The translations under genes were made by a program, and so were the position numbers. From Notamacropus eugenii (lineage: Eukaryota > Chordata > Mammalia > Diprotodontia > Macropodidae), in assembly GCF_028372415.1 (NCBI RefSeq), contig NW_027325120.1, positions 811,501-875,500 on the forward strand: DNA of 64,000 nucleotides, read 5' to 3'. This document shows positions 1 to 64,000 of the stretch, piece after piece; within the stretch, counting starts at the first letter, position 1, and every line of letters begins with the position of its first letter. Below the pieces are notes generated by a model, which was not told the origin of the DNA, searched no databases, and saw only the letters and a list, made by a program, of their open reading frames with translations.

Positions 1-1058
1 TCTAATCTCAACATCCAATTCCACATTTCTGGTTTCAATTCCATGCTAAAATTCCTATTCCAAATTGCTATTGTATCTTCTTAATCCAAATTCTACTTTC
101 AATTTCCCATTGTGAATTCATGTTTCAAATTCCAGTTTTAAGACATATTTCAACATCAAATGAAAACTTAAATTCCACTTCCAAATTCTTTTTCCATAGT
201 CTACCTCCAAATTCCAATTTCAAACTGCTTTATCAAGCTGCAATTCTAAAATATTGTTTCCCATGCCAAATTTCATCTTAAAATTGAATACTAACATTTT
301 AATTACAAATTTTACTCCTAAAACTTTGTCCCAAATTCTAATTGCAAATTCTTAGTCTAAATTCATCTTCCAATTTCATGCTCAAAATTCAATGCCATAT
401 CAAAATTGAAATTCCTCTTCCAAATTGCTCTTCCATAGACTAATTAAAAATTCCAGTTCTTCATTCCACTTCCAAATTCCAGTTCCACATTCCAATTCCA
501 AATTCCAATTCTTAATTCCACTTCCAAATACCAGTTCCAAATTCTAGTTTCAACTTCCAAATCTAAATTCCAGTTCTAAATTCCACTTCCACATTGCAGT
601 TCCAAATTCCATTTTGAAAGTTCAGTTCCAAATTCCATTTCTAAATTCCACTTCCAAATTCCAGTTCCAAGTTCCAATTCCACATTCCAGATCCAAATTC
701 CATTTCGAAAGTAAAGTTTCAAATCCCAATTCTATGTTTCATGTCCAAATTCCGATTCCACATTCCAATCCTAAATTCCACTTCCAAATTTAAGTTCCAA
801 ATTCCATTTCCACATTTCAAATCTTAATTCCCTTTCCAAACTCCAGGTCCAAATTCCAATTCTGAATTCTTATTCCAAAATCTAATTAGAAATTCCTGTT
901 CCACATATCACATTTCAATAACATACTAAAATTTCGATTCCAAATTCCTGTTACATCTTATTACTCCAAACTTTACTTTCAAATTCCAATTATAAATTCA
1001 AGTTTCAAATTCCAATTCTGCACTCACATTTGAACACCAAATGAAAACTGAAATTCCA
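1..1058. repeat. AT-rich 13-bp-monomer satellite, left block
   Basis: Almost the whole stretch is a degenerate tandem array of a 13-bp unit close to aaattccaNttcc. Runs in clear 13-bp register are seen around 470-700 (for example aaattccagttcc followed by aaattccatttcg). G is rare on the plus strand. It is the same family and orientation as the large block at 10018-22098. It begins before the window and stops near 1058, where the sequence turns to ordinary DNA (agccatttgactcc). The phrase tagtctaaattcatc near 353 is the higher-order landmark that recurs throughout the larger array. Confidence 0.93.
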
Positions 1059-1799
1059 CTTCCAGCCATTTGACTCCAGCTCCAGCGTCACAAACTCACA
1101 AAATTTTGACCACAAAAAAAGTGAAAAATCACCCGGACATTTTCTCAAAGGAGTAAAGAATTGTCCCCAGCAGAAAGCGCGCTCTCTTGAACCCAGGATA
1201 AGTTAGCGAACTCCAAGGATGATGGAATTGGAGAAATGGGAGAGACGCAGAGACATGATTGCACATCTCCAGATGGACTCTGTGGGGCATTCATGCACTC
1301 AGATGGTAGAGAAAATATATAACCTTAGTTTCAGTGACCTCGAATGTAATAACTTCAGGTATTTAAAAAGTTGATCCTGAATAAGAAAGCAGCCGCTTTA
1401 CAAAACTCCCAAAGGAGTGCATTCAGAGAAGAGCTCAGGAGCCCTTCTCTCAATATTATCAAGAACCAAGGACTTTTCACTATTCAGCCCCGCAACACTT
1501 TCGTTTTCACATGTTCAGCTAACCACCCTGGCCTCGTGTTTGCATCCAGAGATCACTGTCTCTTAAGGATAGAATAGAACACAATAGCGCCACTGACTGA
1601 GGAAAGTTTGGCCAGAAGGGACCTCAGTGATTCTTTAGTGCAGGGCTGAAGAAGAAGCAGCCTTCAGGCCATACCATGTGTTCTAACTCCTCTGCTGCAT
1701 CTTCTCACTCCAGTCCCAGTTTGATAGAACAAATCCTTTTCTGAAATCGTTAAGGTTTGGTGGGATGATTTTTTTAGACGCAGAATAAAGGAGATAGAT
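1059..1799. other. Island sequence, no feature recognised
   Basis: Ordinary-complexity sequence between the satellite edge and the possible minus-strand retrocopy. A 68-codon plus-strand frame at 1371-1577 shows no recognisable domain and is within chance expectation. I see no repeat family I can name. Confidence 0.5.
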
Positions 1800-2530
1800 T
1801 TGATTCTCATTGCCTTTCGTAACCATACATAGCTTTATTGATCAACACGAGTTGCAATAAAGGCAAAATCACAGTTAGTGTCATGTGCAGTCATTTCCTT
1901 CCACAGTCAGCTTAGCCATCAGCATCATTGACAACTTTTATGTAGCTCCCATTCTTCACTTGGGCGGATAATGAAGAATCCAGGTCTCCGTCAAGGAGAG
2001 AAGGAAGAGCGTAGAGGCCCTGCCAAGGATAGCTTGGAGAGACTGCAGAAAAGGAGTCTGTCTGTGACATCAGAAAATCCTTTACGGCATTTTCCATACT
2101 CAGCAAAAATGCCCACGTCTGCAAAGGGCGTGCTGCATCCAAAGCCTGTTTGTGAACTCCAGAGGAGGACACCATTTCCAGATGTAAAAGCTTTCAGGAT
2201 CCTTACATCTTCAGAAGAGGAAGGGAGGTTCCCACTTCTGCTGACTGAATCTTTCCAGATGCCCAACTCCCACTCTGCCCTCTCTCCCCCCATGCACTTC
2301 CCAGTGGTGTTTGACTGAGGTGAAGGTCTGGCTCCTCACAATTCAGCCAGAAGACAGTCCAAACGATCTTTGTTGTCAGGCAAGTCCTTCGGGACCCTTC
2401 CACACTGAACACTATTCATATCTGTGGACAGGATGAGGTGAATATTCCATGATTCAGAATCAAATGTTCCAACCCTGGGCAATTGTAAGGGGTACTGACC
2501 GCCATGCCATCTGGGACGCCACACTGAGGG
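1800..2530 (-). pseudogene. Possible processed pseudogene or terminal exon, source unknown
   Basis: On the minus strand a reading frame ends with a stop at 1912-1914. It is followed by about 75 bases resembling a 3' UTR and then a polyadenylation signal (AATAAA, plus-strand tttatt near 1831-1836), the layout of an mRNA 3' end. The last open stretch is 87 codons (1912-2175) and ends in YIKVVNDADG. Upstream, two other minus frames overlap (1991-2293 and 2203-2412), as expected if the coding sequence is frameshifted. I do not recognise the protein. An alternative is a true last exon with the acceptor ttcacaaacag near 2150. No clear poly(A) tail or target-site duplication was seen, so the retrocopy reading is tentative. 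Confidence 0.35.
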
Positions 2531-2574
2531 ACATCAGGTAAACTGAGTCCAGAACAGGGAAGGGTGAACAAGAT

Positions 2575-2830
2575 GGAGCTGGAAGGGACAGCCCCACCCC
2601 TGGTTTGTGTTTGTTACTATAGTTCCAGCTTGTGTTCATTACTATAGTTTCAGGTTTGTTTGTGTGTCTTACCATGGTTCATTGGGCTGGCTGGCAGAGA
2701 CTATATAACCAGAGTGCTTGCTTGAATAAATCAGACTTGCTTCATAACCTGCTTTCCCGCCTCATTTTTCTACTCTCGAGCTCCACAGGAGGACGAGCAG
2801 CTTGCTGGCCAGGCATAAGACTTGCTCCTC
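2575..2830 (+). mobile_element. Probable solo LTR of an endogenous retrovirus
   Basis: The stretch has the order expected of a retroviral LTR. A U3-like part carries imperfect direct repeats (ttgttactatagttcc and cattactatagtttc at about 2610-2650). A TATA element (ctatataacc) lies near 2700, a polyadenylation signal (gaataaa) near 2724, and a T/C-rich tail with ctctcgagc follows. No gag, pol or env sequence and no second LTR copy is seen next to it. The ends are approximate because I could not fix the terminal TG/CA or a target-site duplication. Confidence 0.5.
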
Positions 2831-3737
2831 TCGGTGTGTTATGCCGTTACCGTAGCAGGCATTCCCTTGAGCGTTTCTCTCAGGCCTGGGATGGGGACTG
2901 TGGGCCAGGAAGGAGAACCAACTGTGGGTCTGAAATCACTGAGTCCTCTCTGCTTCAAAGTGTCCACCATGTTCTGGAGAGTTTGTAAGGGCACCTTGTC
3001 CAAATTCTCCTCTACTTCTTTCTTTCCATGTTCCAAAACTATTTCCATATAAGAAGTTCATCAAATTCATGTCAATTCATCAGTTTACGTACACACGCAG
3101 CTCCCTCGGCATTTCTGTCAAAGGACTCCCAGCTCTGCAAGCGGGATCAAAGTAAGGCCATGGATGGGAAATGGGAGGAAAATACTAGCATGTATTCCGT
3201 TCAAAAAATCACCTTATTAAACACGCATGCATTCTTTTCATGTGTCTATAAGGTTTATTCTTTCAATCAAGCCTTTGGCAGTGTTGGCTCCCCTTGCCCT
3301 AGTGTCTTCCACAGAAATGTCTCAGCAGCATGAAGTAGGACCCACCTTCATCAGCAGGATAGGAATTTTTGAAGACCAACCTTTCCACGTGAAGCACATC
3401 TCCAAAATCTCTTTCTTGATATACTGGCTTCAAAAGTTTCCCTTTTCTCACCAAGATCCAATCTTAGGAACGTTGTTCATTTGACATGGCAAGTCAATTC
3501 TTCACACTGGAGGGGAAAATCGTTTAGATTCTACAAAGGGCTAAATTAAAGTTTCGGGAAAAGAAAAGAACTTCTGGCAGTGTCAGGTGAAAGTGGATTT
3601 CCTTCTGGTACAAGTAGGAGGCACTGCCGTTAAGAGGCAAAGGAGCTCTTATTTCTTTGAGCAATTTATTTATTTACCCAGTTATTTATGTATTTCTTTA
3701 TTGTATCTTTCATTAAAATGCTTTTATTTTTCTAATA
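2831..3737. other. Island sequence, unassigned
   Basis: Nothing firm is seen. A minus-strand frame at 2839-3048 begins MEIVLEHGKKEVEENLDK and looks helical and charged, so it could be a fragment of a second retrocopy. There is no confirming motif, polyadenylation signal or second exon. The plus frames at 3028-3484 overlap in two registers and carry no recognisable domain. Confidence 0.4.
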
Positions 3738-4981
3738 TTTAATTTTAGGGGGAGGAGCCAAGATGGCGGAGTAGAAAGATTCACATACGCTACCTCCGAA
3801 CCCACAGCCCATATAATATCTGTAAAAAAGAACTCCCAGGAAATTCTGGAGCTGCAGAAGCCACAGAACAATGGAGCGGACGAGATTTCTGTTCCAGAGA
3901 GCCCTGAAAAACCTACGAAACGTCTGTCGCACCCCAGACCCAGAGCAAAACCCAGCCCTGCCTTGGCCACGCAGCGCTGAGAGGAGCAGATCCGAGCAGG
4001 CTTCAAGGAAGGAATCTGCAGTGGCCGCGCAGGTCCCTCTACCCATGGGCACCGGGGGTGAATGAGAGAGTCTTTTTGGCGTACTAGGAGGGGAGCGGGG
4101 TGTCTCCATAACTCAGGCCCCCTCGGGAGGCAACAGCGGAGCCAGCAGCAGACTGGGGCTTTCAGAGCAGGGAGGAGCTCGGATCCATTGTTAAAGGTCT
4201 CCGCATACCCCCTGAGGGTACTGAGTCCTGTGTGGCGAACCTGCCCCTAACTGAGCACCTGAACTTAATCTCACACTGAATAGCAGCCCCACCCCTGCAG
4301 AACGCCCTGAGGCTGGGAAGCAGCATTTGAATCTCCGACCCTAAGCGCTGGCTGGGCGGATCTGCAGGCGAGTTGGGGGTGTAGAGGACATTCAGAAGTC
4401 AAGTCACTAGGTGGAAAAATGCCCAGAAAAAGGAAAAAAAAATAAGACTATAGAAAGTTACTTTCTTGGTGAACAGGTATTTCCTCCCTTCCTTTCGGAT
4501 GAGGAAGAACAATGCCTACTATCAGGGAAAGACATAGAAATCAAGGATTCTGTATCCCAGCCCACCCAAAGGGCTCAGGCCATGGAACAGCTCAAAAAAG
4601 ATTTTCAGAATCAAGTTAGAGAGGTGGAGGAAAAACTGGGAAGAGAAAAGAGAGAAATGCAAGTCAAGTATGAAAAGCAGGTCAACACCTTGCTAAAGGA
4701 GACCCCAAACAATGCTGAAGAAAATAACACCTTGAAAAATAGGCTAACTCAATTGGCAAAAGAGGTTCAGAGAGCCAATGAGGAGAAGATTGCTTTCAAG
4801 AGCAGAATTAGCCAAATGGAAAAGGAGGTTTAAAAGCTCACTGAAGAAAATAGTTCATTCAAAATTAGAATGGAACAGATGGAGGCTAATGACTTTATGA
4901 GAAACCAAGAAATAACAAAACAAAACAAAACAAATTAGAAAATGGAAGATAATGTGAAATATCTCATTGGAAAAACAACTG

Positions 4982-6892
4982 GAGTTTCTTGGGGGCGGAG
5001 CCAAGATGGCAGAGTAGAAAGACGCACATAAGCTACCTCCGAACCCACTGCCCATAAAATATCTGTAAAAAAAGGACCACCGGAGAATTCTGGAACAGCA
5101 GAAGCCACAGAACACTGGAGCGGAGGAGATTTCTGCTCCAGAGAGCCTGAAAACCTCTCGCAAAAGGTCCCTCTGGCCCAGGACCCAGAGCACAGCCCAA
5201 CCCTGCCTTGGCAGAGTGGCACGGAAAGGAGCGGATCCGAGTAGGCTTCAGGGACGGAATCTCCAGCAGCTGCACGGGCCCCCCACCCACAGGTGTCAAG
5301 GGTCGGTGAGACGATCTCTTTAGAGGGTCGAGAGGGGTGTCGGGTGCCCCCATAACTCAGGCCCCCTCGGGAGGCAGCAGCAGAGGCGGGAGCAGACCTG
5401 GGCTCCCCAAGCAGGCAGGAGTCTGGATCCATTGTCGAAAGTCTCTGCATAAACCCCCTGAGGGAACTGAGCCCGAGAGGCGGCCCTGCCCTGACCTGAG
5501 CACCTGAACTTAACCTCACACTGAATAGCAGACCTGGCCCCGCCCAAAGCCCTGAGGCTGAGAAGCAGTATTTGAATCTCACACCCCAAGTACTGGCTGG
5601 GCGGATCTGGAGGCGAGGTGGGGGTGGAGAGGACACTCAGAAGTCAAGTCACTGGCTGGGAAAATGCCCAGAAAAGGGGAAAAAAAATAAGACTATAGAA
5701 GGTTACTTTCTTCGTGAACAGGCATTTCCTCCCTTCCTTTCTGATGAGGAAGAACAATGGTTATCATCAGGGGAAGACACAGAAGTCAAGGCTTCTGTAT
5801 CCCAGCCACTCAATGGGCTCAGGCCATGGAAGAACTCAAAAAGGATTTTGAAAATCAAGTTAGAGAGGTGAAGGAAAAACTGGGAAGAGAAATGAGTGAC
5901 ATGCAAGCAAAGCATGAAAAGCAAGTAAACACCCTGCTAAAGGAGACATAAAAAAATACTGAAGACAATAACACCTTGAAAAATAGGCTAACTCAATTGA
6001 CAAAAGAGGTTCAAACAGCCAAGGAGGAGAAGAATGCTTTCAAAAGCAGAATTAGCCAAATGGAAAAGGAGATTCAAAAGCTCACTGAAGAAAATAGTTC
6101 TTTCAAAATTAGAATGGAACAGATGGAAGCTAATGACTTTATGAGAAACCAAGAAATCACAAAACAAAACCAAAAGAATGAAAAAATGGAAGAGAATGTG
6201 AAATATCTCATTGGAAAAACAACTGACCTGGAGAATAGATCCAGGAGAGACAATTTAAAAATTATGGGCCTACCTGAAAGACATGATCAAAAAAAGAGCC
6301 TAGACATCATCTTTCATGAAATTATCAAGGAATACTGCCCTGAGATTCTAGAATCAGAGGGCATAATAAGTACTCAAGGAATCCACAGACCACCACCTGA
6401 AAGAGATCCAAAAAGAGAAATTCCTAGGAACATTGCGGCCAAATTCCAGAGTTCCCAGGTCAAGGAGAAAATATCTCAAGCAGCCACAAAGAAACAATTC
6501 AAGTACTGTGGAAATACAATCAGGATAGCACAAGATCTAGCAGCTTCTACATTAAGGGATCAAAGGGCATGGAATAGAATACTCCAGAAGTCAAAGGAAC
6601 TAGGACTAAAACCAAGAATCACCTACCCAGCAAAACTGAGTATAATTCTTCAGGGGAAAAATTGGTCTTTCAATGAAATCGAGGACTTTCAAGCATTCTT
6701 GATGAAAAGAACAGAGCTGAAAAGAAAATTTGACATTCAAACACAAGAATGAAGAGAAGCATGAAAAAGTGAATAACAAAGAGAAGTCATAAGGGACGTT
6801 ACTAAAGTTGACCTTTTTACATTCCTACATGGAAAGACAATATTTGTAACTCATGAAACTATTCAGTATCGGGGTACTGGGTGGGATTACAC

Positions 6893-6941
<49 letters not shown>

Positions 6942-7770
6942 TAGAGACAGAGTGCACAGAGTGAATTGAAGAGGATGGGATCGTACCTTAAAAAATGAAA
7001 TCAAGCAGTGAGAGAAAAATATATTGGGAGGAGAAAGGGAGAAATGGAATGGGGCAAATTATCTCTCATAAAAGAGGCAAGCAAAAGACTTATTACTGGA
7101 GGGATAAAGAGGGGAGGTGAGAGAAAAACATGAAGTTTACTCTCATCAAATTCCACTAAAGGAAGGAATAAAATGCACACTCACTTCGGTATGAAAACCT
7201 ATCTTACAATACAGGAAAGTGGGGGTTAAGGGGATAAACAGGGTGGGGGGGATGATGGAAGGCAGGGCACGGGGAGGAGGGAGCAATTTGAGGTCAACAC
7301 TCATGGGGAGGGTCAGGATCCAAAGAGAGAACAGAAGTAATGGGGGACAGGATATGATGGAGGGAAATATAATTAGTTCTTACACAACACTACTATTATG
7401 GAAGTCATTTGCAAAAATACACAGATTTGGCCTATATTGAATTGCTTGCCTTCCAAAGGGAAGGGGTGGGAAGGGAAGGAAGAAGAGTGGTTGGAATTCA
7501 AAGTTCTAGGAACAACTGTCGAGTACTGTGCTTGCCACTAGGAAATAAGAAATACAGGTAAAGAGGTATAGGATGGAGACAAGGACAGAGAGGGATGATA
7601 GAAGAGAGGGCAGATTGGCAGACAGGGGCAATTAGAACGCTCGGTGTTTTGGGGTGGGGGGAAGGGACATAAGGGGGGAAAATTTGGAACCCTAAATTTT
7701 GAGAAAATGAATGTTAAAAGCTAAATAAATAAATAAATAAGGGGAAAGAAAGAAAAAAAAAAAGAAAAAA
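4982..7770 (+). mobile_element. HAL1-type element B, nested inside element A's ORF1
   Basis: A complete half-LINE: 5' UTR (4982-5663) with YY1-type ccaagatggc at 5001-5010, ORF1 remnant (5664-6752), and a 3' UTR of about 1 kb ending in taaataaataaataag and an A-rich tail up to 7770. It was inserted at the codons reading gaaaaacaactg in element A. The 10-12-bp target-site duplication is at 4970-4981 and 7771-7782 with one mismatch (gaaaaacaac / gaaaaacaaa), and element A's ORF1 continues directly afterwards. A (CA)n tract lies at 6889-6942, at the same site as in the other two copies. No ORF2 is present. Confidence 0.9.
5664..6752 (+). pseudogene. ORF1p pseudogene of HAL1 element B
   Basis: It begins with ATG at 5664 (MPRKG) but an extra A in the following A-tract throws the frame off, and a second frameshift lies near 5805-5815 (cagccactcaatggg against cagcccacccaatggg in element C). 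A nonsense TAA is at 5949-5951. From 5976 to 6752 the frame is open for 258 codons. This covers the end of the coiled coil (EKEIQKLTEENSSFK), the RRM (RRDNLKIMGLPERHDQKKS), and the C-terminal domain (FKYCGNTIRIAQDLAASTLR, ITYPAKLSIILQ), ending FDIQTQE. Full length would be about 362 residues. The three lesions make it inactive. Confidence 0.88.
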
Positions 7771-8425
7771 GAAAAACAAATGACCTGGAAAATAGATCCA
7801 GGAGAGACAATTTAAAAATTATGGGACTGCCTGAAAGCCAAGATCAAAAAAGAAGAGCCTAGACATGATCTTTCATGAAATTATCAAGGAAAACCTCCCT
7901 GAGATTCTAGAACCAGAGGGCATAATAAATATTGAAAGAATCCACAGATCCCCTCCTGAAAGAGATCCAAAAAGAGAAACTCCTAGGAACATTGTGGCCA
8001 AACTCCAGAGTTCCCTGGTCAAGGAGAAAATATTGCAAGCAGCTAGAAAGAAACAATTCAAGTATTGTGGAAATACAATCAGGATAACACAAGATCTAGC
8101 GACTTCTACGTTAAGGGATCGAAGGGCATGGAATAGGATATTCCAAAAGTCAAAGGAACTAGGACTAAAACCAAGAATCACCTACCCAGCAAAACTGAGT
8201 ATAATACTTCAGGGAGAAAAATGGTATTTCAATGAAATCGAGGACTTTCAAGCATTCTTGATGAAAAGAACAGAGCTGAAAAGAAAATTTGACTTTCAAT
8301 CATGAAAAGGTAAACAGCAAAGAGAAGGCATAAGGGACTTACTAAAGTTGAACTCTTTACATTCCTACATGGAAAGACAATATTTATAGCTCTCGAAACT
8401 TTTCAGTATCTGGGTAGCTGGTGGG

Positions 8426-8483
<58 letters not shown>

Positions 8484-9389
8484 CACACACAGAGAGAGAC
8501 AGAATGCACAGAGTGAATCGAAGAGGATGGGATCATATCTTAAAAAAACGAATTTAAGCAGTGAGAGAAACATATTGGGAGGAAAAAGGGAGAAATGGAA
8601 TGGGGTAAATTATCTCTCATAAAAGAGGCAAGCAAAAGACTTATTACTGGAGGGATAAAGAGGGGAGGTGAGAGAAAAACATGAAGTTTACTCTCATCAC
8701 ATTCCACTAAAGGAAGGAACAAAATGCACACTCATTTTGGTATGAAAACCTATCTTACAATACAGGAAAGTGGGGAAGAAGGGGATAAGCATGGTGGGGG
8801 GGAAGGATGGAAGGGAGGGCATTGGGAGGAGGGAGCAACTTGAGGTTAACACTCATGGGGAGGATCAGGATCCAAAGAGAGAATAGAAGCAATGGGGGGC
8901 AGGATAAGATGGAGGGAAATATAGTTAGTCTTACACAACCTGACTATTATGTAAGTCATTTGCAAAACTACAAACCTTTGGCCTATATTGAATTGCTTGC
9001 TTTCCAAAGGGAATGGGTGGGGAGGGAGGGATGAAGGGAAGTTGGAACTCAAAGTTTTAAGAACAACTGTCGAGTACTGTTCTTGCTACTAGAAAATAAG
9101 AAATACAGGTAAAGGGGTATAGAAAGTTATTTGGCCCTACAGGACAAAAGAGAAAAAGGGGACAAGGGGAGAGAGGGATGACAGAAGAGAGGGCAGATGG
9201 GTGATAAGGGCAATTAGAATGCTTGGTGTTTTGGGGTGGGGAGGGGACAAATGGGGAGAAAATTTGGAACCCAAAATTTTGTGAAAATGAATGTTACAAG
9301 TTAAATAAAGAAGTTTAAGAAAAAGAAAAATAAATAAAGAATGTTTAATTTTAAATGTTTCATCTTTTTTATTGTTAATGTAATCGATC

Positions 9390-10014
9390 CGAACTTATTT
9401 ATTTATTCCTTTCCGCTGTATCTCCAAATTCTCGAGAGCACAGAATTGGACCTTAGAGCCAAACACGCCCACATACTTTTTTTTCTCCTTTGGCCTTCCA
9501 AGATAATTGATAAGAGTTTGGCGCAGGTGCAGGGGCAGCAACCAAGTGGCTGAGGTGTATGGGCAGAGCCACCAAAGCCTTGACCCCAGGTAAGTGGTGA
9601 ATGCTTGAGTGATCCTCAGTTTGAATCGAAGTCCTGGGAGTTGTCGTACTCAAACTTATGGAGCACATCATAGGGATAGTTGTTCCATTTCCTTGGTCTA
9701 ATGATATATCTTTCCTCTTCAGTAAAACTGCCACATTCTGCATCATACCCTCTGGTGCTCTCTGTGTTACTGGTTCCTTCTTCCTGGTCAGGGTACTCAT
9801 TGCGTCAGTGATTCTCACTCTTTCCATCTGCTTCATCATTGTAATCTTCTTCCATTTCCTCTGCTTGATCATCTGCTTCCAGTTCGCAGTCCTCACTGTG
9901 GGGCTGTCCAGAGAGTTTGCTTTCAGTCGATCCGGGCACAGACGTCTCCAGGGCCTTAAGGTCATAAACATAGTCTTCATATTCCATGTCTCAGTGCTCT
10001 GTTCCTTTTCCATC
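9390..10014 (-). pseudogene. Retrocopy remnant of an acidic protein, truncated at satellite
   Basis: On the minus strand one frame runs from the satellite junction at 10014 to a stop at 9616-9618, interrupted only by TGA at 9991-9993 and at 9805-9807. It encodes a very acidic C-terminal region: an EYEDYVYDLKALE segment, an acidic stretch including EEMEEDYNDEADG, then TEEERYIIRPRKWNNYPYD near the end. The 3' UTR-like tract ends with overlapping AATAAA signals (plus-strand tttatt at 9398-9407) and a short A-run. The one-frame, intronless layout with a 3' signal suggests a processed pseudogene. I do not recognise the parent. The 5' end is cut exactly where the satellite starts. Confidence 0.55.
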
Positions 10015-10017
10015 CTT

Positions 10018-13000
10018 GCAGATGGAATTCCAAATTGCAATTCCAAATTCTGCTTCCATACTCCAATTCTCAATTCCACTTCCAAATTTCAGTTCCATAT
10101 TCTAATTCTGAATTCTTACTCCAAATTCAAACGAAAAATTCCATTTCTCATTTTCACATTGCAATTTGATACTAAAGTTTAGATTCATGTTCCAATTATA
10201 TCTTATGAATCCAAATTCTAATTTCAAAATTCAATTGTAAATTCAAGTTTCAAATCCAATTATATACTGAAATTTCATTACCAAATCAATACTGAAATTC
10301 CACTTCCAAATTCTTCTTCATTATCTCATTCCAAATTCTAATTCCAAACTCTTCTTTCAAGCTGTTTTTCCAAAATCTAAGTTCCAAATCCAAATTTCAC
10401 ATTAACATTAAATATTTAAATTCTAATTTCAAATTTTGATTCTAAAACTTTATCCCAAATTCTAATTTCAGATGCCTAGTCTAAATTCATAGTGCAAATT
10501 CCAATTCAATGCCCAAATTGCAACACCAAATTAAATTGAATTTTCACTTCCATTATCCTCTTCCAAAGTCTAATGGAAAACTCTAAATTCAAATTCCAGT
10601 TCCACAGTCCAATGCCAAATTCCAGTTCTAAATTCTACCTCGAAATTCATCGTCCAAATTCCAGTTCCACATTCCAATTCCAAATTCCAATTGTTAATTT
10701 CAACTCCAAATTCCAACTACACATTCCAATGCCAAATTCCAATTCTAAATTCCACTTGCAATTTCCAGTTATGTACTCTAATTCGGAATTCTTAATCCAA
10801 ATTCTAATTCCAAAATCCTATTGCACATTTCACATTTCATTTCCAAACTAAAATTCCAATTCCAATTTGCAATTATATCTTTTAATCCAAAGTCTACTTT
10901 CAACTTCCAATTGTAAATTCATGTTTCGTATTCCAATTCTATGCTCAAATTTCAACACCACATTATAACTGAAATTCAATTTCCAAACGCCATTCCCATA
11001 GTCTAATTGTAAATTCCAAGTTCAAAATCCTATTTCAAACTGTATTTCCAAAATCTAAGTTTCCATCGATATTCAAATTTTAATCCTAAAACTTCATCGC
11101 AAATTATAATATCAAATTTCTACTCCAAATTCATGTTGCAAGTTCCAATTCCATGTTCAGATTTCAATACTAAATTAAAAATGAAATTCCACTTCCAAAT
11201 TCTTCTTTCATAATCTAATTCAAAATTCCAGTTCTTATTTCCAATTCCAAATTCCAGTTTTAAATTCCACTGTCAAATTGCAGTTCAAAATTCCAATTCT
11301 ACATTTCAATTCTAAATTAGATTTCCAAATTCCAATTCTGATTTCTTATTCCAAACTATAATTCCTAAATCCTATTCCACATTTCTCATTTCATTCCCAT
11401 AATAAAATTCCGATTACAAATTCCAATTATATCTTATTAATCCAAATTCTACAATTCAGGTTTCAAATTAAAATTCTATATTGAAATTTCAATAACAAAG
11501 TAAAGGTGAAATGGCACTTCCAAATTCCTTTTCCATAGTCTATTTCCAAATTCCATTTTCAAACACCTATTTCAAACTATAATTCCAAATTTAGGTTCCT
11601 ATTCCAAATATCACATTAATATTAAATACAACAATTCTAAATCCAAATTTTAATCCTAAAACTTTATCTCAAATCCTAATTCCAGATTCCTAGTCTAAAC
11701 AGATGGTGCAAATAAGAATTCCATGCTCAAATTTCAATACCAAATTAAATTTGTATTTCCACTTCCAAATTCCTCTTCCATAGTCTAATTCAAACTTCCA
11801 ATTGTTATTTGCAATTCCAAATTCCAATTCTAAATGGCACACCCAAATTCTAGTTCCAAATTCCAGTGGACCATTCCCATTCCATATTTCTACTCTTAAT
11901 TCCCATTCCAAATTCCATTTCCACATTCCAGTTCCGTATTTCAATTCTAAATTCCACCTCCAAATTGCAGTTCCAAATTTCAAATCCACATTCCAATTCT
12001 AAGTTCCACTTCCAAATTCAAGTTCCAAATTCCAATTCTGATTTCTAATTCCAAATTATTATTCCCAAGTCCTATTACACATTTCACATTTCATTTACAT
12101 AGTGAAATTCCGATTCCAACTTCCAATTATATCTTATTAATCCAAATTCTACTTTTAAATTCCTTTTGTAAATTCATGTTTCAAATTCCAATTTTATACT
12201 CATGTTTCAATAAGAAATGAAAACTGACATTTCACATCCCAATTCCTTTTCCATAGTCTATTTCCAAATTCCAACTTCAAAGTCCTCTTTCAAAGTGTTA
12301 TTCCAAAATCTAGGTTTCAAATCCAAATTTCACATTAAAATTAAATACTCAAATATAATTCCAAATTTTAATCTGAAAACTTTATCCCAAATTTTAATTT
12401 CAGATTCTTAGTGTAAATTCATGGTAGAAATTGCTATTCAATGCTAAAATTGTAACGCCAAATTCAACTGAAATTCCACTTCCATATTTCTCTTCCATTG
12501 TCTAATTCAAAATCCCAGTTCCAAATTCTAGTTCCACAATCCAACGCTAAATTCCAATTCTAAATTCCACCTTGAAATTCTGCTTCTAAATTCCTGTTCC
12601 ACATTCCAATTCTTAATTTCAATTCCAAATTCCAGTTCTATGTTCCAATTTTACATTCCACTTCCGAATTTCAGTACCATATTCTAATTCTGAATTCTTA
12701 TTCCAAATTCTCATTCCAAATTCCTGTTTCAATTGTCACCTTACAATTAGACACTAAAATTTCGATTCCAAATTCCAATTATATATTATTAACCGAAATT
12801 CTACTTTCAAATACCAATTATAAATTCATGTTTCAAATTCCAATTTTATACTCAAATTTCATTAACAAATCAAAACTGAGATTCCACTTCCATATGCCTT
12901 TCCACTAGTCTCATTTCAAATTCCAATTTTAAACTCCTCTTTCAAACTGTTGTTCCAAAATCTAGGTGTCAAATCCAAATTTCACGTTAAATTTAAATAC

Positions 13001-16000
13001 TCAAATTCTAATTTCAAATTTTGATCCTAAAACTGTATCCCAAATTCTAATGTCAGATTCCTAGTCTAAATTCATGGCGCAAATTCCAGTTCCATGCTCA
13101 AATATCAATACCATATTAAATTTGAAATTAATAATCCATATTCCTCTTCCATAGTATAATTCAAAATTCCAATTGTTAATTCCAATCCTAAATTCCACGT
13201 CCAAATTCCAGTTCCAAATTCTTCTTACACATTCCCATTCCAAATTCCCATTCTTAATTCGGTTTCCAAATCCTGGTTCTAAATCTCAGTTCCATATCCG
13301 AATTCTAAACTCCACTTCCAAATTCAAGTTCCAAATTCCTATTCTGATTACTTATCCCAAATTCCAATTTAAAATTCCTTGTCAAAACTCATGTTGCCAA
13401 TTCCAATTCCGTTCTCAAATTTCAATGCCATATTGAAATTTAAATTCCAATTCCAAATTCCTCTTCTATAGTGTAATTCAAAATTGCAATTCTGAGTTCC
13501 AACTCCAATTACAGCTTCCAAATTCCAGTTCCAAATTCCGATTCTACATTTCAGTTTTAAATTGCGATTCCAAATTGCAATCCTAAATGCTTATTCCAAA
13601 TTCTAATTATAAATTCCTATTTCAATTTTCACATTGCAATTTGATATTAAAGATTCGATTCCAAATTCCAATTATATATTATTAATCTAAATTCTACTTT
13701 CACACTCCAATTGTAAATTCATGTTTCAAATTCCAATTCTATACTCAAATTTCATTACCAAATCAAAACTGAAATTCCACTTCCAAATTCCCTTCTACTA
13801 GTCTCATTCCAAATTCCAATTTAAAACGCCTATTTCAAAGTGTAATTCCAAAATCTAGTTTCTAAATCCAAATTTCACATTAAAATTAAATACTCACATG
13901 TTAATTCCAAGTTTTAATCCTAAAACTTTCATCCTAATTCGAATTTCCAATTACTAGTCTTAATTCATGTTGCAAATTCCAATTCCATGCTGAAACTTCA
14001 ATACCAAATTAAAATTGAAATTACACTTCCAAAGTGCTCTTCCGTAATCTAATTCAAAATTCCAATTCTTAATTCAAATTCCCAATTCCAGGTCCACATT
14101 CCAATTCCAAATTCCAATGCTAAATTTCCACTTCCAAAATCCAGTTTCACATTTCTGATCCAAATTCCCATTCTTCGTTCAAATTCCAAGTTCCTGTTCC
14201 AAATTCCAGTTGCATATCAGAATTCTAAATTCCACTTCCAAATTCAAGTTTGAAGTTCCAATTCAGATTTCTTATTCCAAATTCTAATTCCAAAATCCTA
14301 TTTCATATTTCACATTTCAGTTCCAAACTAAAATTCCGATTGCAACTTCCAATTATATCTCAGTAACCCACAGTCTACTTTCAAATTCCAATTGAAAATC
14401 CACGTTTCATATTCCATTTCCATACTCAGACGTCAATGCTAAATTATAACTGAAATTCAGCTTCCAAGTTCCTTTTCCATAGTCTAATTCCAACTTTAAA
14501 ATCCTATTTCAAACTGTATTTCCAAAATCTAAGTTCCCATTCCCTATTTCACATTAAAATTAAATGCTGACAAACAAATTTCAAATTTTAATCCTAAAGC
14601 TTTTTCTCAAATTTTAATTTCTAATTTCTAGTCCAAATTCATGCTGCAAATTCCAATTCCATGTTCAAATTTCAATGCCAAATTAAAATGTATATTTCAC
14701 TTCCACATTCCTCTTCCATAGTTTAATTTGAAATTGCAATTCCAAATTCCAGTTCTTAATTCCAATTCCAAATTGCAGGTCCACATTCCAATTCCAAATT
14801 ATAATTCTAAATTACGCTTCCATATTCCTGTTCCAAGTTCCAATTCTTCATTCCAATTGCAAATTCCAGTTCCATATTCCAATTCTATATTCCACTTCCA
14901 AATTGCACTTCCAAATTCCAATTCCACATTCCAATTCTATATAGCACTTCCAAATTCCAGTTCCAAATTCAAATTCTGATTTCTTACCACAAATTCTAAT
15001 TTCAAATTTCTAGTCCAAATTCATCTTACCAATTTTAATTCCATGCTCAAATTTCAATATCCAATTAAAACTGGCATTCTACTTCCAAATTCCACTTCCA
15101 TAATCTAATCCCAAATTCCACTTTCAACTTCCAGTTCCATATTCCAATTCTGAATTCTTATTCCAAATTCTAATTCCAAATTCCGATTTCAAGTTTCACA
15201 TTACAATTTGATATAAAAATTTGGAATCCAAATTTCAATTATATCTTATTTATCCAAATTCTACTTTGAAATCCCAATTTTAAATTCATGTTTAAAATTC
15301 CATTTTTATACTCAAATTTCATTACCAAATGAAAACTGAAATTCCACTTCCAAATTCCTTTCCACAAGTCTCATTCCAGATTCCAATTTTAAATCCCCTT
15401 TTCAATCTATTATTCCAAACTCTAGGTTCCAAATCGAAATTTCACATTAAAATTACATACTCAGTTTCTAAATCCAAATTTTTATATTAAAACTTTATCC
15501 CAAATTCTAATTTCATATTCCTAATCTAAATTCATGGTGCAAGTTCCAATTCTATAATCAAATTTCAATACCAAATTAAATTTGGAATTCCACTTCCAAA
15601 TTCCTCTTCCATAGGCTAATTCAAAATTCCACTTGTTAATTCCACTTGCAAATTCCATTCCAAACTCCAATTCCAAATTCCACTTCAAACTTCCAGTTCC
15701 ATATTCCAATTCTGAATTCTTATTCCACATTCTAATTCTAAATTCTTATTTCAATTTTCATATTGCAATTCGACACTAAAATTTCAATTCCAAATTCCAA
15801 TTATATCTTTTTTAATCGAAATTCTACTTTCAAATCCCAACTGTAAATTCATGTTTCAAATTCCAAGTACATGCTCAAATATCATTACCAAATCAAAACT
15901 GAAATTCCACTTCCAAATTTCAGTTCCATATTCCAAATCGAAATTCCACTTCCAAATTGCAGTGCCAAATGCCAATTCTACATTCCAATTCTAAATTCCA

Positions 16001-19000
16001 CTTCAAACTTCCAGTTCCAATTTCCAATTCTGACTTCTTATGACAAATTGTAATTTTAAACCATATTCCACATTTCAAATTTCAATTCCGTTCTAAAATT
16101 CCGTTTCCACCTTCCAATTCTATCTTATTAATCCAAATTCTACTTTCAAATTAGAACTCTAAATTCATGTTTCCAATTTCAGTTCTACACTCATATTTCA
16201 ATCACAAATGAAAACTGAAATTCCACTTCCCAGTTCCTCTTCTATAGTCTAGTTCCAAATTCCCATTTGAAACTCCTATTTGATACTGTAATTGCAAAAT
16301 CTAGGTTCCTATTCCAAATGTCACATTAAAATTAAATACTCAAATTCTAATTCCAAATTTTAATCCTAAAACCTTAATCCAAATTCTAATTTCCAATTCC
16401 TAGTCTAAATACATGTTGCACATTCCAATTCCATGCTGAAATACCAATACCAAATTAAAATTGAAATTCCACTTCCAAAATGCTCTTAATTAGTCTAATT
16501 CGAAATTACAATTCTTAATTCAAACCCGAATTCCAGGTCTATAATTCAATTCAAAATTCCAATTCTAAATTCCATGTCAAAATTCCATTTCTGTATTCCC
16601 GTTTCACATTCCTGATCCAAATTCCAATTCTTAATTCAAATTCCGAATTCTGGTTCCAAATTCTAGTTCCATATCCCAACGCTAAATTCTATTTCCAACT
16701 TCAAGTTACACATTCCAATTCTTATTTCAATTCCAAAATCCTATTGCACATTTCATATTTCAATTCCAAACTAAAATTTCGATTGCAGCTTCCAATTATA
16801 TCTAACTAACCCAAAGTCTACTTTCAAATTCCCATCGTAAATTCATGTTTTATATTCCAATTCCATACTCAAATTTCAATACCAATTGAAAATTGAAATT
16901 CAACTTCCAAATTCCTTTTCCATAGTGTAATTCCAAATTACGAGTTCAAAATCCTATTTCAAACTCTATTTCCAAATCTAGGTTCCCATTTCATATTTCA
17001 CATTAAAATTAAATGCTAACATTCCAATTTCAAATTTTAACCCTAAATCTTTATCCCAAATCCTAATATCAAATTTCTAGTCCAAATTCATGTTGCAATT
17101 TCCAAGTCCAAACTCTAAATTCAATGCCAAATTAAAATTGAAATTCCACTTCTACATTCCTTTTCTATAGTCTAGTACGCAATTCCGATTCCTAATTCCA
17201 ACTTCTAAATCCAGTTCCAACTTCCAATTTTAAATTCAGCTTTCAAAGTGCTCTTCCAACTTCTAATTCCATATTCCAATTCCAATGTATATTTCCAGTT
17301 TCCAATTCTTATTTCTTATTCCAAAATCCTATACCACATTTCACCTCATTTCCATATTAAAATTCTGATTACAAATTCCAATTGTATTATTAATCCAAAT
17401 TCTACTTTCAAATTCCAACTGTAAATTCATGTTTCAAACTAAAATTCTATACTCAAATTTCAATAACAAATTAAAACTGAAATTCCACCTTGAAATTCCT
17501 TTTCCATAATCTAATTCCAAATTCCAATTTCAAGTCCCTATTTCGAACTGTAATTCCAAATTAAAGTTCCTATTCCCAATTTCTCCTTAACGTCAAATGC
17601 AAAAAGTCTAATTCCAAATTTTAATCCTAAGCTTTGCTCCAAATTTTTATTTCAAATTCGTATTCTAAATTAAGGTTGCAAATTCCAATTCAATGCTTAA
17701 ATTTCAACACCAAATTAAATCGAAATTCCACTTCCAAAATCCTCTTCCATAGTCTAATTAAAAATTCCAATTCTTAATTCCAATACCAAATTCCTGTTCC
17801 AAATTCCAATACCAAATTCCAATTCTGAATTTCATTTCCAAAATCTTGTTCGATATTCCAATTCTGAATTCTTATTCCAAATGCTTATCCCAAATCCGTA
17901 TTCCACATTTCACATTTCAATTTCATACTAAAATTCTGATTTCAAATTCCAATTATATCTTATTAATCCAAATTCTACTTTTAAATTCCAATTATAAAGT
18001 CTTATGTCAAATTCCAATTCTATACCTGTATTTCAACACCAAATGAAAACTGAAGTTCCACTTCTCAATTTCTTGTCATAGTCTAATTCCAAATTCCACT
18101 TTCAAACTCCTATTTCAAACTGTAATTCCAAAATCTAGGTTCTTATTTCGAGTTTCACATCAAAATTAAATACTCAAATTCTAATTCCAAATTTTAATTC
18201 TAAAATTTTATCCCAAATTCTAATTTCAGATTCTTAGTCTAAATTGATGGTGCAAATTTCAATTCCATGCTCAAATTTCATTGCCAAATTAAATTTGGAA
18301 TTACACTGCCAAATTGCTCTTCCCTTGTCTAATTCAAAATTCTAATTGTTAATTCCAATTGCAAATTATAATTCTAAATTCCAATTCCAAATTCCACTTC
18401 TAAATTACAATTCCATATTTCAATTCTGAATTCTTATTCCAAATTCCTATTTCAATTTTCACATTGTAATTTGATAGTAAAATTTCGATTCCAAATTTCA
18501 GTTATACCTTGTCAATCCAAATTCTGCTTTGAAATACCAATTGTATATTCATGTTTCAAATTCCAATTCAATACTCAAATTTCATTAACAAATCAAAACT
18601 GATTTCCTCTTCCAAATTCATTTCTATTAGTCTCATTCTAAATTCCAATTTCAAACTCCTCTTTTAAACTGTTATTCCAAAATGTAGGTTCTAAATCCAA
18701 ATCTCACTTTAAAATTACGTACTCAAATTCTAAATCCAAATGCTAACAGTAAAATTTTACCCCAAATTCTAATTTAAAATTCTTAGTCTGAATTCATGGG
18801 GCAAATTCCAATTCCATGCTCAAATTTCAATATCAAATTAAAATTGAAATTCCACTTCCGAATTCCCCTTCCATAGTCTAATTCAAAATTCCCATTATTG
18901 ATTCCAATTCCATATTCCAATTCAAAATTCCACGTCCAAGTTCAAGTTCCATGTTCTAATTCTGAATACTTATTCCAAATTCTTTTTCCAAATTCCTATT

Positions 19001-22000
19001 CTAATTTTCACATTGCAATTTGATACTAAAACTTATATTCCAAATTTCGGTTATATCTTACTAACCCTAATTCTACTTTGAAATCCCAATTGTAAATTCA
19101 TGTTTCAAATTCCAATTCTATACTCACATTTCATTACCAAATGAAAACTAAAATTGCACTTCCAAATTCCTTTCCACTAATCTCCTTCCAAATTCCAACT
19201 TCAAACTCCTCTTTCAAACTGTTATTCCAAAATCTAGTTTGCAAATTCAAATTTCACATTGAAATTATATACTCAAATTCTTCTTACAAATTTTAATCCT
19301 AAAACTTTATCCCAAATTCAAACTTCGGATTCCTAGTCTAAAATCCTGGTGCAAATTCCAATTCAACGCTCAAATTTAAAGACCAGACTAAATTTCACAT
19401 TACACTTCTGAATTCCTCTTTCATAGCCTAATTCAAAATTCCAATTGTTAGTTCCAATTCCAAATTCGAGTTCCAAATTTCAATTCCAAATTCCAATTCT
19501 AAATTCCACTTGCACATTCCAATTCCAAAATCCAGTTTCATATTCCCATTCCATCTTAATTCCAGTTCCAAATTCCATTTCCAAATTCCCATTCTTAATT
19601 CAAATTTCAAATTCCAGTTCCATATCCCAATTCTAAATTCCACTTCCAAATGCCAATTTCAAACTCCTACTTTAAACTATAATTTCAAATCTAGGATGCT
19701 ATCCCAAATTTTACATTAAAATTGAATACTAATATTCTAATTTCAAATTTTATTCCTAAAACTTTATCCCAAACTCTAATTTGAAATTCCTAATCTAAAT
19801 TCATATTGCATATTCCTCTTCCATACTCTAATTCAAAATTCCAATTCTTAATTCCAGTTCCAAATTCCAGTACCGAATTCCAATTCTAAATCCCAATTGT
19901 ATATTCCATTTCCCAATTCGAGTCCCAAATTCCAATTCCACATTCCAATTCTGAATTCCAGTTCTAAATTCCAGTTGCAAATTCTAATTCTGAATTCTTA
20001 TTTCAAATGCTAATTCCAAATTCCTATGCCACATTTCACATTTAAATTCTATCCTAAAATTCCGATTTCAAATTCCATAATATCTTATTAATCTTAATTC
20101 TACTTTCAAATTCCAATTGTAAATTCATGTTTCATATTCCAGTACTATACTCAAATTTCAATACCAAATTAAAAATGAAATTCCAATTCTAAATTTTTCT
20201 TCCATAGTCTAATTCGAAATTCCAATTCTTAATTCCAATTCCAAATTCCACTTCCAAATTTTAATTCTTCATTCCAATTCTAAATTCCTCTTCCAAATTC
20301 CACTTGTTTACTTCTTCGAAATTCTAATTCTAAATTCCTCTTCCACATTTCACATTTCAATTCCGTACTTAAATTCTGATTCCAATTTCCAATTATGTCT
20401 TATTCATCCAAATTCCACTTTGAAATTCCAATGGTAAATTCATGTTTGAAATTAAAATTCTGTTCTCAAATTTCAATAACAAATTAAAACTCAAATTCCA
20501 CTTCCAAATTCCTCTTCCATAGTCTAATTCCAAATTCCAATTCCAAAGTCTTATTTCAAACTCTAAGTCTAAAATCCATGTTCTTATTACTAATTTCACA
20601 TTCCAATTAAATATTAGTTTTCTAATTCCACATTTTAAATCTGAAATCTCCGAAATTCTTATGGAAAATTCCTAGTCAAAGTTGATGTTGCAAGTTCCAA
20701 TTACATACTCAAATTTCAATTCTAAATTCGAATTTTAACTTATTATTGCAAATTATACCCTCAAATTCCAAATATAAGTTAAACTTCCAAATTCCCAATC
20801 CATACTGAAATTGTAATTCCAAATTCAAATTTTAAGTTATTAATCCAAATTCTACTTTTTACTTTCAATTGTAAATTCTTGCTTCATGTTGCAATTCTAC
20901 AATCAAATTTCAAGACCAAATTAACACTGAAATTCCACTTCCAAATTTCTTTTCCATTCTCTAATCCCAAATTCTAACTTCAAACTCCTATTTCAAATGG
21001 CAATTCCAAAATCTAGATTCCTATTCAAAATTTCACATTCAATTTACATGCTAAAATTCTAATTCCAAATTTTAGTCCTAATACTTTATCCGAAATTCTA
21101 ATTTCAGGTATTTAGTCTAAATTCACGTTGCAAATTCCGGTTCCATGCTCAAATTTCAATACCAAAATAAAATTGAAATTCCAATTATAAATTCTTCTTC
21201 CATAGTCCAATTCAAAGGTCCAATTTTTAATTTCACTACCAAATTTCAGTTTCAAGTTCCAATTCTAAATTCCACTTCCAAATTCCAGTTTCAAATTTCA
21301 ATTCCACGTTCCAATTCTAAATTCCCCTTCCATATTCTAGTTCCAAATTCCAATTTTGGTTTATTATTCCAAATTATAATTCCAAATTAACATTCCAAAT
21401 TTCACATTTTAATTCCATAGTAAAATTCCAATTCGACATTCCAATTACATCTTATTAATTTGAATTCTACTTTCAAATTCTGATTATAAATTCAAGTTTC
21501 AAATTTAATTCTGTATTCAAATCTCAATACCAAATGAAAACTGAAATTCTTCTTCCAAATTTCTTTTCCATACTCTAATTCCAAATTCCAATTTCAAACT
21601 CCTATTTCAAAGTGTAATTCCAAAATCTAGGTTCTTTTCAAAATTTCACAATAAAATTATATACTAAAATTTTAATTCCAAATTTTAGTCCCAAAACGTT
21701 ATCCTAAATTCTAATTTCAACTTCCTAGTCTCATGATAGAAACTCATGTTACAAATTCCAATTCCATACTCAAATTTCAATACCAAATTAAAACTGAAAT
21801 TCCACTTCCAAATTCATCCTCCATAGTCTAATTCAAAATTCCATTTCTTAATTCCAATTCCAAATTCCAGTTCCAAATTCCAATTCTAAATTCCATTCCC
21901 TATTTCCAGTTCCAAATTCGTATTCCATATTCCAATTCTGACTTCCTCCTCCAAATTCTAGTTCCAAATTTCCATTCGAAATTTTACATTCTAATCTCAT

Positions 22001-22098
22001 ACTAAAATTCTAATTCAAAATTTCAGTTCTAAATCACAATTCCAAATTCTAGGTCCAAATTCAAATTCCAGTTGTAAATTCCTCTTCCAAATTCTAGT
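10018..22098. repeat. Large 13-bp-monomer satellite array with higher-order structure
   Basis: About 12 kb of diverged 13-bp monomers (aaattccaNttcN), all in the same orientation. Landmark phrases return in the same order. Variants of cctagtctaaattcatg occur near 10470, 11124, 11690, 12408, 13060, 13955, 14626, 15010, 15520, 16398, 17077, 17655, 18232, 18780, 19330, 19790, 20665, 21110 and 21720. They are each followed by a ccatgctcaaatttcaa phrase and a cttccatagtctaatt phrase. Spacing is mostly 450-720 bp, with some of about 880 and 384, so the higher-order unit is irregular. The plus strand has very little G and almost no CpG. Reading frames inside it are by-products of the repeat. The segment 15340-22098 is also present inverted at 57229-64000. 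Confidence 0.95.
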
Positions 22099-23042
22099 TC
22101 TAATTTCCAAAAAAGATAAAGGGAGTATGTATAAATTAAATGCTGTGATGATAACAAATGTGATTTAAGGGTGGGAAGGGATCGTACTGGGAGATGTGAA
22201 AAGGAGGAAGCAGAAAAATTAATAAATTCTGTCACAATGAGAGGCACAAAAACATATTGCATTGGTACGAAACAGGGGAGGGAGATGAATATTCTTTGAG
22301 AGGTACTCTCATCTGATTCGATTCAAGAAGGGTACAGCAACATTAATTAAGGACAGAAATACAACTAGCCTTATAGGTAATAGGAGTGGAAGTGAGGAAA
22401 GAAAGGGAGAGGAGGCCAATTGGGAGGGCAGAAGTAGTAAGGGAAAGGGGGATTAAAAGGGCAGGGGCTGAGAGAAGAAAGGGGACCCTGAGGGAGTCGG
22501 TGATGAAAAATTAAACTAATTTGGGGAAGGGAAGGAAGAAGGGAGAACTCAAAGCAGGAACAACAGGAAAAGGGATGAAGGGAAAGACACAAATAGTAAT
22601 CATAACTGTGAATATGAATGGGATGAACTCTCCCATAAGACGGAGACTTATAGCAGAATGGTTTAAAAACCATAATCCAACAATATGCTATTTACAGGAA
22701 ATATATTTGAAAATGGGAGATACACTTAGGGGAAAGGTAAAAACTTGGAGCAGAATTTATTTTGCTTCAGCTGATGTAAGAAGAAAGCAGGGGTAGCAAT
22801 CCTAATATCAGACAAAGCTAAAGCAGAAATAAATCTAATCAAAAGTTGTAAGGTAGTCTACAAAATAATAAGCAGTATCTACCTAAACCTTCAGCAAACA
22901 TTATATGCAATGGGGATAAGCTAGATGCATTTCCAATGAGATCAGGGTTGAAACAAGGATATCCATTATCACCACTATTATTCCATATGGTACTAGAAAT
23001 GTGAACTGTAGCAATTAGACAAGATAAAGAAATTGAAGGAAT
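15340..23042 (+). repeat. Left arm of large inverted duplication
   Basis: Base p on the left pairs with 79327-p on the right for p above about 17320, and with 79340-p below that, out to the window end. The match covers satellite (15340-22098) and the L1 segment 22099-23042. Stretches I compared by eye (around 16500, 19500, 20400, 22140 and 22800-23030) are identical except for single substitutions, for example at 22035, 22942 and 22961. The inner edge is near 23042, where matching collapses within a few bases. The L1 continues beyond this edge on the left, so this arm appears to be the donor copy. The outer edge is unknown because the right arm leaves the window. Confidence 0.93.
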
Positions 23043-25195
23043 AAGAATAGGCAAAGAAGAAACTAAGCTTTCACTCTTTTCAGATGATATGATGATATCC
23101 TCAGAGAAACACAGAGACTCAAGTAAAAAGCTACTGGAAATAACAGACAACTTTCGCAGAGTTTCAGGTTATAAAATAAACCCGCAGAAATCTGCATTCC
23201 TATACATTAGCAACGAAGTTCAACAGCAAGAGATAGAAAGAGAAATCCCATTTAAACCTAGGGTAGACATTATAATATACTTGTGAGTTTACCTGCCAAA
23301 ACAAACCCAAGGACTATATGAACTCAATTACAATACACTTTTTGCACAAATAAAGTCAGATTTAAGTAACTGGAAAAACATCAGTTGCTCATGGATAGGC
23401 CAAGCTAATGTAATAAAAATGACAATTCTACCTAAATTTATTTACTTATTTAGTGTCATACCAATTAAACTATCAGATAATTATTTTCTAGAGCAGCATA
23501 AAATAATATCAAAATTCATGTGGAAGAACAAATTGTCCAGAATATCAAAGGGACTGATGAAAAGAAATGCTAGGGAAGGTGGCCTAGCGCTACCAGATTT
23601 CAAATTGTACTGTAAAGCAGCAATTATCAAAACCGCTTCATACTGGCTTAGAAACAGATGAGTAGACAAGTGGAATAGACTTGGCACTCAAGACCCAGTA
23701 GGCAAGGAATATAGCAAACTCCTGTCTGATAAATCGAAGGCCTCCAGTGTCTGGGATAAGAACTCACTGTTCGGTTCGACAGAAATTGCTGGGAAAACTG
23801 GATAACAGAGTGACGGAAACTAGACATAGACCCATGCCTGACACTGTACACAAGAGTAAAGTCCAGATGGGTGCACGATCTCGGTGTAAAGATTGAAACC
23901 ACGGACAAACTTGAGGCGGAAGGAATAGTGAATTTATCAGACTTATGGAGAAGGGAAGAATTTTTGACTAAAGAAGAAATAGAAAGCATTATGAAATGCA
24001 AGATGGATAACTTTGATTACATTAAACTGAAAAGTATTTGCACAACCAAACCCAATGCAACCAAAATTCGGAGGGATGTAGTAAAGTGGGAAAGAATTTT
24101 TATAGCTAGTCTCTGGGATAAAAGCCTCATTTCTAGAATATATAGAGAAGTGACTCAAATGTACAACTATACAAGTCATTCCCCAATTGATAAATGGTCA
24201 AAGGATACAAACAGGCAGTTTTCAGAGGAAGAAATTAAAGATAATCTAAAATCATATGAAAAAATGTTCTAAATCACTTTTGATTAGAGAGATGCATATC
24301 ACAACAACTCTGAAGTACCACATCACACCTGTAAGATTGGCAAACATGACAGAACAGGAAAATGATAAATATCGGAGAGGATGTGGGAGAGTTGGAACAC
24401 TAATTCACTGTTGATGGAGCTGTGAGTTCATCCAACCATTCTGGAAAGTGATTTGGAACTATGCTCTAAAGGCCACAAAAATATGCATACCCTTTGATCC
24501 AGCAATATCTCTTCCAGGACTATATCCCCAAGAGATCATAAAAATAGAAAAGGGTCCCAGATGTACAAAACTAGTTGTAGGAGCGCTCTCTGTGGTTGCC
24601 AAAAGCTGGAAATTATGTGGATGTCCATAAATTGATGAATGACGGAATAAATTATGGCATATGAATGTAATGGAATGCTATTGTGCTATAAGAAATGATG
24701 AACAGGAAGTCCTCAGAGAGGCCTGGAAAGACTTATATGATCTCATGCTGAGGGAAAGGAGCAGAACCAGGAGAATTTTGTGCACAGCAGCAAGCAGTGT
24801 GGGACAGTTTGTTTGTTTGTTTGTTTTTCTAGTTGACTTGGAACTTCATTGCAATGCAAGGACTTAAAAAATTCCCAATGGTCTTTTAAGGCAAAATGCC
24901 TTCCACATCCAGAGAAAGAAATATGGAATTCAATCATAGATTGTAGCAGATCCTTTATTATGTATGTGTGTGTATTACGTTTTCGTTTCTTACATGATTT
25001 CTTCTATTCATTTTAAATCTTCTACATAGCTTGACTGTAGTGAAAATTTATTTATTAGGAATGTATGCGTAGAACCTGTATAAAACTGTATACCATTTCG
25101 GTGAGGGAGGAGGGAAGTAAGAAGAGGGAGGGGGAAATCTAAGTAATATGGTAGTGATTGTAGAACACTGAAAATAAATAAAATTAATTAAAATA
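22099..25195 (+). mobile_element. 5'-truncated L1 copy with internal ORF2 deletion
   Basis: It starts at the satellite junction in sequence matching the ORF1-ORF2 intergenic region of the older L1 at 31380-31840. ORF2 opens with ATG at 22575; the endonuclease part reads ITVNMNGMNSP with RRRLIAEWF. Near 22800-22865 the endonuclease joins reverse transcriptase directly, so an internal piece is missing. RT motifs follow: [13 protein letters not shown] at about 22945-22985 and the catalytic LFSDDM at 23075-23092. The C-terminal ORF2 region continues in broken frames (23419-23661, 23871-24272, to about 24850). The element ends with a 3' UTR and an A-rich tail at about 25165-25195. It is heavily mutated and inactive. 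Confidence 0.85.
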
Positions 25196-27540
25196 AAAAA
25201 ATTGGACAAGTAGCTGAAAAAACTCCAAAAAGAACAAATGGAAAATTCCCAACTAAATACTAAATGAAAAGTAGAGAAAACCACAGGGGAGGTTAACAAA
25301 ATTGAAATTAAGAAAACTATTCAACTAATAAATAAAACTAGGAGTGAATTTTATGATAAAACCAATAAAATTGGTAAAATTTAGGTCAACTTGTTTTTTT
25401 AAAAAAGAAGAAAACCAAATTATCAATATCAACAATGAAAAGGATGAACTCCCCTCCAATGAGGAAAAAACTAAAACAATAATAAGAAATTACTTTGTCC
25501 GACTGTACTCCCATAAATTCCACAATCTAAATGAGATGAATGATTATTTTGAAAGATACAAATGGCCCACACTAACAGGAGAGGAAGTTGAATGCTTAAA
25601 TAACCCCATGTCAGAAAAAGAATTTGAATAAGTTATCAATGTTCTCTTTAGGAAAAAATCTCCAGAGTCAGATGGATTCACAAGTGAAGTCTAACAAATA
25701 TTTAAAGAACAGTTTATTCCAATACTATATAGAATGTATTGGAAAATTTGAGAAGGAATGCTCGCAAATTCTTTTTATGATATACATGTGATTTTGATAC
25801 CTAAACCAGAAAAAGCCAATACAGAGAAAGAAAATTATAGACCAATTTCTCTGATGAAGATAGATGCAAAAATTTTAAATACGATTTTAGGAAAAAAGAA
25901 TACAGCAAATAATCACTAGAATAATACATTACAATCAGGTAGGAATTATACCAGGAATGCAGAGATGGTTCAACATTGGGATAATTATGAATATTATTGA
26001 TCATATCAACAACAAAATGAAGAGAAAGAATGGTACTGGCTAAGAAACAGAAGGGTGGACCAGTGAAATAGTTTAGGTACCCAATATACAATAGTCAATG
26101 AATATAGCAATCTACTGTTTGATAAACTCATGGACCTCATCTTCTGTGATAAGAGCTCACCATGTGACAAAAATTTCTGGGAAAAGTGGATAACGGTATG
26201 GCAGAAACTAGGCATAGACCAATGCCTGATATCATACACAATAATAAATTCCAAATGGGTACACGACCTAGGTATAAAGACTGATAATATAAATAAATTA
26301 GTGGAGCAAATTATCTGTATTTCACAGACTGATGGAGAAGAATTTTTGACTTAACAAGAGAAAGAAAACATTATGAAGTGTAAAATTCATAATTTTGTTT
26401 ACATTAAATTGAAGTTTTTACACAGAGAAACACAATGAAACCAAGATCAGGAGGGAAGCAGAAAACTGAGAACGAATTTTTGCAACTAGAGTCTGTGATA
26501 AAGGCGTCATTTCTAAAATGTATTGAGAACTGATTGAAATGAAGAATACAAGTCACTGCGCAACTGACAAATGGTCAAAACAAATGAACAGTAAGTTTTC
26601 AGAGGATGAAATCAAAACTCTCTATAGTCATATGAAAAAATGCTCTAAATCACTATTGATTATAGAAATGCAAAACAAGTCTGAGGTACCACATCACACC
26701 TATTAGATGTGACAAAACAGGATGATGATAAATGTTGGAGAAGATTTGTGACAGTTGGAACTCTAATTCATTTTTGGTGGTGCTGTGAGCTGATCCAGCC
26801 ATTCTGTAGAGAAATTTGGAACTATGCCGAAAGGGCTACAAAAATGTGCTTACCCTTTGACTCAGAAATACTGCTGCTTGGACTATATCCCCAAGAGATC
26901 ATAAAAATAGGACAGGGTCCCATATGTACAAAAATATTTAGAATAGCACTCTTTGTGGTTGCCAAAAAATGGAATTCAAGGGGATGCCCATCAACTAGGG
27001 AATGGCTGAATAAATTGTGGTATATGAATGTAATGGAATAGAGAAATGATGAACAGGAAGACTTCAGAGAGGCATGGAAAGACTTTTTTCAACTCATGCT
27101 GAGTGAAAGGAGAAGAACCAGGAGAACTTTCTGCACAGCAGCAACAAACGTGTGGGAGGACTTTTTCTGGTAGACTTAGAACTTCATTGCAATTCAAGGA
27201 CTTAAAAGATTCCCAATGGTCTCTTAAGTCAAAATGCCTTCCACATCCAGAGAATGAACTCTGGAATTCAATCGTAGAATGTAGCAGATCATTTTCTTTT
27301 GTATTATGTTTTGGTTGGTTTTATTATTTCTCCCATTATTTCTATGTAACCTTACTGAGGTGAAAAATATATTTAGTAGTAAAGTGTGTGTAGAACCGAT
27401 TTAAAATTGTATGCTCTCTCGGGGAGGGAGGGGGGAAACAGTGGGGAAGGAGGGAAAGGTAGAGGGAAAAAAATCTAAATTATATTGGAGTGACTGTAGA
27501 ACACTGAATACAAATAACATAATGAAAGAAAAAAGAAAAT
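25196..27540 (+). mobile_element. L1 fragment, ORF2 and 3' end, with internal deletion
   Basis: It begins inside the ORF2 linker, in sequence alignable with 32770-32960 of the older L1. The frame at 25344-25631 carries the segment before RT, and the RT start ([17 protein letters not shown]) lies near 25830-25890. Near 26010-26030 the frame jumps from the RT region to the C-terminal region ([10 protein letters not shown]), so the RT core with its catalytic aspartates is deleted. ORF2 C-terminal sequence runs through 26090-27060 in broken frames. A 3' UTR parallel to that at 24870-25195 follows, ending near 27540 in an A-rich tract. The 5' part is missing. Confidence 0.8.
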
Positions 27541-27830
27541 AACTCCTTAAAGGGAGCAATTTGGACACATGGAAAATGAGGTACAAAATGTAACTAAAGA
27601 AAACTGTTTTTAAAACAATTAGAATTGGTCAAGTAGATTCTAATGACTCTAAGAGACATCAAGATTTAGTCAAACAGGAGGGGCGGAGCCAAGATGGCGG
27701 AGTAGAAAGACGCACATACACATAGCTCCTAACCCACAACCCACAGAACGGCTAGAGGGGCCAACTCACGGTGAATTCTGCACCCAGAGGCCACGGAATA
27801 TTGGAGCGAGGGAGATTTCTGTTCCGGAGA

Positions 27831-28142
27831 GACCTGCAAACCTCTCGCGGGGGGTCCTTTGCTCTGCGGACTGGGCGGCGGGACTGGGAGCAGAGGGCAG
27901 CCCTGCAGCGGCCACGACACCGTGAGGAAAAGATCCGAGCGGACTACGGGGACGGGATCTCCAGCGGCCACGCGGGTCCTTCCACCCACAGAGGGACCTG
28001 CACACTTCTCGAGAAAGGTCCATCGCGCTGCAGACGCAGAGCTCAGCCCAGACCTGCGGCGGCCGTGGCTCCGAGAGGTACAGATCCAAGCAGGCTTCAG
28101 GGACGGGATCTCCAGCAGCGGCTCAAGCCCCTCCACCCACAG
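27831..28142 (+). promoter_or_regulatory. Tandem 5'-UTR module in HAL1 element C
   Basis: Two successive copies each begin gacctgca-acctctcg or a close variant, contain gatcc-agc-ggact/ggctt and gacgggatctccagc, and end at ccacccacag (27991 and 28142). Elements A and B have the module once. By analogy with monomer-type 5' UTRs of rodent L1, extra copies may change promoter strength; this is inference. Confidence 0.6.
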
Positions 28143-28516
28143 GTGACGGGGGTCGGTGAGAGAGTCTCTTTGGCGGGTCGAGAGGGGAGTGGGGTGCCCC
28201 CATGGTTCGGGCCCCCCCGGGAGATAGAAGCTGAGAGGCGGCTGCAGACAGGGGCTCCCCAAGCGGGCGGGAGCCTGGATCCATTGTGGAAGGTCTGTAC
28301 ATAAACCCCCTGAGGGAACTGAGCCTGAGAGGCGGCCCTGCCCCGACCTGACCATCTGAACTTAATTCTCACACTGAATAGCAGCCCTGCCCCTGCCAAA
28401 AGCCCTAAGGCGGGAAGCAGCGTTTGAATCCCAGTCCCCAAACGCTGGCTGAGAGAACCAGGAGGCGAGGTGGGTGTGAGGAGAATATTCAGAGGTCAAG
28501 TCACTGGCTGGAGAGA

Positions 28517-29605
28517 ATGCCCAGAGAAGGGAAAAGAAATAAAACTAGTGATGGCTACTTTCTGGGAGAACAGACATTTCCTCCCTTCCTTTCTGATGAG
28601 GAAGAATAATGCTTACCATCGGGCAAAGACACAGAAATCAAGGATTCTGTGTCCCAGCCCACCCAATGGGCTCAGGCCATGAAAGAGCTCAAAAAGAATT
28701 TTGAAAATCAAGTTAGAGAGGTGGAGGAAAAACTGGGAAGAGAAATTAGAGGGATTAAAGAGAAGCATGAAAAGCAGATCAGCTCCCTGCTAAAGGAGAA
28801 CCAAAAAAATGTTGAAGAAATTAACACCTTGAAAACTAGCTTAACTCAATTGGCAAAAGAGGTTCAAAAAGCCAATGAGGAGAAGAATGCTTTCAAAAGC
28901 AGAATTAGCCAAATGGAAAAGGAGATTGAAAAGCTCACTGAAGAAAATAGTTCTTTCAAAACTAGAATGGCACAGATGAACGCTAAGGACTTTGTGAGAA
29001 AGATAGATATCACAGAACACAGCGAGAAGATTGGAAAAATGGAAGATAATGTGAAATATCTTATTGGAAAAACAACTGACCTGGAAAATAGATTCAGGAG
29101 AGACAATGTAAAAATTCTGGGACTACCTGAAAACCATGATCAAAAGAAGAGCCTAGACATCATCTGCCATTAAATCATCAAGGAAAACTGCCCTGAGATT
29201 CTAGAACCAGAGGGCAAAATAAATATTCAAGGAATCCACAGAACACCGCATGAAAGAGATCCAAAAAGAGAAACTCCTAGGAACATTGTGGCCAAATTCC
29301 AGAATTCCCAGGTGAAAGAGGAAATATTGCAAGCAGCTAGAAAGAAACAATTCAAGTATTGTGGAAATACAATCAGGATAACACAAGATCTAGCACCCTC
29401 TACATTAAGGGATCGAAGGGAATGGAGTAGCATATTCCAGAAGTCAAAGGAACTAGGACTAAAACCAAGAATCACCTACCCAGCAAAACTGAGTATAATA
29501 CTTCAGGAGAAAAAATGGTCTTTCAATGAAATAGAGGATTTTCAAATTTTCTTGATGAAAAGACCAGAGCTGAAAAGAAAATTTGACTTTCAAACACAAG
29601 AATGA
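28517..29605 (+). pseudogene. ORF1p of HAL1 element C, two nonsense codons, no frameshift
   Basis: A single frame of 363 codons starts at ATG 28517 (MPREGKRNKTSDGYF) and ends with FDFQTQE and a stop at 29603-29605. It is broken only by TAA at 28607-28609 (CAA in element A) and TAA at 29171-29173 (GAA in element B). In order there is an acidic N-terminal segment (FPPFLSDEEE), a long heptad coiled coil of about residues 50-155, an RRM-like core (RRDNVKILGLPENHDQKK, about 195-240), and a C-terminal domain (KKQFKYCGNTIRITQDLAPS, ITYPAKLSIILQEKKW). L1-type ORF1p is a trimeric nucleic-acid chaperone; whether the HAL1 protein acts in cis or relies on L1 is not known from sequence. It is the least damaged ORF1 in the window. 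Confidence 0.9.
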
Positions 29606-32600
29606 AGAGAACCATGAAAAGGTGAACAGCAAAGAGAAGTCATAAGGGACTTACTAAAGTTGAACTGTTTACATTCCTACATGGAAAGACAATATTTGTA
29701 ACTCTTGAAACATTTAAGTATCTGGGTACTGGGTGGGAGTACACACACACACATGCACACACGCACACATACATAGAGACAGAGTGCACAGAGTGAATTG
29801 AAGAGGATGGGATCATATCTTAAAAAAAAATGAAATCAAACAGTGAGAGAGAAATATTGGGAGGAGAAAAGGAGAAATTGAATGGGGCAAATTATCTCTC
29901 ATAAAAGAGGCAAGCAAAAGACTTATTAGTGGAGGGATAAAGAGGGGAGGCGAGAGAAAAACATGAGGTCTACTCTCATCACATTACACTAAAGGAAAGA
30001 ATAAAATGCACACTCATTTTCATAGGAAAACCTGTCTCATAATACAGGAGAGTGGGGGACAAGGGCACAAGCAGGGTGGGGGGGAGGATAGAGGGGAGAG
30101 CATGGGGAGGAGAATGCAATCCGAGGTCGACACTCATGGGGAGGGAAAGGATCAAAAGAGAGAACAGAAGTAATGGGGGACAGGATAAGATGGAGGGAAA
30201 TATAGTTAGTCCTATACAACACAACTAGTATGGAAATCATTTGCAAAACTACACAGATTTGGCCTATATTGAATTGCTTGTCTTCCAAAGGGAAGGGGTG
30301 GAGAGGGAGGGAGCTAAAAAGTTGGAACCCAAAGTGTTAGGATCAACTGTAATGTTTTTACCACTAGGAAATAAGAAATACAGGTTAAGGGGTAAAAAAA
30401 GCTATCTGGCCCTACAGGACAAAAGAGAAGACGGAGACAAGGGCAGAGAGGGAGGATAGAAGAGAGAGCAGATTGGTCACAGGGGCAATTAGAATGCTTG
30501 GGTTTGGGGGGGGAGAGGATAAAAGGGGAGAAAATTTGTAACCCAAAATTTTGTGAAAATAAATGTTAAAAGTTAAATAAAAAAAAAGATTTAGTCAAGC
30601 AGAATCTACATAATGAGAAAAAAACAAGAAAATATTCAATATCTCATTGGTAAAATAATTGACATGGAAAACAGACCCAGTAGAGGAAATCTAAGAATTA
30701 TTAGTGTACAAGAAAACCATGATGAGAAAAAGAACCTGGAAAATAAGTTCCAAGAAATCATCAAGAAAAACTGCCCTGAGGTCCTAGATCCAGAAGGCAA
30801 AATACTCACGGTCAGAATCCACTGGTCATCTCTTGAAAGAGATCCCAAATTGAAAACGTGAAAGAATATATTTGCCGAATTCCAGAACTATAAAGTTAGG
30901 GATAAAGCACTGCAAGCAGGCAAAGGGAAACAATATAAATGTGGAGAAATCACAGTCAGGATCCCACAGAACCTTGCAATTTCAAAATTAGAAGATCAGA
31001 GGTATTGGGATATGATATTATTTAAGACACAGGACCTTGGACTACAACCAAAAATCAGTTACCTAACAAAATTTAGTATAATGTTTCTGGAAAGGAGATG
31101 GACATTCAGTGAAATAAGGGATTTCCAGTTCTTCCTGATTAAAAGACCAGAGCTGAATGGAAAATTTAGTTTCCAAATAGAAGATTCAAGGGAGGCTAAA
31201 TAGTAAAAGAGTAAAAAAAGTAAAAATTAAAGGGAAGCTAAAAAGTAAAAGAGTAAAAAAAGTAAAGGGAAAAAACCTTGTTATTCAATATGGGAAAACT
31301 GTTTACGTCCCTTTATGGGAGGATGATTCTCGTTAATCTTGAGAACTGAATATTTGTTATAACACTTAAGGGATATACATAGATAGAGAGTGTAGGTATA
31401 AATTAGCTAATATGATAATAACAACACAATTAAAAGATGAGAATAATTCTAATGGAAGAAGAAAAAAGGAGGAGGTAGAACAAGTTAAAGTATATCACAG
31501 GGAGAGGGACAAAAACATATTATGTTAGAAAGAAAGAAAGAGGGAAGGGAGATGAACTTTGCTTGACCATTACTCTCATTTGATTTGCTTAAGGAGTGAA
31601 GAACATAGTCAGTTAAGTATAGAAAACTATTTTGTCCTACAGGCAGTAGGAGGGGAAAGGGAGGGAGAAAAAAAGGGAGGGAATAAATAGTGAATGAAAG
31701 GGTAAGTAAAAGGTATGGCCATGATAGAAGGGAGGGAAGACTGGGGGAGGGGAGGCCAAAAGTAAAACTCTATTGAGGAGGGGAAGTGAAAATGAGGAAA
31801 TGAAAGTGTACACGAGCGAGAGTGGGATAGGATGGAGAGAAAGACACAGATAATAATCACCACAGTGAATGTGAATAGGAGGAACTCACACACCAAATGG
31901 AGATTGATAGCAGAAAGGATTAAAAAACCATAATCCTACAATATGTTATTTACAAGAAAGACATTTGAAAGGGCAAAATACACACTACATAAAGGTAAAA
32001 GGTTGGAGCAGAATATATTCTGCTTCAGCTGATGTAAAAAAGTAGGGGTAGCCATCCTAATCTCAGGTAAAGCAAAAGCAGAAAGAAATCTAATCAAAAG
32101 AGATAATGAAGGAATGTATATCCTTCTAAAAGGCACCGTAGTCCATGAAGTAATATCATTACTAAACATATATGCACCAAGTGGTATACCATCCAAATTC
32201 TTAGAGGAGAAGTTAAGCGAGTTACAGGAAGAAGCAGACAGCAAAATTCCTCTAGTGGGGGACCTTAACAGTGCCCTCTATGAACCTGATAAATCTAACA
32301 TCAAAATAAACAAGATATACGTCACAGAGGTGAATAGAATTCTCGATAAGTTAGATATGATCGACCTCTGGAAAATACTGAATGGGGATAGAAAAGACTA
32401 TACCACTTCCTCAACTGTTCATGGGACATACAGAAAAATTCACCGTGTACCAGGGCATAAGATTCTCACAATCCAGTGCATAAAGGCAGAGATAATCAAT
32501 GCATCCTTTTCAGATCATGCTACAATAAATTATTTTATGTAATAAGCTGCCATGGAAAGATAGACCAAAAATGAATTGCAAACTAAAAAATATAATCCTA

Positions 32601-33255
32601 GAAATGAGTGGGTTGAACAACAAAACATAGAAACAATCAAAAACTTCAAGAGAATTACAATAATAGGACAACCTACCAAAAATTAAGGAACGCTGTGAAA
32701 GTAGTTCTTAAGGGAAATTTTAGATCATTGAATGTTTACATTAATAACGCAGAGAAAGAGGAGGTTAATGATTTGGGCATGTAACTAAAAAATCTAGAAA
32801 AAAAGACAAATTGAAAATCTCCAAGTAAATACAAAATCAGAAATACTGAAAACTAAAGGAGAGATTAAAAAATTGAAATTAAGAAAACTATTGAACTAAT
32901 AAATAAAAGTAAGAATTGCTTTTATAGGAAAAACAATAAAATTGATAAGCATTTGGCCAATTTGATTTTAAAAAGAAAAAAGAAAACCAAACTACCAATA
33001 TCAAAAATGAAAAAGGGGAACTCACCTCCAACAAGGAGGAATTTAAAATAATAATTAGAAATTAATTTACCCAAATGTATACCAATAAAATTTATATTCT
33101 TGGTGAAATGGATGAATATTTACAAAAAATGTAAATTGCCTAGAGTACCAGAAGAATAAATAAAATACATAAATAATCCCATCTCAGACAAAGAAATTGA
33201 ACAAGTCATCAGCGAAATCCCTAGGAAAAAATTCTCCAGACCTAGATGAATTTAT

Positions 33256-33415
33256 ACATATTTTAAGGATAGGAGAATCCAGGCAAACAAGATTAAGTGA
33301 CTTGCCTAGAGTCACACAGCTAGAGATTATCTGAGGTCACATTTGGACTGAAGTCCTAGTGACTCTAAACTCCAGGTCTATCCACTTCACCATGTAGCTG
33401 CCCAGATAAATTAGG
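33256..33415 (-). mobile_element. MIR/tRNA-type SINE, minus strand
   Basis: It reads cttgcctagagtcacacagctag on the plus strand, the complement of the MIR core ctagctgtgtgacc. It is followed by an aagtcctagtgactctaaactccagg-like segment, tatccacttcacc and agctgcc, the reversed head of the tRNA-derived marsupial SINE. It abuts the decayed older L1. Confidence 0.8.
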
Positions 33416-36400
33416 ATAAATAAAGGTACAAATAATAAAATATCAGTGATATAGAGCAATGCATACTTAATCATTCGTTCCAGACAAGTATAGAACATAT
33501 CAAAAGAAGACAAGTGGGGAAAGAAATTCAATTTTTAAGATGCATACTGGCTACCCAATACGCTAGGCAATATAAAGCCAAAATAACAGCAATGAAATTA
33601 ACAGAAGAGATTGGGACACAAAGAAACACACACAAAGACACGCAAACACGCACAAAATAGCATGCTTGGACATGCACAGGGACACTCACAGAAATAAACT
33701 GATAAAGATGGTTGGGTTTTTTCTGTATTTTTATTTTTGTCAGAGTCTAAAATACACAGAATTTGTGCCACAGTTTTTTCTTGTATTCACACTGCATCAT
33801 TCACATTGGATTCGTTTCTTTCAAAACATGGTTTAATACTCCAAGAGGACATCATTTTTTTCACACATGACATAATTTGGAACATTTCCCATAAAAATTA
33901 GGGGCAAGCCTCTCCTTATCCCTCCAAATCTGATGCTCTTCCTCCCAAATATCCATGCATATAGATAACTTGTACTGATTTTATTTACATACATCCTTAA
34001 CATATTGTACACATGTGTATCTTTTCAATTACTTGATGAGATTACAATTTTTATTGTTTTATGAATTCTCTCATAGTGAAAATGGTTTCTGTACAAATGC
34101 CCAGAATACTGCTTCTTCCAAAATGGAGATTAAAAATTACAGGTTTATTCATGATCTCCCTCCTTTATTTATTTTTTAAAATTTCCTTCTTGATATTTTT
34201 TTCTTTGGTGACTTGTTTTGCTGTATTAGTAAAAATACAATAATCAATTAACTAATTTTGTTAAGCTTTTGTGCCACATAAGAACATGGTTCTTGCCTTC
34301 CAACCACTGCTCCAACAATGGAGATATCTGTTGATTAGTTGCTGCAATCACACAATCAGTGAGACCGAGGTGGACAAAACACACACACACTGTTTGTTCA
34401 CTGTGCTCAGAGTGTGGGCATCACTGAAAAACAAACCAGATCAGTGAACTCTGAGCATCCAAGTGCTGGGTAATTAGAAAGGTTGAGTTAAACACACATA
34501 AACAACATTCACTTAACGACTACTTCAAAAACAGATTTCTCATTCTGTCATCTTGAGTTTGGCTATCTTATTCACGAAGTTGTCTGCTTTTGGGAGACAT
34601 TTTCTCCAGGAAATTCTGTTTCAAAGTGGTCTATTTATGACCACTGTTCACAGATTACCGGTTTTGTTGACTGAAACCCGGAGACATGTATCCCTGAATC
34701 AATATCTTGATCACTTTCCTGGAGTGTCAGTTGTTAACCAAAAGTACCTGGAAATGTCTTGTTTCTACAGTAGTTCTGGAAAGGTATATCTTCTAGAAAA
34801 TCAACTTTCCAGGTTCCAAGTTGCTTCTGGATATTTACTAGAAAATGCTGCTTAAACTTGTTAGCAAAATACTTAGTAGAATTTAGTAGAGCTTTATAAA
34901 ACTTAGGAGATCCAGACATCCCTTTACAGACTGGATATGTACCTTATTATTTTCCTATTGGATCCTCCATTACAATTGAGTTCCTCAATACATCCCTAAC
35001 ATTAAGTGCAGTGCGTGGAATATTGTAAATACATATTAAATGTTTATTGCCTGATAGACTGACTACAAATGTCTCCGTCTTCACAAACCTGATTATTATA
35101 TTATTGAGGGTTGGGATAAAAGAGGAAGGAAATTTTTTCTATTCAAAAAAGTGGCCTGACACCAGAGGCCTTATACATCTAGGAAATGAAGTTTCAGAGA
35201 CATTCCTAGTGAAAAGTGTGTCTACTGGTGGGGATAACATTACGAACTCAGGAATAGTAGTGTCAGTGATAATAGTAGCAGCATCTCGACAGCAGAGATT
35301 CTTGCCTGAAGGTCTCTTGATCACCAAGTGGGATCATACTAAGTATAGACTACCTGTGCCAGGAGGTTGAGGGAGGGAGACATTCTGCATCTTAAAGCCC
35401 AGTTCTTTACTGTGTTTTCACTGTCCTGGGAAAGGTGAAGTAAAGAAGTATTTATTAAGTTCTCTCAATAAGTAGTTTTTAAGGTAAGACTGGCCAAGCC
35501 TTATTCAAACTCCCTTGAGAGTAAATCATTGATATATGTGATAACTTACTTCTCATTGTATGTTGAATAATCTTTGCCTGAGTCTGTGTTAATATTTGTG
35601 AGGGTGGAAATAATTCTAACTGCAAAACCACTTCGATATTTCTAAAATTCCCTTCACTGAAAGTGATATGGAGACATTTTTTGTAATATTTCTTTTGAGA
35701 TCATGTATGTGTGGTCAATAGAATGTCTCTAGGATATGGGTCCCAAAGGTCTTGGAGGCAAATTAAGATTGTTCACAGAACATTCTTAGGTTTCAAATAG
35801 AGTACAAAGGAGAAAGTACAAAGGCATCTCTGAGCTTTGTTTTAAATTGGAGTGAACCACAGATTTTCTGTCAATAACGTATACCAGTAGATTAATTCTT
35901 AGTTTTATAATAATGCAGGGGTAGGAAAAGTAGGCAATCATGAAATTCCTTTACCACATGATAAAGCATCTGTACTACGAATTGAGGAAATGAAATGTCC
36001 AGGACAATTTATGTTCTGGTGAGTAGGCATGTCTGATAATTTCTTCCTATGCACTCTTTGTTCTTGGTCCATCCATTGGAAACTAGAATATTCCTGTCTT
36101 AAGTTCCCTAAACGATAAATCAAAAAGTAACTGTTCAAAAATGGGGAGTGGGAGGGCGTCTCTGAGATAATCCTCCTCCTCCTTAACTTCCTGTTCACCA
36201 TTTTTTCCAGGAAACCAAATATCCAGAAATATTAGGGGGTGTCTAATATTGCTTCCCTTATGGTTTTTGATATATGTGGAAATTTGAGAGAGGTGCATAC
36301 AAAGAAGAATAGCAATACCATGTAGCTTATGTTAAAAGTCCACTGGCAATTTCACTTCAGGTTGATGAAATTGAGAAGAATGAAGATTACCTATGAATGA

Positions 36401-37990
36401 GGAAAGTAGGACTGTCAGCGACATGAGTAAGCTATGCCTGAAAGGCTAGACTAAATTTAGTAGGGATAAGGAGAGAAGTCATCGCACTTTGGGGAAAATG
36501 GTGTGTCCAAAGGCAGAAATGCATATATTATGTTCAGAGAATAAAGAGCAGAGAAATCTGGCAACCACTCTGGCTTCCAGTAGGAAATTTGTTTGGAGAT
36601 GAAGTAAGTTCTGCATCTGGCATAAAGAAAAGGAAAATGTCATACTGAAATTAGTAAAGAGTAGAAGAAAGGAATCATAGTAGGGTCTATGTAATGCTAG
36701 ATTAGGAATAGGAAAATCTTGGTTCACATTATGCCCGAGAAACATCCTAGTTAAGTGAAAATGAGACGAGGAGGGGAGTGAGTTAAACTCTCTATTAATA
36801 AACAATAATCTGAAGGTAAGAATTGCAAAAGATGTCTGAAAGCATAATGATGGAGGTGGTTTGCATCTATAAGCAAAGATCCACACTGAGAATAAAAATT
36901 TATCATTTAATAAAAAGCACAGCAATGTTATTCTTTGACATTCAGTTATCATTATTGAGATCACACTCTGAAAATTATTTTAGAGTTCTCTTCATAAGGA
37001 TTTGCAGAGTAATATACAACCACAAAATCTAAATAAAAACAAGTTTACCATCTACTTAAATCTTTGACGTTAAGGGGAAGATTTGATGGAGACACATTAA
37101 CACATTCAAAGATTGCAATGACATCAGAATGGACAAGTATAAGGGATAAAATAAATACTGAAATGAGACACGGATGGGAAGAGAACAATGATGACTGTCT
37201 TCAACAGACAAGTAGAGAATCAGTATTATTGGGGTGGAACTTACAAACAAGGAAATTTAGGTTTTATGTCAGGCAGATTTTCTGAACAATTAAAACCTAT
37301 TAAAAGTCAAACAGACTGATTCATTTGTCTGGTTGCCTGAAGATTCCAAAGACATTCCTCTTTTTCCTCCTTTTTAGTGTATCTTATTTCAACAGGCAAA
37401 TAGCCTAAAACTATAAAAATGCATTTCCTGTCATCATAGAACTCACATCCCATGTCAGGGCAGTGGATATTTCTACGAAATGTCCATACTATTAGTATAA
37501 ACAAAAGTAAGTACCTACTGTGTTCTACCAAAAAAAAATGTCTTACAGCTTTGAGAGGAGAGATGGACAGAGGTGTTCAATGGACAGAAGATAGTAAAGC
37601 AATATTTTGAAAATTAGGAAAGATTTGCTCAGTACTTAAGGAAAATAGACCACTTGTACAATTAGAAAAGCAGAAAAAGGTCACTGAAGCAAGAGGTATG
37701 GTTTGGCGCCAAGAATATGCGTTGTATTTATGGTATAAAGGTTATACGCTTGGGTTGAAACAGATGCTAGCTATATACAATTGGGCAGGACGGTCAGAGC
37801 TCTGCAGAGGCAGTTTGTGGAAGAACTTGAATAACCAACTAAGTACTCCAATAGTCTATTTGGTTTTCACCATGATTTCAAACAGAATTCGTCCTGACTG
37901 GAAATTTATTGGTTTTGAAGATGAGAGCCAGCAAAATGAAAAGATGATCAGTTATGGACACAGAGGAACTCTGTCAGAATAATAACTCTT
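33416..37990. other. Low-repeat intergenic sequence, no gene recognised
   Basis: AT-rich, mostly unique-looking sequence. Small CA-rich patches lie at 33622-33700 and 34378-34390. Short frames are scattered, the longest on the minus strand at 36479-36964 (161 codons), but none carries a domain, conserved motif or splice context I recognise. No named repeat was identified, though ancient ones may be present. Confidence 0.45.
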
Positions 37991-37994
37991 CTCT

Positions 37995-38135
37995 TTAGTA
38001 CCTAGGCGATCTTGCACAAATCATTGAACATCGTTCTGCATTAGTCTCCTATAAAATGAGAGGAAGAACTAGATGACTGATAATTTTTCAAATCCTAAGT
38101 CTATTGTGATAAATATCAAACCTATAGCCATAAGA
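37995..38135 (+). mobile_element. MIR-like SINE fragment
   Basis: The run acctaggcgatcttgcacaa, then tcattgaacatc, tagtctcctataaaatgaga and aactagatgactg follows the order of the MIR middle and 3' part (gaccttgggcaagtca, cctcagtttcctcatctgtaaaatgag). Diverged, with approximate ends. Confidence 0.5.
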
Positions 38136-38321
38136 CCACTGAACCTACAAATAGATTGAAGACACCAGAAATGCAGAAGGTATGGGTGAGGTTGCAAAAG
38201 TAGTTAAAGGTCTAGGAAGATAAATAGATACGGAGACAGATTTTTTAGGGCATCGAGCACTGGGCTACTCACCCCTGTATATTTGATTGGTTATTTCTTA
38301 ACCATACTGCTTGCATGTGTA

Positions 38322-38368
38322 TACACACATATACACATACACATTATATACATACATACATACATACA

Positions 38369-38402
<34 letters not shown>

Positions 38403-38408
38403 CATAAT
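38322..38408. repeat. (CATA)n / ACAT microsatellite
   Basis: Tandem catacata units at 38350-38400, flanked by imperfect atacacatatacacat. Confidence 0.97.
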
Positions 38409-39270
38409 AAATCCGGGGAAAATGATGTGGTACAGTGAAAAGAATGAGTGAAGGAGATCTTTCTTTTCTAGCTCTCTGTGAAGACCTTAAGAGAGAATGA
38501 TTCATTTGGACAAGTGTGTAGAAGAAGAACTTTGTTTTCTTTTTTAGAGTTTAGTATAATTTTAAGGTTTAGTTTCTCAGGATTCACGGCGATGGAAATG
38601 CCTAATTTCCTTGAATAGCTTCAAGTACCCTAGACTGCAATTCCTAGAATCATAGTGACATAGACAGTCCTACTGATTCTGTACAGTGAAATAAGGGAGG
38701 ACATAATGGAATATTTACTGTGCTTGTCCTGAATGAGTGTATTGCTAAAATTAACCTGTGAGGTTAATGTTGGTAAGATTCTTTATTTTTCTTTTCTCCT
38801 ATAAAAGAAGTGGGCACTTGTCACCCGGGGTAGGGGACAAATTTGGGATTTGGGTATTGCATACAATAATGCATATACTTGCCTTAAATGTCCATCCATA
38901 GAGATTTGGGGGATTGGACAAGCTGGGTTGCTGTACTTGTCTCTATAGATGCCATCTAGACATAGAGATAGTTTCCCCTCCCTCTTCTTGTTGGTCCATA
39001 TGGGAAGGATGATTAGGTAATGCTACAGCAGTTGGTGCTCCCCTTTTTGACAAGCCTTTTGAGAAAAATAAATTAGAATCCAGTAAAATTACTAATTCTT
39101 CTAAAGTTGTGTTCCTGTCCTTCCTGTTTGACCAGATCCAGTGTGAAACTGTTAGAGGCCAGAGTCTAAAATGTCTCCAGTGCTTTCGGTGTGTTATTTG
39201 TGAAAGAACACGTCATTTAGCCACATTGTGTCTCAGGCAATAAAATTGAAAAAATAACTGAAAAACATGA
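38409..39270. other. Unassigned intergenic sequence
   Basis: No gene is seen. The part 38770-39180 has a G-rich patch (cacccggggtagggg), two short CT-rich patches and an AATAAA near 39070, which faintly resembles LTR composition. It has no second copy in the window and I do not call it. Confidence 0.4.
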
Positions 39271-39432
39271 GGCAGTAAGGTGGTGCAGTGGGTAAGAGCA
39301 TTGGCATAGACTTCGGAAGGTATGAGTTCAAATCCAGTCTTAGACACTTACTAGCTGTGTGACCCTGGACAAGTCACTTAACCCAATTTGATTTAGTTCT
39401 TCATCTGTAAAACGAACTGGAGAATGACATAT
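39271..39432 (+). mobile_element. tRNA/MIR-type marsupial SINE
   Basis: It starts ggcagtaaggtggtgcagtg, then ttcaaatccagtcttagaca, cttactagctgtgtgaccct and ggacaagtcacttaaccc: A/B-box-like head followed by the MIR core. It is truncated near aactggagaatgac. Confidence 0.85.
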
Positions 39433-39454
39433 TAGACAACTCTAGTACCTCCTC

Positions 39455-39700
39455 CAACTTCCTGGGTGATCTCTATTTGTCCTGATCTGTCCTCAATCTC
39501 TCGTGATCCTGATTGTCCTATCTGGCCACCAGACACATCTGGCTCAAAAGAAGAAAATGAGGCTGGTCACTGTTCACAGCTCTCTCTTACTAACATCTGG
39601 TTCACTTGCATGTCATGGCATCAACTCCTTGATATAATGGTCCTCTTCAAGAAGGAAAGACAAACAGAAACAACAATATCTTTGCCAAGAAAGAGAAACA
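39455..39700 (+). mobile_element. RTE-tailed SINE copy
   Basis: It contains ctggccaccagacacatctg, gaagaaaatgaggctggtca, catgtcatggcatcaactcc and ggtcctcttcaagaaggaaa, then gacaaacag. The same ordered blocks occur at 45500-45805, so this is an interspersed family. From memory it matches a SINE with an RTE-derived 3' tail in opossum; the name was not verified. Confidence 0.65.
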
Positions 39701-40915
39701 AGAACAGTAGGGCATCACTGAAAAATGACTGAAAGCTTCAGGTAACTCACTTATTGTATATTATATGCATCTCTTAGAATGCAAAGAGGAATTTTTCTTC
39801 CCACGTCAATATATTGGCTGATCATTCATGTGAGGCTTTGGTAATACCATTTAAAAGGGCAAAATGACATATAGATTGTGATAGGTAAGAGAGATATTTT
39901 TTGTCCTGCAAGTCAGAAGATCACACAAGTATTTGAAAAATAGGAAAACGTCCATTCATTACAAATTATGAGGTGACAACTATTGGTCACAGTTTTATAG
40001 CAGAAAAATTTGTGATTAAGAAACTCTATTTTCAGGGCCTAAAGTTTGGATCGGGATAGAAAAGGATGCCGAAGTGGAACAAGGTGGAATTTTCATCTTT
40101 AAAGAAGGAAGGGAGAGGTAAAAGGGATGAAATCTACATGTGCAAATATTTTGAAGTAGTGGTACCTGGGCTGGAAAATTGAACCATGCTATTCCTTCAT
40201 GAAATATGACATTGGAATAAGCCATGCATCCGTTTTTATCACAGTTGGAATCTTTAGTTTTCAGGTAGCACATTGTCTCACATCCATTGTTCTTGGGCAC
40301 CCATCGAAGAGAAATCCAAATTGAAATGTTAACTCCCATTCTTTCTTCTTGATCCATTTTCTAATCCACAGGGGCCAGTCATGACTAAAAACTCTCAGGA
40401 AACTAGCCTTCTGCCACCTTTGATCTATCTTGTGTTCTCTCTATTTCTCTCTGTCTCTGTCCTCTGTCTCTGTGAGGGTGTCTCTGTCTCTCTCTGTCTC
40501 TCTTTCTCTCCCTACCATCTCTCTGTTTATCATTTGTGTGTTTATATTTTTCATTTTATTTTTTCAACTGCAGTTTACTCCTTGGAAAATAATCACTGCA
40601 GTGGTATTCTCTAAAGGGATTGGTGTAAGCACTTCCTGGCATAAAAGATGATGCATCACGACTTTAAAAAATCCATGACTTTCTTTCATTAGAGCCACAA
40701 TAAATTAACAACTTCAGGTGGTTGCATCTAGGATACAACGAATAGGGGATTTCCCTGTTTATCTAGGTATTCTTTTAATCCTACTTACATAGAGTGGAAA
40801 GAGCCAGAAGATTTTAGTGTGTAGATTTTGAAGTGATTTTAAAAATTGGATATACAGTTATATACCCGGAAAATGAATCTAAATATTTTCTATGCAAACT
40901 TCATCTTCTACAGTA
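39701..40915. other. Unassigned intergenic sequence with CT-rich tract
   Basis: A degenerate (CTCT/GTCT) tract covers about 40430-40520 and produces two overlapping low-complexity frames. No gene or named repeat is recognised elsewhere in the interval. Confidence 0.5.
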
Positions 40916-41170
40916 AAGTGCATAGAAATCTGAGCCTGGAGTTAGGGAAGCTTGAGTTCAAATCCGACATCAGACATTTATTAACTGTGTAACACTGACA
41001 ATCATTTTTACCTTTCTTTGTATCAGTTTCCCAAACTGCCGGAATTAAGAAAATAGTAGTACATATCTCTCCAGATTATTTGGGGAGCATTAAGGTAGCC
41101 TTTGTAAAGCACTTAGCAAAATAACTATCACATATTAAATGCCATATAAATGTTAGTTATTATTATTCAT
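40916..41170 (+). mobile_element. MIR-family SINE
   Basis: It follows MIR order: ctgagcctggagttaggga, ttgagttcaaatccgacatc, ttaactgtgtaac, atcagtttccc, then the 3' part ggagcattaagg, ttgtaaagcacttagca and atataaatgttagttattat. Confidence 0.8.
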
Positions 41171-41261
41171 TTTCTTGTTATAAAACTCAGGCCAAGTAGC
41201 CTGATTAACCGAAGATCACATAGGCATTAAGAAACGCAATTAGGATTTAAACCATTTAATC

Positions 41262-41525
41262 AAATAAGAACTAACATTAATATAGCTCTGACTATGTGTC
41301 AGGTATTGTCTTAAGCACTGTAGAAAAATTACCCTTTTGTTATTTACAACCACCCTAGGAATTATGTACTACCGTTTTCCTTATTTCAAAAACAAGGAAA
41401 CGGAGACAAATTGAGGTTAAATAAAATTTTCAGGGTCACAGAGCAAGTCCGTCTGAGAAACTGCATTTGAACTCAGGTTTTCCTGACTTCACATTTAGCA
41501 CTCCCTCAGTTGACTGCCTCTATAG
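41262..41525 (-). mobile_element. MIR-like SINE, minus strand
   Basis: On the plus strand it reads as a reversed MIR: ctatgtgtcaggtattgtct, acaaccaccctaggaatta, aaacaaggaaacggagacaa, attgaggttaaata, gggtcacagagcaagtc, tttgaactcaggttttcctg. Confidence 0.75.
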
Positions 41526-41611
41526 TTTACTAATGCTAATGGGACTTTTTGTGTTAATGGACACATTACCTCCATTTTGTAATTTATATACATACACTTA
41601 CAAATACACTT

Positions 41612-41658
41612 GCATGTATATATATATGTATGTATGTATGTACATATACATATGTATA

Positions 41659-41699
<41 letters not shown>

Positions 41700-41706
41700 G
41701 TGCATT
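41612..41706. repeat. Compound TA/TATG/TG microsatellite
   Basis: tatatatatgtatgtatgta followed by tatatgtgtgtg and (TG)n, then tatatata. Confidence 0.97.
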
Positions 41707-42075
41707 TGAAGAAATGAGTTAGGAGTTAGTGGATTCTCCTTCACGTAAGGATTCTGAATGGGCTACATTTTCTGGAATGGACATTTGTTAAAACACAGAT
41801 TATACGAAATGGTGTGAATGTGTAGCCATCCATATGTTCAGACCATTCTCTATCGCACTCTTTCTTTGTTTTCTTTCGTATTCCACGATTTTTTCTTAAT
41901 CTAAGTGTATAGGACTTGACAGAAAGAGTTAATTTGGAAACTAATCCAATTTTAACTCTCTAATAAATGTAACAATGATAATTTCTAATTAAAACCCCAC
42001 CCCTTATCCTCTGTTCCTCAATTTCATGTATGTTTGGATTCCCTGATAGATCTCTAATTCTCTGCAACAGGAGTG

Positions 42076-43020
42076 ATGGTGAGCCCTGACAAGAATCAGA
42101 GTACCACTGTCATGTTCATCCGTTTAGGATTCTCTGAGTACCCAGAGCTCCAGGTAACCCTCTTTCTACTGTTCCTCTCTCTCTATGTAGTCAATGTGGC
42201 GGGGAATGTGGGCATGATTATGGTCATCATGATCAATCGGAAACTCGACACCCCCATGTACTTTTTCCTCAAACACTTGTCCGTTGTGGATTTCTGTTAC
42301 TCCACCACAATTACACACAAACTACTAGAAAACTTAGTTGTAGAAGACAGAAGCATCTCCATCAATATTTGCATCACACAGTTTTCCTTTGCTGTCACCT
42401 TCGTGATGACAGAGATGGTCATGTTGGCAGTGATGGCCTATGACCGCTTTGTTGCTATATGTTATCCCTTGCTGTATACAATTTACATGACCCCACAACG
42501 CTGTGCCCTGCTAGTGACTGTGGCATACACTTGGGGCGTAATTCCATCTACTACACTCATCTACTCAATTCTTATACTCTCCTTTTGTGAGACCAAAATC
42601 ATTGATAAATTTGTATGTGAATATAATCTTTTCCTTTCTCCTTCCTGCTCTGATAAACACTTTAGTGAAATAATACTTTTTATTGTTGTAAATCTCAATG
42701 CATTTTGCACCCTCATCATTATCCTTACGTCTTATCTTTTTATTTTTGCCACTATCCTCAAAATGCATTCAGCCAGTGGAAGAAATAAAGCTTTCTCCAC
42801 TTGTACCTCCCACTTAATGGCTGTTACCATCTTCTACGGGTCCATTTTCTTCCTCTATTGTATCCCCAATTCCAAAAACTCATTGCTTATACTCAAAGTG
42901 GGATCTGTTTTTCATACTGTTGTGATTCCTATGGCAAATCCTTTCATTTACAGTCTAAGGAACAATGATGTGAAGGAAACTTTCAGGAAAATTATGGATC
43001 TCAAAATCATTTCTCAATAA
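42076..43020 (+). CDS. Olfactory receptor, class II, OR5D/OR5L-like, intact
   Basis: A seven-transmembrane, G-protein-coupled odorant receptor for the cilia of olfactory neurons. The intronless frame has 314 codons, the usual OR length, starting at ATG 42076 five bases after an acceptor-like ctctgcaacag; OR genes commonly splice a 5' UTR exon just upstream. An N-glycosylation site NQS is at 7-9. Motifs seen: GN at 43-44 in TM1, PMYFFLKHLS at 60-69, MAYDRFVAIC at 120-129, TSYLFIFATILKM at 218-230, KAFSTCTSHL at 238-247, and PMANPFIYSLRN at 285-296. Cysteines at 99, 171, 181 and 191 fit the conserved loop disulphides. The Ala in PMANP replaces the usual Leu. Subfamily is by remembered similarity; orthology is not established. 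Two broken relatives follow in the same direction. Confidence 0.95.
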   Translation: MVSPDKNQSTTVMFIRLGFSEYPELQVTLFLLFLSLYVVNVAGNVGMIMVIMINRKLDTPMYFFLKHLSVVDFCYSTTITHKLLENLVVEDRSISINICITQFSFAVTFVMTEMVMLAVMAYDRFVAICYPLLYTIYMTPQRCALLVTVAYTWGVIPSTTLIYSILILSFCETKIIDKFVCEYNLFLSPSCSDKHFSEIILFIVVNLNAFCTLIIILTSYLFIFATILKMHSASGRNKAFSTCTSHLMAVTIFYGSIFFLYCIPNSKNSLLILKVGSVFHTVVIPMANPFIYSLRNNDVKETFRKIMDLKIISQ

Positions 43021-45118
43021 GATTATATCAATTCTATCAAGACTGGATAAACTATTTTGATGAAATCTGTGGTTATTTTTAATTAATTCTCTGAGTTCTA
43101 CTCAGTTACTTCTCTTGTAGTCACACCTTCAGTTTCTACAATCATATGAAAGGTAATTAGATAATTCTAAGGCAAATGAAAGGACTATGTTTTAAATGCA
43201 AAATCTAACTGACAGAAAAATATAGTATACTCCATGAGTAGCATCAGCCTCCGAATCTTTCATTAAAACTCCTTGATGATACTGTAAACATAAGTCTAAT
43301 TATTCTAAACGTGTGAATGCTCATTTTTTTTCTTTTTCAATGTTCACATTTCCATTATTTCAGAGAAAAAAAATGGAACAATCATCTCACCTAGGAGCTT
43401 ATAGGATGTGCAGGTGACTTTTGGAGGCCTGCCAGAAACAAACACCTTGATTACTGACCATATTCACTGTTGAAAGAGAATAAGAGTTACCCACACCTGG
43501 AGCAACTCGGTGGTATAATAGAATTCTTACAAAACCAAATTTAGTCCTACAATGTGCTTAGTACAGTCCTTCTAACATAGTCAAGAAATAGTAAGTGTTG
43601 TTTATTGATTCATTTGTAGTGTGGAGAAAAACTTTCCTGACTCTCCTCTCTTTCAACATGAGCTACTCGTAGGAATTGCTTTTCAATTCATTTTTACAAT
43701 TGATTAATGCCCAAAATAGCATTGCCATATCATAGCATAATAAAAAATGGTTATCCGTGAAATTTAATATCTATTATGTACAACTTGCTATTTCTTTGAA
43801 ACATATATCCAATTACAATGGAAACTTCTTTTTTTCCTGTTTTTCATTGTGCCTCCCCTGCTGTAGAGGCAGCTACCATAAGACATATATTTACACATGT
43901 ATATATTTACACAAATATATACATATACACAAACATATGTATGTATATATGCACAAACGTGTGTTTGTACATTTAAAATCTTTCTATGCTTACTTTTAAT
44001 TATCAGTTCTTCCTCTAAATATAGACAGTGTTTTCCTTTGTAGGTCCTTTGTAGTTAATTTGGTTTTTTATACTAATCAAAACTATTTAGTCTAAATGTT
44101 GTTATTAAAATGATATTGCTGTTACTGAATACAATGTTTTCTTGTTTCTGCTCATTTCAATTTTCTTTATTCTTTGCAAGTCTATGCATGGTAGAATTGC
44201 AAATTCAGCAACCTCAGTTTCTCCTCCCGAGTTTCCCAAGTCCAGTGGTAAGACAAAAGCCAAGATGAGTTGTGATGACCTGATTTAGTGAGTGACTTTG
44301 GATCAATCATAAGAATAATTTGAAAGCAATTGATACATGTTCAATGCCAGTCTATATTAACACTGACAAGAGGAAATGAATAAATTTAGAAAATATCCAT
44401 ACAAAAGCAGATAATGAAACAGTGCTGTTATTTTGAAGGCTACTATACAAGGTTAATTTTTTTTTTCATCATAAGAGAGGAGGAGACATCTTTTTTGTAG
44501 GAAAGTGGCATTTGAGCTGATTTATAAAGGAAGCTGGAACTGTTAAGATGGCAACCTGAAAAGAGACTGCATTATGGCAGTGTAAGATTACCTATGCAAA
44601 GGCTCCGAGGTGGGCAATGAAAAGATATATGTGAGTTCTAGTAATAATATCAATTTGTCTATGTCATAGAATTCATGAAGGAGAATAATGTATAAGTACT
44701 CCTAGAAAATAGGTTTGAGTTGCAATGTAAGTGTTTAAATTTCAAATGGAACTGTTCTTTGTTTTTTTATTCCAAGGATAATAAAGAATCACTAGAATTT
44801 TGGAGTAAAATATCACATGACAGGATTTTGCTTCAGGAAAATATCATGGCAATTACAGAACAGTGATTAGCTCCAAAAATGAAGACAAAAACAATGGGTA
44901 GAAAATACCCAAAAATGGGTAGGACAATTTAGAATTAAGGTATATTTAAGTGTCATATTAATTAGAGATATACAAGTCAAATGAGTTTTCCTAAAACTTC
45001 ATCTGTTCCCATTCCTTTAAGTTCTTCATCCAAAATTGTAGGTATCTACCTCTAGCAGATGGATATTTTCTTAAAGTTAGGATTGTAATATATAGCCATT
45101 GAAATCAAGATTTGAAAT
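43021..45118. other. Intergenic spacer with an ancient interspersed repeat
   Basis: TA/CA-rich microsatellite-like sequence occupies about 43885-43960. The segment 44495-44870 (gtggcatttgagctgattta, tgcaaaggctccgaggtggg, tttgcttcaggaaaatatc) resembles a diverged repeat widespread in mammals that I cannot name with confidence. Nothing coding is seen. Confidence 0.5.
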
Positions 45119-45245
45119 GCTGTGTTTTTCTTTAATAGAATCCATGGTGAGTGAAAGGAGTGCTGTGGTCATATTCATCCTCTTAGAATATTCTGAAAAC
45201 CAAAATCTCCATGTCCCCCTCTTCCTTCTATTTCTGATTATTTGT

Positions 45246-45340
45246 TCCTTTCCCTTTCCTTTCCTTTCCTTTCCTTTCCTTTCCTTTCCTTTCCTTTCCT
45301 TTCCTTTCCTTTCCTTTCCTTTTCTTTCCTTCCCTTTCCC
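45246..45340. repeat. (CCTTT)n microsatellite
   Basis: About 17 pentamers of tttcc starting directly at the break in the OR pseudogene; a pyrimidine-only run. Confidence 0.97.
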
Positions 45341-45499
45341 AAAACCTTAAACCTACTGCATTACGTAGCCCATACATTGGACAACACTAGACCTCTGCCC
45401 AAGCTCCACTTAAGGGCTGTTTTCTGGACCTTCCTGGCTTAACAGTGATTGTCAATAATAACTGTTGATGTTTCCCTCCCAGCCTGATATAGTTATTTT

Positions 45500-45810
45500 C
45501 CTTTGTCTCCTTAAAGTCTCCATTCCCTGACTACTTCCTAAACAGGCCTATTCACTACGTGAGTGCTTGAATAGATCTTGGCCTAAAGGGGCCAAGGTTT
45601 CCCATTGCATGGTGGGCCATCTCCTGTCACCCTGATGAATATCTGGTCACAGAATTCAGATGGTTCAGGAGGAGAAATGAGGCTCGTGACATTGTGCAGC
45701 CATACCTTCCTCAAAACAAAATCAAGTGCAAGTCATTTCATCATATCTCTGAAAGCACAGTCTTCTTCAGCAATGAATGATGAACACCACAACAACATGT
45801 GACATCATCT
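45500..45810 (+). mobile_element. RTE-tailed SINE inside OR pseudogene 1
   Basis: It contains ggggccaaggtttcccattg, catggtgggccatctcctgt, gatgaatatctggtcaca, ggaggagaaatgaggctcgt, aagtcatttcatcatatctc and agtcttcttcagcaatgaa, ending in caacaacatg. The same block order is seen at 39455-39700. The 5' end is approximate; 45341-45500 may be part of the same element. Confidence 0.7.
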
Positions 45811-45832
45811 ATGTGTTTACATGTAGTGCCAA

Positions 45833-46290
45833 TGCGATTATCATGGAGACTAGCACCACCATGAATATCCCAGAGAAATCCTGATTCGCGAAATACCACA
45901 GACTCCCAACACGGAAGGCAGAACCAAAACATTCATTCAGACACCAGAAACCGAAATCCATCACAGCAAGAAAAATCTATACACAATAACAATGCGGAGG
46001 ACACTATTCCTAAGCCTTACATCTTCTAGCCTCCCCACAAACCAGCTCCATAAAACAAATCACAGACTCTTAAACAAAATCACAGATAAGCCCTTTGACT
46101 CACACTACCCAGCACCCTAAATCTTTTCTGACTCTGACTGCTCTCAAGACTAACTTCCTCTCATTTCTGCTCTAGCTCTGCTGGTTTCTGCTCCACCCAT
46201 TCAACAATTTCCTCCCACCACAGGCTCCATGTGATTTAATGGGTCTTTTATAATGAATGCAAAGATTTTCCCATTAAAATTATCATTATA
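45833..46290 (-). mobile_element. Solo LTR, minus strand, same family as the ERV at 51564
   Basis: Its plus strand is the reverse complement of the ERV LTR. Matches include accatgaatatcccag and gcgaaataccacagactc (against 52025-52070), cacccattcaacaatttcct (against 51665-51690), and the terminal attatcattata (against the LTR start tgtaatgataatt at 51564). A short internal deletion is present. The OR pseudogene resumes immediately after it. Confidence 0.85.
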
Positions 46291-47084
46291 TCATAGTTTT
46301 AGGACATTTGAGCATGATTGTGATCATCAGTATGAAACCCAACCTCCACATCACCATGTACTTTTGCTTCAGTCACTGATCTTTTGGGGATGGCCGTTTC
46401 ACTGGAGTTACACCAAAGCTCTTAGAAGACAGAAGGGTTTCTTTTGGAAGCTCCATCACACATTGTTTTTTATCTGCTAGCAGTGTGTTGACAGAAGCTT
46501 TGTTGTCAACAGTAATGGTCTATGACCACATTGTGACCATTTGTGGTCTCCTTCTATAAATGGTTGCTGTGTTCCGGAAACACTGTACACTGCTTAGGAC
46601 TGGGACATATGTTTGGGGAATAACTTCTTAATTCATATTTGCCTACTCTCTCAATAGGTTGTCTTTTTGTGGGACTAACATCATTAACAATTTACTCTGT
46701 GAGTATTTGCTCATCCTCTCTGTCTTCTGTTCAGACAGACCAGTGAAATGAGACTTTTCATCCTTGCTAATTTTAATGTCCTGTGCACACTTCCTTTCTG
46801 ACATCCCATAGTTTATTTTTGTCATCATAATAAAGATGCAGTCCTCCACTGGAAAGAAGAAAGTCTTCTCCACCTGTGTCCTACCTGACAGGCATCTCCA
46901 TCTTCTCTGAGACTCTTCTCTTTCTATGTTGTGTCCCTCATTCTAAAATTTCATGGCTCATAGTGACTTCTGTGTTTTACACAGTGGTCATTTGCCCATA
47001 TTGAACCCCCTAATACACAGTCCAAGGATCAAAGATGTGAAAGAAGCTGTTAGGAAACTATTGAACTCCAAAATATTTTTCTAA

Positions 47085-47272
47085 AGTTAATTCTTGCTTT
47101 AGTGAGTGCAAGATTAACTTATTGATGACTCCAAAATCTCTGAAGCCTCTAAGCTGTAGAACAATGACAATTTTGCAGTAGGAGGAAAAGTTTAACTGTT
47201 AGGGGGATTGCTATAAATCTATGAAATTCTAGATGTTAAGAAACAGGCAGATATTCAGGTCTCAATCTATTT

Positions 47273-47274
<2 letters not shown>
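47085..47274. other. Spacer, nothing recognised
   Basis: Short downstream flank of OR pseudogene 1 without features. Confidence 0.5.

Positions 47275-47330
<56 letters not shown>
47275..47330. repeat. (CT)n microsatellite
   Basis: About 28 CT dinucleotides, ending in cgct. Confidence 0.98.
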
Positions 47331-47381
47331 CCTTTATTGCCAATGTCCTCTGAAATTATCTTTTATTTATGCTACATACTA

Positions 47382-47382
<1 letters not shown>

Positions 47383-47416
<34 letters not shown>
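47383..47416. repeat. (GT)n microsatellite
   Basis: About 16 GT dinucleotides. Confidence 0.98.
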
Positions 47417-47418
<2 letters not shown>

Positions 47419-47425
47419 CATAAAA

Positions 47426-47678
47426 GATAAGTAGGTAGCACAGTGGATAGAGTGATAGTCCTGGAGTCAGGAAGACTCTTCTTTCTGCGTTCACATATGC
47501 CTAACAGAATAACTTGCTCTGTGACCCTGAACAAGTCATCTAACTCTGCATCAGTTTCCTCATTCATAAGATGGACTGGAGAAGGAAATGGCAAACCGCT
47601 CCAATACCTTTGCAAAAAACACCCCAAATTTCGTAGGGAAGTGTGGAAAATTACTGAGATGACACGAACAGCAACAAG
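47426..47678 (+). mobile_element. tRNA/MIR-type marsupial SINE, near full length
   Basis: It starts gtaggtagcacagtggatag and continues cctggagtcaggaagact, cttgctctgtgaccctgaac, aagtcatctaactctgcatc, agtttcctcattcataaga and ggactggagaaggaaatggc. The 3' end is near acgaacagcaacaa, with a degenerate (TATC)n tail at 47680-47730. Confidence 0.88.
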
Positions 47679-47730
47679 TATATATCTGTATCTATCTCTA
47701 TCTCTGTCTTTATATTTATATCTATGTACA

Positions 47731-48330
47731 ACTTAAATACTAAATGAAAAAACAATAATATATAAAAATTTGGAGGAAAAAATTATAGAATAAGTGGGAA
47801 TACGCAGGAATTTGGAAACCTTTCCCCTCCTGTCTCCTCATTTCCCATCCTTTGGTCTCCAGCATGAGTCCCTCTTCTTTTCCTTTTTCCTCATTCCTTC
47901 CGTATTAATTTCTCACTAAACTTGATTTTATTTGAATATGAATTTCACAAATAAATTGTTATTGTTATGTCTAGATATCTAAATTCTTTTGTAAAAATAG
48001 CTTTCTTTTTGAAATCAACACTTCTGGAGAATATTGGCATCTGACCTGTGACTTAAAGTATTAATGAGTTTCCTAGGGCTGCCAAAAGATTAAATAACTA
48101 ATCCAGTGTCAAAAGATAGCTTGTGCAGAGACAAGATATTCCTTCTGACTTCAAGGTTGATCTTTTAGCCACTAAGAAAAATTGTATTTCATCAAGGGAA
48201 TATTCAGTTCCTTTAAATAAACTTCCATTGTAATTATTTATTTAACCTTCCTTCACATAAGTAGCTATGCCCTCTCATTGCTCTATTCTGTTTTTCAGGA
48301 TTTGTTTTTAAATTTCTTTCCAATTTAGTC
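47731..48330. other. Spacer upstream of OR pseudogene 2
   Basis: AT-rich, no gene or repeat recognised. It ends with a splice-acceptor-like tttctttccaatttag just before the pseudogene's ATG. Confidence 0.5.
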
Positions 48331-49960
48331 ATGATTATCTGTGACAGAAATCAGAGTGTTGCAGTCATATGCATTCTCTTGGAATTCTCTGAATACTCAT
48401 AATTTCCGACTCTTTTCTTTCAGGTTTTCTTCACCATTTATATAATCACTGTGACGGAATGATTGCAACCATCATTGTGAACCCCAAATTATAAATGCAG
48501 TGTGTCTTATTTTTTTTTTTTACTTAAAAGGCTTATCCTTTGTGGATTTCTGTCACTCAACTGGTGTTACACCAAAGTTGTTGGAAAACTTAAGTTTAGA
48601 AGATAGGACAATATCTATTCCTACATGCATCACACAATTCTTCTTTGCTGCTAACTGTGTTTTGACTGACACGTGCATGTTGGGAGTGATAGCATATGAC
48701 TACTTTGTGGCCATCTTTTAAATTCCTTTCAAATCCCCTTTTAAATATGGTTATGAAATCCCAGAAACTTTGCGTCCTGTTGATGGGGTACTTTGTTACA
48801 TGTACTTTGACCCACATTCTAAAATCAAATTTCTCTCTAAAAATAACATTTCTCCCTACCCTCAAAACATTATCTCGAGTAGTTTGTCCCCAGTCCAAGG
48901 ACACAGTCTGCCTCAGCAAAAAAAAAAAACAAAACAAAACTGTTATCTCCCTTCCTGCTACAGTAGCCAGCTACAGCTATAGAATTTAATAGCTTGAACC
49001 AGCTGTGTACTGGCTGAACTGGCTGTGTACTGGATCAAAAGAACATTTACTACTCAATGACCAATCATAGGTATCCTAGACTTAGACATACATATACTCC
49101 CTTACACTTATCATGTCTAACAAGACATTGATGAGAGCATCCTGGTATTGCTGAGTCAGCCTTGACCATTAGTTGACTTAGTGATGTTCCAGGTGTAAAA
49201 TCACACCTCCAGGTCATCGCCTCCTGCTCAAACCTGGGCTCTTTTCCCATGAACTCTGGGTAAAATATCTTTGCAGTAGATACTGAAATTGCATATTCCT
49301 TGAAAAATTAACCGCTCCTTACCCACTCCATACTCCCTGCCCTGAATCACGTACTTAACATATTTGGCACGTGTTTTACTATAGAATATTTTATATAAAC
49401 TTTATTTGTACCCACTCAAGTCACAGGTTCCCCCAGAACTCTTGCCTGCTGAAAAGCATAGTAAATCTTTTTCTTGACCTGAAAAATGCTTAAATCCAGG
49501 AATTCATTTCAGGTGACCTGCCCATGTACTCTGTCTCCCTTCTGACCCTCATCACTGTTGATGCTACAGAATATTCCTGGGTCATATTCTTCTCTTTGTT
49601 CTTCACCTACTTTCTCTTTTTATTACCTTTCTATGGGAATATCATTAATAATTTTGCCTGAGTATACTGACATACTATCTGCCTCTTGCTCTGATGAGCA
49701 CTTTAATCAGCTGATACTTTTTGTAGTCGTCAATTTAATATCTTGAGCACCATCGTGGTCAGATTAACTTCTTATGTTTTCACTTTTATAACTTTCATGA
49801 AGAAGCATTCATTTAGGGCAAGGCATAAGACTTTCTCCTATTGTACCTTTCACCTCCTGTACAGCTAGCTCCTGGTCTACCCTCAAAGTGTGTTCTTTTT
49901 TCTAAATATTCTTCATCTCCATGATGAAACACCTAAAATATCATGTGAGGAAAAATGTGT
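48331..49960 (+). pseudogene. Olfactory receptor pseudogene 2, split by an LTR
   Basis: It starts at ATG 48331 with DRNQSVAVICILLEFSEY, the OR N-terminus. A stop and frameshifts follow at about 48400-48500. A readable segment covers TM2-TM3 (GLSFVDFCHSTGVTPKLLEN, DRTISIPTCITQFFF), with AYDYFVAI in place of AYDRFVAI and then a stop at 48719-48721. A short TM4 piece (QKLCVLLMGYFV) reaches about 48800. The LTR insertion follows, and the receptor resumes near 49556 with the loop and TM5 (SASCSDEHFNQLILFVVVNL), fading out by about 49960. The C-terminal PMxNPxIYSLRN motif is lost. It is the third same-strand member of the local OR family. Confidence 0.9.
48941..49515 (+). mobile_element. Probable LTR inserted in OR pseudogene 2
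   Basis: It starts tgttatctccc after an A-rich purine-type tract (48918-48940), as an LTR follows a polypurine tract. It has direct repeats (agctgtgtactggctgaac and ggctgtgtactggatc), a TATA element (tatataaacttt) near 49393, a polyadenylation-like agtaaatcttttt near 49462, and an end near 49515. The flank 48805-48940 may be residual retroviral interior. It differs from the LTR family at 51564. Ends are approximate. Confidence 0.6.
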
Positions 49961-50041
49961 GAAGTAAACATTCAGAATATTAATAAAAAATGCTTTCTTA
50001 TTAAATTATTACTATTGAGATAGCTTTCATCATCATCATTG

Positions 50042-50089
<48 letters not shown>

Positions 50090-51563
50090 CGACCACCACC
50101 CCTTCCACTCTCACTGTCAGGAAAACCTACAACAGCAGCAACTAAGTGACAACAGCAACATCTGTTACTTAAATATTGTGCTAAAAATGATTATTCCATT
50201 CCCTTAAATGAAAAATGAAGACTTTCATAAACTGTAATACATAGTCTTCTAGCATTTAAACTTCTGTTTATGTCTTAGTTTTCACACTGTCATGAATTCA
50301 TGCATCAGTGAAACAAGAATGTTAAAGCTGAAAAAAATACAAGCCTCTATCTCCTTACTCTTACTTTATACAATGGATTGCCCTCTACCCAATCACCATA
50401 AAGTTTATCTTCCTAAATAACAGGCAAAATAAATTATTTCTATTGATTTACTATTCTTGAATATCTGGTATTTCCTGGTATACTCTCTTCAGATTTTTCT
50501 ATCCCATATCTAGTAGTTGCAGGAAGGTCTTGGGGTGGGAAGAGGTTCTGCTATAATATAAGATACTGAGAAGAGACCATTGATGATCAGGGAGGAGAAT
50601 AGTGGTCAGATATAACACGAGTCTGATGTAATTCAATGCAATATTAAACTACCCAACAGAAATATGATATTCTCTCCTAATATTGCTTGCTCCCCTCTTT
50701 TCTGAAAAGTACAACTTCCTCATCTCTTCCTCAAATTCTTCTAACTTCTATTAAAAATCTTTAGAAATGATGTAGTTTGGGGGTACTCGGTCCACAAAAA
50801 TGTCAGGGCACAGTTGCTTGGAATGAATTCACACACTTCAGTCTTCTCATATCAAGTGATAAAAAGTGTATTGTAATTCTGCAGCAAAAGCAGGCAAGGG
50901 TTTTTATGGACCCTGTGAGAGACTGAGTGTGATTCTGGGTCTTAAATGGAAAAGTGACATAGAAAAGGAAATCCACGTATTCTAGTTAGATAATTTAGGG
51001 GTCTAGATGTCTTTGGGAGCAATGCTTGGGAAAATGTAGGGAATGTAGCAGACATTGAGGGAATTGTCAGATGCCTGCACCTTGGGAATCGAGCAGGTGA
51101 CAAAAATCCTTGGACCATGCTCTCCTCTGTCTGCTCTGACAAGAGAATGTGTTCTGCAATAAAAGAAAATTTTCTCCCAGGACGTGGGCCTACTGAGAAA
51201 CTGGGAGGCTTTTAGAACCATGATTTTAAAGTTGGGGCCCAAGTACTCCATCAGAAGCAAGACCTTCTAAAAAAGAGACGTGTTCTAATCCACTTTTCCT
51301 TCAATACTGTGAATTCATAACACACAGATATTACGATGGTATTGATATGCAAGCATGTTCGCATATACATATATGCATACACACGTGCATTCATTTACAT
51401 GCATGAATATACAGATATGTTCACAATATGTTCAGAACAGATATGTTCAGAAATATTATTTTCTTGAGGTCATTAATATTGTATAGGAATTAATGGATGT
51501 TTTGAATGATTCCAATCATTTTTTTTCTGAACTCAAGCGTATCTCCCTGTTATATTAGGATTG
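49961..51563. other. Intergenic sequence with (CAT)n tract
   Basis: A (CAT)n/(TCA)n microsatellite covers 50028-50090. The rest holds no gene I can support; minus-strand frames at 50942-51260 overlap in two registers and have no recognisable motif. Confidence 0.5.
50028..50090. repeat. (CAT)n trinucleotide microsatellite
   Basis: About 19 cat units with one gtc interruption. Confidence 0.97.
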
Positions 51564-54173
51564 TGTAATGATAATTTAAATGGGGACATCTTTCTCATTC
51601 ATTAGCAGGTCCATATGACCTGAATGGGTTACAAGGAAGCCTGAATTACAGGAAGCCTGTTATGGGAGGAAGTTGCTGAATGGGTGGAACAGGAAGAGTG
51701 GAACAGGAAGAGGTAGACCTAGAGCAGAGCGAAGGGGAAATTAGTGAGAGAGAAGTAAGAACTAAAGAATACAGGTGAGTCCACAGCTGGCTGTGAGTGT
51801 GAGAAGGGCATTTTGTGTAAGGGCAGTCTGTTTGTGATTAGTTTTAAGGAGACCTGCTTGAGATTTGTTTAAGGGACCTTGTTTGTGTGAAGCTTAGCAG
51901 GCAGAAGTCTTGGCGATGGGGTTGTTCTCTGCATTGTTATTGGACATAGATTTTTGTTACTATGATGGATTTGGATTACTGGTGTCTGAATAAATATTTT
52001 AGTTTTGTCTTCCATGTGAAGAGTCTGTGGTATTTCGCATTTCAGAATTGCACTGGGATATTCATGGTCACCTTACGTGCTATGAATATTGCATTGGCCT
52101 TATAAATGGTGAAGAGGACGGGATCGTGAAATAGAAGACATCAATTTGGAGGTAGAAAGGCAGAGGAGACAAAGGAAGAAACGGATACTCGGGGGCGGAA
52201 GGATTTACTTTAATCCTCCCTAGCTAGAGAATGAACTAAAGACACATGGCTTTGTGAAAACTGGGAACCAAGGCTATAGAAGGGAGAACCCAGAGAATGA
52301 GAAAGATGTTTGCAGGGAATACCAACAGAACCAGGGAAAAAATTGCAGGAGTGTATAGCAGAAGCTGGGTCTTGTTTACAATATATCGAACTATATGTAG
52401 AAGCAGAGACAAGCTGCTGGAGGAGAAGGCTCAAGGATGAAAAGGGAATTGGCTAGTTTGCATAAGAGTCACTTTATGCTGTAGCATTCAAGATCTCTTT
52501 CAGAAGAGCAAGTTGGAGTTCTCAGGTGGTAGGAAAAGCCGTTGGTAGTTTAGCTCATAAAAAGCAGCAAAAAGGTTGCAAAAGAGGGTATGTGTGGGTG
52601 ACTTCTCAGAGAGACACAAAACAGGAGAATCAGGGTGCCACACAGGGGTTAGGGAGGTATTTGAAGATTACTCAGTAGGAACTCACAAATATTTAGAGTT
52701 AGTTTACTAAAAGGATGGGAGAATCATTGCTCTCTTGAATGGTGAGAATCAGTGAAAAAGATAAATTTCCTCGAGGAAGAAGGGAAAATAGCCAGGGGAT
52801 TCAAAGTCAGAATAGATCGACAAGAAAAGAATTGTTTTTTTCTCTATTAAGAGTGGGAGTAGATTTTAGAAGAATAGAAGGAATTCCAAGTAATGAACTA
52901 TATTAGATTTATCAAAGAGAGACGGTTGATTTTAGACTGAGCAGGGAGATGAGAACTGCCTATGCAGAACCTCCTGAAATATTGTATCCTAGTTTATCAC
53001 ACCTGCAGGGAGAATAGGAGATTTCCAGGCCCCAGTTCAGACTAAGGAAAGTACATCTCTAGCCAGAATGATGACGCCAAAACTGCAAATTAGAAAACGG
53101 TAAACAACAGTGTTTGAGGCTATGATAGTGAGTTCATGAACTCCAGAGGAATTGCTGACCTTTTATCTACCAAGATTCTGGTTATTGTCTCCTTGTTTCT
53201 TTGTGGATTTTGTCTGTTCACCTTGCTAATCAGATTTGTTTTCTGTAGGATTAGTACCCTCCACCTGCAGATGCCTGATAACTTAAGCCAGATGTCACAC
53301 CCTGTCTACGACTGTGATGTGTTATCCCTGGACTTGGTGTTGATCAAGTTCTGGATGCCAGCTAAAGAACTGACTCCTCAAATGGAATCTCTTTGTAAGT
53401 CCAATCTCACAGGAAATAGCTATGGAAAAATAGTCCTTCTCTCCTTACCCCAAGATTTTGGGCCCCATATTCAAGGAGGGAATTGTGGGCCCTTGTGCTC
53501 AAGTTCCACCCTAAGATATTGCTTTATGTCCTCCTTTTGTGTGATTCCTGTCATAAGGTAAAATTCTCTTGACCCTAATTGCCTAAGATATGATTTTCCT
53601 TCTTAAAGTTCTGTTCACGCTAGTTGCCCCACTGACCTATGTAATGAATACAAATGATCTTGGGGACCCATGAAATGGTAATTTAAAAGAGGAGATCTTT
53701 ATCATTCATTAAAAGGTCCATGTGACCTACCTGGATCACATGGAAGTCTGAGTCATATGGAGCCTATAGTGAAAGGGAGTTTGCTAAATGGGTAGAACAG
53801 GAAGGGTGGAACAGGAAGAGGCTGAGCTAGAGCAGAGCTGAGAGGAAATTAGTGAGAAAGTAGTCAGAACTGAATGATGCAGGCTCTGAGTGTGAAAATG
53901 ACATTTTTTAAGGGAATCTTGTTTGTGCTTTGTTTAAGGGAAACCTGCTGGTGATTTGCTTAAGGGACCTTGTTTGTGGGAAGCTTAGCAGGGAGAAGGC
54001 TTGGGGAAGATGTTATTTGCATTGCTGTCATGTATAGATTTTTGTTACTATGATGGATTTGGTTTACAGGTGTCTGTTTTGGTTCTGTTTTTCATGTGGA
54101 GAGTATTTTGCATTTCTCAATTCAAAATTGTACCCAGATATTCATGGTTCCAGTAAGTTCTGTGGGTTCCACA
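51564..54173 (+). mobile_element. ERV with two LTRs and a short interior
   Basis: Two direct copies of one LTR flank 1.58 kb. LTR1 is about 51564-52093 and LTR2 about 53671-54173. They share the start (tgtaatgataattt / tgaaatggtaattt), gtagaacaggaa-type repeats, gcttaagggaccttgtttgt-type blocks, ttttgttactatgatggatt, and the 3' segment with gatattcatggt. LTR1 carries AATAAA near 51991. They differ clearly, so the insertion is old. Just after LTR1, aatggtgaagaggacggg may be the primer-binding area. No gag or pol sequence was recognised, so the provirus is internally deleted or was a non-autonomous form. Confidence 0.82.
53136..53561 (+). pseudogene. Uncharacterised frame in ERV interior with hydrophobic segment
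   Basis: A 141-codon open frame just 5' of LTR2. Residues about 13-35 are strongly hydrophobic and followed by arginines, like a membrane anchor. Its position is where the end of env would lie. No disulphide or fusion motif typical of an envelope transmembrane subunit is seen, and the rest is not recognisable. It could equally be a chance frame. Confidence 0.25.
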
Positions 54174-54339
54174 TTGACTGTACAGATTATCTGCATTTTT
54201 AGAGTGTTTCAGATCTTGAAGGAGAGGCTAATACTTCATGTCTGAAAAAGGAACTTGGTGCAATTTGTAATCTGTCCTTCAAGATTAAACAACTTTTAGT
54301 GTTTTCAATTGTATTTCCTTTTTTTGTGGCCCCATTTGA
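54174..54339. other. Short spacer after the ERV
   Basis: Nothing recognised. Confidence 0.4.
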
Positions 54340-54515
54340 AGTTTTCTTAGAAGATCCTGGAGTGATTTTCCATTTCCTTCCTCATTTTATGGTTTAGGGA
54401 AACTGAGTAAAATGACTTATCCAGGTCGTAGAGTTAGGGAGTATCTGGGGCCAGATTTGAACTCAAGCCTTCCTGACTCCACATCTCACCTATATCCACT
54501 GAGATACCTGAGTAA
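54340..54515 (-). mobile_element. tRNA/MIR-type SINE, minus strand
   Basis: The plus strand reads gagtgattttccatttcctt, aaactgagtaaaatgac, gggccagatttgaactcaag, ccttcctgactcca and atccactgagatacctgag, the reversed order of the SINE at 47426-47678. Confidence 0.82.
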
Positions 54516-55015
54516 TAATTCTGGTCATACATTTTTTCTCCAGACAATGAGAGAATAGGGAAGAAGGATAAAAGAGGGCGACGCAGTTTAATTAAGAAAG
54601 TGCATATTAACTATCGCAAGGAAGATCAAGGTTTTTTCTTAGGCAATCAATGATGTAAAAGGAAAATAATAATAATGAGATTAGAAGAAAATTATGGAAA
54701 CACACACACATACAATTGAATAAATTAAGGTGATCTTTACTTTTCATTCCCTTTCAGAGTCAAAAGTATATGGATTTTTAGTCATTTTTGTAAGATTTGT
54801 AGAGTTTGCTCTTGTTTTCACATTGCGACTTCAATTTAGTTCTTTTGGTATTTGACGTATGACATATATATGAATGGAATGATCACACAGACTCTTCGAA
54901 GTGAACAGATCTGTTTAGACAGGACTTTGAAAAGACATTTGCCAGGGTGTCATCTGCTAACTTCAACTTGAAGAGTGGCTAGGTTGATCACTGGGCAAAG
55001 AAAAACACCATGTTT
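54516..55015. other. Unassigned sequence
   Basis: No gene; a short (CA) patch near 54700. Confidence 0.4.
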
Positions 55016-55110
55016 TTCAGTCTGGTACAGTGGAAAGATCACAAACTGGAGGTGGTGGATGTTGGGTTCAAAACCCACATCTTAAACTTACTGCCTGGGT
55101 GACTGGATTA
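55016..55110 (+). mobile_element. MIR-like SINE fragment
   Basis: The blocks tctggtacagtggaaagatc, ggttcaaaacccacatctta, aacttactgcctgggtgact follow MIR 5' order. Confidence 0.65.
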
Positions 55111-56215
55111 CGTTATCGAAATAAATTAACACTAAACTTCTAATACAAATGGTATTTATTTGAATATTTGTAGAAAAAAATGAAGTGTACCGTGGTATTG
55201 CTTCCTCATCATGAAGACAGAGTAAGCCTGATTTGACTCTAATCTACAAAGACAAAGTCTCCTGGCAATTTGTCTATTTTTGATTGCGGAGGCAGTGTAG
55301 TTCATCAACGATTAGCAACAAAGGCACTCTTCCCCCAGGATAATTCGAGCTGAGTGGTTACCTTCCTCAGGTGAAAGTGCAACAACCTTCCCACAGCTAA
55401 GGAGTAGACTGAGACTGGAAACAGCATATTAGAAAAGGAATCGTCTCCATTCCTTCTTCTCAAAGAAAAAGAAAATGTTGTTTGTGGTCCTCCTCATCAA
55501 CTGCTCCTGTTTCTTCTTGCCCTCCATCTCCAACCCAAGTCCAAATTAGAACCTGGAATGTTAAGGAATGGAGCCGAGGTGGAAGAATTGGCCTGGCCTG
55601 GAGGGAGAGGATTAGGTTTGAGGGCTGTTCTGATTGGGCTTGTTCAACTGGGCAAAGGACTTAACTTTCCAGGACCTCAGCTGCTCATTTGAAAAATCGA
55701 TTGTAGGAGAGGAAGAGGTAAACTACATGTACTCAGAGTTCCCCTACAGTTCTTAATCTATAGTCCAGTGGGAGTGTCTGCTAGGTCTTCCTTATGTCAG
55801 GTCCAGTGCCACATACATCCTCTTCAGACACGTAAAGGGCTGCAAAAAATCCAAGATCACATTTACCTAAGGTCGGGAGGGTGAGCGTCTCAGAAACTTG
55901 GAGTTTTGTCTTTGGCCACTCATCCCAGTCACCTTTTTAGTTCCTGTTGACCAGATGCAAGTCGAATCCCTAACTAGAGGAACCTAGAAAATGGGGCTAG
56001 AGAACATCATAAAGCCTTCATCTCCTTAGGAGGTGAGCACCTGAGAAATATAAAATCAGCTTCACAAAAATAGCCCTCAGGAGGATGTCACAAAGATCCT
56101 GATTACTTTCCTATCTCCAACTTCATCACCAGGTAGCTATTCCCAGATAGGTAAAAGTTTCATATTGCCTGGAAGCTTGAAGAAGTTCAGAATTCCCGGA
56201 GGCAGGGGAATGGAT
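55111..56215. other. Unassigned sequence before the right arm
   Basis: A MIR 3'-like piece lies near 55640-55740 (tgggcaaaggacttaacttt, ctcagctgctcatttg). A 60-codon frame at 55482-55664 has no support. Nothing else is recognised. Confidence 0.4.
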
Positions 56216-56281
56216 AGAGAAGAGGAAAGAGGAGAGGGAAAGAAGAGAGGGAAAGAAGAGAAAGAAGGGAAAAAAAGGAGA
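56216..56281 (+). repeat. 66-bp uninterrupted purine (GA) tract at duplication edge
   Basis: Every base from 56216 to 56281 is A or G, with gaaagaaga- and gggaaagaaga-type repeats. It ends three bases before the inner edge of the right arm. Such tracts can form triplex structures; relevance to the breakpoint is inference. Confidence 0.9.
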
Positions 56282-56284
56282 CAC

Positions 56285-57228
56285 ATTCTTTCAATTTCTT
56301 TATCTTGTCTAATTGCTACAGTTCACATTTCTAGTACCATATGGAATAATAGTGGTGATAATGGACATCCTTGTTTCAACCCTGGTCTCATTGGAAATGC
56401 ATCTAGCTTATCCCCATTGCATATAATGTTTGCTGAAGGTTTAGGTAGATACTGCTTATTATTTTGTAGACTACCTTACAACTTTTGATTAGATTTATTT
56501 CTGCTTTAGCTTTGTCTGATATTAGGATTGCTACCCCTGCTTTCTTCTTACATCAGCTGAAGCAAAATAAATTCTGCTCCAAGTTTTTACCTTTCCCCTA
56601 AGTGTATCTCCCATTTTCAAATATATTTCCTGTAAATAGCATATTGTTGGATTATGGTTTTTAAACCATTCTGCTATAAGTCTCCGTCTTATGGGAGAGT
56701 TCATCCCATTCATATTCACAGTTATGATTACTATTTGTGTCTTTCCCTTCATCCCTTTTCCTGTTGTTCCTGCTTTGAGTTCTCCCTTCTTCCTTCCCTT
56801 CCCCAAATTAGTTTAATTTTTCATCACCGACTCCCTCAGGGTCCCCTTTCTTCTCTCAGCCCCTGCCCTTTTAATCCCCCTTTCCCTTACTACTTCTGCC
56901 CTCCCAATTGGCCTCCTCTCCCTTTCTTTCCTCACTTCCACTCCTATTACCTATAAGGCTAGTTGTATTTCTGTCCTTAATTAATGTTGCTGTACCCTTC
57001 TTGAATCGAATCAGATGAGAGTACCTCTCAAAGAATATTCATCTCCCTCCCCTGTTTCGTACCAATGCAATATGTTTTTGTGCCTCTCATTGTGACAGAA
57101 TTTATTAATTTTTCTGCTTCCTCCTTTTCACATCTCCCAGTACGATCCCTTCCCACCCTTAAATCACATTTGTTATCATCACAGCATTTAATTTATACAT
57201 ACTCCCTTTATCTTTTTTGGAAATTAGA
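56285..57228 (-). mobile_element. L1 fragment within right arm
   Basis: Minus-strand copy of the L1 part 22099-23042: intergenic region, ORF2 ATG (mirror of 22575, near 56752), endonuclease start, the internal deletion, and the first part of RT including the QGxPLSPLLF block. It stops before the catalytic FSDDM motif, which is kept only on the left. The internal deletion is shared with the left copy, so it predates the duplication. Confidence 0.9.
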
Positions 57229-60200
57229 ACTAGAATTTGGAAGAGGAATTTACAACTGGAATTTGAATTTGGACCTAGAATTTGGAATTGTAATTTAGAA
57301 CTGAAATTTTGAATTAGAATTTTAGTATGAGATTAGAATGTAAAATTTCGAATGGAAATTTGGAACTAGAATTTGGAGGAGGAAGTCAGAATTGGAATAT
57401 GGAATACGAATTTGGAACTGGAAATAGGGAATGGAATTTAGAATTGGAATTTGGAACTGGAATTTGGAATTGGAATTAAGAAATGGAATTTTGAATTAGA
57501 CTATGGAAGATGAATTTGGAAGTGGAATTTCAGTTTTAATTTGGTATTGAAATTTGAGTATGGAATTGGAATTTGTAACATGAGTTTCTATCATGAGACT
57601 AGGAAGTTGAAATTAGAATTTAGGATAACGTTTTGGGACCAAAATTTGGAATTAAAATTTTAGTATATAATTTTATTGTGAAATTTTGAAAAGAACCTAG
57701 ATTTTGGAATTACACTTTGAAATAGGAGTTTGAAATTGGAATTTGGAATTAGAGTATGGAAAAGAAATTTGGAAGAAGAATTTCAGTTTTCATTTGGTAT
57801 TGAGATTTGAATACAGAATTAAATTTGAAACTTGAATTTATAATCAGAATTTGAAAGTAGAATTCAAATTAATAAGATGTAATTGGAATGTCGAATTGGA
57901 ATTTTACTATGGAATTAAAATGTGAAATTTGGAATGTTAATTTGGAATTATAATTTGGAATAATAAACCAAAATTGGAATTTGGAACTAGAATATGGAAG
58001 GGGAATTTAGAATTGGAACGTGGAATTGAAATTTGAAACTGGAATTTGGAAGTGGAATTTAGAATTGGAACTTGAAACTGAAATTTGGTAGTGAAATTAA
58101 AAATTGGACCTTTGAATTGGACTATGGAAGAAGAATTTATAATTGGAATTTCAATTTTATTTTGGTATTGAAATTTGAGCATGGAACCGGAATTTGCAAC
58201 GTGAATTTAGACTAAATACCTGAAATTAGAATTTCGGATAAAGTATTAGGACTAAAATTTGGAATTAGAATTTTAGCATGTAAATTGAATGTGAAATTTT
58301 GAATAGGAATCTAGATTTTGGAATTGCCATTTGAAATAGGAGTTTGAAGTTAGAATTTGGGATTAGAGAATGGAAAAGAAATTTGGAAGTGGAATTTCAG
58401 TGTTAATTTGGTCTTGAAATTTGATTGTAGAATTGCAACATGAAGCAAGAATTTACAATTGAAAGTAAAAAGTAGAATTTGGATTAATAACTTAAAATTT
58501 GAATTTGGAATTACAATTTCAGTATGGATTGGGAATTTGGAAGTTTAACTTATATTTGGAATTTGAGGGTATAATTTGCAATAATAAGTTAAAATTCGAA
58601 TTTAGAATTGAAATTTGAGTATGTAATTGGAACTTGCAACATCAACTTTGACTAGGAATTTTCCATAAGAATTTCGGAGATTTCAGATTTAAAATGTGGA
58701 ATTAGAAAACTAATATTTAATTGGAATGTGAAATTAGTAATAAGAACATGGATTTTAGACTTAGAGTTTGAAATAAGACTTTGGAATTGGAATTTGGAAT
58801 TAGACTATGGAAGAGGAATTTGGAAGTGGAATTTGAGTTTTAATTTGTTATTGAAATTTGAGAACAGAATTTTAATTTCAAACATGAATTTACCATTGGA
58901 ATTTCAAAGTGGAATTTGGATGAATAAGACATAATTGGAAATTGGAATCAGAATTTAAGTACGGAATTGAAATGTGAAATGTGGAAGAGGAATTTAGAAT
59001 TAGAATTTCGAAGAAGTAAACAAGTGGAATTTGGAAGAGGAATTTAGAATTGGAATGAAGAATTAAAATTTGGAAGTGGAATTTGGAATTGGAATTAAGA
59101 ATTGGAATTTCGAATTAGACTATGGAAGAAAAATTTAGAATTGGAATTTCATTTTTAATTTGGTATTGAAATTTGAGTATAGTACTGGAATATGAAACAT
59201 GAATTTACAATTGGAATTTGAAAGTAGAATTAAGATTAATAAGATATTATGGAATTTGAAATCGGAATTTTAGGATAGAATTTAAATGTGAAATGTGGCA
59301 TAGGAATTTGGAATTAGCATTTGAAATAAGAATTCAGAATTAGAATTTGCAACTGGAATTTAGAACTGGAATTCAGAATTGGAATGTGGAATTGGAATTT
59401 GGGACTCGAATTGGGAAATGGAATATACAATTGGGATTTAGAATTGGAATTCGGTACTGGAATTTGGAACTGGAATTAAGAATTGGAATTTTGAATTAGA
59501 GTATGGAAGAGGAATATGCAATATGAATTTAGATTAGGAATTTCAAATTAGAGTTTGGGATAAAGTTTTAGGAATAAAATTTGAAATTAGAATATTAGTA
59601 TTCAATTTTAATGTAAAATTTGGGATAGCATCCTAGATTTGAAATTATAGTTTAAAGTAGGAGTTTGAAATTGGCATTTGGAAGTGGAATTTAGAATTGG
59701 GATATGGAACTGGAATTTGAAATTTGAATTAAGAATGGGAATTTGGAAATGGAATTTGGAACTGGAATTAAGATGGAATGGGAATATGAAACTGGATTTT
59801 GGAATTGGAATGTGCAAGTGGAATTTAGAATTGGAATTTGGAATTGAAATTTGGAACTCGAATTTGGAATTGGAACTAACAATTGGAATTTTGAATTAGG
59901 CTATGAAAGAGGAATTCAGAAGTGTAATGTGAAATTTAGTCTGGTCTTTAAATTTGAGCGTTGAATTGGAATTTGCACCAGGATTTTAGACTAGGAATCC
60001 GAAGTTTGAATTTGGGATAAAGTTTTAGGATTAAAATTTGTAAGAAGAATTTGAGTATATAATTTCAATGTGAAATTTGAATTTGCAAACTAGATTTTGG
60101 AATAACAGTTTGAAAGAGGAGTTTGAAGTTGGAATTTGGAAGGAGATTAGTGGAAAGGAATTTGGAAGTGCAATTTTAGTTTTCATTTGGTAATGAAATG

Positions 60201-63200
60201 TGAGTATAGAATTGGAATTTGAAACATGAATTTACAATTGGGATTTCAAAGTAGAATTAGGGTTAGTAAGATATAACCGAAATTTGGAATATAAGTTTTA
60301 GTATCAAATTGCAATGTGAAAATTAGAATAGGAATTTGGAAAAAGAATTTGGAATAAGTATTCAGAATTAGAACATGGAACTTGAACTTGGACGTGGAAT
60401 TTTGAATTGGAATATGGAATTGGAATCAATAATGGGAATTTTGAATTAGACTATGGAAGGGGAATTCGGAAGTGGAATTTCAATTTTAATTTGATATTGA
60501 AATTTGAGCATGGAATTGGAATTTGCCCCATGAATTCAGACTAAGAATTTTAAATTAGAATTTGGGGTAAAATTTTACTGTTAGCATTTGGATTTAGAAT
60601 TTGAGTACGTAATTTTAAAGTGAGATTTGGATTTAGAACCTACATTTTGGAATAACAGTTTAAAAGAGGAGTTTGAAATTGGAATTTAGAATGAGACTAA
60701 TAGAAATGAATTTGGAAGAGGAAATCAGTTTTGATTTGTTAATGAAATTTGAGTATTGAATTGGAGTTTGAAACATGAATATACAATTGGTATTTCAAAG
60801 CAGAATTTGGATTGACAAGGTATAACTGAAATTTGGAATCGAAATTTTACTATCAAATTACAATGTGAAAATTGAAATAGGAATTTGGAATAAGAATTCA
60901 GAATTGAAATATGGAATTGTAATTTAGAAGTGGAATTTGGAATTGGAATTTAGAATTATAATTTGCAATTGGAATTAACAATTAGAATTTTGAATTAGAC
61001 AAGGGAAGAGCAATTTGGCAGTGTAATTCCAAATTTAATTTGGCAATGAAATTTGAGCATGGAATTGAAATTTGCACCATCAATTTAGACTAAGAATCTG
61101 AAATTAGAATTTGGGATAAAATTTTAGAATTAAAATTTGGAATTAGAATTTGAGTATTTAATTTTGATGTGAAACTCGAAATAAGAACCTAGATTTTGGA
61201 ATTACAGTTTGAAATAGGAGTTTGAAAGTGGAATTTGGAATTAGACTATGACAAGAAATTGAGAAGTGGAACTTCAGTTTTCATTTGGTGTTGAAATACA
61301 GGTATAGAATTGGAATTTGACATAAGACTTTATAATTGGAATTTAAAAGTAGAATTTGGATTAATAAGATATAATTGGAATTTGAAATCAGAATTTTAGT
61401 ATGAAATTGAAATGTGAAATGTGGAATACGGATTTGGGATAAGCATTTGGAATAAGAATTCAGAATTGGAATATCGAACAAGATTTTGGAAATGAAATTC
61501 AGAATTGGAATTTGGTATTGGAATTTGGAACAGGAATTTGGTATTGGAATTAAGAATTGGAATTTTTAATTAGACTATGGAAGAGGATTTTGGAAGTGGA
61601 ATTTCGATTTAATTTGGTGTTGAAATTTAAGCATTGAATTGGAATTTGCAACCTTAATTTAGAATACGAATTTGAAATAAAAATTTGGAGCAAAGCTTAG
61701 GATTAAAATTTGGAATTAGACTTTTTGCATTTGACGTTAAGGAGAAATTGGGAATAGGAACTTTAATTTGGAATTACAGTTCGAAATAGGGACTTGAAAT
61801 TGGAATTTGGAATTAGATTATGGAAAAGGAATTTCAAGGTGGAATTTCAGTTTTAATTTGTTATTGAAATTTGAGTATAGAATTTTAGTTTGAAACATGA
61901 ATTTACAGTTGGAATTTGAAAGTAGAATTTGGATTAATAATACAATTGGAATTTGTAATCAGAATTTTAATATGGAAATGAGGTGAAATGTGGTATAGGA
62001 TTTTGGAATTATATTTTGGAATAAGAAATAAGAATTGGAAACTGGAAATATACATTGGAATTGGAATATGGAATTAGAAGTTGGAAGAGCACTTTGAAAG
62101 CTGAATTTAAAATTGGAAGTTGGAACTGGATTTAGAAGTTGGAATTAGGAATCGGAATTGCGTACTAGACTATAGAAAAGGAATGTAGAAGTGGAATTTC
62201 AATTTTAATTTGGCATTGAATTTAGAGTTTGGACTTGGAAATTGCAACATGAATTTGGACTAGAAATTTGATATTAGGATTTGGGATAAAGATTTAGGGT
62301 TAAAATTTGAAATTGGAATGTTAGCATTTAATTTTAATGTGAAATATGAAATGGGAACCTAGATTTGGAAATAGAGTTTGAAATAGGATTTTGAACTCGT
62401 AATTTGGAATTACACTATGGAAAAGGAATTTGGAAGTTGAATTTCAATTTTCAATTGGTATTGAAATTTGAGTATGGAATTGGAATATAAAACATGAATT
62501 TACGATGGGAATTTGAAAGTAGACTTTGGGTTAGTTAGATATAATTGGAAGCTGCAATCGAAATTTTAGTTTGGAATTGAAATATGAAATGTGCAATAGG
62601 ATTTTGGAATTGAAATAAGAATTGGAATGTGTAACTTGAAGTTGGAAATAGAATTTAGCGTTGGGATATGGAACTAGAATTTGGAACCAGAATTCGGAAT
62701 TTGAATTAAGAATTGGAATTTGGATCAGGAATGTGAAACGGGAATACAGAAATGGAATTTTGACATGGAATTTAGAATTGGAATTTTGAATTGAATTATA
62801 GACCTGGAATTCGGGTTTGAATTAAGAATTGTAATTTCGAATTAGACTAATTAAGAGCATTTTGGAAGTGGAATTTCAATTTTAATTTGGTATTGGTATT
62901 TCAGCATGGAATTGGAATGTGCAACATGTATTTAGACTAGGAATTGGAAATTAGAATTTGGATTAAGGTTTTAGGATTAAAATTTGGAATTAGAATTTGA
63001 GTATTTAATTTTAATGTGACATTTGGAATAGGAACCTAGATTTTGCAATTACAGTATCAAATAGGAGTTTCAAATGGGAATTTGGAACTAGACTATAGAA
63101 GAGGAACTGGGAAGTGGAATTTCAGTTTTCATTTGTGATTGAAATATGAGTGTAGAACTGAAATTGGAAACATGAATTTAGAGTTCTAATTTGAAAGTAG

Positions 63201-64000
63201 AATTTGGATTAATAAGATAGAATTGGAAGGTGGAAACGGAATTTTAGAACGGAATTGAAATTTGAAATGTGGAATATGGTTTAAAATTACAATTTGTCAT
63301 AAGAAGTCAGAATTGGAAATTGGAACTGGAAGTTTGAAGTGGAATTTAGAATTGGAATGTAGAATTGGCATTTGGCACTGCAATTTGGAAGTGGAATTTC
63401 GATTTGGAATATGGAACTGAAATTTGGAAGTGGAATTTCAGTTTTGATTTGGTAATGATATTTGAGCATGTACTTGGAATTTGAAACATGAATTTACAGT
63501 TGGGATTTGAAAGTAGAATTTCGATTAAAAAAGGTATAATTGGAATTTGGAATTGAAATTTTAGTGTCGAATTGCAATATGAAAATTGAAATAAGAATTT
63601 AGAATTAGAATGTGGAATAAGAATTCAGAATTGGAATATGGAACTGGAAGTTTGAAGTGGAATTTGGAATTGGAGTTTGGAATGGAATTTGCAAGTGGAA
63701 TTAACAAGTGGAATTTTGAATTAGCCTATGGAAGAGGAATTTGGAAGTGGAATTCCAAATTTAATTTGGTATTGAAATTTGATTATAGAATTGGAACTTG
63801 CACCATGAATTTAGATTAGGAATATGAAATTAGAATTTGGGATAAAGTTTTAATATAAAAATTTGGATTTAGAAACTGAGTATGTAATTTTAATGTGAAA
63901 TTTCGATTTGGAACCTAGAGTTTGGAATAATAGATTGAAAAGGGGATTTAAAATTGGAATCTGGAATGAGACTTGTGGAAAGGAATTTGGAAGTGGAATT
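57229..64000. repeat. 13-bp-monomer satellite, inverted array
   Basis: Same satellite as 10018-22098 in reverse orientation (ggaattNggaattt-type units). The plus strand is now G-rich relative to C. It continues to the window end. Confidence 0.95.

What the first reader, a model, noticed from the sequence alone, without database searches (positions are those of the whole stretch)
15340..64000. Inverted duplication: arms of at least 7.7 kb, near-identical, around a 33-kb spacer with the OR cluster
The two arms pair at a constant coordinate sum (79327, or 79340 outside one 13-bp indel) across satellite and L1. Only isolated substitutions were seen in the stretches compared (for example 22035, 22942, 22961). 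A fast-evolving satellite this similar implies a recent event, ongoing gene conversion, or an assembly artefact. Large near-identical palindromes are unusual around OR genes. The outer end is not in the window, so the palindrome may be far larger.
Basis: seen in the sequence. Interest (0 to 1): 0.75.

Follow-up and report, generated by a model that had tools for sequence, protein, structure and literature searches.

The report
Recent inverted duplication flanking olfactory-receptor genes
A marsupial chromosome stretch of satellite DNA and a dead L1 element occurs twice in opposite orientations around a 33-kb segment with one intact and two broken smell-receptor genes; it looks like a recent, ordinary segmental duplication that could let the segment flip.

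Summary
15340-23042 and 56285-64000 are an inverted repeat with 8 substitutions and one 13-bp indel over 7,703 aligned bases. The longest exact inverted run is 3,125 bp, against 16-22 bp in ten Markov-random windows. The arm still runs at 64000, so its full size is unknown. The 33,242-bp spacer holds one intact OR5D13-like gene and, by my reading, two insert-split OR pseudogenes. Relatives suggest a diprotodont marsupial.

The left arm is the original at the inner end: an L1 reverse-transcriptase frame crosses 23042 (RVT_1 8.7e-13). The right copy stops there and abuts unrelated polypurine sequence without visible microhomology. Best reading: a recent dispersed inverted segmental duplication, probably made by replication or end joining, now a possible substrate for gene conversion and inversion. 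Differences cluster near the spacer (P about 0.003-0.025, partly post hoc), which fits partial homogenisation, breakpoint mutagenesis or polishing bias. Assembly error is disfavoured, not excluded. Rearrangements with inverted DNA at OR clusters are known in humans, so this is a known kind of structure.

The parts
15340..23042 (+). Left arm of the inverted repeat (at least 7,703 bp): satellite to about 22109, then L1 fragment to 23042; original copy at its inner end
   Evidence: L1 reverse-transcriptase frame continues past 23042
56285..64000 (-). Right arm (at least 7,716 bp), inverted copy, L1 truncated at 56285; still continuing at the window end
   Evidence: RVT_1 match shrinks to residues 6-32 (E 0.042) and the frame runs into polypyrimidine-coded sequence
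23043..56284 (.). Spacer of 33,242 bp
10026..22109 (+). Degenerate satellite built on about 13-bp AATTCCAAATTCC-like units (58-63% match in the four longest 13-bp TRF rows), GC skew about -0.6
   Evidence: same-strand matches of 500 bp or more reach at most 83.5%. Start and end are taken from TRF rows.
22110..24276 (+). Broken L1 fragment (stops, internal loss by eye) that carries the inner breakpoint
42076..43020 (+). Intact olfactory receptor, 314 aa, OR5D13-like
   Evidence: 7tm_4 1.4e-37
45153..47081 (+). OR pseudogene with stops, apparently split by an insert (fragments 45153-45242 and 46296-47081)
   Evidence: that the two fragments are one gene is inferred
48331..49997 (+). OR pseudogene with frame changes and stops, in two parts (48331-48928 and 49524-49997)
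   Evidence: that the two parts are one gene is inferred

Best explanation
A real, recent, dispersed inverted segmental duplication. A block of at least 7.7 kb (satellite plus part of an L1) was copied from the left site and joined in reverse orientation about 33 kb away, at a breakpoint inside the L1 on the donor side. Shown: structure, identity, donor side at the inner end, no visible microhomology at the inner joint. Inferred: a replicative template switch or end joining made it; the arms are young (about 75 thousand to 1 million years under assumed rates of 1-3e-9 per site per year); the pair can act as a substrate for gene conversion and for inversion of the OR-bearing spacer. I assign it no selected function.
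For: Arms differ at 8 of 7,703 sites plus one 13-bp indel. Same-strand satellite matches of 500 bp or more are at most 83.5% alike, so monomer-level homogenisation does not explain the match. The left L1 reads through the breakpoint (RVT_1, residues 4-98, E 8.7e-13, breakpoint at residue 38), while the right copy loses the domain there (residues 6-32, E 0.042). The sequence next to the right joint (55001-56284) has no other match in the window at E 0.01, low-complexity filter on. Of the three L1 differences the likely derived residue is in the left arm once and in the right arm twice (judged against a recalled L1 motif), as expected if both arms mutate independently.
Against: No reads, depth or second assembly could be examined. 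The outer boundary is off the window, so neither the full block nor the second joint is known. Both visible ends of the arm lie in repeats, where assemblies err. All 8 substitutions are transitions (P 0.039 if two thirds are expected), and they cluster near the spacer, which a uniform clock does not predict.
Confidence: 0.72

Rival explanations
1. Older inverted duplication whose arms are kept alike by gene conversion, as in sex-chromosome palindromes, with conversion fading near the spacer.
For: Six of 8 substitutions lie within 1,355 bp of the spacer. Without 23038: 5 of 7 (P 0.0025), and 2 of 7 within 100 bp (P 0.0028). Mean-distance test: P 0.006 with all 8, 0.025 without 23038. Human Y palindrome arms exceed 99.9% identity through conversion (PMC3723533, passages).
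Against: Only 8 substitutions, and the distance thresholds were chosen after seeing them. Youth alone explains the identity. Breakpoint mutagenesis or polishing bias would give the same gradient.
Confidence: 0.13
2. Assembly artefact: a chimeric read or a mis-walk through satellite/L1 duplicated one locus, or joined two haplotypes in inverse orientation.
For: Visible ends are in repeats; 0.10% divergence is in the range of allelic differences (recalled); the record listed for the window's OR is 971,659 bases, not a chromosome.
Against: Nine separate differences between the arms. The inner joint is not in sequence shared by both flanks, so a repeat-driven mis-join does not readily produce it; a chimeric molecule would be needed. 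A missed-adapter fold-back read would give no 33-kb spacer (reasoning).
Confidence: 0.15

Closest known systems
Inverted repeats that mediate recurrent human inversions (PMC3961182, abstract and passages)
   Same: Size class: 22 predicted inversions of 5.1-226 kb with inverted repeats of 1.6-24 kb; here 33 kb between arms of at least 7.7 kb.
   Different: No second orientation has been seen here; the species is a marsupial; the arms are satellite plus L1.
Human 8p23 low-copy repeats and OR-gene-cluster rearrangements (PMC10766186 and PMC544879, passages; Giglio et al. 2001 seen only as a reference entry)
   Same: 8p inverted duplications are tabulated with 'Olfactory receptor gene cluster' where other rows give the joint's homology; a 4.7-Mb inversion polymorphism with low-copy repeats proposed as its breakpoints.
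   Different: Those repeats (paralogs of 25-133 kb) lie 3.9-5.7 Mb apart. There the OR genes are part of the repeats (recalled); here they lie in the spacer.
Human Y palindrome P6 (PMC3723533, passages)
   Same: Near-identical inverted arms around a spacer of tens of kb (about 46 kb of human P6 spacer in its Table 1).
   Different: P6 arms exceed 100 kb and diverge by about 0.02%; conversion there is demonstrated, here it is not; an OR5D cluster is not expected on a sex chromosome (recalled).

Membership tests
Segmental duplication (inverted, intrachromosomal) | Block of at least 1 kb with at least 90% identity (definition recalled) | tested here: met
   7.7 kb, 99.73-99.90%
Segmental duplication (inverted, intrachromosomal) | Copy boundaries that are not one mobile element's ends | tested here: inconclusive
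   Met at the inner joint, which lies inside an L1 coding region; the arm spans satellite and L1. Outer joint not seen.
Segmental duplication (inverted, intrachromosomal) | Both copies present in the genome at normal depth | not testable with these tools
   no reads; own-genome search did not complete
Gene-converting palindrome | Arms more alike than their age allows, shown by outgroup or population data | not testable with these tools
   no second genome of the locus
Gene-converting palindrome | Divergence lower inside the arms than at the edge | tested here: inconclusive
   P 0.003-0.025 on 7-8 differences, thresholds post hoc, only the inner edge visible
Inversion-mediating inverted repeat | Both orientations of the spacer found | not testable with these tools
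   one sequence only
ODIRA-type inverted amplification | Joints at short (5-6 bp) inverted repeats 40-80 bp apart, and an inverted triplication | tested here: inconclusive
   At the donor a 7-nt inverted repeat, 22978-22984 with 23038-23044, 53 nt apart, spans the breakpoint. But 3 of the 11 pairs in that 301-bp stretch are separated by 40-80 nt and their arms cover 38 of 301 bases, so about one point in eight would fall in one by chance; no control was run. The inner joint has no microhomology; outer joint and copy number unseen.

The most novel reading that the evidence does not exclude
The arms recombine often in this species: gene conversion keeps them identical away from the spacer and the OR-bearing 33-kb segment flips in the population, moving an intact OR gene to new regulatory neighbours.
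Probability: 0.07. Interest if true: 0.5.

Novelty: new member of a known kind. Interest (0 to 1): 0.2.

Why it matters
Near-identical inverted pairs are recurrent-inversion substrates and weak points of assemblies. A marsupial OR locus with such a pair is a testable place to ask whether OR neighbourhoods flip within a species, but the structure itself belongs to a well-known kind.

Tried and rejected
Independent growth of satellite arrays: rejected, because same-strand array matches of 500 bp or more reach at most 83.5% while the arms match at 99.9% and share the L1 part.

A transposed mobile element with inverted ends: rejected as the main idea, because the arm mixes satellite with the internal part of a broken L1 and the inner joint lies inside the reverse-transcriptase frame.

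PacBio missed-adapter fold-back: rejected, because it would put the arms back to back, without a 33-kb spacer (reasoning, not a test; the sequencing method is unknown to me).

ODIRA: a 7-nt inverted repeat spans the donor breakpoint, but such pairs are dense there and no control was run; left open.

Dating: 0.10% (0.045-0.205%) gives 75-1,023 thousand years for assumed rates of 1-3e-9 per site per year. The rates are assumptions and the figure assumes no gene conversion.

Species: diprotodont relatives by the OR (best 82% Notamacropus, 81% Trichosurus, 80-81% Petaurus). No exact species was found. 7,961 proteins matched among 7,987 scored candidates; 120 were listed, and those 120 were the queries. 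The entry for the window's own OR counts 2 member sequences, which I could not resolve.

Literature: six searches in PMC open-licence papers only, 47 listed rows in all. None of the listed titles or abstract starts described this locus. Four papers were opened: passages of PMC10766186, PMC544879 and PMC3723533, abstract and passages of PMC3961182.

Full report
Observation. The window carries one large inverted repeat, 15340-23042 against 56285-64000, with 8 substitutions and a single 13-bp indel over 7,703 aligned bases. The longest exact inverted match is 3,125 bp; ten first-order Markov windows gave 16-22 bp. The right arm reaches the last base of the window, so 7.7 kb is a lower bound.

What the arms are. 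15340-22109 is part of a satellite that starts at about 10026, built on AATTCCAAATTCC-like units of about 13 bp, very degenerate (58-63% match in the four longest 13-bp TRF rows of 10026-22109, up to 80% in short rows), with a GC skew of about -0.6 that changes sign in the right arm. Same-strand matches of at least 500 bp from the array reach at most 83.5% (234 rows, most pairs counted in both directions); a 282-bp match reaches 86.5%. The two arms at 99.9% are therefore one block copied once, not two arrays that grew alike. The inner 933 bp are an L1 fragment.

Which copy is original. In the left arm the L1 reverse-transcriptase frame runs through the boundary: 22930-23289, read with its two stops as X, matches RVT_1 from residue 4 to 98 at 8.7e-13, and the boundary lies at residue 38. 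In the right arm the same frame loses the domain at the boundary (RVT_1 residues 6-32, E 0.042) and runs into a polypurine/polypyrimidine stretch. 55001-56284 has no other match in the window at E 0.01, with the low-complexity filter on. So, at the inner end, the left arm is the donor and the right arm the copy. No microhomology is seen at the joint. This favours end joining or a template switch over homologous recombination, but the other joint is unseen. A 7-nt inverted repeat with 53 nt between its arms spans the donor breakpoint (22978-22984 with 23038-23044), as template-switch models such as ODIRA would like; such pairs are dense in that stretch and I ran no control, so it is only a hint. 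If the mismatch at 23038 marks the true end, the arm is 5 bp shorter.

Differences. All 8 substitutions are transitions (P 0.039 if two thirds are expected) and none creates or removes a CpG in the printed contexts. Six of 8 lie within 1,355 bp of the spacer. Leaving out 23038 as possible joint noise, 5 of 7 do (P 0.0025), and the mean distance is short (P 0.025; 0.006 with all 8). The distance thresholds were set after looking. Three causes fit: conversion that fades towards the spacer, error-prone synthesis near a breakpoint, and short-read polishing that blends the arms except where unique flank anchors the reads. I cannot separate them. In the L1 part, by the recalled L1 motif, the derived residue seems to be in the left arm at 22961 (Cys to Tyr) and in the right arm at 22942 and 23038, so both arms seem to have changed.

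Age. Divergence is 0.104% (0.045-0.205%), about 75 thousand to 1 million years for assumed neutral rates of 1-3e-9 per site per year. Conversion would make the event older.

The spacer. It holds one intact OR (42076-43020, 314 aa, 7tm_4 1.4e-37). Its best named relatives are OR5D13-like and OR5D18-like proteins of Notamacropus eugenii, Trichosurus vulpecula and Petaurus breviceps papuanus at 80-82%, which suggests a diprotodont marsupial. Two more OR copies are broken: 45153-45242 plus 46296-47081, and 48331-48928 plus 49524-49997. That each pair is one gene split by an insert is my inference from the receptor residues matched. 'OR cluster' thus means one intact gene and two pseudogenes here, as far as tblastn with 120 relatives shows.

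Artefact or real. For an artefact: repeats at the visible ends, a sub-megabase record (971,659 bases), and a divergence compatible with alleles. Against: nine differences between the arms, a 33-kb spacer, and a joint that is not in sequence shared by both flanks. Mis-joins by repeat collapse need shared sequence at the joint; this one would need a chimeric molecule (reasoning). I put the artefact at 0.15.

How it works. I claim no selected function. The predicted consequence is that the arms can pair, exchange sequence and, on crossover, invert the 33-kb segment. In humans, inverted repeats of 1.6-24 kb mediate predicted inversions of 5.1-226 kb; 17 of 22 were validated and many seem recurrent (PMC3961182, abstract). 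This pair lies within that size range.

Comparison. Rearrangements with inverted DNA at OR clusters are not new: PMC10766186 tabulates two 8p inverted duplications with 'Olfactory receptor gene cluster' where other rows give the joint's homology (passages), and PMC544879 describes a 4.7-Mb inversion polymorphism at 8p23.1, proposes low-copy repeats as its breakpoints, and cites the OR-cluster paper of Giglio et al. (passages and reference entry). The Y palindrome P6 shows how conversion can hold arms at more than 99.9% (passages), but it was studied with outgroups and many chromosomes, which I lack. Verdict: a new member of a known kind, low interest unless the segment is shown to flip.

Noticed in passing
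3748-9309 and 27989-31196: Several partial L1 5' regions with ORF1 coding sequence lie head to tail on the same strand (3748-4981, 4991-6225, 6214-7729, 7771-9309; about 70-89% alike in the matches listed, including those to 27989-31196), which looks like nested or tandemly repeated L1 5' ends.
   Followed up: partly
1-1064 and 10026-22109: The same degenerate satellite occurs at the left window edge (1-1064 matches 14283-15352 at 75%) and from 10026 on, so about 9 kb of L1 and other sequence seems to interrupt the array.
   Followed up: no
45858-46198, 51564-52068, 53671-54148: A dispersed repeat in three copies (68-77% alike, the first inverted relative to the others) lies in the spacer; the first copy lies between the two parts of an OR pseudogene.
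   Followed up: no
42076-43020: The intact OR is at most 82% identical to any named relative among the 120 listed, although several diprotodont genomes are in the database; the source species seems not to be annotated there.
   Followed up: no
22978-23044: A 7-nt inverted repeat with 53 nt between its arms spans the donor-side breakpoint at 23042; it may be chance.
   Followed up: partly
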